From assembly GCA_964036665.1 (NCBI GenBank), contig CAXIYB010000001.1, positions 1,116,001 to 1,180,000 of the forward strand: a stretch of DNA of 64,000 nt, read 5' to 3'. The stretch's first letter is position 1. Each line of letters begins with the position of its first letter. The position numbers and the translations under genes were made by a program. Origin of the DNA: Gordius sp. MW1. Lineage: Eukaryota; Nematomorpha; Gordioida; Gordea; Gordiidae. The notes under the pieces are model-generated. The model saw nothing but the letters and a program-made list of their open reading frames with translations, made no database searches and was not told the DNA's origin. Below, piece after piece: positions 1 to 64,000 of this stretch.

Positions 1-1505
1 TATTCTATAAATTTCTGTCTAAATTTGTGGATATTCGATAAAGTTCTGTCTAAATTTGTGGATATTCTATAAATTTCTCTCTAAATTTGTGGATATTCTA
101 TAAATTTCTGTCTAAATTTGTGGATATTCGATAAATTTCTGTCTAAATTTTTTGATTATTTTTAAATTTCTCTCTAAATTTGTGGATATTCTATAAATTT
201 CTCTCTAAATTTGTGGATATTCTATAAATTTCTGTCTAAATTTGTGGATATTCGATAAAGTTCTGTCTAAATTTGTGGATATTCTATAAATTTCTCTCTA
301 AATTTGTGGATATTCTATAAATTTCTGTTTAAATTTGTGGATATTCGATAAATTTCTGTCTAAATTTTTTGATTATTTTTAAATTTCTCTCTAAATTTGT
401 GGATATTCTATAAATTTCTCTCTAAATTTGTGGATATTCTATAAATTTCTGTCTAAATTTGTGGATATTCGATAAATTTCTGTCTAAATTTGTTGATTAT
501 TTTTAAATTTTTGTCTAAATTTGTGTATTCTATAAATTTCTGTCTAAATTTTTTGATTCTTTATAAATTTCTCTCTAAATTTGTGGATATTCTATAAATT
601 TCTGTCTAAATTTGTGGATATTCGATAAATTTCTGTCTAACTTTGTGGATATTCGATAAATTTCTGTCTAAATTTTTTTGATTATTTTTAAATTTCTCTC
701 TAAATTTGTGGATATTCTATAAATTTCTCTCTAAATTTGTGGTTTTTTTTATAAATTTCTGTCTAAATTTTTTGATTATTTTTAATTTTGTCTAAATTTG
801 TGGATATTCTATAAATTTCTGTCTAAATTTTTTGATTCTTTATAAATTTCTCTCTAAATTTGACAATATTCTATAAATTTCTGTCTAAAGTTGTGGATAT
901 TCGATAAATTTCTGTCTAAATTTGTGGATATTCGATAAATTTCTGTCTAAATTTTTTGATTATTTTTAAATTTTTGTCTAAATTTGTGGAAATTCTATAA
1001 ATTTCTGTCGAAATTTGTGGATATTCGATAAAGTTCTGTCTAAATTTGTGGATATTCTATAAATTTCTCTCTAAATTTGTGGATATTCTATAAATTCTGT
1101 CTAAATTTGTGGATATTCGATAAATTTCTGTCTAAATTTTTTGATTATTTTTAAATTTTTGTCTAAATTTGTGGATATTCTATAAATTTCTTTCTAAATT
1201 GTTTGATTCTTTGTAAATTTCTGTCTAAATTTGTGGATATTCTATAAATTTCTGTCTAAATTTTTTGATTCTTTATAAATTTCTCTCTAAATTTGTGGAT
1301 ATTCTATAAATTTCTGTCTAAATTTTTTGATTTTATAAATTTCTCTCTAAATTTGTGGATATTCTATAAATTTCTGTCTAAATATTTTGATTCTTTAGAA
1401 ATTTCTCTCTAAATTTGTGGATATTCTATAAATTTCTGTCTAAATTTGTGGATATTAGATAAATTTCTGTCTAAATTTTTAATATTTCTCTGTTTATCTA
1501 TAAAT
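1..1505 (+). repeat. 31-bp satellite array, type B (left-truncated by window)
   Basis: This is a tandem array of 31-bp monomers, for example 1-31, 32-62 and 63-93. The commonest monomer carries TATTCTATAAATTT, then CTGTCTAAATTT, then GTGGA. Variants include TATTCGATAAAG or TATTCGATAAATTT, CTCTC for CTGTC, and a second monomer class in which the GTGGATATTC part is replaced by TTTGATTATTTTT or TTTGATTCTTTA while the length stays 31. Position n here aligns with position n+5601 in the array at 5169-7106 and both end at the poly-C tract, so this is the 3' part of a type-B array with its first 433 bp outside the window. There are about 48 monomers by length. No coding potential is seen. Confidence 0.95.
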
Positions 1506-1780
1506 CCCCCCCCCCTCACTACGCTACTGGGTAAAACATACGTTCAATTTCACATAATTTTTAATTTTATGACAACGCATTTATTCATTGTTTTTTTAGT
1601 TTCCTCCAATGAATCTTAGAATTTACAATACATCATAATTTTGGCCATATTTTTCAATCAAAGATTTAGTACTTACAACCATGGTTTCAGATATACATCG
1701 GCAAATTTCAACAAAAAATATGTAATTCTCTTTATAATCAAAAATTATTAACTTAAAAAAAATCTAAATTAAAACAAATA

Positions 1781-1799
1781 ATAGATGGCGGTATAAAAG
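1781..1799 (+). promoter_or_regulatory. Candidate core promoter: AGATGGCGG next to TATAAAAG
   Basis: AGATGGCGG lies directly upstream of TATAAAAG, a good match to a eukaryotic TATA box. AGATGGCGG resembles the YY1/Pho core (CCGCCAT on the other strand) and partly resembles the insect CTCF core. Predicted transcription runs through the tetranucleotide tract and GC modules into the next 31-bp array. The motif is intact in every complete block in both arms. No transcription evidence is available, so function is inferred from motif and conservation only. In a recently homogenised array, conservation is weak evidence of selection. Confidence 0.3.
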
Positions 1800-2088
1800 A
1801 TTGAACTTAAGACTTCATATAGCTTCGAAATATGATGAAGACGAATAATAAAAGTAAAATTATGTGTAAAATGTAAAAATAATGATTTATTTATTTGTGT
1901 ATACCACATTTAAAGATCCATAAAATAAATTTGGCACAATCATTCTTAGCCACCATGAATTAGATATGCAAAATATCCTTATATATAGCTATCTTCTACA
2001 TATATATGTATGTATACAATGTATTTATGTATGTTGCAATGTATTTATGTATGCAATGTATGTATGTATGTACTAAGGTATGTATGTA

Positions 2089-2265
2089 CGTATGTAATGT
2101 ATTTATGTATGTATGCAATGTATTTATGTATGTATGCAATGTGTTTATGTATGTATGTATGCATGTTGGGCGCGGGCCCAAATTTTTATTCACGGCCATG
2201 TAATGTATTTATGTATGTATGCAATGTGTTTATGTATGCATGTTGGGCGCGGGCCCAAATTTTTA
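2089..2265 (+). repeat. Tandem 77-bp GC-hairpin module, two copies (representative)
   Basis: Two tandem modules each run from a TGTA-rich stretch into TTGGGC-GCGG-GCCCAA, a perfect 6-bp stem with a 4-base loop, followed by AAATTTTTATTCACGGCC. The stems are at 2166-2181 and 2243-2258, exactly 77 bp apart. With the following CGCCCACTCACG repeats this is the main CpG-bearing segment of an otherwise AT-rich unit. Most blocks carry two modules. The right-arm blocks at 30522 and 61598 carry one. Confidence 0.85.
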
Positions 2266-2360
2266 TTCACGGCCCGCCCACTCACGGTGGTATTAAAAAA
2301 AAATTCACGCCCACTCACGCTTCTTCTTCTTCTTTATCGTGTTGAAAATCCCACAGACGG

Positions 2361-4333
2361 TTGATATTCGATAAATTTCTGTCTAAATTTTTTGATTATT
2401 TTTAAATTTTTGTCTAAATTTGTTGATATTCGATAAATTTCTGTCTAAATTTTTTGATTATTTTTAAATTTTTGTCTAAATTGGTGGATATTCTATAAAT
2501 TTCTGTCTAAATTTTTTGATTATTTTTATATTTTTGTGTAAATTTGTGGATATTCTATAAATTTCTGTCTAAATTTTTTGATTATTTTTAATTTTTGTCT
2601 AAATTTGTGTATATTCTATAAATTTCTGTCTAAATTTTTTGATTCTTTATTTCTCTCTAAATTTGAAAATATTCTATAAATTTCTGTCAAAATTTGTGGA
2701 TATTCCATAAATTTCTGTCTGAATTTTTTGATTATTTTTAAATTTTTGTCTAAATTTGTGGATAATCTATAAATTTCTCTCTAAATTTGTGGATATTCTA
2801 TAAATTTCTGTCTAAATTTGTGGATATTCGATAAAGTTCTGTCTAAATTTGTGGATATTCTATAAATTTCTCTCTAAATTTGTGGATATTCTATAAATTT
2901 CTGTCTAAATTTGTGGATATTCGATAAATTTCTGTCTAAATTTTTTGATTATTTTTAAATTTCTCTCTAAATTTGTGGATATTCTATAAATTTCTCTCTA
3001 AATTTGTGGATATTCTATAAATTTCTGTCTAAATTTGTGGATATTCGATAAATTTCTGTCTAAATATGTTGATTATTTTTAAATTTTTGTCTAAATTTGT
3101 GGATATTCTATAAATTTCTGTCTAAATTTTTTGATTCTTTATAAATTTCTCTCTAAATTTGTGGATATTCTATAAATTTCTGTCTAAATTTGTGGATATT
3201 CGATAAATTTCTGTCTAACTTTGTGGATATTCGATAAATTTCTGTCTAAATTTTTTTGATTATTTTTAAATTTCTCTCTAAATTTGTGGATATTCTATAA
3301 ATTTCTCTCTAAATTTGTGGTTTTTTTATAAATTTCTGTCTAAATTTTTTGATTATTTTTAATTTTGTCTAAATTTGTGGATATTCTATAAATTTCTGTC
3401 TAAATTTTTTGATTCTTTATAAATTTCTCTCTAAATTTGACAATATTCTATAAATTTCTGTCTAAATTTGTGGATATTCGATAAATTTCTGTCTAAATTT
3501 TTTGATTATTTTTAAATTTTTGTCTAAATTTGTGGATATTCTATAAATTTCTGTCTAAATTTTTTGATTCTTTATAAATTTCTCTCTAAATTTGTGGATA
3601 TTCTATAAATTTCTGTCTAAATTTGTGGATATTCGATAAATTTCTGTCTAACTTTGTGGATATTCGATAAATTCCTGTCTAAATTTTTTTGATTATTTTT
3701 AAATTTCTCTCTAAATTTGTGGATATTCTATAAATTTCTCTCTAAATTTGTGTTTTTTTTATAAATTTCTGTATAAATTTTTTGATTATTTTTAATTTTT
3801 GTCTAAATTTGTGGATATTCTATAAATTTCTGTCTAAATTTTTTGATTCTTTATAAAATTTCTCTCTAAATTTGACAATATTCTATAAATTTCTGTCTAA
3901 ATTTGTGGATATTCGATAAATTTCTGTCTAAATTTGTGGATATTCGATAAATTTCTGTCTAAATTTTTTGATTATTTTTAAATTTTTGTCTAAATTTGTG
4001 GATATTCTATAAATTTCTGTCGAAATTTGTGGATATTCGATAAAGTTCTGTCTAAATTTGTGGATATTCTATAAATTTCTCTCTAAATTTGTGGATATTC
4101 TATAAAGTCTGTCTAAATTTGTGGATATTCGATAAATTTCTGTCTAAATTTTTTGATTATTTTTAAATTTTTGTCTAAATTTGTGGATATTCTATAAATT
4201 TCTGTCTAAATATTTTGATTCTTTAGAAATTTCTCTCTAAATTTGTGGATATTCTATAAATTTCTGTCTAAATTTGTGGATATTAGATAAATTTCTGTCT
4301 AAATTTTTAATATTTCTCTGTTTATCTATAAAT
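2361..4333 (+). repeat. 31-bp satellite array A1 (type A, 1973 bp)
   Basis: Type A is recognised by TTGATATTCG twice near its start, an ATTGGTGGATATTC monomer, GTCAAAATTTG, AAATTCCTGTC, and a short monomer TATAAAGTCTGTC near its 3' end. It has the same length as the array at 13483-15455. It contains two GACAATATTC monomers about 435 bp (14 monomers) apart, which suggests an internal duplication relative to type B. Confidence 0.93.
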
Positions 4334-5168
4334 CCCCCCCCCCCTCACTACGCTACTGGGTAAAACATACGTTCAATTTCACATAATTTTTAATTTTATG
4401 ACAACGCATTTATTCATTGTTTTTTTAGTTTCCTCCAATGAATCTTAGAATTTACAATACATCAGAATTTTGGCCATATTTTTCAATCAAAGATTTAGTA
4501 CTTACAACCATGGTTTCAGATATACATCGGCAAATTTCAACAAAAAATATGTAATTCTCTTTATAATCAAAAATTATTAACTTAAAAAAAATCTAAATTA
4601 AAACAAATAATAGATGGCGGTATAAAAGATTGAACTTAAGACTTCATATAGCTTCGAAATATGATGAAGACGAATAATAAAAGTAAAATTATGTGTAAAA
4701 TGTAAAAATAATGATTTATTTATTTGTGTATACCACATTTAAAGATCCATAAAATAAATTTGGCACAATCATTCTTAGCCACCATGAATTAGATATGCAA
4801 AATATCCTTATATATAGCTATCTTCTACATATATATGTATGTATACAATGTATTTATGTATGTTGCAATGTATTTATGTATGCAATGTATGTATGTATGT
4901 ACTAAGGTATGTATGTACGTATGTAATGTATTTATGTATGTATGCAATGTGTTTATGTATGTATGTATGCATGTTGGGCGCGGGCCCAAATTTTTATTCA
5001 CGGCCATGTAATGTATTTATGTATGTATGCAATGTGTTTATGTATGCATGTTGGGCGCGGGCCCAAATTTTTATTCACGGCCCGCCCACTCACGGTGGTA
5101 TTAAAAAAAAATTCACGCCCACTCACGCTTCTTCTTCTTCTTTATCGTGTTGAAAATCCCACAGACGG
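4334..5168 (+). repeat. Linker block L2
   Basis: It has 11 C in the poly-C tract, a TATA-like box at 4621-4628, and two GC-hairpin modules. It carries ACATCAGAATTTTGG where most left blocks have ACATCATAATTTTGG. The CAG variant occurs in L2, L6 and L9, the blocks that follow arrays ending in type-A sequence, so array end and block appear to be inherited together. Confidence 0.93.
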
Positions 5169-7106
5169 TTGATATTCGATAAATTTCTGTCTAAATTTTT
5201 TGATTATTTTTAAATTTTTGTCTAAATTTGTTGATATTCTATAAATTTCTGTCTAAATTTTTTGATTATTTTTATATTTTTGTGTAAATTTGTGGATATT
5301 CTATAAATTTCTGTCTAAATTTTTTGATTATTTTTAATTTTTGTCTAAATTTGTGTATATTCTATAAATTTCTGTCTAAATTTTTTGATTCTTTATTTCT
5401 CTCTAAATTTGAAAATATTCTATAAATTTCTGTCTAAATTTGTGGATATTCCATAAATTTCTGTCTGAATTTGTGGATATTCTATAAATTTCTGTCTAAA
5501 TTTGTGGATATTCGATAAATTTCTGTCTAAATTTGTAAATATTCCATAAATTTCTGTCTAAATTTGTGGATATTCTATAAATTTCTGTCTAAATTTGTGG
5601 ATATTCTATAAATTTCTGTCTAAATTTGTGGATATTCGATAAAGTTCTGTCTAAATTTGTGGATATTCTATAAATTTCTCTCTAAATTTGTGGATATTCT
5701 ATAAATTTCTGTCTAAATTTGTGGATATTCGATAAATTTCTGTCTAAATTTTTTGATTATTTTTAAATTTCTCTCTAAATTTGTGGATATTCTATAAATT
5801 TCTCTCTAAATTTGTGGATATTCTATAAATTTCTGTCTAAATTTGTGGATATTCGATAAAGTTCTGTCTAAATTTGTGGATATTCTATAAATTTCTCTCT
5901 AAATTTGTGGATATTCTATAAATTTCTGTTTAAATTTGTGGATATTCGATAAATTTCTGTCTAAATTTTTTGATTATTTTTAAATTTCTCTCTAAATTTG
6001 TGGATATTCTATAAATTTCTCTCTAAATTTGTGGATATTCTATAAATTTCTGTCTAAATTTGTGGATATTCGATAAATTTCTGTCTAAATTTGTTGATTA
6101 TTTTTAAATTTTTGTCTAAATTTGTGTATTCTATAAATTTCTGTCTAAATTTTTTGATTCTTTATAAATTTCTCTCTAAATTTGTGGATATTCTATAAAT
6201 TTCTGTCTAAATTTGTGGATATTCGATAAATTTCTGTCTAACTTTGTGGATATTCGATAAATTTCTGTCTAAATTTTTTTGATTATTTTTAAATTTCTCT
6301 CTAAATTTGTGGATATTCTATAAATTTCTCTCTAAATTTGTGGTTTTTTTTATAAATTTCTGTCTAAATTTTTTGATTATTTTTAATTTTGTCTAAATTT
6401 GTGGATATTCTATAAATTTCTGTCTAAATTTTTTGATTCTTTATAAATTTCTCTCTAAATTTGACAATATTCTATAAATTTCTGTCTAAATTTGTGGATA
6501 TTCGATAAATTTCTGTCTAAATTTGTGGATATTCGATAAATTTCTGTCTAAATTTTTTGATTATTTTTAAATTTTTGTCTAAATTTGTGGAAATTCTATA
6601 AATTTCTGTCGAAATTTGTGGATATTCGATAAAGTTCTGTCTAAATTTGTGGATATTCTATAAATTTCTCTCTAAATTTGTGGATATTCTATAAATTCTG
6701 TCTAAATTTGTGGATATTCGATAAATTTCTGTCTAAATTTTTTGATTATTTTTAAATTTTTGTCTAAATTTGTGGATATTCTATAAATTTCTTTCTAAAT
6801 TGTTTGATTCTTTGTAAATTTCTGTCTAAATTTGTGGATATTCTATAAATTTCTGTCTAAATTTTTTGATTCTTTATAAATTTCTCTCTAAATTTGTGGA
6901 TATTCTATAAATTTCTGTCTAAATTTTTTGATTTTATAAATTTCTCTCTAAATTTGTGGATATTCTATAAATTTCTGTCTAAATATTTTGATTCTTTAGA
7001 AATTTCTCTCTAAATTTGTGGATATTCTATAAATTTCTGTCTAAATTTGTGGATATTAGATAAATTTCTGTCTAAATTTTTAATATTTCTCTGTTTATCT
7101 ATAAAT
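5169..7106 (+). repeat. 31-bp satellite array B1 (type B, 1938 bp)
   Basis: Type-B landmarks are TTTTTATATTTTTGTG near the start, a short monomer GTGTATTCTATAAATTT, a GGAAATTCTATAAATTT then CTGTCGAAATTTG pair, and CTTTCTAAATTGTTTG near the end. The length is identical in B1, B2, B3 and B4. Confidence 0.94.
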
Positions 7107-7940
7107 CCCCCCCCCCTCACTACGCTACTGGGTAAAACATACGTTCAATTTCACATAATTTTTAATTTTATGACAACGCATTTATTCATTGTTTTTTTAG
7201 TTTCCTCCAATGAATCTTAGAATTTACAATACATCATAATTTTGGCCATATTTTTCAATCAAAGATTTAGTACTTACAACCATGGTTTCAGATATACATC
7301 GGCAAATTTCAACAAAAAATATGTAATTCTCTTTATAATCAAAAATTATTAACTTAAAAAAAATCTAAATTAAAACAAATAATAGATGGCGGTATAAAAG
7401 ATTGAACTTAAGACTTCATATAGCTTCGAAATATGATGAAGACGAATAATAAAAGTAAAATTATGTGTAAAATGTAAAAATAATGATTTATTTATTTGTG
7501 TATACCACATTTAAAGATCCATAAAATAAATTTGGCACAATCATTCTTAGCCACCATGAATTAGATATGCAAAATATCCTTATATATAGCTATCTTCTAC
7601 ATATATATGTATGTATACAATGTATTTATGTATGTTGCAATGTATTTATGTATGCAATGTATGTATGTATGTACTAAGGTATGTATGTACGTATGTAATG
7701 TATTTATGTATGTATGCAATGTGTTTATGTATGTATGTATGCATGTTGGGCGCGGGCCCAAATTTTTATTCACGGCCATGTAATGTATTTATGTATGTAT
7801 GCAATGTGTTTATGTATGCATGTTGGGCGCGGGCCCAAATTTTTATTCACGGCCCGCCCACTCACGGTGGTATTAAAAAAAAATTCACGCCCACTCACGC
7901 TTCTTCTTCTTCTTTATCGTGTTGAAAATCCCACAGACGG
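7107..7940 (+). repeat. Linker block L3
   Basis: This block matches the left-arm consensus length (824 bp plus the C tract) with 10 C. The TATA-like box is at 7393-7400. It carries the CAT variant (ACATCATAATTTTGG) and two GC-hairpin modules. Confidence 0.93.
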
Positions 7941-9878
7941 TTGATATTCGATAAATTTCTGTCTAAATTTTTTGATTATTTTTAAATTTTTGTCTAAATT
8001 TGTTGATATTCTATAAATTTCTGTCTAAATTTTTTGATTATTTTTATATTTTTGTGTAAATTTGTGGATATTCTATAAATTTCTGTCTAAATTTTTTGAT
8101 TATTTTTAATTTTTGTCTAAATTTGTGTATATTCTATAAATTTCTGTCTAAATTTTTTGATTCTTTATTTCTCTCTAAATTTGAAAATATTCTATAAATT
8201 TCTGTCTAAATTTGTGGATATTCCATAAATTTCTGTCTGAATTTGTGGATATTCTATAAATTTCTGTCTAAATTTGTGGATATTCGATAAATTTCTGTCT
8301 AAATTTGTAAATATTCCATAAATTTCTGTCTAAATTTGTGGATATTCTATAAATTTCTGTCTAAATTTGTGGATATTCTATAAATTTCTGTCTAAATTTG
8401 TGGATATTCGATAAAGTTCTGTCTAAATTTGTGGATATTCTATAAATTTCTCTCTAAATTTGTGGATATTCTATAAATTTCTGTCTAAATTTGTGGATAT
8501 TCGATAAATTTCTGTCTAAATTTTTTGATTATTTTTAAATTTCTCTCTAAATTTGTGGATATTCTATAAATTTCTCTCTAAATTTGTGGATATTCTATAA
8601 ATTTCTGTCTAAATTTGTGGATATTCGATAAAGTTCTGTCTAAATTTGTGGATATTCTATAAATTTCTCTCTAAATTTGTGGATATTCTATAAATTTCTG
8701 TTTAAATTTGTGGATATTCGATAAATTTCTGTCTAAATTTTTTGATTATTTTTAAATTTCTCTCTAAATTTGTGGATATTCTATAAATTTCTCTCTAAAT
8801 TTGTGGATATTCTATAAATTTCTGTCTAAATTTGTGGATATTCGATAAATTTCTGTCTAAATTTGTTGATTATTTTTAAATTTTTGTCTAAATTTGTGTA
8901 TTCTATAAATTTCTGTCTAAATTTTTTGATTCTTTATAAATTTCTCTCTAAATTTGTGGATATTCTATAAATTTCTGTCTAAATTTGTGGATATTCGATA
9001 AATTTCTGTCTAACTTTGTGGATATTCGATAAATTTCTGTCTAAATTTTTTTGATTATTTTTAAATTTCTCTCTAAATTTGTGGATATTCTATAAATTTC
9101 TCTCTAAATTTGTGGTTTTTTTTATAAATTTCTGTCTAAATTTTTTGATTATTTTTAATTTTGTCTAAATTTGTGGATATTCTATAAATTTCTGTCTAAA
9201 TTTTTTGATTCTTTATAAATTTCTCTCTAAATTTGACAATATTCTATAAATTTCTGTCTAAATTTGTGGATATTCGATAAATTTCTGTCTAAATTTGTGG
9301 ATATTCGATAAATTTCTGTCTAAATTTTTTGATTATTTTTAAATTTTTGTCTAAATTTGTGGAAATTCTATAAATTTCTGTCGAAATTTGTGGATATTCG
9401 ATAAAGTTCTGTCTAAATTTGTGGATATTCTATAAATTTCTCTCTAAATTTGTGGATATTCTATAAATTCTGTCTAAATTTGTGGATATTCGATAAATTT
9501 CTGTCTAAATTTTTTGATTATTTTTAAATTTTTGTCTAAATTTGTGGATATTCTATAAATTTCTTTCTAAATTGTTTGATTCTTTGTAAATTTCTGTCTA
9601 AATTTGTGGATATTCTATAAATTTCTGTCTAAATTTTTTGATTCTTTATAAATTTCTCTCTAAATTTGTGGATATTCTATAAATTTCTGTCTAAATTTTT
9701 TGATTTTATAAATTTCTCTCTAAATTTGTGGATATTCTATAAATTTCTGTCTAAATATTTTGATTCTTTAGAAATTTCTCTCTAAATTTGTGGATATTCT
9801 ATAAATTTCTGTCTAAATTTGTGGATATTAGATAAATTTCTGTCTAAATTTTTAATATTTCTCTGTTTATCTATAAAT
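7941..9878 (+). repeat. 31-bp satellite array B2 (type B, 1938 bp)
   Basis: By eye this array is monomer-for-monomer collinear with B1, including the short and mutated landmark monomers. B1, B2 and B3 with their blocks make a run of near-identical 2771-2772-bp units, which indicates very recent amplification or conversion. Confidence 0.93.
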
Positions 9879-10711
9879 CCCCCCCCCTCACTACGCTACT
9901 GGGTAAAACATACGTTCAATTTCACATAATTTTTAATTTTATGACAACGCATTTATTCATTGTTTTTTTAGTTTCCTCCAATGAATCTTAGAATTTACAA
10001 TACATCATAATTTTGGCCATATTTTTCAATCAAAGATTTAGTACTTACAACCATGGTTTCAGATATACATCGGCAAATTTCAACAAAAAATATGTAATTC
10101 TCTTTATAATCAAAAATTATTAACTTAAAAAAAATCTAAATTAAAACAAATAATAGATGGCGGTATAAAAGATTGAACTTAAGACTTCATATAGCTTCGA
10201 AATATGATGAAGACGAATAATAAAAGTAAAATTATGTGTAAAATGTAAAAATAATGATTTATTTATTTGTGTATACCACATTTAAAGATCCATAAAATAA
10301 ATTTGGCACAATCATTCTTAGCCACCATGAATTAGATATGCAAAATATCCTTATATATAGCTATCTTCTACATATATATGTATGTATACAATGTATTTAT
10401 GTATGTTGCAATGTATTTATGTATGCAATGTATGTATGTATGTACTAAGGTATGTATGTACGTATGTAATGTATTTATGTATGTATGCAATGTGTTTATG
10501 TATGTATGTATGCATGTTGGGCGCGGGCCCAAATTTTTATTCACGGCCATGTAATGTATTTATGTATGTATGCAATGTGTTTATGTATGCATGTTGGGCG
10601 CGGGCCCAAATTTTTATTCACGGCCCGCCCACTCACGGTGGTATTAAAAAAAAATTCACGCCCACTCACGCTTCTTCTTCTTCTTTATCGTGTTGAAAAT
10701 CCCACAGACGG
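9879..10711 (+). repeat. Linker block L4
   Basis: It has 9 C in the tract and a TATA-like box at 10164-10171, and is otherwise indistinguishable by eye from L3. The one-base length difference from L3 lies in the homopolymer. Confidence 0.93.
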
Positions 10712-12649
10712 TTGATATTCGATAAATTTCTGTCTAAATTTTTTGATTATTTTTAAATTTTTGTCTAAATTTGTTGATATTCTATAAATTTCTGTCTAAA
10801 TTTTTTGATTATTTTTATATTTTTGTGTAAATTTGTGGATATTCTATAAATTTCTGTCTAAATTTTTTGATTATTTTTAATTTTTGTCTAAATTTGTGTA
10901 TATTCTATAAATTTCTGTCTAAATTTTTTGATTCTTTATTTCTCTCTAAATTTGAAAATATTCTATAAATTTCTGTCTAAATTTGTGGATATTCCATAAA
11001 TTTCTGTCTGAATTTGTGGATATTCTATAAATTTCTGTCTAAATTTGTGGATATTCGATAAATTTCTGTCTAAATTTGTAAATATTCCATAAATTTCTGT
11101 CTAAATTTGTGGATATTCTATAAATTTCTGTCTAAATTTGTGGATATTCTATAAATTTCTGTCTAAATTTGTGGATATTCGATAAAGTTCTGTCTAAATT
11201 TGTGGATATTCTATAAATTTCTCTCTAAATTTGTGGATATTCTATAAATTTCTGTCTAAATTTGTGGATATTCGATAAATTTCTGTCTAAATTTTTTGAT
11301 TATTTTTAAATTTCTCTCTAAATTTGTGGATATTCTATAAATTTCTCTCTAAATTTGTGGATATTCTATAAATTTCTGTCTAAATTTGTGGATATTCGAT
11401 AAAGTTCTGTCTAAATTTGTGGATATTCTATAAATTTCTCTCTAAATTTGTGGATATTCTATAAATTTCTGTTTAAATTTGTGGATATTCGATAAATTTC
11501 TGTCTAAATTTTTTGATTATTTTTAAATTTCTCTCTAAATTTGTGGATATTCTATAAATTTCTCTCTAAATTTGTGGATATTCTATAAATTTCTGTCTAA
11601 ATTTATGGATATTCGATAAATTTCTGTCTAAATTTGTTGATTATTTTTAAATTTTTGTCTAAATTTGTGTATTCTATAAATTTCTGTCTAAATTTTTTGA
11701 TTCTTTATAAATTTCTCTCTAAATTTGTGGATATTCTATAAATTTCTGTCTAAATTTGTGGATATTCGATAAATTTCTGTCTAACTTTGTGGATATTCGA
11801 TAAATTTCTGTCTAAATTTTTTTGATTATTTTTAAATTTCTCTCTAAATTTGTGGATATTCTATAAATTTCTCTCTAAATTTGTGGTTTTTTTTATAAAT
11901 TTCTGTCTAAATTTTTTGATTATTTTTAATTTTGTCTAAATTTGTGGATATTCTATAAATTTCTGTCTAAATTTTTTGATTCTTTATAAATTTCTCTCTA
12001 AATTTGACAATATTCTATAAATTTCTGTCTAAATTTGTGGATATTCGATAAATTTCTGTCTAAATTTGTGGATATTCGATAAATTTCTGTCTAAATTTTT
12101 TGATTATTTTTAAATTTTTGTCTAAATTTGTGGAAATTCTATAAATTTCTGTCGAAATTTGTGGATATTCGATAAAGTTCTGTCTAAATTTGTGGATATT
12201 CTATAAATTTCTCTCTAAATTTGTGGATATTCTATAAATTCTGTCTAAATTTGTGGATATTCGATAAATTTCTGTCTAAATTTTTTGATTATTTTTAAAT
12301 TTTTGTCTAAATTTGTGGATATTCTATAAATTTCTTTCTAAATTGTTTGATTCTTTGTAAATTTCTGTCTAAATTTGTGGATATTCTATAAATTTCTGTC
12401 TAAATTTTTTGATTCTTTATAAATTTCTCTCTAAATTTGTGGATATTCTATAAATTTCTGTCTAAATTTTTTGATTTTATAAATTTCTCTCTAAATTTGT
12501 GGATATTCTATAAATTTCTGTCTAAATATTTTGATTCTTTAGAAATTTCTCTCTAAATTTGTGGATATTCTATAAATTTCTGTCTAAATTTGTGGATATT
12601 AGATAAATTTCTGTCTAAATTTTTAATATTTCTCTGTTTATCTATAAAT
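10712..12649 (+). repeat. 31-bp satellite array B3 (type B, 1938 bp)
   Basis: This is the third consecutive type-B array. A private change, AATTTATGGATATTCG near 11600, replaces the usual AATTTGTGG. Confidence 0.93.
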
Positions 12650-13482
12650 CCCCCCCCCTCACTACGCTACTGGGTAAAACATACGTTCAATTTCACATAA
12701 TTTTTAATTTTATGACAACGCATTTATTCATTGTTTTTTTAGTTTCCTCCAATGAATCTTAGAATTTACAATACATCATAATTTTGGCCATATTTTTCAA
12801 TCAAAGATTTAGTACTTACAACCATGGTTTCAGATATACATCGGCAAATTTCAACAAAAAATATGTAATTCTCTTTATAATCAAAAATTATTAACTTAAA
12901 AAAAATCTAAATTAAAACAAATAATAGATGGCGGTATAAAAGATTGAACTTAAGACTTCATATAGCTTCGAAATATGATGAAGACGAATAATAAAAGTAA
13001 AATTATGTGTAAAATGTAAAAATAATGATTTATTTATTTGTGTATACCACATTTAAAGATCCATAAAATAAATTTGGCACAATCATTCTTAGCCACCATG
13101 AATTAGATATGCAAAATATCCTTATATATAGCTATCTTCTACATATATATGTATGTATACAATGTATTTATGTATGTTGCAATGTATTTATGTATGCAAT
13201 GTATGTATGTATGTACTAAGGTATGTATGTACGTATGTAATGTATTTATGTATGTATGCAATGTGTTTATGTATGTATGTATGCATGTTGGGCGCGGGCC
13301 CAAATTTTTATTCACGGCCATGTAATGTATTTATGTATGTATGCAATGTGTTTATGTATGCATGTTGGGCGCGGGCCCAAATTTTTATTCACGGCCCGCC
13401 CACTCACGGTGGTATTAAAAAAAAATTCACGCCCACTCACGCTTCTTCTTCTTCTTTATCGTGTTGAAAATCCCACAGACGG
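12650..13482 (+). repeat. Linker block L5
   Basis: It has 9 C, a TATA-like box at 12935-12942, the CAT variant and two GC-hairpin modules. It precedes a type-A array, as L1 and L7 do. Confidence 0.93.
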
Positions 13483-15455
13483 TTGATATTCGATAAATTT
13501 CTGTCTAAATTTTTTGATTATTTTTAAATTTTTGTCTAAATTTGTTGATATTCGATAAATTTCTGTCTAAATTTTTTGATTATTTTTAAATTTTTGTCTA
13601 AATTGGTGGATATTCTATAAATTTCTGTCTAAATTTTTTGATTATTTTTATATTTTTGTGTAAATTTGTGGATATTCTATAAATTTCTGTCTAAATTTTT
13701 TGATTATTTTTAATTTTTGTCTAAATTTGTGTATATTCTATAAATTTCTGTCTAAATTTTTTGATTCTTTATTTCTCTCTAAATTTGAAAATATTCTATA
13801 AATTTCTGTCAAAATTTGTGGATATTCCATAAATTTCTGTCTGAATTTTTTGATTATTTTTAAATTTTTGTCTAAATTTGTGGATATTCTATAAATTTCT
13901 CTCTAAATTTGTGGATATTCTATAAATTTCTGTCTAAATTTGTGGATATTCGATAAAGTTCTGTCTAAATTTGTGGATATTCTATAAATTTCTCTCTAAA
14001 TTTGTGGATATTCTATAAATTTCTGTCTAAATTTGTGGATATTCGATAAATTTCTGTCTAAATTTTTTGATTATTTTTAAATTTCTCTCTAAATTTGTGG
14101 ATATTCTATAAATTTCTCTCTAAATTTGTGGATATTCTATAAATTTCTGTCTAAATTTGTGGATATTCGATAAATTTCTGTCTAAATATGTTGATTATTT
14201 TTAAATTTTTGTCTAAATTTGTGGATATTCTATAAATTTCTGTCTAAATTTTTTGATTCTTTATAAATTTCTCTCTAAATTTGTGGATATTCTATAAATT
14301 TCTGTCTAAATTTGTGGATATTCGATAAATTTCTGTCTAACTTTGTGGATATTCGATAAATTTCTGTCTAAATTTTTTTGATTATTTTTAAATTTCTCTC
14401 TAAATTTGTGGATATTCTATAAATTTCTCTCTAAATTTGTGATTTTTTTATAAATTTCTGTCTAAATTTTTTGATTATTTTTAATTTTGTCTAAATTTGT
14501 GGATATTCTATAAATTTCTGTCTAAATTTTTTGATTCTTTATAAATTTCTCTCTAAATTTGACAATATTCTATAAATTTCTGTCTAAATTTGTGGATATT
14601 CGATAAATTTCTGTCTAAATTTTTTGATTATTTTTAAATTTTTGTCTAAATTTGTGGATATTCTATAAATTTCTGTCTAAATTTTTTGATTCTTTATAAA
14701 TTTCTCTCTAAATTTGTGGATATTCTATAAATTTCTGTCTAAATTTGTGGATATTCGATAAATTTCTGTCTAACTTTGTGGATATTCGATAAATTCCTGT
14801 CTAAATTTTTTTGATTATTTTTAAATTTCTCTCTAAATTTGTGGATATTCTATAAATTTCTCTCTAAATTTGTGGTTTTTTTATAAATTTCTGTATAAAT
14901 TTTTTGATTATTTTTAATTTTTGTCTAAATTTGTGGATATTCTATAAATTTCTGTCTAAATTTTTTGATTCTTTATAAAATTTCTCTCTAAATTTGACAA
15001 TATTCTATAAATTTCTGTCTAAATTTGTGGATATTCGATAAATTTCTGTCTAAATTTGTGGATATTCGATAAATTTCTGTCTAAATTTTTTGATTATTTT
15101 TAAATTTTTGTCTAAATTTGTGGATATTCTATAAATTTCTGTCGAAATTTGTGGATATTCGATAAAGTTCTGTCTAAATTTGTGGATATTCTATAAATTT
15201 CTCTCTAAATTTGTGGATATTCTATAAAGTCTGTCTAAATTTGTGGATATTCGATAAATTTCTGTCTAAATTTTTTGATTATTTTTAAATTTTTGTCTAA
15301 ATTTGTGGATATTCTATAAATTTCTGTCTAAATATTTTGATTCTTTAGAAATTTCTCTCTAAATTTGTGGATATTCTATAAATTTCTGTCTAAATTTGTG
15401 GATATTAGATAAATTTCTGTCTAAATTTTTAATATTTCTCTGTTTATCTATAAAT
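13483..15455 (+). repeat. 31-bp satellite array A2 (type A, 1973 bp)
   Basis: It is collinear with A1, sharing ATTGGTGGATATTC, GTCAAAATTTG, AAATTCCTGTC and TATAAAGTCTGTC. It differs from A1 at isolated positions such as GTGATTTTTTTATAAATT near 14440. Confidence 0.93.
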
Positions 15456-16291
15456 CCCCCCCCCCCCTCACTACGCTACTGGGTAAAACATACGTTCAAT
15501 TTCACATAATTTTTAATTTTATGACAACGCATTTATTCATTGTTTTTTTAGTTTCCTCCAATGAATCTTAGAATTTACAATACATCAGAATTTTGGCCAT
15601 ATTTTTCAATCAAAGATTTAGTACTTACAACCATGGTTTCAGATATACATCGGCAAATTTCAACAAAAAATATGTAATTCTCTTTATAATCAAAAATTAT
15701 TAACTTAAAAAAAATCTAAATTAAAACAAATAATAGATGGCGGTATAAAAGATTGAACTTAAGACTTCATATAGCTTCGAAATATGATGAAGACGAATAA
15801 TAAAAGTAAAATTATGTGTAAAATGTAAAAATAATGATTTATTTATTTGTGTATACCACATTTAAAGATCCATAAAATAAATTTGGCACAATCATTCTTA
15901 GCCACCATGAATTAGATATGCAAAATATCCTTATATATAGCTATCTTCTACATATATATGTATGTATACAATGTATTTATGTATGTTGCAATGTATTTAT
16001 GTATGCAATGTATGTATGTATGTACTAAGGTATGTATGTACGTATGTAATGTATTTATGTATGTATGCAATGTGTTTATGTATGTATGTATGCATGTTGG
16101 GCGCGGGCCCAAATTTTTATTCACGGCCATGTAATGTATTTATGTATGTATGCAATGTGTTTATGTATGCATGTTGGGCGCGGGCCCAAATTTTTATTCA
16201 CGGCCCGCCCACTCACGGTGGTATTAAAAAAAAATTCACGCCCACTCACGCTTCTTCTTCTTCTTTATCGTGTTGAAAATCCCACAGACGG
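15456..16291 (+). repeat. Linker block L6
   Basis: It has the longest C tract in the window (12 C), a TATA-like box at 15744-15751, and the CAG variant (ACATCAGAATTTTGG) shared with L2 and L9. Confidence 0.93.
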
Positions 16292-18229
16292 TTGATATTC
16301 GATAAATTTCTGTCTAAATTTTTTGATTATTTTTAAATTTTTGTCTAAATTTGTTGATATTCTATAAATTTCTGTCTAAATTTTTTGATTATTTTTATAT
16401 TTTTGTGTAAATTTGTGGATATTCTATAAATTTCTGTCTAAATTTTTTGATTATTTTTAATTTTTGTCTAAATTTGTGTATATTCTATAAATTTCTGTCT
16501 AAATTTTTTGATTCTTTATTTCTCTCTAAATTTGAAAATATTCTATAAATTTCTGTCTAAATTTGTTGATATTCCATAAATTTCTGTCTGAATTTGTGGA
16601 TATTCTATAAATTTCTGTCTAAATTTGTGGATATTCGATAAATTTCTGTCTAAATTTGTAAATATTCCATAAATTTCTGTCTAAATTTGTGGATATTCTA
16701 TAAATTTCTGTCTAAATTTGTGGATATTCTATAAATTTCTGTCTAAATTTGTGGATATTCGATAAAGTTCTGTCTAAATTTGTGGATATTCTATAAATTT
16801 CTCTCTAAATTTGTGGATATTCTATAAATTTCTGTCTAAATTTGTGGATATTCGATAAATTTCTGTCTAAATTTTTTGATTATTTTTAAATTTCTCTCTA
16901 AATTTGTGGATATTCTATAAATTTCTCTCTAAATTTGTGGATATTCTATAAATTTCTGTCTAAATTTGTGGATATTCGATAAAGTTCTGTCTAAATTTGT
17001 GGATATTCTATAAATTTCTCTCTAAATTTGTGGATATTCTATAAATTTCTGTTTAAATTTGTGGATATTCGATAAATTTCTGTCTAAATTTTTTGATTAT
17101 TTTTAAATTTCTCTCTAAATTTGTGGATATTCTATAAATTTCTCTCTAAATTTGTGGATATTCTATAAATTTCTGTCTAAATTTGTGGATATTCGATAAA
17201 TTTCTGTCTAAATTTGTTGATTATTTTTAAATTTTTGTCTAAATTTGTGTATTCTATAAATTTCTGTCTAAATTTTTTGATTCTTTATAAATTTCTCTCT
17301 AAATTTGTGGATATTCTATAAATTTCTGTCTAAATTTGTGGATATTCGATAAATTTCTGTCTAACTTTGTGGATATTCGATAAATTTCTGTCTAAATTTT
17401 TTTGATTATTTTTAAATTTCTCTCTAAATTTGTGGATATTCTATAAATTTCTCTCTAAATTTGTGTTTTTTTTTATAAATTTCTGTCTAAATTTTTTGAT
17501 TATTTTTAATTTTGTCTAAATTTGTGGATATTCTATAAATTTCTGTCTAAATTTTTTGATTCTTTATAAATTTCTCTCTAAATTTGACAATATTCTATAA
17601 ATTTCTGTCTAAATTTGTGGATATTCGATAAATTTCTGTCTAAATTTGTGGATATTCGATAAATTTCTGTCTAAATTTTTTGATTATTTTTAAATTTTTG
17701 TCTAAATTTGTGGAAATTCTATAAATTTCTGTCGAAATTTGTGGATATTCGATAAAGTTCTGTCTAAATTTGTGGATATTCTATAAATTTCTCTCTAAAT
17801 TTGTGGATATTCTATAAATTCTGTCTAAATTTGTGGATATTCGATAAATTTCTGTCTAAATTTTTTGATTATTTTTAAATTTTTGTCTAAATTTGTGGAT
17901 ATTCTATAAATTTCTTTCTAAATTGTTTGATTCTTTGTAAATTTCTGTCTAAATTTGTGGATATTCTATAAATTTCTGTCTAAATTTTTTGATTCTTTAT
18001 AAATTTCTCTCTAAATTTGTGGATATTCTATAAATTTCTGTCTAAATTTTTTGATTTTATAAATTTCTCTCTAAATTTGTGGATATTCTATAAATTTCTG
18101 TCTAAATATTTTGATTCTTTAGAAATTTCTCTCTAAATTTGTGGATATTCTATAAATTTCTGTCTAAATTTGTGGATATTAGATAAATTTCTGTCTAAAT
18201 TTTTAATATTTCTCTGTTTATCTATAAAT
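16292..18229 (+). repeat. 31-bp satellite array B4 (type B, 1938 bp)
   Basis: Same length and landmark order as B1-B3. A few private substitutions occur, for example AATTTGTTGATATTCC near 16562 and TTTGTGTTTTTTTTTATAAA near 17460. Confidence 0.93.
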
Positions 18230-19063
18230 CCCCCCCCCCTCACTACGCTACTGGGTAAAACATACGTTCAATTTCACATAATTTTTAATTTTATGACAAC
18301 GCATTTATTCATTGTTTTTTTAGTTTCCTCCAATGAATCTTAGAATTTACAATACATCATAATTTTGGCCATATTTTTCAATCAAAGATTTAGTACTTAC
18401 AACCATGGTTTCAGATATACATCGGCAAATTTCAACAAAAAATATGTAATTCTCTTTATAATCAAAAATTATTAACTTAAAAAAAATCTAAATTAAAACA
18501 AATAATAGATGGCGGTATAAAAGATTGAACTTAAGACTTCATATAGCTTCGAAATATGATGAAGACGAATAATAAAAGTAAAATTATGTGTAAAATGTAA
18601 AAATAATGATTTATTTATTTGTGTATACCACATTTAAAGATCCATAAAATAAATTTGGCACAATCATTCTTAGCCACCATGAATTAGATATGCAAAATAT
18701 CCTTATATATAGCTATCTTCTACATATATATGTATGTATACAATGTATTTATGTATGTTGCAATGTATTTATGTATGCAATGTATGTATGTATGTACTAA
18801 GGTATGTATGTACGTATGTAATGTATTTATGTATGTATGCAATGTGTTTATGTATGTATGTATGCATGTTGGGCGCGGGCCCAAATTTTTATTCACGGCC
18901 ATGTAATGTATTTATGTATGTATGCAATGTGTTTATGTATGCATGTTGGGCGCGGGCCCAAATTTTTATTCACGGCCCGCCCACTCACGGTGGTATTAAA
19001 AAAAAATTCACGCCCACTCACGCTTCTTCTTCTTCTTTATCGTGTTGAAAATCCCACAGACGG
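18230..19063 (+). repeat. Linker block L7
   Basis: It has 10 C, a TATA-like box at 18516-18523, and the CAT variant. It leads into the rearranged type-A array A3. Confidence 0.93.
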
Positions 19064-21031
19064 TTGATATTCGATAAATTTCTGTCTAAATTTTTTGATT
19101 ATTTTTAAATTTTTGTCTAAATTTGTTGATATTCGATAAATTTCTGTCTAAATTTTTTGATTATTTTTAAATTTTTGTCTAAATTGGTGGATATTCTATA
19201 AATTTCTGTCTAAATTTTTTGATTATTTTTATATTTTTGTGTAAATTTGTGGATATTCTATAAATTTCTGTCTAAATTTTTTGATTATTTTTAATTTTTG
19301 TCTAAATTTGTGTATATTCTATAAATTTCTGTCTAAATTTTTTGATTCTTTATTTCTCTCTAAATTTGAAAATATTCTATAAATTTCTGTCAAAATTTGT
19401 GGATATTCCATAAATTTCTGTCTGAATTTTTTGATTATTTTTAAATTTTTGTCTAAATTTGTGGATATTCTATAAATTTCTCTCTAAATTTGTGGATATT
19501 CTATAAATTTCTGTCTAAATTTGTGGATATTCGATAAAGTTCTGTCTAAATTTGTGGATATTCTATAAATTTCTCTCTAAATTTGTGGATATTCTATAAA
19601 TTTCTGTCTAAATTTGTGGATATTCGATAAATTTCTGTCTAAATTTTTTGATTATTTTTAAATTTCTCTCTAAATTTGTGGATATTCTATAAATTTCTCT
19701 CTAAATTTGTGGATATTCTATAAATTTCTGTCTAAATTTGTGGATATTCGATAAATTTCTGTCTAAATATGTTGATTATTTTTAAATTTTTGTCTAAATT
19801 TGTGGATATTCTATAAATTTCTGTCTAAATTTTTTGATTCTTTATAAATTTCTCTCTAAATTTGTGGATATTCTATAAATTTCTGTCTAAATTTGTGGAT
19901 ATTCGATAAATTTCTGTCTAACTTTGTGGATATTCGATAAATTTCTGTCTAAATTTTTTTGATTATTTTTAAATTTCTCTCTAAATTTGTGGATATTCTA
20001 TAAATTTCTCTCTAAATTTGTGATTTTTTTATAAATTTCTGTCTAAATTTTTTGATTATTTTTAATTTTGTCTAAATTTGTGGATATTCTATAAATTTCT
20101 GTCTAAATTTTTTGATTCTTTATAAATTTCTCTCTAAATTTGACAATATTCTATAAATTTCTGTCTAAATTTGTGGATATTCTATAAATTTCTGTCTAAA
20201 TTTTTTGATTATTTTTAATTTTTGTCTAAATTTGTGTATATTCTATAAATTTCTGTCTAAATTTTTTGATTCTTTATTTCTCTCTAAATTTGAAAATATT
20301 CTATAAATTTCTGTCTAAATTTGTGGATATTCGATAAATTTCTGTCTAAATTTGTGGATATTCGATAAATTTCTGTCTAAATTTTTTGATTATTTTTAAA
20401 TTTTTGTCTAAATTTGTGGATATTCTATAAATTTCTGTCGAAATTTGTGGATATTCGATAAAGTTCTGTCTAAATTTGTGGATATTCTATAAATTTCTCT
20501 CTAAATTTGTGGATATTCTATAAATTTCTGTCTAAATTTGTGGATATTCGATAAATTTCTGTCTAAATTTTTTGATTATTTTTAAATTTCTCTCTAAATT
20601 TGTGGATATTCTATAAATTTCTCTCTAAATTTGTGGATATTCTATAAATTTCTGTCTAAATTTGTGGATATTCGATAAATTTCTGTCTAAATTTGTTGAT
20701 TATTTTTAAATTTTTGTCTAAATTTGTGGATATTCTATAAATTTCTGTCTAAATTTTTTGATTCTTTATAAATTTCTCTCTAAATTTGTGGATATTCTAT
20801 AAATTTCTGTCTAAATTTGTGGATATTCGATAAATTTCTGTCTAACTTTTTTGATTATTTTTAAATTTTTGTCTAAATTTGTGGATATTCTATAAATTTC
20901 TGTCTAAATATTTTGATTCTTTAGAAATTTCTCTCTAAATTTGTGGATATTCTATAAATTTCTGTCTAAATTTGTGGATATTAGATAAATTTCTGTCTAA
21001 ATTTTTAATATTTCTCTGTTTATTTATAAAT
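19064..21031 (+). repeat. 31-bp satellite array A3 (rearranged type A, 1968 bp)
   Basis: It begins as type A (ATTGGTGGATATTC, GTCAAAATTTG) and stays collinear with A2 to about 20160. From there it carries a second copy of monomers normally found near the array start (TTTGTGTATATTC, TTTATTTCTCTC, TTTGAAAATATTC), then a different end. The terminal TATTTATAAA differs from TATCTATAAA elsewhere. This looks like an out-of-register exchange product. Confidence 0.85.
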
Positions 21032-21863
21032 CCCCCCCCTCACTACGCTACTGGGTAAAACATACGTTCAATTTCACATAATTTTTAATTTTATGACAAC
21101 GCATTTATTCATTGTTTTTTTAGTTTCCTCCAATGAATCTTAGAATTTACAATACATCATAATTTTGGCCATATTTTTCAATCAAAGATTTAGTACTTAC
21201 AACCATGGTTTCAGATATACATCGGCAAATTTCAACAAAAAATATGTAATTCTCTTTATAATCAAAAATTATTAACTTAAAAAAAATCTAAATTAAAACA
21301 AATAATAGATGGCGGTATAAAAGATTGAACTTAAGACTTCATATAGCTTCGAAATATGATGAAGACGAATAATAAAAGTAAAATTATGTGTAAAATGTAA
21401 AAATAATGATTTATTTATTTGTGTATACCACATTTAAAGATCCATAAAATAAATTTGGCACAATCATTCTTAGCCACCATGAATTAGATATGCAAAATAT
21501 CCTTATATATAGCTATCTTCTACATATATATGTATGTATACAATGTATTTATGTATGTTGCAATGTATTTATGTATGCAATGTATGTATGTATGTACTAA
21601 GGTATGTATGTACGTATGTAATGTATTTATGTATGTATGCAATGTGTTTATGTATGTATGTATGCATGTTGGGCGCGGGCCCAAATTTTTATTCACGGCC
21701 ATGTAATGTATTTATGTATGTATGCAATGTGTTTATGTATGCATGTTGGGCGCGGGCCCAAATTTTTATTCACGGCCCGCCCACTCACGGTGGTATTAAA
21801 AAAAAATTCACGCCCACTCACGCTTCTTCTTCTTCTTTATCGTGTTGAAAATCCCACAGACGG
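21032..21863 (+). repeat. Linker block L8
   Basis: It has the shortest left-arm C tract (8 C) and a TATA-like box at 21316-21323. It carries the CAT variant although it follows an A-type array, consistent with A3 being recombinant at its 3' end. Confidence 0.93.
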
Positions 21864-23589
21864 TTGATATTCGATAAATTTCTGTCTAAATTTTTTGATT
21901 ATTTTTAAATTTTTGTCTAAATTTGTTGATATTCTATAAATTTCTGTCTAAATTTTTTGATTATTTTTATATTTTTGTGTAAATTTGTGGATATTCTATA
22001 AATTTCTGTCTAAATTTTTTGATTATTTTTAATTTTTGTCTAAATTTGTGTATATTCTATAAATTTCTGTCTAAATTTTTTGATTCTTTATTTCTCTCTA
22101 AATTTGAAAATATTCTATAAATTTCTGTCTAAATTTGTGGATATTCCATAAATTTCTGTCTGAATTTGTGGATATTCTATAAATTTCTGTCTAAATTTGT
22201 GGATATTCGATAAATTTCTGTCTAAATTTGTGGATATTCCATAAATTTCTGTCTGAATTTTTTGATTATTTTTAAATTTTTGTCTAAATTTGTGGATATT
22301 CTATAAAGTTCTGTCTAAATTTGTGGATATTCTATAAATTTCTGTCTAAATTTGTGGATATTCTATAAATTTCTCTCTAAATTTGTGGATATTCTATAAA
22401 TTTCTGTCTAAATTTGTGGATATTAGATAAATTTCTGTCTAAATTTTTTGATTATTTTTAAATTTTTGTCTAAATTTGTGGATATTCTATAAATTTGTGT
22501 CTAAACTTTTTGATTCTTTATAAATTTCTGTCTAAATTTGTGGATATTCTATAAATTTCTGTCTTAATTTTTTGATTCTTTATAAATTTCTCTCTAAATT
22601 TGTGGATATTCTATAAATTTCTGTCTAAATTTTTTGATTATTTTTAAATTTCTCTCTAAATTTGTGGATATTCTATAAATTTCTCTCTAAATTTGTGGAT
22701 ATTCTATAAATTTCTGTCTAAATTTGTGGATATTCGATAAATTTCTGTCTAAATTTTTTGATTATTTTTAAATTTTTGTCTAAATTTGTGGATATTCTAT
22801 AAATTTCTGTCTAAATTTTTTGATTCTTTATAAATTTCTCTCTAAATTTGTGGATATTCTATAAATTTCTGTCTAAATTTGTGGATATTCGATAAATTTC
22901 TGTCTAACTTTGTGGATATTCGATAAATTCCTGTCTAAATTTTTTTGATTATTTTTAAATTTCTCTCTAAATTTGTGGATATTCTATAAATTTCTCTCTA
23001 AATTTGTGGTTTTTTTATAAATTTCTGTATAAATTTTTTGATTATTTTTAATTTTTGTCTAAATTTGTGGATATTCTATAAATTTCTGTCTAAATTTTTT
23101 GATTCTTTATAAAATTTCTCTCTAAATTTGACAATATTCTATAAATTTCTGTCTAAATTTGTGGATATTCGATAAATTTCTGTCTAAATTTGTGGATATT
23201 CGATAAATTTCTGTCTAAATTTTTTGATTATTTTTAAATTTTTGTCTAAATTTGTGGATATTCTATAAATTTCTGTCGAAATTTGTGGATATTCGATAAA
23301 GTTCTGTCTAAATTTGTGGATATTCTATAAATTTCTCTCTAAATTTGTGGATATTCTATAAAGTCTGTCTAAATTTGTGGATATTCGATAAATTTCTGTC
23401 TAAATTTTTTGATTATTTTTAAATTTTTGTCTAAATTTGTGGATATTCTATAAATTTCTGTCTAAATATTTTGATTCTTTAGAAATTTCTCTCTAAATTT
23501 GTGGATATTCTATAAATTTCTGTCTAAATTTGTGGATATTAGATAAATTTCTGTCTAAATTTTTAATATTTCTCTGTTTATCTATAAAT
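21864..23589 (+). repeat. 31-bp satellite array C (B/A chimera, 1726 bp)
   Basis: It starts as type B (single TTGATATTCG, TTTTTATATTTTTGTG) and ends as type A (AAATTCCTGTC, CTGTATAAATTTT, TATAAAGTCTGTC). The middle section, about 22210-22640, has its own order, including TTTGTGTCTAAACTTTTTG. The array is 212 bp shorter than type B, so it is best read as a crossover between unlike arrays. Confidence 0.85.
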
Positions 23590-24418
23590 CCCCCCCCCTC
23601 ACTACGCTACTGGGTAAAACATACGTTCAATTTCATATAATTTTTAATTTTATGACAACGCATTTATTCATTGTTTTTTTAGTTTCCTCCAATGAATCTT
23701 AGAATTTACAATACATCAGAATTTTGGCCATATTTTTCATTCAAAGATTTAGTACTTACAACCATGGTTTCAGATATACATCGGCAAATTTCAACAAAAA
23801 ATATGTAATTCTCTTTATAATCAAAAATTATTAACTTAAAAAAAATCTAAATTAAAACAAATAATAGATGGCGGTATAAAAGATTGAACTTAAGACTTTA
23901 TATAGCTTCGAAATATGATGAAGACGAATAATAAAAGTAAAATTATGTGTAAAATGTAAAAATAATGATTTATTTATTTGTGTATACCACATTTAAAGAT
24001 CCATAAAATAAATTTGGCACAATCATTCTTACCATGAATTAGATATGCAAAATATCCTTATATATAGCTATCTTCTACATATATATGTATGTATACAATG
24101 TATTTATGTATGTTGCAATGTATTTATGTATGCAATGTATGTATGTATGTACTAAGGTATGTATGTACGTATGTAATGTATTTATGTATGTATGCAATGT
24201 GTTTATGTATGTATGTATGCATGTTGGGCGCGGGCCCAAATTTTTATTCACGGCCATGTAATGTATTTATGTATGTATGCAATGTGTTTATGTATGCATG
24301 TTGGGCGCGGGCCCAAATTTTTATTCACGGCCCGCCCACTCACGGTGGTATTAAAAAAAAATTCACGCCCACTCACGCTTCTTCTTCTTCTTCATCGTGT
24401 TGAAAATCCCACAGACGG
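23590..24418 (+). repeat. Linker block L9 (most diverged left block)
   Basis: This is the last left-arm block before the spacer. It has a 4-bp deletion (CATTCTTACCATG for CATTCTTAGCCACCATG) and private substitutions: TTTCATATAATT for TTTCACATAATT, TTTTTCATTCAAAG, GACTTTATATAGC, and CTTCTTCATCG for CTTCTTTATCG. There are 9 C, and the TATA-like box is at 23875-23882. Confidence 0.93.
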
Positions 24419-24966
24419 TTGATATTCGATAAATTTCTGTCTAAATTTTTTGATTATTTTTAAATTTTTGTCTAAATTGGTGGATATTCTATAAATTTCT
24501 GTCTAAATTTTTTGATTATTTTTATATTTTTGTGTAAATTTGTGGATATTCTATAAATTTCTGTCTAAATTTTTTGATTATTTTTAATTTTTGTCTAAAT
24601 TTGTGTATATTCTATAAATTTCTGTCTAAATTTTTTGATTCTTTATTTCTCTCTAAATTTGAAAATATTCTATAAATTTCTGTCTAAATTTGTGGATATT
24701 CCATAAATTTCTGTCTGAATTTTTTGATTATTTTTAAATTTTTGTCTAAATTTGTGGATATTCTATAAATTTCTGTCTAAATTTGTGGATATTCTATAAA
24801 TTTCTGTCTAAATTTGTGGATATTCGATAAAGTTCTGTCTAAATTTTTTGATTATTTTTAAATTTTTGTCTAAATTTGTGGATATTCTATAAATTTCTCT
24901 CTAAAGTTGTGGATATTCTATAAATTTCTGTCTAAATTTGTGGATATTCGATAAATTTCTGTCTAA
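24419..24966 (+). repeat. Truncated 31-bp satellite array D at left-arm edge
   Basis: About 18 monomers begin like type A with one dimer missing (a single TTGATATTCG, then ATTGGTGGATATTC). The array stops inside a monomer at CTGTCTAAA, where unrelated sequence starts. Private changes include CTAAAGTTGTGG near 24903. Confidence 0.9.
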
Positions 24967-25250
24967 AAAATATTTTTGTGAATTTTTGCGGTCACAGTGG
25001 TGACAAATGTCATAATCAACAATTTCTATTGAGATTAATATTTTTTTTTAAAATAGACTTATTATATGAATGAAAGATGTTCTACTATTATAAAAAATAT
25101 TTTTGGGAAGATTTGCGGTCACAGTGATGACAAATGTCTTAATCAACATTTTCTATTGAAATTTTTTTTTTTTGAAAATTGCCTTATTATATGACAAAGA
25201 TTTTCTAATATTCGAAAATATATTTTTGAAGATTTGCGGTCAAAAATTGT
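24967..25250 (+). repeat. 122-127-bp tandem repeat, about 2.3 copies
   Basis: The word GCGGTCACAGTG(G/A)TGAC recurs at the same relative place, with GGTCA starting at 24990 and 25117 and a decayed GGTCAAAAATTG at 25239, giving spacings of 127 and 122 bp. Flanking TATTTTTG, ACAAATGTC, AATCAACA and TTTCTATTGA align between copies. GTCAC-AGTG-GTGAC in copy 1 is a small inverted repeat. It is unrelated to the 31-bp satellite and abuts its end. Confidence 0.75.
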
Positions 25251-25251
25251 C

Positions 25252-25533
25252 TTAATATACCATATCAATTAAAATAAATTTTTTTAATTTAACTTCATTT
25301 ACGAAATAAGCTGTATTATTAAATATAATATTAATATGAAATTTTACCAGTTTAAAAAAATTTGCCATCATGGGTAAGTAAGTTTTACTATTTAAGTTAT
25401 TTGGGCATTTAATGGAAAAACTTGGTATTTCCAAAAAGCATATCATGCTATTAATTACTATGCTTTCACAAGGCACCAACACTCTACGTCCTATTGACTT
25501 AGACTTCTCGTTTACAATGCTTATAAGGATCAT
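25252..25533 (-). CDS. Unrecognised open frame, 93 codons, doubtful
   Basis: The minus-strand frame from ATG at 25533 encodes a 93-residue peptide, with internal residues such as SIGRRVLVPCESIVINSMIC and IKCPNNLNSKTYLPMMANFF. It is not low complexity, unlike every other frame in the window, and the composition (Ile, Asn, Lys, Phe) follows the AT-rich base content. The open frame extends 11 codons upstream of the ATG, and a TTTTTGTTACTCAG acceptor-like tract overlaps that extension, so this could be an exon or a decayed transposon gene piece. I recognise no domain. It may equally be a chance frame in AT-rich DNA. Confidence 0.2.
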   Translation of the reverse strand: MILISIVNEKSKSIGRRVLVPCESIVINSMICFLEIPSFSIKCPNNLNSKTYLPMMANFFKLVKFHINIIFNNTAYFVNEVKLKKFILIDMVY

Positions 25534-26252
25534 AAAAAATATCGAACTTTTCTGAGTAACAAAAATGAGTTAAGCATCTTAATTTAAATTATTGCTTATT
25601 ATTTAATAAGAAACTTAATTTTCTAATTGATTATGACTTAATTAGTAGTTGACATAATAAAAAAAGTTTAATTTTCATTTATTTTATTTATAATAATATG
25701 ATTTGCAACTTCTACATACCTTGATATGTTGTACGTTAAAAAAGAAATGAATGTAAAATGATGTAATAAAGAGCCTAGCCGCCCACGCCACACCATGCCT
25801 TGTTGTGCCATGATTTTTTTATATATTTAGTTTAGTACTTAACTTAAATCTGATAGGTTTAAATCTGGTTTTGCGCATGCATTGCAACGAGAGAAGGAAG
25901 AGAGAGGGTGGATTAGTACATGAACATGTACATGCTACATGGAAGTGGTGATATGTCGAGTCGCGCGGGATGCCGTTCTCTGATATTGAAAATAGAGTTT
26001 AAATATAAAATAAAAGGGACATTATATAATTAATAAGTCTTTATCTTTTACAAGAGGCGAGGAATTCAAAATATATTTGAAATTAAATTTTGCGATTAAA
26101 ATTGCTATTGCCGGGAATATTTAGAGGGGGATCTCTTAGCTGTCATTATTTTAGAATGAATTAAAATATTAATTTTTAATTGAAGGATTGAATTCAAAAT
26201 CTGCTCTCGAATGGCCAGATAAATCTCACTTTATAATCGTTTTATATTTATT
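25534..26252. other. Spacer sequence with no recognised gene
   Basis: AT-rich sequence without tandem repeats or a convincing frame. The part around 25780-25975 is less AT-rich, with CGCCCACGCCACACC, a GA-rich run (GAGAGAAGGAAGAGAGAGGG) and TCGAGTCGCGCGGG. GTACATG-AA-CATGTAC at 25916-25931 is a perfect inverted repeat. Nothing here identifies a product. Confidence 0.6.
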
Positions 26253-27662
26253 GAAAACACCCCCTATGCCCCCCCTCTCCCCCGCATTAGAAAGAGGGTA
26301 AATAATTGGGGGGGGGGCGGAAAAACACCCCCCATGCCCCCCCCTCTCCCCCACATTAGAAAGAGGGTAAAAAATAAGGGGGGGGGCAAAACACCCCCCA
26401 TGCCCCCCTCTCCCCCTGATCAAAAAGAGGGTAAAAAATCAGGGGGGGGGGGGGCAAAACACCCCCTATGCCCCCCCCCTCTCCCCCACATCAGAAAGAG
26501 GGTAAAAAATAAGGGGGGGGGGGGCAAAACACCCCCCATGCCCCCCCCTCTCCCCCTCAGAAAGAGGGTAAAAAATTAGAGGGGGGGGGGGGGGTAAAAC
26601 ACCCCCTATGCCCCCCCCCTCTCCCCCACATCAGAAAGAGGGTAAAAAATAAGGGGGGAGGGGGGCAAAACACCCCCTATGCCCCCCCTCTCCTCCACAT
26701 GTAAAAATTAAAGGGGGGGGGCAAAACACCCCCCATGACCCCCCTCTCAAGAGGGTAAAAAATAAGAGGGGGGGGGCAAAACACCCCCTATGCCCCCCCT
26801 CTCCTCTGGATCAGAAACAGGGTAAAAAATTAAGGGGGGGGGGGCAAAACACCCCCCATGCCCCCCTCTCCCCCGCATTAGAAAGAGGGTAAAAAATTAG
26901 GGGGGGGGGGCAAAACACCCCTCATGCCCCCCTCTCCCCCGCATTAGAAAGAAGATAAAAAATTAGGGGGGGGGGGGCAAAACACCCCCTGCCCCCCCCC
27001 CCTCTCCCTCGCATCAGAAAGAAAGTGGGGGGGGGGGCAAAACACCCCCCATGCCCCCCCCTCTCCCCCTGATCAGAAAGAGGGTAAAAAATTAGGGGGG
27101 GGGGGGGGTAAAACACCCCCTGTGCCCCCCCCCCTCTCAGCCACATCAGAAAGAGGGTAAAAAATAAGGGGGGAGGGGGGCAAAACACCTCCTATGCCCC
27201 CCCTCTCCCCCACATCAGAAAGAGGGTAAAAAATAAGGGGGGAGGGGGGCAAAACACCCCCTATGCCCCCCCCTCTCCCACATCAGAAAGAGGGTAAAAA
27301 ATATAGGGGGGGGCAAAACACCCCCCATGCCCCCCCCTCTCCCCCTGATCAGAAAGAGGGTAAAAAATTAGGGGGGGGGGGGTAAAACACCCCCTATGCC
27401 CCCCCCCCTCTCCCCCACATCAGAAAGAGGGTACAAAATAAGGGGGGAGGGGGGCAAAACACCCCCTGCCCCCCCCTCTCCCTCGCATCAGAAAGAGGGT
27501 AAAAATTTAGTGGGGGGGGGGGCAAAACACCCCCCTGCCCCCCCCGCTTCTCTCCCGGATCAGAAAGAAGGTAAAAAATAAGGGGGGGGGGCAAACACCC
27601 CACCTGCCCGCCGTTCATCCCCAGGTGAGAAAGAGGGTAAAAAATAAAGGGGGGGGGGCAAA
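26253..27662. repeat. C-run/G-run minisatellite, about 21 copies, average 66 bp
   Basis: The unit reads AAAACACCCCC(C/T)ATG, a long C run, CTCTCCCCCACATCAG, AAAGAGGGTAAAAAAT, and a run of about 7-14 G before the next AAAACAC. I count about 21 occurrences of the AAAACAC start. Copies vary mainly in homopolymer length, with scattered changes (ACATCAG, GCATTAG, GATCAG) and shortened copies near 26695-26760 and 27000-27030. CCCTCT and AGAGGG within a unit can pair, as can the flanking C and G runs, so each unit is a potential hairpin. Frames across it encode only Pro/Gly-rich repeats on either strand and are artefacts. Confidence 0.92.
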
Positions 27663-28136
27663 TCTTCACAAATTTTTTTTTCATAAATAAAACATATTGA
27701 TTCACTACCTACTTCTATAATGCATAATAATTAACTATAATTTACTGAATTTACTAGATTGTGACGTCATGATACATTTATTTTTATTTTCCTAAATTAA
27801 AAGTTCATTACCTAAATCTAAATACACAAATATGATGAACAATATAAACAAATTGATATATTTGCATGCCCAACCCAAAACGACCAAAACCAAACCAAAA
27901 GGTTAATAATATTATCCACCCAAACCCTTTAGCTCTTTAATACACTCAAACCTAAACGCCAAAGGTGCCCCCAAAAAAAACACCCAAAACGCTTTGGGGG
28001 TTTTTTACGAAAACGCCAAACGCCAAAGCCCTCCCAAGAAAATTCACCTAACACTGAAAAGGTTGGGTGAAAAAAAACGCCAACAACTAAGCTTAGCAAT
28101 ACGCTGGGAAAAACCAGCCAGCCGTTTTTACAACAC
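27663..28136. other. Spacer sequence, AT-rich then A/C-skewed, no gene
   Basis: 27663-27867 is plain AT-rich sequence with one perfect TGACGTCA at 27762-27769. From about 27868 the plus strand becomes rich in A and C and poor in G, with AACGCC at four places (about 27955, 28012, 28019 and 28076) and runs such as AACCCAAAACGACC. A CTAAGCTTAG palindrome lies at 28087-28096. Homology to the satellite begins at TAGTACAT (28137). I recognise no element or product. Confidence 0.6.
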
Positions 28137-28704
28137 TAGTACATACATACATACATTGCATACATAAATACATTGCAACATACATAAATACATTGTATAC
28201 ATACATATAAATGTAGAAGATAGCTATATATAAGGATATTTTGCATATCTAATTCATGGTGGCTAAGAATGATTGGGCCAAATTTATTTTATGGATCTTT
28301 AAATGTGGTATACACAAATAAATAAATCATTATTTTTACATTTTACACATAATTTTACTTTTATTATTCGTCTTCATCATATTTCGAAGCTATATGAAGT
28401 CTTAAGTTCAATCTTTTATACCGCCATCTATTATTTGTTTTAATTTAGATTTTTTTTAAGTTAATAATTTTTGATTATAAAGAGAATTACATATTTTTTG
28501 TTGAAATTTGCCGATGTATATCTGAAACCATGGTTGTAAGTACTAAATCTTTGATTGAAAAATATGGCCAAAATTATGATGTATTGTAAATTCTAAGATT
28601 CATTGGAGGAAACTAAAAAAACAATGAATAAATGCGTTGTCATAAAATTAAAAATTATGTGAAGTTGAACGTATGTTTTACCCAGTAGCGTAGTGAGGGG
28701 GGGG
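28137..28704 (-). repeat. Linker block R0 (truncated, first right-arm unit)
   Basis: The inverted arm starts inside the tetranucleotide tract of a linker block. The GC modules, the 12-mer repeats and the CCGTCTGTGGG border are absent. The remainder is intact through the G tract (8 G, 28697-28704). Private or shared variants are CATATAAATG (also in R7 and R10), GATTGGGCC for GATTGTGCC, and GTGAAGTTGAACG (also in R10). Confidence 0.93.
28413..28429 (-). promoter_or_regulatory. Candidate core promoter facing the spacer from the right
   Basis: CTTTTATA followed by CCGCCATCT is the reverse complement of the left-arm motif. It would direct transcription leftward through the block remnant into the spacer, opposed to the last left-arm copy at 23875-23882. 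There is no evidence of activity beyond the motif. Confidence 0.28.
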
Positions 28705-30521
28705 ATTTATAGATAAACAGAGAAATATTAAAAATTTAGACAGAAATTTATCTAATATCCACAAATTTAGACAGAAATTTATAGAATATCCACAAATTTA
28801 GAGAGAAATTTCTAAAGAATCAAAATATTTAGACAGAAATTTATAGAATATCCACAAATTTAGACAAAAATTTAAAAATAATCAAAAAATTTAGACAGAA
28901 ATTTATCGAATATCCACAAATTTAGACAGAAATTTATAGAATATCCACAAATTTAGAGAGAAATTTATAAAATCAAAAAATTTAGACAGAAATTTATAGA
29001 ATATCCACAAATTTAGAGAGAAATTTATAAAGAATCAAAAAATTTAGACAGAAATTTATAGAATATCCACAAATTTAGACAGAAATTTACAAAGAATCAA
29101 ACAATTTAGACAGAAATTTATAGAATATCCACAAATTTAGACAAAAATTTAAAAATAATCAAAAAATTTAGACAGAAATTTATCGAATATCCACAAATTT
29201 AGACAGAATTTATAGAATATCCACAAATTTAGAGAGAAATTTATAGAATATCCACAAATTTAGACAGAACTTTATCGAATATCCACAAATTTCGACAGAA
29301 ATTTATAGAATTTCCACAAATTTAGACAAAAATTTAAAAATAATCAAAAAATTTAGACAGAAATTTATCGAATATCCACAAATTTAGACAGAAAAATATC
29401 GAATATCCACAAATTTAGACAGAAATTTATAGAATATTGTCAAATTTAGAGAGAAATTTATAAAGAATCAAAAAATTTATACAGAAATTTATAGAATATC
29501 CACAAATTTAGACAAAAATTAAAAATAATCAAAAAATTTAGACAGAAATTTATAAAAAAACCACAAATTTAGAGAGAAATTTATAGAATATCCACAAATT
29601 TAGAGAGAAATTTAAAAATAATCAAAAAATAGACAGAAATTTATCGAATATCCACAAAGTTAGACAGAAATTTATCGAATATCCACAAATATAGACAGAA
29701 ATTTATAGAATATCCACAAATTTAGAGAGAAATTTATAAAGAATCAAAAAATTTAGACAGAAATTTATAGAATATCCACAAATTTAGAGAGAAATTTATA
29801 AAGAATCAAAAAATTTAGACAGAAATTTATAGAATATCCACAAATTTAGACAGAAATTTATAAAGAATCAAAAAGTTTAGACAGAAATTTATAGAATATC
29901 CACAAATTTAGACAAAAATTTAAAAATAATCAAAAAATTTAGACAGAAATTTATCTAATATCCACAAATTTAGACAGAAATTTATAGAATATCCACAAAT
30001 TTAGAGAGAAATTTATAGAATATCCACAAATTTAGACAGAACTTTATCGAATTTCCACAAATTTAGACAGAAATTTATCGAATATCCACAAATTTAGACA
30101 GAAATTTATAGAATATCCACAAATTTAGAGAGAAATTTAAAAAGAATCAAAAAATTTAGACAGAAATTATAGAATATCCACAAATTTAGACAAAAATTTA
30201 AAAATAATCAAAAAATTTAGACAGAAATTTATCGAATATCCACAAATTTAGACAGAAATTTATAGAAAATCCACAAATTTAGACAAAAATTTAAAAATAA
30301 TCAAAAAATTTAGACAGAAATTTATAGAATATCCACAAATTTACACAAAAATATAAAAATAATCAAAAAATTTAGACAGAAATTTATAGAATATCCACCA
30401 ATTTAGACAAAAATTTAAAAATAATCAAAAAATTTAGACAGAAATTTATCGAATATCAACAAATTTAGACAAAAATTTAAAAATAATCAAAAAATTTAGA
30501 CAGAAATTTATCGAATATCAA
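28705..30521 (-). repeat. 31-bp satellite array after R0 (type Z, 1817 bp)
   Basis: Reverse-complement monomers with ATTTAGACAG and AATATCCACA as the visible words. It shares private marks with the array at 59792-61597: AATCAAAAAATAGACAG near 29622, CCACAAATATAGACAG near 29685, and AACTTTATCGAATTTCC near 30045. One monomer has AGACAGAAAAATATCG near 29390. Confidence 0.92.
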
Positions 30522-31277
30522 CCGTCTGTGGGATTTTCAACACGATAAAGAAGAAGAAGAAGCGTGAGTGGGCGTGAATTTTTTTTAATACCACCGTGAG
30601 TGGGCGGGCCGTGAATAAAAATTTGGGCCCCCGCCCAACATGCATACATACATACATAAACACATTGCATACATACATAAATACATTACATACGTACATA
30701 CATACCTTAGTACATACATACATACATTGCATACATAAATACATTGCAACATACATAAATACATTGTATACATACATATATATGTAGAAGATAGCTATAT
30801 ATAAGGATATTTTGCATATCTAATTCATGGTGGCTAAGAATGATTGTGCCAAATTTATTTTATGGATCTTTAAATGTGGTATACACAAATAAATAAATCA
30901 TTATTTTTACATTTTACACATAATTTTACTTTTATTATTCGTCTTCATCATATTTCGAAGCTATATGAAGTCTTAAGTTCAATCTTTTATACCGCCATCT
31001 ATTATTTGTTTTAATTTAGATTTTTTTTAAGTTAATAATTTTTGATTATAAAGAGAATTACATATTTTTTGTTGAAATTTGCCGATGTATATCTGAAACC
31101 ATGGTTGTAAGTACTAAATCTTTGATTGAAAATATGGCCAAAATTATGATGTATTGTAAATTCTAAGATTCATTGGAGGAAACTAAAAAAACAATGAATA
31201 AATGCGTTGTCATAAAATTAAAAATTATGTGAAATTGAACGTATGTTTTACCCAGTAGCGTAGTGAGGGGGGGGGGG
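30522..31277 (-). repeat. Linker block R1 (single GC-hairpin module)
   Basis: It is 756 bp, about 77 bp shorter than its neighbours because one GC module is missing. The remaining hairpin has GGGCCCCCGCCC in place of GGGCCCGCGCCC. There are 11 G at the end (31267-31277), the TATA-like box is at 30984-30991 (minus strand), and GATTGAAAATATGG has one A fewer than most copies. The hairpin change and the A deletion recur in R3. Confidence 0.93.
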
Positions 31278-33923
31278 ATTTATAGATAAACAGAGAAATA
31301 TTAAAAATTTAGACAGAAATTTATCTAATATCCACAAATTTAGACAGAAATTTATAGAATATCCACAAATTTAGAGAGAAATTTCTAAAGAATCAAAATA
31401 TTTAGACAGAAATTATAGAATATCCACAAATTTAGACAAAAATTTAAAAATAATCAAAAAATTTAGACAGAAATTTATCGAATATCAACAAATTTAGACA
31501 AAAATTTAAAAATAATCAAAAAATTTAGACAGAAATTTATCGAATATCCACAAATTTAGACAGAAATTTATAGAATATCCACAAATTTAGAGAGAAATTT
31601 ATAAAATCAAAAAATTTAGACAGAAATTTATAGAATATCCACAAATTTAGAGAGAAATTTATAAAGAATCAAAAAATTTAGACAGAAATTTATAGAATAT
31701 CCACAAATTTAGACAGAAATTTACAAAGAATCAAAAAATTTAGACAGAAATTTATAGAATATCCACAAATTTAGACAAAAATTTAAAAATAATCAAAATA
31801 TTTAGACAGAAATTTATCGAATATCCACAAATTTAGACAGAATTTATAGAATATCCACAAATTTAGAGAGAAATTTATAGAATATCCACAAATTTAGACA
31901 GAACTTTATCGAATATCCACAAATTTCGACAGAAATTTATAGAATATCCACAAATTTAGACAAAAATTTAAAAATAATCAAAAAATTTAGACAGAAATTT
32001 ATCGAATATCCACAAATTTAGACAGAAATTTATCGAATATCCACAAATTTAGACAGAAATTTATAGAATATTGTCAAATTTAGAGAGAAATTTATAAAGA
32101 ATCAAAAAATTTAGACAGAAATTTATAGAATATCCACAAATTTAGACAAAAATAAAAAATAATCAAAAAATTTAGACAGAAATTTATAAAAAAAACCACA
32201 AATTTAGAGAGAAATTTATAGAATATCCACAAATTTAGAGAGAAATTTAAAAATAATCAAAAAATTTAGACAGAAATTTATCGAATATCCACAAAGTTAG
32301 ACAGAAATTTATCGAATATCCACAAATTTAGACAGAAATTTATAGAATATCCACAAATTTAGAGAGAAATTTATAAAGAATCAAAAAATTTAGACAGAAA
32401 TTTATAGAATATCCACAAATTTAGAGAGAAATTTATAAAGAATCAAAAAATTTAGACAGAAATTTATAGAATATCCACAAATTTAGACAGAAATTTATAA
32501 AGAATCAAAAAGTTTAGACAGAAATTTATAGAATATCCACAAATTTAGACAAAAATTTAAAAATAATCAAAAAATTTAGACAGAAATTTATCGAATATCC
32601 ACAAATTTAGACAGAATTTATAGAATATCCACAAATTTAGAGAGAAATTTATAGAATATCCACAAATTTAGACAGAACTTTATCGAATATCCACAAATTT
32701 CGACAGAAATTTATAGAATTTCCACAAATTTAGACAAAAATTTAAAAATAAAAAATTTAGACAGAAATTTATCGAATATCCACAAATTTAGACAGAAATT
32801 TATCGAATATCCACAAATTTAGACAGAAATTTATAGAATATTGTCAATATTAGAGAGAAATTTATAAAGAATCAAAAAATTTAGACAGAAATTTATAGAA
32901 TATCCACAAATTTAGACAAAAATTAAAAATAATCAAAAAATTTAGACAGAAATTTATAAAAAAAACCACAAATTTAGAGAGAAATTTATAGAATATCCAC
33001 AAATTTAGAGAGAAATTTAAAAATAATCAAAAAAATTTAGACAGAAATTTATCGAATATCCACAAAGTTAGACAGAAATTTATCGAATATCCACAAATTT
33101 AGACAGAAATTTATACCACAAATTTAGAGAGAAATTTATAAAGAATCAAAAAATTTAGACAGAAATTTATAGAATATCCACAAATTTAGAGAGAAATTTA
33201 TAAAGAATCAAAAAATTTAGACAGAAATTTATAGAATATCCACAAATTTAGACAGAAATTTATAAAGAATCAAAAAGTTTAGACAGAAATTTATAGAATA
33301 TCCACAAATTTAGACAAAAATTTAAAAATAATCAAAAAATTTAGACAGAAATTTATCTAATATCCACAAATTTAGACAGAAATTTATAGAATATCCACAA
33401 ATTTAGAGAGAAATTTATAGAATATCCACAAATTTAGACAGAACTTTATCGAATATCCACAAATTTAGACAGAAATTTATCGAATATCCACAAATTTAGA
33501 CAGAAATTTATAGAATATCCACAAATTTAGAGAGAAATTTAAAAAGAATCAAAAAATTTAGACAGAAATTATAGAATATCCACAAATTTAGACAAAAATT
33601 TAAAAATAATCAAAAAATTTAGACAGAAATTTATCGAATATCCACAAATTTAGACAGAAATTTATAGAAAATCCACAAATTTAGACAAAAATTTAAAAAT
33701 AATCAAAAAATTTAGAAAGAAATTTATAGAATATCCACAAATTTACACAAAAATATAAAAATAATCAAAAAATTTAGACAGAAATTTATAGAATATCCAC
33801 CAATTTAGACAAAAATTTAAAAATAATCAAAAAATTTAGACAGAAATTTATCGAATATCAACAAATTTAGACAAAAATTTAAAAATAATCAAAAAATTTA
33901 GACAGAAATTTATCGAATATCAA
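31278..33923 (-). repeat. 31-bp satellite array X1 (type X, 2646 bp)
   Basis: Type X starts with ACAGAAATTATAG and a TATCAACAAATTTAG dimer near the G tract. It contains two ATTGTCAA monomers (the second followed by TATTAG) and a TTTATACCACAAATTTAG deletion monomer near 33113. The length equals the array at 38150-40795. Confidence 0.93.
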
Positions 33924-34734
33924 CCGTCTGTGGGATTTTCAACACGATAAAGAAGAAGAAGAAGCGTGAGTGGGCGTGAATTTTTTTTTAATACCACCGT
34001 GAGTGGGCGGGCCGTGAATAAAAATTTGGGCCCGCGCCCAACATGCATACATAAACACATTGCATACATACATAAATACATTACATGGCCGTGAATAAAA
34101 ATTTGGGCCCGCGCCCAACATGCATACATACATACATAAACACATTGCATACATACATAAATACATTACATACGTACATACATACCTTAGTACATACATA
34201 CATACATTGCAACATACATAAATACATTGTATACATACATATATATGTAGAAGCTATATATAAGGATATTTTGCATATCTAATTCATGGTGGCTAAGAAT
34301 GATTGTGCCAAATTTATTTTATGGATCTTTAAATGTGGTATACACAAATAAATAAATCATTATTTTTACATTTTACACATAATTTTACTTTTATTATTCG
34401 TCTTCATCATATTTCGAAGCTATATGAAGTCTTAAGTTCAATCTTTTATACCGCCATCTATTATTTGTTTTAATTTAGATTTTTTTTAAGTTAATAATTT
34501 TTGATTATAAAGAGAATTACATATTTTTTGTTGAAATTTGCCGATGTATATCTGAAACCATGGTTGTAAGTACTAAATCTTTGATTGAAAAATATGGCCA
34601 AAATTATGATGTATTGTAAATTCTAAGATTCATTGGAGGAAACTAAAAAAACAATGAATAAATGCGTTGTCATAAAATTAAAAATTATGTGAAATTGAAC
34701 GTATGTTTTACCCAGTAGCGTAGTGAGGGGGGGG
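33924..34734 (-). repeat. Linker block R2
   Basis: It is 811 bp, carrying a 17-bp deletion in the tetranucleotide tract (ACATTGCAACATAC) and a 4-bp deletion (GTAGAAGCTATATA for GTAGAAGATAGC). R4 carries both. There are two GC modules, 8 G, and a TATA-like box at 34443-34450. Confidence 0.93.
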
Positions 34735-37316
34735 ATTTATAGATAAACAGAGAAATATTAAAAATTTAGACAGAAATTTATCTAATATCCACAAATTTAG
34801 ACAGAAATTTATAGAATATCCACAAATTTAGAGAGAAATTTCTAAAGAATCAAAATATTTAGACAGAAATTTATAGAATATCCACAAATTTAGACAAAAA
34901 TTTAAAAATAATCAAAAAATTTAGACAGAAATTTATCGAATATCCACAAATTTAGACAGAAATTTATAGAATATCCACAAATTTAGAGAGAAATTTATAA
35001 AATCAAAAAATTTAGACAGAAATATAGAATATCCACAAATTTAGAGAGAAATTTATAAAGAATCAAAAAATTTAGACAGAAATTTATAGAATATCCACAA
35101 ATTTAGACAGAAATTTACAAAGAATCAAACAATTTAGACAGAAATTTATAGAATATCCACAAATTTAGACAAAAATTTAAAAATAATCAAAAAATTTAGA
35201 CAGAAATTTATCGAATATCCACAAATTTAGACAGAATTTATAGAATATCCACAAATTTAGAGAGAAATTTATAGAATATCCACAAATTTAGACAGAACTT
35301 TATCGAATATCCACAAATTTCGACAGAAATTTATAGAATTTCCACAAATTTAGACAAAAATTTAAATAATCAAAAAATTTAGACAGAAATTTATCGAATA
35401 TCCACAAATTTAGACAGAAATTTATCGAATATCCACAAATTTAGACAGAAATTTATAGAATATTGTCAAATTTAGAGAGAAATTTATAAAGAATCAAAAA
35501 ATTTAGACAGAAATTTATAGAATATCCACAAATTTAGACAAAAATAAAAAATAATCAAAAAATTTAGACAGAAATTTATAAAAAAAACCACAAATTTAGA
35601 GAGAAATTTATAGAATATCCACAAATTTAGAGAGAAATTTATAAAAAATCAAAAAAATTTAGACAGAAATTTATCGAATATCCACAAAGTTAGACAGAAA
35701 TTTATCGAATATCCACAAATTTAGACAGAAATTTATAGAATATCCACAAATTTAGAGAGAAATTTATAAAGAATCAAAAAATTTAGACAGAAATTTATAG
35801 AATATCCACAAATTTAGAGAGAAATTTATAAAGAATCAAAAAATTTAGACAGAAATTTATAGAATATCCACAAATTTAGACAGAAATTTATAAAGAATCA
35901 AAAAGTTTAGACAGAAATTTATAGAATATCCACAAATTTAGACAAAAATTTAAAAATAATCAAAAAATTTAGACAGAAATTTATCCAATATCCACAAATT
36001 TAGACAGAATTTATAGAATATCCACAAATTTAGAGAGAAATTTATAGAATATCCACAAATTTAGACAGAACTTTATCGAATATCCACAAATTTCGACAGA
36101 AATTTATAGAATTTCCACAAATTTAGACAAAAATTTAAAAATAAAAAATTTAGACAGAAATTTATCGAATATCCACAAATTTAGACAGAAATTTATCGAA
36201 TATCCACAAATTTAGACAGAAATTTATAGAATATTGTCAATATTAGAGAGAAATTTATAAAGAATCAAAAAATTTAGACAGAAATTTATAGAATATCCAC
36301 AAATTTAGACAAAAATTAAAAATAATCAAAAAATTTAGACAGAAATTTATAAAAAAAACCACAAATTTAGAGAGAAATTTATAGAATATCCACAAATTTA
36401 GAGAGAAATTTAAAAATAATCAAAAAAATTTAGACAGAAATTTATCGAATATCCACAAAGTTAGACAGAAATTTATCGAATATCCACAAATTTAGACAGA
36501 AATTTATACCACAAATTTAGAGAGAAATTTATAAAGAATCAAAAAATTTAGACAGAAATTTATAGAATATCCACAAATTTAGAGAGAAATTTATAAAGAA
36601 TCAAAAAATTTAGACAGAAATTTATAGAATATCCACAAATTTAGACAGAAATTTATAAAGAATCAAAAAGTTTAGACAGAAATTTATAGAATATCCACAA
36701 ATTTAGACAAAAATTTAAAAATAATCAAAAAATTTAGACAGAAATTTATCTAATATCCACAAATTTAGACAGAAATTTATAGAATATCCACAAATTTAGA
36801 GAGAAATTTATAGAATATCCACAAATTTAGACAGAACTTTATCGAATATCCACAAATTTAGACAGAAATTTATCGAATATCCACAAATTTAGACAGAAAT
36901 TTATAGAATATCCACAAATTTAGAGAGAAATTTAAAAAGAATCAAAAAATTTAGACAGAAATTATAGAATATCCACAAATTTAGACAAAAATTTAAAAAT
37001 AATCAAAAAATTTAGACAGAAATTTATCGAATATCCACAAATTTAGACAGAAATTTATAGAAAATCCACAAATTTAGACAAAAATTTAAAAATAATCAAA
37101 AAATTTAGACAGAAATTTATAGAATATCCACAAATTTACACAAAAATATAAAAATAATCCAAAAATTTAGACAGAAATTTATAGAATATCCACCAATTTA
37201 GACAAAAATTTAAAAATAATCAAAAAATTTAGACAGAAATTTATCGAATATCAACAAATTTAGACAAAAATTTAAAAATAATCAAAAAATTTAGACAGAA
37301 ATTTATCGAATATCAA
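34735..37316 (-). repeat. 31-bp satellite array Y1 (type Y, 2582 bp)
   Basis: Type-Y marks are the short monomer ACAGAAATATAG, TTTAAATAATCAAA, AAAATAAAAAATAATC, TTTATAAAAAATCAAA and TTTATCCAATATCC. Two ATTGTCAA monomers about 772 bp apart (near 35461 and 36234) show an internal duplication within the array. Confidence 0.93.
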
Positions 37317-38149
37317 CCGTCTGTGGGATTTTCAACACGATAAAGAAGAAGAAGAAGCGTGAGTGGGCGTGAATTTTTTTTTAATACCACCGTGAGTGGG
37401 CGGGCCGTGAATAAAAATTTGGGCCCGCGCCCAACATGCATACATAAACACATTGCATACATACATAAATACATTACATGGCCGTGAATAAAAATTTGGG
37501 CCCCCGCCCAACATGCATACATACATACATAAACACATTGCATACATACATAAATACATTACATACGTACATACATACCTTAGTACATACATACATACAT
37601 TGCATACATAAATACATTGCAACATACATAAATACATTGTATACATACATATATATGTAGAAGATAGCTATATATAAGGATATTTTGCATATCTAATTCA
37701 TGGTGGCTAAGAATGATTGTGCCAAATTTATTTTATGGATCTTTAAATGTGGTATACACAAATAAATAAATCATTATTTTTACATTTTACACATAATTTT
37801 ACTTTTATTATTCGTCTTCATCATATTTCGAAGCTATATGAAGTCTTAAGTTCAATCTTTTATACCGCCATCTATTATTTGTTTTAATTTAGATTTTTTT
37901 TAAGTTAATAATTTTTGATTATAAAGAGAATTACATATTTTTTGTTGAAATTTGCCGATGTATATCTGAAACCATGGTTGTAAGTACTAAATCTTTGATT
38001 GAAAATATGGCCAAAATTATGATGTATTGTAAATTCTAAGATTCATTGGAGGAAACTAAAAAAACAATGAATAAATGCGTTGTCATAAAATTAAAAATTA
38101 TGTGAAATTGAACGTATGTTTTACCCAGTAGCGTAGTGAGGGGGGGGGG
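37317..38149 (-). repeat. Linker block R3 (mosaic)
   Basis: It has two GC modules. The module nearer the tetranucleotide tract has the GGGCCCCCGCCC change seen in R1, and the distal half has R1's GATTGAAAATATGG, while the proximal half has the usual sequence. There are 10 G, and the TATA-like box is at 37857-37864. The junction of a 6872-bp tandem duplication therefore lies inside this block. Confidence 0.92.
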
Positions 38150-40795
38150 ATTTATAGATAAACAGAGAAATATTAAAAATTTAGACAGAAATTTATCTAA
38201 TATCCACAAATTTAGACAGAAATTTATAGAATATCCACAAATTTAGAGAGAAATTTCTAAAGAATCAAAATATTTAGACAGAAATTATAGAATATCCACA
38301 AATTTAGACAAAAATTTAAAAATAATCAAAAAATTTAGACAGAAATTTATCGAATATCAACAAATTTAGACAAAAATTTAAAAATAATCAAAAAATTTAG
38401 ACAGAAATTTATCGAATATCCACAAATTTAGACAGAAATTTATAGAATATCCACAAATTTAGAGAGAAATTTATAAAATCAAAAAATTTAGACAGAAATT
38501 TATAGAATATCCACAAATTTAGAGAGAAATTTATAAAGAATCAAAAAATTTAGACAGAAATTTATAGAATATCCACAAATTTAGACAGAAATTTACAAAG
38601 AATCAAAAAATTTAGACAGAAATTTATAGAATATCCACAAATTTAGACAAAAATTTAAAAATAATCAAAATATTTAGACAGAAATTTATCGAATATCCAC
38701 AAATTTAGACAGAATTTATAGAATATCCACAAATTTAGAGAGAAATTTATAGAATATCCACAAATTTAGACAGAACTTTATCGAATATCCACAAATTTCG
38801 ACAGAAATTTATAGAATATCCACAAATTTAGACAAAAATTTAAAAATAATCAAAAAATTTAGACAGAAATTTATCGAATATCCACAAATTTAGACAGAAA
38901 TTTATCGAATATCCACAAATTTAGACAGAAATTTATAGAATATTGTCAAATTTAGAGAGAAATTTATAAAGAATCAAAAAATTTAGACAGAAATTTATAG
39001 AATATCCACAAATTTAGACAAAAATAAAAAATAATCAAAAAATTTAGACAGAAATTTATAAAAAAAACCACAAATTTAGAGAGAAATTTATAGAATATCC
39101 ACAAATTTAGAGAGAAATTTAAAAATAATCAAAAAATTTAGACAGAAATTTATCGAATATCCACAAAGTTAGACAGAAATTTATCGAATATCCACAAATT
39201 TAGACAGAAATTTATAGAATATCCACAAATTTAGAGAGAAATTTATAAAGAATCAAAAAATTTAGACAGAAATTTATAGAATATCCACAAATTTAGAGAG
39301 AAATTTATAAAGAATCAAAAAATTTAGACAGAAATTTATAGAATATCCACAAATTTAGACAGAAATTTATAAAGAATCAAAAAGTTTAGACAGAAATTTA
39401 TAGAATATCCACAAATTTAGACAAAAATTTAAAAATAATCAAAAAATTTAGACAGAAATTTATCGAATATCCACAAATTTAGACAGAATTTATAGAATAT
39501 CCACAAATTTAGAGAGAAATTTATAGAATATCCACAAATTTAGACAGAACTTTATCGAATATCCACAAATTTCGACAGAAATTTATAGAATTTCCACAAA
39601 TTTAGACAAAAATTTAAAAATAAAAAATTTAGACAGAAATTTATCGAATATCCACAAATTTAGACAGAAATTTATCGAATATCCACAAATTTAGACAGAA
39701 ATTTATAGAATATTGTCAATATTAGAGAGAAATTTATAAAGAATCAAAAAATTTAGACAGAAATTTATAGAATATCCACAAATTTAGACAAAAATTAAAA
39801 ATAATCAAAAAATTTAGACAGAAATTTATAAAAAAAACCACAAATTTAGAGAGAAATTTATAGAATATCCACAAATTTAGAGAGAAATTTAAAAATAATC
39901 AAAAAAATTTAGACAGAAATTTATCGAATATCCACAAAGTTAGACAGAAATTTATCGAATATCCACAAATTTAGACAGAAATTTATACCACAAATTTAGA
40001 GAGAAATTTATAAAGAATCAAAAAATTTAGACAGAAATTTATAGAATATCCACAAATTTAGAGAGAAATTTATAAAGAATCAAAAAATTTAGACAGAAAT
40101 TTATAGAATATCCACAAATTTAGACAGAAATTTATAAAGAATCAAAAAGTTTAGACAGAAATTTATAGAATATCCACAAATTTAGACAAAAATTTAAAAA
40201 TAATCAAAAAATTTAGACAGAAATTTATCTAATATCCACAAATTTAGACAGAAATTTATAGAATATCCACAAATTTAGAGAGAAATTTATAGAATATCCA
40301 CAAATTTAGACAGAACTTTATCGAATATCCACAAATTTAGACAGAAATTTATCGAATATCCACAAATTTAGACAGAAATTTATAGAATATCCACAAATTT
40401 AGAGAGAAATTTAAAAAGAATCAAAAAATTTAGACAGAAATTATAGAATATCCACAAATTTAGACAAAAATTTAAAAATAATCAAAAAATTTAGACAGAA
40501 ATTTATCGAATATCCACAAATTTAGACAGAAATTTATAGAAAATCCACAAATTTAGACAAAAATTTAAAAATAATCAAAAAATTTAGAAAGAAATTTATA
40601 GAATATCCACAAATTTACACAAAAATATAAAAATAATCAAAAAATTTAGACAGAAATTTATAGAATATCCACCAATTTAGACAAAAATTTAAAAATAATC
40701 AAAAAATTTAGACAGAAATTTATCGAATATCAACAAATTTAGACAAAAATTTAAAAATAATCAAAAAATTTAGACAGAAATTTATCGAATATCAA
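38150..40795 (-). repeat. 31-bp satellite array X2 (type X, 2646 bp)
   Basis: By eye it is collinear with X1 at a constant offset of 6872 bp, including the AATTATAG start, the CAATATTAG monomer near 39716 and the TTTATACCACAAATTTAG deletion monomer near 39983. Confidence 0.93.
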
Positions 40796-41606
40796 CCGTC
40801 TGTGGGATTTTCAACACGATAAAGAAGAAGAAGAAGCGTGAGTGGGCGTGAATTTTTTTTTAATACCACCGTGAGTGGGCGGGCCGTGAATAAAAATTTG
40901 GGCCCGCGCCCAACATGCATACATAAACACATTGCATACATACATAAATACATTACATGGCCGTGAATAAAAATTTGGGCCCGCGCCCAACATGCATACA
41001 TACATACATAAACACATTGCATACATACATAAATACATTACATACGTACATACATACCTTAGTACATACATACATACATTGCAACATACATAAATACATT
41101 GTATACATACATATATATGTAGAAGCTATATATAAGGATATTTTGCATATCTAATTCATGGTGGCTAAGAATGATTGTGCCAAATTTATTTTATGGATCT
41201 TTAAATGTGGTATACACAAATAAATAAATCATTATTTTTACATTTTACACATAATTTTACTTTTATTATTCGTCTTCATCATATTTCGAAGCTATATGAA
41301 GTCTTAAGTTCAATCTTTTATACCGCCATCTATTATTTGTTTTAATTTAGATTTTTTTTAAGTTAATAATTTTTGATTATAAAGAGAATTACATATTTTT
41401 TGTTGAAATTTGCCGATGTATATCTGAAACCATGGTTGTAAGTACTAAATCTTTGATTGAAAAATATGGCCAAAATTATGATGTATTGTAAATTCTAAGA
41501 TTCATTGGAGGAAACTAAAAAAACAATGAATAAATGCGTTGTCATAAAATTAAAAATTATGTGAAATTGAACGTATGTTTTACCCAGTAGCGTAGTGAGG
41601 GGGGGG
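40796..41606 (-). repeat. Linker block R4
   Basis: It is 811 bp and carries R2's 17-bp and 4-bp deletions at an offset of exactly 6872 bp. There are 8 G, and the TATA-like box is at 41315-41322. Confidence 0.93.
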
Positions 41607-44188
41607 ATTTATAGATAAACAGAGAAATATTAAAAATTTAGACAGAAATTTATCTAATATCCACAAATTTAGACAGAAATTTATAGAATATCCACAAATT
41701 TAGAGAGAAATTTCTAAAGAATCAAAATATTTAGACAGAAATTTATAGAATATCCACAAATTTAGACAAAAATTTAAAAATAATCAAAAAATTTAGACAG
41801 AAATTTATCGAATATCCACAAATTTAGACAGAAATTTATAGAATATCCACAAATTTAGAGAGAAATTTATAAAATCAAAAAATTTAGACAGAAATATAGA
41901 ATATCCACAAATTTAGAGAGAAATTTATAAAGAATCAAAAAATTTAGACAGAAATTTATAGAATATCCACAAATTTAGACAGAAATTTACAAAGAATCAA
42001 ACAATTTAGACAGAAATTTATAGAATATCCACAAATTTAGACAAAAATTTAAAAATAATCAAAAAATTTAGACAGAAATTTATCGAATATCCACAAATTT
42101 AGACAGAATTTATAGAATATCCACAAATTTAGAGAGAAATTTATAGAATATCCACAAATTTAGACAGAACTTTATCGAATATCCACAAATTTCGACAGAA
42201 ATTTATAGAATTTCCACAAATTTAGACAAAAATTTAAATAATCAAAAAATTTAGACAGAAATTTATCGAATATCCACAAATTTAGACAGAAATTTATCGA
42301 ATATCCACAAATTTAGACAGAAATTTATAGAATATTGTCAAATTTAGAGAGAAATTTATAAAGAATCAAAAAATTTAGACAGAAATTTATAGAATATCCA
42401 CAAATTTAGACAAAAATAAAAAATAATCAAAAAATTTAGACAGAAATTTATAAAAAAAACCACAAATTTAGAGAGAAATTTATAGAATATCCACAAATTT
42501 AGAGAGAAATTTATAAAAAATCAAAAAAATTTAGACAGAAATTTATCGAATATCCACAAAGTTAGACAGAAATTTATCGAATATCCACAAATTTAGACAG
42601 AAATTTATAGAATATCCACAAATTTAGAGAGAAATTTATAAAGAATCAAAAAATTTAGACAGAAATTTATAGAATATCCACAAATTTAGAGAGAAATTTA
42701 TAAAGAATCAAAAAATTTAGACAGAAATTTATAGAATATCCACAAATTTAGACAGAAATTTATAAAGAATCAAAAAGTTTAGACAGAAATTTATAGAATA
42801 TCCACAAATTTAGACAAAAATTTAAAAATAATCAAAAAATTTAGACAGAAATTTATCCAATATCCACAAATTTAGACAGAATTTATAGAATATCCACAAA
42901 TTTAGAGAGAAATTTATAGAATATCCACAAATTTAGACAGAACTTTATCGAATATCCACAAATTTCGACAGAAATTTATAGAATTTCCACAAATTTAGAC
43001 AAAAATTTAAAAATAAAAAATTTAGACAGAAATTTATCGAATATCCACAAATTTAGACAGAAATTTATCGAATATCCACAAATTTAGACAGAAATTTATA
43101 GAATATTGTCAATATTAGAGAGAAATTTATAAAGAATCAAAAAATTTAGACAGAAATTTATAGAATATCCATAAATTTAGACAAAAATTAAAAATAATCA
43201 AAAAATTTAGACAGAAATTTATAAAAAAAACCACAAATTTAGAGAGAAATTTATAGAATATCCACAAATTTAGAGAGAAATTTAAAAATAATCAAAAAAA
43301 TTTAGACAGAAATTTATCGAATATCCACAAAGTTAGACAGAAATTTATCGAATATCCACAAATTTAGACAGAAATTTATACCACAAATTTAGAGAGAAAT
43401 TTATAAAGAATCAAAAAATTTAGACAGAAATTTATAGAATATCCACAAATTTAGAGAGAAATTTATAAAGAATCAAAAAATTTAGACAGAAATTTATAGA
43501 ATATCCACAAATTTAGACAGAAATTTATAAAGAATCAAAAAGTTTAGACAGAAATTTATAGAATATCCACAAATTTAGACAAAAATTTAAAAATAATCAA
43601 AAAATTTAGACAGAAATTTATCTAATATCCACAAATTTAGACAGAAATTTATAGAATATCCACAAATTTAGAGAGAAATTTATAGAATATCCACAAATTT
43701 AGACAGAACTTTATCGAATATCCACAAATTTAGACAGAAATTTATCGAATATCCACAAATTTAGACAGAAATTTATAGAATATCCACAAATTTAGAGAGA
43801 AATTTAAAAAGAATCAAAAAATTTAGACAGAAATTATAGAATATCCACAAATTTAGACAAAAATTTAAAAATAATCAAAAAATTTAGACAGAAATTTATC
43901 GAATATCCACAAATTTAGACAGAAATTTATAGAAAATCCACAAATTTAGACAAAAATTTAAAAATAATCAAAAAATTTAGACAGAAATTTATAGAATATC
44001 CACAAATTTACACAAAAATATAAAAATAATCCAAAAATTTAGACAGAAATTTATAGAATATCCACCAATTTAGACAAAAATTTAAAAATAATCAAAAAAT
44101 TTAGACAGAAATTTATCGAATATCAACAAATTTAGACAAAAATTTAAAAATAATCAAAAAATTTAGACAGAAATTTATCGAATATCAA
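41607..44188 (-). repeat. 31-bp satellite array Y2 (type Y, 2582 bp)
   Basis: It is collinear with Y1 at offset 6872, including ACAGAAATATAG and TTTATCCAATATCC. A private change, AATATCCATAAATTTAG, occurs near 43167. Confidence 0.93.
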
Positions 44189-45003
44189 CCGTCTGTGGGA
44201 TTTTCAACACGATAAAGAAGAAGAAGAAGCGTGAGTGGGCGTGAATTTTTTTTTAATACCACCGTGAGTGGGCGGGCCGTGAATAAAAATTTGGGCCCGC
44301 GCCCAACATGCATACATAAACACATTGCATACATACATAAATACATTACATGGCCGTGAATAAAAATTTGGGCCCGCGCCCAACATGCATACATACATAC
44401 ATAAACACATTGCATACATACATAAATACATTACATACGTACATACATACCTTAGTACATACATACATACATTGCAACATACATAAATACATTGTATACA
44501 TACATATATATGTAGAAGATAGCTATATATAAGGATATTTTGCATATCTAATTCATGGTGGCTAAGAATGATTGTGCCAAATTTATTTTATGGATCTTTA
44601 AATGTGGTATACACAAATAAATAAATCATTATTTTTACATTTTACACATAATTTTACTTTTATTATTCGTCTTCATCATATTTCGAAGCTATATGAAGTC
44701 TTAAGTTCAATCTTTTATACCGCCATCTATTATTTGTTTTAATTTAGATTTTTTTTAAGTTAATAATTTTTGATTATAAAGAGAATTACATATTTTTTGT
44801 TGAAATTTGCCGATGTATATCTGAAACCATGGTTGTAAGTACTAAATCTTTGATTGAAAAATATGGCCAAAATTATGATGTATTGTAAATTCTAAGATTC
44901 ATTGGAGGAAACTAAAAAAACAATGAATAAATGCGTTGTCATAAAATTAAAAATTATGTGAAATTGAACGTATGTTTTACCCAGTAGCGTAGTGAGGGGG
45001 GGG
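44189..45003 (-). repeat. Linker block R5
   Basis: It is 815 bp. It has the 17-bp deletion in the tetranucleotide tract but not the 4-bp deletion, a combination shared only with R8. There are 8 G, and the TATA-like box is at 44712-44719. Confidence 0.93.
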
Positions 45004-47585
45004 ATTTATAGATAAACAGAGAAATATTAAAAATTTAGACAGAAATTTATCTAATATCCACAAATTTAGACAGAAATTTATAGAATATCCACAAATTTAG
45101 AGAGAAATTTCTAAAGAATCAAAATATTTAGACAGAAATTTATAGAATATCCACAAATTTAGACAAAAATTTAAAAATAATCAAAAAATTTAGACAGAAA
45201 TTTATCGAATATCCACAAATTTAGACAGAAATTTATAGAATATCCACAAATTTAGAGAGAAATTTATAAAATCAAAAAATTTAGACAGAAATATAGAATA
45301 TCCACAAATTTAGAGAGAAATTTATAAAGAATCAAAAAATTTAGACAGAAATTTATAGAATATCCACAAATTTAGACAGAAATTTACAAAGAATCAAACA
45401 ATTTAGACAGAAATTTATAGAATATCCACAAATTTAGACAAAAATTTAAAAATAATCAAAAAATTTAGACAGAAATTTATCGAATATCCACAAATTTAGA
45501 CAGAATTTATAGAATATCCACAAATTTAGAGAGAAATTTATAGAATATCCACAAATTTAGACAGAACTTTATCGAATATCCACAAATTTCGACAGAAATT
45601 TATAGAATTTCCACAAATTTAGACAAAAATTTAAATAATCAAAAAATTTAGACAGAAATTTATCGAATATCCACAAATTTAGACAGAAATTTATCGAATA
45701 TCCACAAATTTAGACAGAAATTTATAGAATATTGTCAAATTTAGAGAGAAATTTATAAAGAATCAAAAAATTTAGACAGAAATTTATAGAATATCCACAA
45801 ATTTAGACAAAAATAAAAAATAATCAAAAAATTTAGACAGAAATTTATAAAAAAAACCACAAATTTAGAGAGAAATTTATAGAATATCCACAAATTTAGA
45901 GAGAAATTTATAAAAAATCAAAAAAATTTAGACAGAAATTTATCGAATATCCACAAAGTTAGACAGAAATTTATCGAATATCCACAAATTTAGACAGAAA
46001 TTTATAGAATATCCACAAATTTAGAGAGAAATTTATAAAGAATCAAAAAATTTAGACAGAAATTTATAGAATATCCACAAATTTAGAGAGAAATTTATAA
46101 AGAATCAAAAAATTTAGACAGAAATTTATAGAATATCCACAAATTTAGACAGAAATTTATAAAGAATCAAAAAGTTTAGACAGAAATTTATAGAATATCC
46201 ACAAATTTAGACAAAAATATAAAAATAATCAAAAAATTTAGACAGAAATTTATCCAATATCCACAAATTTAGACAGAATTTATAGAATATACACAAATTT
46301 AGAGAGAAATTTATAGAATATCCACAAATTTAGACAGAACTTTATCGAATATCCACAAATTTCGACAGAAATTTATAGAATTTCCACAAATTTAGACAAA
46401 AATTTAAAAATAAAAAATTTAGACAGAAATTTATCGAATATCCACAAATTTAGACAGAAATTTATCGAATATCCACAAATTTAGACAGAAATTTATAGAA
46501 TATTGTCAATATTAGAGAGAAATTTATAAAGAATCAAAAAATTTAGACAGAAATTTATAGAATATCCACAAATTTAGACAAAAATTAAAAATAATCAAAA
46601 AATTTAGACAGAAATTTATAAAAAAAACCACAAATTTAGAGAGAAATTTATAGAATATCCACAAATTTAGAGAGAAATTTAAAAATAATCAAAAAAATTT
46701 AGACAGAAATTTATCGAATATCCACAAAGTTAGACAGAAATTTATCGAATATCCACAAATTTAGACAGAAATTTATACCACAAATTTAGAGAGAAATTTA
46801 TAAAGAATCAAAAAATTTAGACAGAAATTTATAGAATATCCACAAATTTAGAGAGAAATTTATAAAGAATCAAAAAATTTAGACAGAAATTTATAGAATA
46901 TCCACAAATTTAGACAGAAATTTATAAAGAATCAAAAAGTTTAGACAGAAATTTATAGAATATCCACAAATTTAGACAAAAATTTAAAAATAATCAAAAA
47001 ATTTAGACAGAAATTTATCTAATATCCACAAATTTAGACAGAAATTTATAGAATATCCACAAATTTAGAGAGAAATTTATAGAATATCCACAAATTTAGA
47101 CAGAACTTTATCGAATATCCACAAATTTAGACAGAAATTTATCGAATATCCACAAATTTAGACAGAAATTTATAGAATATCCACAAATTTAGAGAGAAAT
47201 TTAAAAAGAATCAAAAAATTTAGACAGAAATTATAGAATATCCACAAATTTAGACAAAAATTTAAAAATAATCAAAAAATTTAGACAGAAATTTATCGAA
47301 TATCCACAAATTTAGACAGAAATTTATAGAAAATCCACAAATTTAGACAAAAATTTAAAAATAATCAAAAAATTTAGACAGAAATTTATAGAATATCCAC
47401 AAATTTACACAAAAATATAAAAATAATCCAAAAATTTAGACAGAAATTTATAGAATATCCACCAATTTAGACAAAAATTTAAAAATAATCAAAAAATTTA
47501 GACAGAAATTTATCGAATATCAACAAATTTAGACAAAAATTTAAAAATAATCAAAAAATTTAGACAGAAATTTATCGAATATCAA
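45004..47585 (-). repeat. 31-bp satellite array Y3 (type Y, 2582 bp)
   Basis: Type Y with a private monomer AGACAAAAATATAAAAATA near 46210 that recurs only in Y5, and an AATATACACAAATTTAG change near 46285 not seen in Y5. Confidence 0.93.
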
Positions 47586-48417
47586 CCGTCTGTGGGATTT
47601 TCAACACGATAAAGAAGAAGAAGAAGCGTGAGTGGGCGTGAATTTTTTTTTAATACCACCGTGAGTGGGCGGGCCGTGAATAAAAATTTGGGCCCGCGCC
47701 CAACATGCATACATAAACACATTGCATACATACATAAATACATTACATGGCCGTGAATAAAAATTTGGGCCCGCGCCCAACATGCATACATACATACATA
47801 AACACATTGCATACATACATAAATACATTACATACGTACATACATACCTTAGTACATACATACATACATTGCATACATAAATACATTGCAACATACATAA
47901 ATACATTGTATACATACATATATATGTAGAAGATAGCTATATATAAGGATATTTTGCATATCTAATTCATGGTGGCTAAGAATGATTGTGCCAAATTTAT
48001 TTTATGGATCTTTAAATGTGGTATACACAAATAAATAAATCATTATTTTTACATTTTACACATAATTTTACTTTTATTATTCGTCTTCATCATATTTCGA
48101 AGCTATATGAAGTCTTAGGTTCAATCTTTTATACCGCCATCTATTATTTGTTTTAATTTAGATTTTTTTAAGTTAATAATTTTTGATTATAAAGAGAATT
48201 ACATATTTTTTGTTGAAATTTGCCGATGTATATCTGAAACCATGGTTGTAAGTACTAAATCTTTGATTGAAAAATATGGCCAAAATTATGATGTATTGTA
48301 AATTCTAAGATTCATTGGAGGAAACTAAAAAAACAATGAATAAATGCGTTGTCATAAAATTAAAAATTATGTGAAATTGAACGTATGTTTTACCCAGTAG
48401 CGTAGTGAGGGGGGGGG
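47586..48417 (-). repeat. Linker block R6
   Basis: It carries GTCTTAGGTTCAATC (others GTCTTAAGTTC) and a T run one base shorter in GATTTTTTTAAG. Both marks are shared only with R9. There are two GC modules, 9 G, and a TATA-like box at 48126-48133. Confidence 0.93.
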
Positions 48418-50236
48418 ATTTATAGATAAACAGAGAAATATTAAAAATTTAGACAGAAATTTATCTAATATCCACAAATTTAGACAGAAATTTATAGAAT
48501 ATCCACAAATTTAGAGAGAAATTTCTAAAGAATCAAAATATTTAGACAGAAATTTATAGAATATCCACAAATTTAGACAAAAATTTAAAAATAATCAAAA
48601 AATTTAGACAGAAATTTATCGAATATCCACAAATTTAGACAGAAATTTATAGAATATCCACAAATTTAGAGAGAAATTTATAAAATCAAAAAATTTAGAC
48701 AGAAATTTATAGAATATCCACAAATTTAGAGAGAAATTTATAAAGAATCAAAAAATTTAGACAGAAATTTATAGAATATCCACAAATTTAGACAGAAATT
48801 TACAAAGAATCAAACAATTTAGACAGAAATTTATAGAATATCCACAAATTTAGACAAAAATTTAAAAATAATCAAAAAATTTAGACAGAAATTTATCGAA
48901 TATCCACAAATTTAGACAGAATTTATAGAATATCCACAAATTTAGAGAGAAATTTATAGAATATCCACAAATGTAGACAGAACTTTATCGAATATCCACA
49001 AATTTCGACAGAAATTTATAGAATTTCCACAAATTTAGACAAAAATTTAAAAATAATCAAAAAATTTAGACAGAAATTTATCGAATATCCACAAATTTAG
49101 ACAGAAATTTATCGAATATCCACAAATTTAGACAGAAATTTATAGAATATTGTCAAATTTAGAGAGAAATTTATAAAGAATCAAAAAATTTAGACAGAAA
49201 TTTATAGAATATCCACAAATTTAGACAAAAATTAAAAATAATCAAAAAATTTAGACAGAAATTTATAAAAAAACCACAAATTTAGAGATAAATTTATAGA
49301 ATATCCACAAATTTAGAGAGAAATTTAAAAATAATCAAAAAAATTTAGACAGAAATTTATCGAATATCCACAAAGCTAGACAGAAATTTATCGAATATCC
49401 ACAAATTTAGACAGAAATTTATAGAATATCCACAAATTTAGAGAGAAATTTATAAAGAATCAAAAAATTTAGACAGAAATTTATAGAATATCCACAAATT
49501 TAGAGAGAAATTTATAAAGAATCAAAAAATTTAGACAGAAATTTATAGAATATCCACAAATTTTGACAGAAATTTATAAAGAATCAAAAAGTTTAGACAG
49601 AAATTTATAGAATATCCACAAATTTAGACAAAAATTTAAAAATAATCAAAAAATTTAGACAGAAATTTATCTAATATCCACAAATTTAGACAGAAATTTA
49701 TAGAATATCCACAAATTTAGAGAGAAATTTATAGAATATCCACAAATTTAGACAGAACTTTATCGAATATCCACAAATTTAGACAGAAATTTATCGAATA
49801 TCCACAAATTTAGACAGAAATTTATAGAATATCCACAAATTTAGAGAGAAATTTAAAAAGAATCAAAAAATTTAGACAGAAATTATAGAATATCCACAAA
49901 TTTAGACAAAAATTTCAAAATAATCAAAAAATTTAGACAGAAATTTATCGAATATCCACAAATTTAGACAGAAATTTATAGAAAATCCACAAATTTAGAC
50001 AAAAATTTAAAATAATCAAAAAATTTAGACAGAAATTTGTAGAATATCCACAAATTTACACAAAAATATAAAAATAATCAAAAAATTTAGACAGAAATTT
50101 ATAGAATATCCACCAATTTAGACAAAAATTTATAAATAATCAAAAAATTTAGACAGAAATTTATCGAATATCAACAAATTTAGACAAAAATTTAAAAATA
50201 ATCAAAAAATTTAGACAGAAATTTATCGAATATCAA
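48418..50236 (-). repeat. 31-bp satellite array Z1 (short type, 1819 bp)
   Basis: A short array with the diagnostic monomers CCACAAAGCTAGACAG near 49371, CACAAATTTTGACAG near 49557 and TTTGTAGAATATCC near 50037. All three recur in the array at 57882-58959. Confidence 0.92.
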
Positions 50237-51068
50237 CCGTCTGTGGGATTTTCAACACGATAAAGAAGAAGAAGAAGCGTGAGTGGGCGTGAATTTTTTT
50301 TTAATACCACCGTGAGTGGGCGGGCCGTGAATAAAAATTTGGGCCCGCGCCCAACATGCATACATAAACACATTGCATACATACATAAATACATTACATG
50401 GCCGTGAATAAAAATTTGGGCCCGCGCCCAACATGCATACATACATACATAAACACATTGCATACATACATAAATACATTACATACGTACATACATACCT
50501 TAGTACATACATACATACATTGCATACATAAATACATTGCAACATACATAAATACATTGTATACATACATATAAATGTAGAAGATAGCTATATATAAGGA
50601 TATTTTGCATATCTAATTCATGGTGGCTAAGAATGATTGTGCCAAATTTATTTTATGGATCTTTAAATGTGGTATACACAAATAAATAAATCATTATTTT
50701 TACATTTTACACATAATTTTACTTTTATTATTCGTCTTCATCATATTTCGAAGCTATATGAAGTCTTAAGTTCAATCTTTTATACCGCCATCTATTATTT
50801 GTTTTAATTTAGATTTTTTTTAAGTTAATAATTTTTGATTATAAAGAGAATTACATATTTTTTGTTGAAATTTGCCGATGTATATCTGAAACCATGGTTG
50901 TAAGTACTAAATCTTTGATTGAAAAATATGGCCAAAATTATGATGTATTGTAAATTCTAAGATTCATTGGAGGAAACTAAAAAAACAATGAATAAATGCG
51001 TTGTCATAAAATTAAAAATTATGTGAAATTGAACGTATGTTTTACCCAGTAGCGTAGTGAGGGGGGGG
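50237..51068 (-). repeat. Linker block R7
   Basis: It carries CATATAAATGTAG at 50567-50579, as R0 and R10 do, where others have CATATATATG. There are two GC modules, 8 G, and a TATA-like box at 50777-50784. Confidence 0.93.
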
Positions 51069-53652
51069 ATTTATAGATAAACAGAGAAATATTAAAAATT
51101 TAGACAGAAATTTATCTAATATCCACAAATTTAGACAGAAATTTATAGAATATCCACAAATTTAGAGAGAAATTTCTAAAGAATCAAAATATTTAGACAG
51201 AAATTTATAGAATATCCACAAATTTAGACAAAAATTTAAAAATAATCAAAAAATTTAGACAGAAATTTATCGAATATCCACAAATTTAGACAGAAATTTA
51301 TAGAATATCCACAAATTTAGAGAGAAATTTATAAAATCAAAAAATTTAGACAGAAATTTATAGAATATCCACAAATTTAGAGAGAAATTTATAAAGAATC
51401 AAAAAATTTAGACAGAAATTTATAGAATATCCACAAATTTAGACAGAAATTTACAAAGAATCAAACAATTTAGACAGAAATTTATAGAATATCCACAAAT
51501 TTAGACAAAAATTTAAAAATAATCAAAAAATTTAGACAGAAATTTATCGAATATCCACAAATTTAGACAGAATTTATAGAATATCCACAAATTTAGAGAG
51601 AAATTTATAGAATATCCACAAATTTAGACAGAACTTTATCGAATATCCACAAATTTCGACAGAAATTTATAGAATTTCCACAAATTTAGACAAAAATTTA
51701 AATAATCAAAAAATTTAGACAGAAATTTATCGAATATCCACAAATTTAGACAGAAATTTATCGAATATCCACAAATTTAGACAGAAATTTATAGAATATT
51801 GTCAAATTTAGAGAGAAATTTATAAAGAATCAAAAAATTTAGACAGAAATTTATAGAATATCCACAAATTTAGACAAAAATAAAAAATAATCAAAAAATT
51901 TAGACAGAAATTTATAAAAAAAACCACAAATTTAGAGAGAAATTTATAGAATATCCACAAATTTAGAGAGAAATTTATAAAAAATCAAAAAAATTTAGAC
52001 AGAAATTTATCGAATATCCACAAAGTTAGACAGAAATTTATCGAATATCCACAAATTTAGACAGAAATTTATAGAATATCCACAAATTTAGAGAGAAATT
52101 TATAAAGAATCAAAAAATTTAGACAGAAATTTATAGAATAACCACAAATTTAGAGAGAAATTTATAAAGAATCAAAAAATTTAGACAGAAATTTATAGAA
52201 TATCCACAAATTTAGACAGAAATTTATAAAGAATCAAAAAGTTTAGACAGAAATTTATAGAATATCCACAAATTTAGACAAAAATTTAAAAATAATCAAA
52301 AAATTTAGACAGAAATTTATCCAATATCCACAAATTTAGACAGAATTTATAGAATATCCACAAATTTAGAGAGAAATTTATAGAATATCCACAAATTTAG
52401 ACAGAACTTTATCGAATATCCACAAATTTCGACAGAAATTTATAGAATTTCCACAAATTTAGACAAAAATTTAAAAATAAAAAATTTAGACAGAAATTTA
52501 TCGAATATCCACAAATTTAGACAGAAATTTATCGAATATCCACAAATTTAGACAGAAATTTATAGAATATTGTCAATATTAGAGAGAAATTTATAAAGAA
52601 TCAAAAAATTTAGACAGAAATTTATAGAATATCCACAAATTTAGACAAAAATTAAAAATAATCAAAAAATTTAGACAGAAATTTATAAAAAAAACCACAA
52701 ATTTAGAGAGAAATTTATAGAATATCCACAAATTTAGAGAGAAATTTAAAAATAATCAAAAAAATTTAGACAGAAATTTATCGAATATCCACAAAGTTAG
52801 ACAGAAATTTATCGAATATCCACAAATTTAGACAGAAATTTATACCACAAATTTAGAGAGAAATTTATAAAGAATCAAAAAATTTAGACAGAAATTTATA
52901 GAATATCCACAAATTTAGAGAGAAATTTATAAAGAATCAAAAAATTTAGACAGAAATTTATAGAATATCCACAAATTTAGACAGAAATTTATAAAGAATC
53001 AAAAAGTTTAGACAGAAATTTATAGAATATCCACAAATTTAGACAAAAATTTAAAAATAATCAAAAAATTTAGACAGAAATTTATCTAATATCCACAAAT
53101 TTAGACAGAAATTTATAGAATATCCACAAATTTAGAGAGAAATTTATAGAATATCCACAAATTTAGACAGAACTTTATCGAATATCCACAAATTTAGACA
53201 GAAATTTATCGAATATCCACAAATTTAGACAGAAATTTATAGAATATCCACAAATTTAGAGAGAAATTTAAAAAGAATCAAAAAATTTAGACAGAAATTA
53301 TAGAATATCCACAAATTTAGACAAAAATTTAAAAATAATCAAAAAATTTAGACAGAAATTTATCGAATATCCACAAATTTAGACAGAAATTTATAGAAAA
53401 TCCACAAATTTAGACAAAAATTTAAAAATAATCAAAAAATTTAGACAGAAATTTATAGAATATCCACAAATTTACACAAAAATATAAAAATAATCCAAAA
53501 ATTTAGACAGAAATTTATAGAATATCCACCAATTTAGACAAAAATTTAAAAATAATCAAAAAATTTAGACAGAAATTTATCGAATATCAACAAATTTAGA
53601 CAAAAATTTAAAAATAATCAAAAAATTTAGACAGAAATTTATCGAATATCAA
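51069..53652 (-). repeat. 31-bp satellite array Y4 (type Y, 2584 bp)
   Basis: It is collinear with the other Y arrays but keeps the full ACAGAAATTTATAG monomer where Y1, Y2, Y3 and Y5 have the 2-bp-shorter ACAGAAATATAG. That single event accounts for its 2-bp greater length and suggests that Y4 keeps the older state. Confidence 0.93.
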
Positions 53653-54467
53653 CCGTCTGTGGGATTTTCAACACGATAAAGAAGAAGAAGAAGCGTGAGT
53701 GGGCGTGAATTTTTTTTTAATACCACCGTGAGTGGGCGGGCCGTGAATAAAAATTTGGGCCCGCGCCCAACATGCATACATAAACACATTGCATACATAC
53801 ATAAATACATTACATTGCCGTGAATAAAAATTTGGGCCCGCGCCCAACATGCATACATACATACATAAACACATTGCATACATACATAAATACATTACAT
53901 ACGTACATACATACCTTAGTACATACATACATACATTGCAACATACATAAATACATTGTATACATACATATATATGTAGAAGATAGCTATATATAAGGAT
54001 ATTTTGCATATCTAATTCATGGTGGCTAAGAATGATTGTGCCAAATTTATTTTATGGATCTTTAAATGTGGTATACACAAATAAATAAATCATTATTTTT
54101 ACATTTTACACATAATTTTACTTTTATTATTCGTCTTCATCATATTTCGAAGCTATATGAAGTCTTAAGTTCAATCTTTTATACCGCCATCTATTATTTG
54201 TTTTAATTTAGATTTTTTTTAAGTTAATAATTTTTGATTATAAAGAGAATTACATATTTTTTGTTGAAATTTGCCGATGTATATCTGAAACCATGGTTGT
54301 AAGTACTAAATCTTTGATTGAAAAATATGGCCAAAATTATGATGTATTGTAAATTCTAAGATTCATTGGAGGAAACTAAAAAAACAATGAATAAATGCGT
54401 TGTCATAAAATTAAAAATTATGTGAAATTGAACGTATGTTTTACCCAGTAGCGTAGTGAGGGGGGGG
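53653..54467 (-). repeat. Linker block R8
   Basis: 815 bp with the R5-type 17-bp deletion. A private change, TACATTGCCGTG for TACATGGCCGTG, occurs near 53815. There are 8 G, and the TATA-like box is at 54176-54183. Confidence 0.93.
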
Positions 54468-57049
54468 ATTTATAGATAAACAGAGAAATATTAAAAATTT
54501 AGACAGAAATTTATCTAATATCCACAAATTTAGACAGAAATTTATAGAATATCCACAAATTTAGAGAGAAATTTCTAAAGAATCAAAATATTTAGACAGA
54601 AATTTATAGAATATCCACAAATTTAGACAAAAATTTAAAAATAATCAAAAAATTTAGACAGAAATTTATCGAATATCCACAAATTTAGACAGAAATTTAT
54701 AGAATATCCACAAATTTAGAGAGAAATTTATAAAATCAAAAAATTTAGACAGAAATATAGAATATCCACAAATTTAGAGAGAAATTTATAAAGAATCAAA
54801 AAATTTAGACAGAAATTTATAGAATATCCACAAATTTAGACAGAAATTTACAAAGAATCAAACAATTTAGACAGAAATTTATAGAATATCCACAAATTTA
54901 GACAAAAATTTAAAAATAATCAAAAAATTTAGACAGAAATTTATCGAATATCCACAAATTTAGACAGAATTTATAGAATATCCACAAATTTAGAGAGAAA
55001 TTTATAGAATATCCACAAATTTAGACAGAACTTTATCGAATATCCACAAATTTCGACAGAAATTTATAGAATTTCCACAAATTTAGACAAAAATTTAAAT
55101 AATCAAAAAATTTAGACAGAAATTTATCGAATATCCACAAATTTAGACAGAAATTTATCGAATATCCACAAATTTAGACAGAAATTTATAGAATATTGTC
55201 AAATTTAGAGAGAAATTTATAAAGAATCAAAAAATTTAGACAGAAATTTATAGAATATCCACAAATTTAGACAAAAATAAAAAATAATCAAAAAATTTAG
55301 ACAGAAATTTATAAAAAAAACCACAAATTTAGAGAGAAATTTATAGAATATCCACAAATTTAGAGAGAAATTTATAAAAAATCAAAAAAATTTAGACAGA
55401 AATTTATCGAATATCCACAAAGTTAGACAGAAATTTATCGAATATCCACAAATTTAGACAGAAATTTATAGAATATCCACAAATTTAGAGAGAAATTTAT
55501 AAAGAATCAAAAAATTTAGACAGAAATTTATAGAATATCCACAAATTTAGAGAGAAATTTATAAAGAATCAAAAAATTTAGACAGAAATTTATAGAATAT
55601 CCACAAATTTAGACAGAAATTTATAAAGAATCAAAAAGTTTAGACAGAAATTTATAGAATATCCACAAATTTAGACAAAAATATAAAAATAATCAAAAAA
55701 TTTAGACAGAAATTTATCCAATATCCACAAATTTAGACAGAATTTATAGAATATCCACAAATTTAGAGAGAAATTTATAGAATATCCACAAATTTAGACA
55801 GAACTTTATCGAATATCCACAAATTTCGACAGAAATTTATAGAATTTCCACAAATTTAGACAAAAATTTAAAAATAAAAAATTTAGACAGAAATTTATCG
55901 AATATCCACAAATTTAGACAGAAATTTATCGAATATCCACAAATTTAGACAGAAATTTATAGAATATTGTCAATATTAGAGAGAAATTTATAAAGAATCA
56001 AAAAATTTAGACAGAAATTTATAGAATATCCACAAATTTAGACAAAAATTAAAAATAATCAAAAAATTTAGACAGAAATTTATAAAAAAAACCACAAATT
56101 TAGAGAGAAATTTATAGAATATCCACAAATTTAGAGAGAAATTTAAAAATAATCAAAAAAATTTAGACAGAAATTTATCGAATATCCACAAAGTTAGACA
56201 GAAATTTATCGAATATCCACAAATTTAGACAGAAATTTATACCACAAATTTAGAGAGAAATTTATAAAGAATCAAAAAATTTAGACAGAAATTTATAGAA
56301 TATCCACAAATTTAGAGAGAAATTTATAAAGAATCAAAAAATTTAGACAGAAATTTATAGAATATCCACAAATTTAGACAGAAATTTATAAAGAATCAAA
56401 AAGTTTAGACAGAAATTTATAGAATATCCACAAATTTAGACAAAAATTTAAAAATAATCAAAAAATTTAGACAGAAATTTATCTAATATCCACAAATTTA
56501 GACAGAAATTTATAGAATATCCACAAATTTAGAGAGAAATTTATAGAATATCCACAAATTTAGACAGAACTTTATCGAATATCCACAAATTTAGACAGAA
56601 ATTTATCGAATATCCACAAATTTAGACAGAAATTTATAGAATATCCACAAATTTAGAGAGAAATTTAAAAAGAATCAAAAAATTTAGACAGAAATTATAG
56701 AATATCCACAAATTTAGACAAAAATTTAAAAATAATCAAAAAATTTAGACAGAAATTTATCGAATATCCACAAATTTAGACAGAAATTTATAGAAAATCC
56801 ACAAATTTAGACAAAAATTTAAAAATAATCAAAAAATTTAGACAGAAATTTATAGAATATCCACAAATTTACACAAAAATATAAAAATAATCCAAAAATT
56901 TAGACAGAAATTTATAGAATATCCACCAATTTAGACAAAAATTTAAAAATAATCAAAAAATTTAGACAGAAATTTATCGAATATCAACAAATTTAGACAA
57001 AAATTTAAAAATAATCAAAAAATTTAGACAGAAATTTATCGAATATCAA
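54468..57049 (-). repeat. 31-bp satellite array Y5 (type Y, 2582 bp)
   Basis: It shares AGACAAAAATATAAAAATA (near 55675) with Y3 at an offset of about 9464 bp, linking R5-Y3-R6 to R8-Y5-R9 as one duplicated segment. Confidence 0.93.
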
Positions 57050-57881
57050 CCGTCTGTGGGATTTTCAACACGATAAAGAAGAAGAAGAAGCGTGAGTGGG
57101 CGTGAATTTTTTTTTAATACCACCGTGAGTGGGCGGGCCGTGAATAAAAATTTGGGCCCGCGCCCAACATGCATACATAAACACATTGCATACATACATA
57201 AATACATTACATGGCCGTGAATAAAAATTTGGGCCCGCGCCCAACATGCATACATACATACATAAACACATTGCATACATACATAAATACATTACATACG
57301 TACATACATACCTTAGTACATACATACATACATTGCATACATAAATACATTGCAACATACATAAATACATTGTATACATACATATATATGTAGAAGATAG
57401 CTATATATAAGGATATTTTGCATATCTAATTCATGGTGGCTAAGAATGATTGTGCCAAATTTATTTTATGGATCTTTAAATGTGGTATACACAAATAAAT
57501 AAATCATTATTTTTACATTTTACACATAATTTTACTTTTATTATTCGTCTTCATCATATTTCGAAGCTATATGAAGTCTTAGGTTCAATCTTTTATACCG
57601 CCATCTATTATTTGTTTTAATTTAGATTTTTTTAAGTTAATAATTTTTGATTATAAAGAGAATTACATATTTTTTGTTGAAATTTGCCGATGTATATCTG
57701 AAACCATGGTTGTAAGTACTAAATCTTTGATTGAAAAATATGGCCAAAATTATGATGTATTGTAAATTCTAAGATTCATTGGAGGAAACTAAAAAAACAA
57801 TGAATAAATGCGTTGTCATAAAATTAAAAATTATGTGAAATTGAACGTATGTTTTACCCAGTAGCGTAGTGAGGGGGGGGG
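57050..57881 (-). repeat. Linker block R9
   Basis: It carries the R6 marks GTCTTAGGTTCAATC and GATTTTTTTAAG, exactly 9464 bp from R6. There are 9 G, and the TATA-like box is at 57590-57597. Confidence 0.93.
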
Positions 57882-58959
57882 ATTTATAGATAAACAGAGA
57901 AATATTAAAAATTTAGACAGAAATTTATCTAATATCCACAAATTTAGACAGAAATTTATAGAATATCCACAAATTTAGAGAGAAATTTCTAAAGAATCAA
58001 AATATTTAGACAGAAATTTATAGAATATCCACAAATTTAGACAAAAATTTAAAAATAATCAAAAAATTTAGACAGAAATTTATCGAATATCCACAAAGCT
58101 AGACAGAAATTTATCGAATATCCACAAATTTAGACAGAAATTTATAGAATATCCACAAATTTAGAGAGAAATTTATAAAGAATCAAAAAATTTAGACAGA
58201 AATTTATAGAATATCCACAAATTTAGAGAGAAATTTATAAAGAATCAAAAAATTTAGACAGAAATTTATAGAATATCCACAAATTTTGACAGAAATTTAT
58301 AAAGAATCAAAAAGTTTAGACAGAAATTTATAGAATATCCACAAATTTAGACAAAAATTTAAAAATAATCAAAAAATTTAGACAGAAATTTATCTAATAT
58401 CCACAAATTTAGACAGAAATTTATAGAATATCCACAAATTTAGAGAGAAATTTATAGAATATCCACAAATTTAGACAGAACTTTATCGAATATCCACAAA
58501 TTTAGACAGAAATTTATCGAATATCCACAAATTTAGACAGAAATTTATAGAATATCCACAAATTTAGAGAGAAATTTAAAAAGAATCAAAAAATTTAGAC
58601 AGAAATTATAGAATATCCACAAATTTAGACAAAAATTTAAAAATAATCAAAAAATTTAGACAGAAATTTATCGAATATCCACAAATTTAGACAGAAATTT
58701 ATAGAAAATCCACAAATTTAGACAAAAAATTAAAATAATCAAAAAATTTAGACAGAAATTTGTAGAATATCCACAAATTTACACAAAAATATAAAAATAA
58801 TCAAAAAATTTAGACAGAAATTTATAGAATATCCACCAATTTAGACAAAAATTTATAAATAATCAAAAAATTTAGACAGAAATTTATCGAATATCAACAA
58901 ATTTAGACAAAAATTTAAAAATAATCAAAAAATTTAGACAGAAATTTATCGAATATCAA
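57882..58959 (-). repeat. 31-bp satellite array Z2 (deleted copy of Z1, 1078 bp)
   Basis: It matches Z1 on both flanks, but the first-array segment and the CCACAAAGCTAGACAG monomer (near 58095) are joined directly. The loss is about 741 bp, close to 24 monomers, with the monomer register kept. GACAAAAAATTAAAATAATC near 58722 is a small private change. Confidence 0.92.
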
Positions 58960-59791
58960 CCGTCTGTGGGATTTTCAACACGATAAAGAAGAAGAAGAAG
59001 CGTGAGTGGGCGTGAATTTTTTTTTAATACCACCGTGAGTGGGCGGGCCGTGAATAAAAATTTGGGCCCGCGCCCAACATGCATACATAAACACATTGCA
59101 TACATACATAAATACATTACATGGCCGTGAATAAAAATTTGGGCCCGCGCCCAACATGCATACATACATACATAAACACATTGCATACATACATAAATAC
59201 ATTACATACGTACATACATACCTTAGTACATACATACATACATTGCATACATAAATACATTGCAACATACATAAATACATTGTATACATACATATAAATG
59301 TAGAAGATAGCTATATATAAGGATATTTTGCATATCTAATTCATGGTGGCTAAGAATGATTGTGCCAAATTTATTTTATGGATCTTTAAATGTGGTATAC
59401 ACAAATAAATAAATCATTATTTTTACATTTTACACATAATTTTACTTTTATTATTCGTCTTCATCATATTTCGAAGCTATATGAAGTCTTAAGTTCAATC
59501 TTTTATACCGCCATCTATTATTTGTTTTAATTTAGATTTTTTTTAAGTTAATAATTTTTGATTATAAAGAGAATTACATATTTTTTGTTGAAATTTGCCG
59601 ATGTATATCTGAAACCATGGTTGTAAGTACTAAATCTTTGATTGAAAAATATGGCCAAAATTATGATGTATTGTAAATTCTAAGATTCATTGGAGGAAAC
59701 TAAAAAAACAATGAATAAATGCGTTGTCATAAAATTAAAAATTATGTGAAGTTGAACGTATGTTTTACCCAGTAGCGTAGTGAGGGGGGGG
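58960..59791 (-). repeat. Linker block R10
   Basis: It carries CATATAAATGTAG (as R0 and R7) and GTGAAGTTGAACG (as R0). There are two GC modules, 8 G, and a TATA-like box at 59500-59507. Confidence 0.93.
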
Positions 59792-61597
59792 ATTTATAGA
59801 TAAACAGAGAAATATTAAAAATTTAGACAGAAATTTATCTAATATCCACAAATTTAGACAGAAATTTATAGAATATCCACAAATTTAGAGAGAAATTTCT
59901 AAAGAATCAAAATATTTAGACAGAAATTTATAGAATATCCACAAATTTAGACAAAAATTTAAAAATAATCAAAAAATTTAGACAGAAATTTATCGAATAT
60001 CCACAAATTTAGACAGAAATTTATAGAATATCCACAAATTTAGAGAGAAATTTATAAAATCAAAAAATTTAGACAGAAATTTATAGAATATCCACAAATT
60101 TAGAGAGAAATTTATAAAGAATCAAAAAATTTAGACAGAAATTTATAGAATATCCACAAATTTAGACAGAAATTTACAAATAATCAAACAATTTAGACAG
60201 AAATTTATAGAATATCCACAAATTTAAACAAAAATTTAAAAATAATCAAAAAATTTAGACAGAAATTTATCGAATATCCACAAATTTAGACAGAATTTAT
60301 AGAATATCCACAAATTTAGAGAGAAATTTATAGAATATCCACAAATTTAGACAGAACTTTATCGAATATCCACAAATTTCGACAGAAATTTATAGAATTT
60401 CCACAAATTTAGACAAAAATTTAAAAATAATCAAAAAATTTAGACAGAAATTTATCGAATATCCACAAATTTAGACAGAAATTTATCGAATATCCACAAA
60501 TTTAGACAGAAATTTATAGAATATTGTCAAATTTAGAGAGAAATTTATAAAGAATCAAAAAATTTAGACAGAAATTTATAGAATATCCACAAATTTAGAC
60601 AAAAATTAAAAATAATCAAAAAATTTAGACAGAAATTTATAAAAAAAACCACAAATTTAGAGAGAAATTTATAGAATATCCACAAATTTAGAGAGAAATT
60701 TAAAAATAATCAAAAAATAGACAGAAATTTATCGAATATCCACAAAGTTATACAGAAATTTATCGAATATCCACAAATATAGACAGAAATTTATAGAATA
60801 TCCACAAATTTAGAGAGAAATTTATAAAGAATCAAAAAATTTAGACAGAAATTTATAGAATATCCACAAATTTAGAGAGAAATTTATAAAGAATCAAAAA
60901 ATTTAGACAGAAATTTATAGAATATCCACAAATTTAGACAGAAATTTATAAAGAATCAAAAAGTTTAGACAGAAATTTATAGAATATCCACAAATTTAGA
61001 CAAAAATTTAAAAATAATCAAAAAATTTAGACAGAAATTTATCTAATATCCACAAATTTAGACAGAAATTTATAGAATATCCACAAATTTAGAGAGAAAT
61101 TTATAGAATATCCACAAATTTAGACAGAACTTTATCGAATTTCCACAAATTTATCGAATATCCACAAATTTAGACAGAAATTTATAGAATATCCACAAAT
61201 TTAGAGAGAAATTTAAAAAGAATCAAAAAATTTAGACAGAAGTTATAGAATATCCACAAATTTAGACAAAAATTTAAAAATAATCAAAAAATTTAGACAG
61301 AAATTTATCGAATATCCACAAATTTAGACAGAAATTTATAGAAAATCCACAAATTTAGACAAAAATTTAAAAATAATCAAAAAATTTAGACAGAAATTTA
61401 TAGAATATCCACAAATTTACACAAAAATATAAAAATAATCAAAAAATTTAGACAGAAATTTATAGAATATCCACCAATTTAGACAAAAATTTAAAAATAA
61501 TCAAAAAATTTAGACAGAAATTTATCGAATATCAACAAATTTAGACAAAAATTTAAAAATAATCAAAAAATTTAGACAGAAATTTATCGAATATCAA
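59792..61597 (-). repeat. 31-bp satellite array after R10 (type Z, 1806 bp)
   Basis: It is closest to the array after R0, sharing AAAAAATAGACAG near 60712, CCACAAATATAGACAG near 60770 and AACTTTATCGAATTTCC near 61130. Private events include a monomer-internal deletion, TTTCCACAAATTTATCG near 61140, CAAAGTTATACAG, and ACAGAAGTTATAG. Confidence 0.92.
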
Positions 61598-62352
61598 CCG
61601 TCTGTGGGATTTTCAACACGATAAAGAAGAAGAAGAAGCGTGAGTGGGCGTGAATTTTTTTTAATACCACCGTGAGTGGGCGGGCCGTGAATAAAAATTT
61701 GGGCCCGCGCCCAACATGCATACATACATACATAAACACATTGCATACATACATAAATACATTACATACGTACATACATACCTTAGTACATACATACATA
61801 CATTGCATACATAAATACATTGCAACATACATAAATACATTGTATACATACATATATATGTAGAAGATAGCTATATATAAGGATATTTTGCATATCTAAT
61901 TCATGGTGGCTAAGAATGATTGTGCCAAATTTATTTTATGGATCTTTAAATGTGGTATACACAAATAAATAAATCATTATTTTTACATTTTACACATAAT
62001 TTTACTTTTATTATTCGTCTTCATCATATTTCGAAGCTATATGAAGTCTTAAGTTCAATCTTTTATACCGCCATCTATTATTTGTTTTAATTTAGATTTT
62101 TTTTAAGTTAATAATTTTTGATTATAAAGAGAATTACATATTTTTTGTTGAAATTTGCCGATGTATATCTGAAACCATGGTTGTAAGTACTAAATCTTTG
62201 ATTGAAAAATATGGCCAAAATTATGATGTATTGTAAATTCTAAGATTCATTGGAGGAAACTAAAAAAACAATGAATAAATGCGTTGTCATAAAATTAAAA
62301 ATTATGTGAAATTGAACGTATGTTTTACCCAGTAGCGTAGTGAGGGGGGGGG
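61598..62352 (-). repeat. Linker block R11 (single GC-hairpin module)
   Basis: 755 bp. Like R1 it has only one GC-hairpin module and an 8-T run before AATACCACC (9 T in the other complete right-arm blocks). Unlike R1 it keeps GGGCCCGCGCCC and GATTGAAAAATATGG. There are 9 G, and the TATA-like box is at 62060-62067. Confidence 0.93.
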
Positions 62353-63759
62353 ATTTATAGATAAACAGAGAAATATTAAAAATTTAGACAGAAATTTATC
62401 TAATATCCACAAATTTAGACAGAAATTTATAGAATATCCACAAATTTAGAGAGAAATTTCTAAAGAATCAAAATATTTAGACAGAAATTATAGAATATCC
62501 ACAAATTTAGACAAAAATTTAAAAATAATCAAAAAATTTAGACAGAAATTTATCGAATATCAACAAATTTAGACAAAAATTTAAAAATAATCAAAAAATT
62601 TAGACAGAAATTTATCGAATATCCACAAATTTAGACAGAAATTTATAGAATATCCACAAATTTAGAGAGAAATTTATAAAATCAAAAAATTTAGACAGAA
62701 ATTTATAGAATATCCACAAATTTAGAGAGAAATTTATAAAGAATCAAAAAATTTAGACAGAAATTTATAGAATATCCACAAATTTAGACAGAAATTTACA
62801 AAGAATCAAAAAATTTAGACAGAAATTTATAGAATATCCACAAATTTAGACAAAAATTTAAAAATAATCAAAAAATTTAGACAGAAATTTATCGAATATC
62901 CACAAATTTAGACAGAATTTATAGAATATCCACAAATTTAGAGAGAAATTTATAGAATATCCACAAATTTAGACAGAACTTTATCGAATATCCACAAATT
63001 TCGACAGAAATTTATAGAATATCCACAAATTTAGACAAAAATTTAAAAATAATCAAAAAATTTAGACAGAAATTTATCGAATATCCACAAATTTAGACAG
63101 AAATTTATCGAATATCCACAAATTTAGACAGAAATTTATAGAATATTGTCAAATTTAGAGAGAAATTTATAAAGAATCAAAAAATTTAGACAGAAATTTA
63201 TAGAATATCCACAAATTTAGACAAAATTAAAAATAATCAAAAAATTTAGACAGAAATTTATAGAATATCCACAAATTTAGAGAGAAATTTATAAAGAATC
63301 AAAATATTTAGACAGAAATTTATAGAATATCCACAAATTTAGACAAAAATTTAAAAATAATCAAAAAATTCACACAGAAATTTATCGAATATCCACAAAT
63401 TTAGACAGAAATTTATAGAATATCCACAACAAAAATTTAAAAATAATCAAAAAATTTAGACAGAAATTTATCTAATATCCACAAATTTAGACAGAAATTT
63501 ATAGAATACCCACAAATTTAGAGAGAAATTTAAAAAGAATCAAAAAATTTAGACAGAAATTATAGAATATCCACAAATTTAGACAAAAATTTAAAAATAA
63601 TCAAAAAATTTAGACAGAAATTTATCGAATATCAACAAATTTAGACAAAAATTTAAAAATAATCAAAAAATTTAGACAGAAATTTATCGAATATCAACAA
63701 ATTTAGACAAAAATTTAAAAATAATCAAAAAATTTAGACAGAAATTTATCAAATATCAA
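62353..63759 (-). repeat. 31-bp satellite array after R11 (type X-like, 1407 bp, rearranged)
   Basis: It starts as type X (ACAGAAATTATAG, TATCAACAAATTTAG dimer) and stays collinear for roughly 0.9 kb, then jumps. CCACAACAAAAATTTAA near 63424 is a partial-monomer deletion. The end holds TATCAACAAATTTAGAC twice ahead of the border (near 63630 and 63692), where X and Y arrays have it once. Confidence 0.9.
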
Positions 63760-64000
63760 CCGTCTGTGGGATTTTCAACACGATAAAGAAGAAGAAGAAG
63801 CGTGAGTGGGCGTGAATTTTTTTTTAATACCACCGTGAGTGGGCGGGCCGTGAATAAAAATTTGGGCCCGCGCCCAACATGCATACATAAACACATTGCA
63901 TACATACATAAATACATTACATGGCCGTGAATAAAAATTTGGGCCCGCGCCCAACATGCATACATACATACATAAACACATTGCATACATACATAAATAC
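63760..64000 (-). repeat. Linker block R12 (cut by window end)
   Basis: It starts at CCGTCTGTGGG and contains the GAA run, both CGTGAGTGGGCG 12-mers and two GC-hairpin modules before the window ends inside the tetranucleotide tract. The preceding array ends TTTATCAAATATCAAC, where others have TTTATCGAATATCAAC. Confidence 0.93.

Follow-up and report, generated by a model that had tools for sequence, protein, structure and literature searches.

The window, that is the whole stretch of 64,000 nucleotides analysed here, corresponds to C9:1116001-1180000 in an assembly of 211.8 Mb and 12 contigs, and it does not contain any N. Two satellite arms are separated by a 3.2-kb spacer, and refining the limits to the base placed the end of the left satellite at 24967, a transposon at 24968-28138, and a residual 8-bp target GTACATAC with its linker from 28139 onward. 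The features are:

1-24967, plus strand: left satellite arm of 31-bp monomers and linker blocks, in units of 2555-2829 bp
24958-24978, no strand: left junction, passing from satellite TCTGTCTAAA to transposon core AAATATTTTTG with an overlap of 0-1 bp
24968-25260, plus strand: transposon core A, with imperfect internal repeats
25261-26253, plus strand: transposon core B
26254-27662, plus strand: G-run/C-run minisatellite arm with a 66-68-bp period, inverted copies of which flank the core in 11/11 relatives
27663-28138, plus strand: terminal domain D ending in TTTTACAACACTA, of the 474 type here, the B side being of the 422 type in 11/11 relatives
28139-28146, plus strand: GTACATAC, interpreted as the one remaining copy of an 8-bp target duplication, at the second of two such linker sites
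28139-28715, plus strand: first linker of the right arm, truncated and carrying a variant pair otherwise found only at the C8 junction
28139-64000, minus strand: right (flipped) satellite arm, of a single orientation in all samples as far as the C9 telomere at ~1,352,993

Counted over the window, the monomer word AATTTGTGGATATTC occurs 290 times, always below position 25000, and its reverse complement 387 times, always above 28000, with no monomer word on the wrong side of the strand switch. The original prediction of a change from plus to minus across the spacer thus holds without exception for the words counted, and the asymmetry it described is seen at the refined boundaries, with 31-bp monomers where the left arm stops and the interior of a linker where the right one starts. 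The linkers themselves are very homogeneous: in 33 aligned sequences only 37 of 570 columns vary, many of them in a single sequence or at ragged ends and G-runs.

The arms also differ in unit length and type, as had been proposed. Exact matches to the linker core are 2771-2829 bp apart in all seven left-arm intervals, whereas five of the nine right-arm intervals measure 3397-3459 bp, two 2560-2571 bp and two are longer (5324 and 6065 bp). A looser anchor gave eight left units of 2555-2829 bp, and in the right arm, taken over the window and the adjoining locus, 8 of 14 units of 3396-3459 bp within a full range of 1910-5112 bp. When units were compared pairwise, after one right unit of 5112 bp (>4500 bp) had been dropped, the two best-scoring left-right pairs showed 1.9% substitutions with 209 gap bases and 1.3% with 338, and the best pairs inside each arm 0.03-0.07% with no gaps. 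Median substitution (1.5% left-right, 1.35% within the left and 0.5% within the right arm) as the sole measure separates the arms poorly; they are distinct because near-identical best pairs exist within each arm but not between them. Unit lengths and best-scoring pairs together rule out a palindromic fold-back of the left arm, in line with the original view that the right arm is not its simple copy. The mutual copies that a breakage-fusion-bridge cycle would leave as inverted arms are therefore not found here, which argues against a simple sister-chromatid fusion palindrome and implies that either two different arrays or positions were joined or the arms diverged later.

Occupying the spacer is a truncated member of a dispersed, apparently non-autonomous transposon family, which has hAT-like ends and long foldback arms. 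It had been called unrelated, which is correct insofar as it is unlike the satellite, yet it belongs to a dispersed repeat family. Searching the genome with positions 25200-27800 yielded 119 matches; among the best 33 of 1400 candidates scored, near-full-length matches lie on each of C1-C9, on C5 reaching at most query position 2463 and on C1, C2, C3, C4, C6, C8 and C9 spanning the full query (1-2601). Of twenty stretches fetched, 11 hold a relative in which the A-B core lies between two inverted arms; the remainder comprise one stretch with an arm and partial A pieces only (L014, not counted), the C8 junction (L009), and satellite or telomere. The order D474, inverted array, A, B, array, D422 was found in 10 of the 11 relatives, the A-side end of the eleventh (L015) being cut off by the edge of the fetched stretch. 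The ten complete relatives are 4324-5677 bp long, with termini TAGTGTTGTAAAA and TTTTACAACACTA. Their 8-bp target duplication is perfect in nine and agrees at 6/8 positions in the tenth, with T at position 2 in 8/9 and A at position 7 in 7/9.

As the YARNG consensus is characteristic of hAT termini, TAGTG ... CACTA in all ten two-ended copies, together with the 8-bp duplications, indicates hAT-like ends. Dimerisation domains of the hAT type are frequent in the genome, and none of the best 150 of 3413 candidates scored was linked to the spacer family. A foldback organisation is evident from long inverted arms with internal tandem repeats in 11/11 relatives and from a non-coding middle, as judged on the single-armed window copy, which has no ORF >103 aa anywhere in its transposon sequence. 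This copy begins at core A, has no left arm, and carries the D474 terminus on its B side; in the intact relative at C9:1055809-1060544 (L011), core A lies 29 bp inward of the left array arm that is missing here.

At the right junction, a clean transposon terminus abuts linker GTACATAC, a motif that the linkers carry twice, 16 bp apart. Between the two GTACATAC sites of the linkers (window 30694-30717 and equivalents) lies CTTA, a possible remnant of the past excision of an 8-bp-target transposon. The left junction is of a different kind. In five relatives the core is preceded by CCCTTTCA, which limits the overlap with the satellite to 0-1 bp, and no homologous repeat was found at this junction. 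The boundary thus combines an insertion into a linker with a non-homologous join.

A 36-base pattern spanning the left junction, with up to 3 mismatches allowed, occurs at two places in the genome, both exact: C9:1140956-1140991 and C8:49905-49940. The two junction copies are identical over the non-array transposon parts (1760 bp) and 99.36% identical over 3877 aligned bases when the G-run array is included. Their left flanks align with 8349 matches, 8 mismatches and 1547 gap bases, and their right flanks with 6672 matches, 4 mismatches and 25 gap bases. Long, near-identical arrays are prone to misassembly, and the junction is known here from the assembly alone; an artefact joining two unrelated satellite stretches during assembly or scaffolding would, however, have had to produce an identical, base-exact junction in two contigs with different flanks and telomere points, and the window has no N, so we regard this explanation as highly improbable.

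If the array had been turned around by a balanced exchange, the other half of the transposon should persist elsewhere. Genome-wide there are 17 exact matches to the transposon end plus target. Those inside satellite fields are C8:46750 and C9:1144126, which are the two junctions, and C9:1055801/1060532, which mark either end of one intact copy; none of the 17 is a lone second end of the window insertion. The matches listed from a search allowing one mismatch reach C4:17.7 Mb, ahead of the fields on C4, C8 and C9. The lack of a lone partner end points to loss of the remainder and against balanced exchange, and loss of the transposon's other half is supported, though not proven. The intact copy (L011 3809-8544) lies in the same satellite field, with a perfect GTATGTAC duplication and co-oriented linkers on both sides. 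It is not the window insertion: its target is the other linker GTACATAC, 16 bp away, and the pair of variants in the window's linker occurs at the two junctions and nowhere else.

These results bear directly on a balanced inversion of part of the field, with breakpoints in the transposon and in a 31-bp array and a reciprocal breakpoint later lost by terminal truncation. Orientation flips at several places on C9, C8 and C4 and the reshaping of chromosome tips evident from C8 and C9 would suit such a history, but a search of the satellite fields for exact matches gave no reciprocal transposon end at a GTAYRTAC site and the left junction has no homologous repeat, making it an unlikely account. 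An inversion by ectopic recombination would moreover leave a transposon bridging both breakpoints with swapped duplications; what we find is a non-homologous left junction and no exact reciprocal end. Of the original suggestion of an old inversion boundary, the opposite-orientation boundary within one satellite field stands and an inversion may underlie it, but "old" fits poorly with identical transposon parts and few flank mismatches between C8 and C9. Its second suggestion, a structure with its own dynamics, holds solely in that a transposon fills the spacer. The transposon, the telomeric setting and the further flips on C9, C8 and C4 go beyond that original view, which was based on the window by itself.

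The D474 terminus found on the B side might be attributed to recombination between the transposon's inverted arms, or between two copies in a U-type exchange, that flipped or fused the array, with the left arm deleted later. This swapped terminus is the strongest point in favor of such recombination, since arm exchange predicts a 474 type where 11/11 relatives have 422. Greedy pairing within 15 kb of exact-match ends on C1-C3 joined 47 of 96 474-type ends to 422-type ends, leaving 49 and 10 unpaired, respectively, and gave no 474/474 or 422/422 pair. Domain D has just one column with side-specific majorities, and these are not fixed, so the point of the swap cannot be located. An internal flip of the core, however, accounts for the swap without inverting the array, the non-homologous left junction requires an extra deletion, and the arms are not palindromic; we therefore consider arm recombination doubtful, slightly more so than a balanced inversion.

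Fields of the satellite adjoin the telomeres of C8 and C9, and another lies close to the C4 end; C1 carries a small internal array. With up to 2 mismatches, the linker-core pattern has 354 matches in the genome (172 forward, 182 reverse); the 100 matches listed fall on C1 (7) and C4 (93), and other listings add C8 and C9. C9 is 1.37 Mb long and its final 10 kb are nearly all TTAGGG repeats, C8 (37.4 Mb) opens with 8.68 kb of CCCTAA repeats, and the final 10 kb of C4 are telomere repeats. The first part of C9 carries another repeat: a GGACAACGG minisatellite was seen in the first 10 kb and in 8/9 probes between 60 and 780 kb (C9:1-780 kb; L027, L032-L040), and one 38-mer from this repeat matches the genome exactly at 3866 positions, all of those among the matches listed being on C4 from 386 kb.

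Telomere repeats touch the 31-bp satellite directly at C8:8683 and at C9 ~1,352,993, in differing monomer phases. On C9, all 40 exact matches of a 60-base right-arm marker from 1145857 to 1327061 are on the same strand, and four probes at 1215-1320 kb, like the stretch flanking the telomere, have this orientation too. On C8, 13 marker matches (13.6-45.0 kb) and the 10 linkers listed (12.5-44.0 kb) are opposite in strand to the matches beyond 50 kb. From junction to telomere, the flipped arm thus spans ~38 kb in C8 as against ~209 kb in C9. The 4317 bp beside the C8 telomere align end-to-end with C9:1177637-1181944 at 99.65% identity (6 mismatches, 9 gap positions), indicating that the tip of C8 equals the interior of the C9 flipped block and that one end or both must have lost or gained sequence and been re-capped. 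In total the marker has 89 exact matches, 28 on C8 and 61 on C9, in blocks of both orientations, so units of the right-arm type also exist outside the flipped arm. Marker doublets of 765-768 bp (3 on C8, 9 on C9) and the one-mismatch relatives of the junction linker occur in flipped blocks only, and searching the genome with the marker and with the junction linker revealed no array from which the flipped arm could derive.

Probes, linkers and marker matches revealed further orientation changes at C9:808-814 kb and C9:911-927 kb, and at two places on C4, one near 24.002 Mb and the other between 24.091 and 24.120 Mb. A lone opposite right-arm marker match at C8:348962, between probes at 340 and 360 kb, suggests an additional small flipped block. 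Two distinct orientation boundaries were read to sequence, namely the junction shared by the window and C8 and the one at C4:24.002 Mb. In the latter (C4:24001500-24003700; L072, L064), a linker meets an inverted partial linker, followed by G-/C-runs, a fragment and flipped satellite. Open pieces of the fragment include WYLDDDTLCGP, which we take to be reverse-transcriptase-like, in which case transposon debris at flips is not restricted to the foldback element.

Considering these observations together, we propose that the boundary is an end-joining scar between broken subtelomeric arrays followed by telomere healing, a reading to which we give about an even chance, the precise event not being proven. 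First, a non-autonomous hAT-like foldback transposon inserted into a satellite linker, as the clean right terminus beside its 8-bp target shows. A break would then have stripped off the G-rich arm on the left with all sequence past it, and the core laid bare in this way would have been joined with near-zero homology, as read in the junction sequence, to the 31-bp array of an oppositely oriented block; a single break-and-join event probably underlies both the arm loss and the join. The flipped distal block would next have been capped by telomere repeats placed straight on satellite, a contact present on both C8 and C9, presumably by telomerase healing. The junction would subsequently have been inherited or copied into two chromosome-end sequences, whether allelic or from separate ends, and one or both of these later became shorter or longer and were capped again, as shown by the C8 tip aligning inside the C9 flipped arm. 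A breakage-fusion type of cycle at chromosome ends is the likely route. Such a cycle would place a new telomere on the distal arm, and the direct telomere-satellite contacts, with a C8 tip that matches the C9 interior, may reflect such an addition.

Several points weigh against end-joining: the flipped arm has no identified source array, the arms are not mutual copies, the 474-type end on the B side demands an additional step, the reciprocal-end search is complete for exact matches only, and telomere capture could stand in for telomere healing. More broadly, though we hold this to be a tentative and rather improbable generalization, subtelomeric fields might grow and change through repeated breakage, end-joining in opposite orientation and re-capping, each flip being the fossil of one cycle and inserted transposons, the G-rich foldback element among them, serving as weak points.

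To our knowledge, the boundaries of satellite arrays are seldom resolved to a single base. The event looks like one of a known kind, a chromosome-end break with its rejoining scar, seen here in unusual detail; its components are individually known, and the informative part is that they occur together on two chromosome tips that end differently. With one junction in two chromosome-end sequences that have different telomere points, the order of insertion, break, join and re-capping becomes testable, and if other flips share this anatomy, they would provide a sequence-level record of how telomere-adjacent satellite is rebuilt. A literature search on such junctions and elements returned no title or abstract opening describing the same case.

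Non-autonomous hAT elements such as the Mar MITE have 8-bp duplications, inverted ends of 5-27 bp and lengths <4 kb (PMC3517528). The spacer family shares the duplications, but its arms exceed 1 kb including domain D, its total length is far greater at 4324-5677 bp, and no transposase was linked to it. Its long inverted arms with internal tandem repeats and similar-sized target duplications resemble those of two foldback elements: Galileo of the P superfamily, with a 7-8 bp duplication of consensus GTATTAC and a P-type transposase (PMC4168063), and Tetris, with 8-10 bp duplications and internal repeats that seeded satellite arrays (PMC4079207). Some duplications, e.g. GTATGTAC and GTATCTAC, are similar to Galileo's in composition, and the middle domain of the window copy, like that of Tetris, has no coding capacity. 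Unlike in either element, the arms of the spacer family consist of a G-run/C-run minisatellite with a 66-68-bp period and the termini, TAGTGTTGTAAAA, look hAT-like. Galileo is also said to have produced inversions through ectopic recombination (PMC4168063), whereas the window junction is non-homologous and not a chimera of two copies.

At mouse telocentric ends, telomere repeats are followed by repeat arrays interrupted by transposable elements or simple repeats (PMC12597820), similar to the transposon-punctuated arrays beside the telomere described here. In our case, however, the telomere lies directly on satellite at the two ends read and the arrays switch orientation, a change that the available text on the mouse arrays does not describe (PMC12597820). 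Terminal deletions are stabilized by new telomeres when telomere repeats are put on the broken end (PMC4427916, PMC10055226). The ends of C8 and C9 would likewise have received telomere repeats at a break, with the difference that the substrate is satellite lying beyond an inverted junction and that healing is the probable source of the cap.
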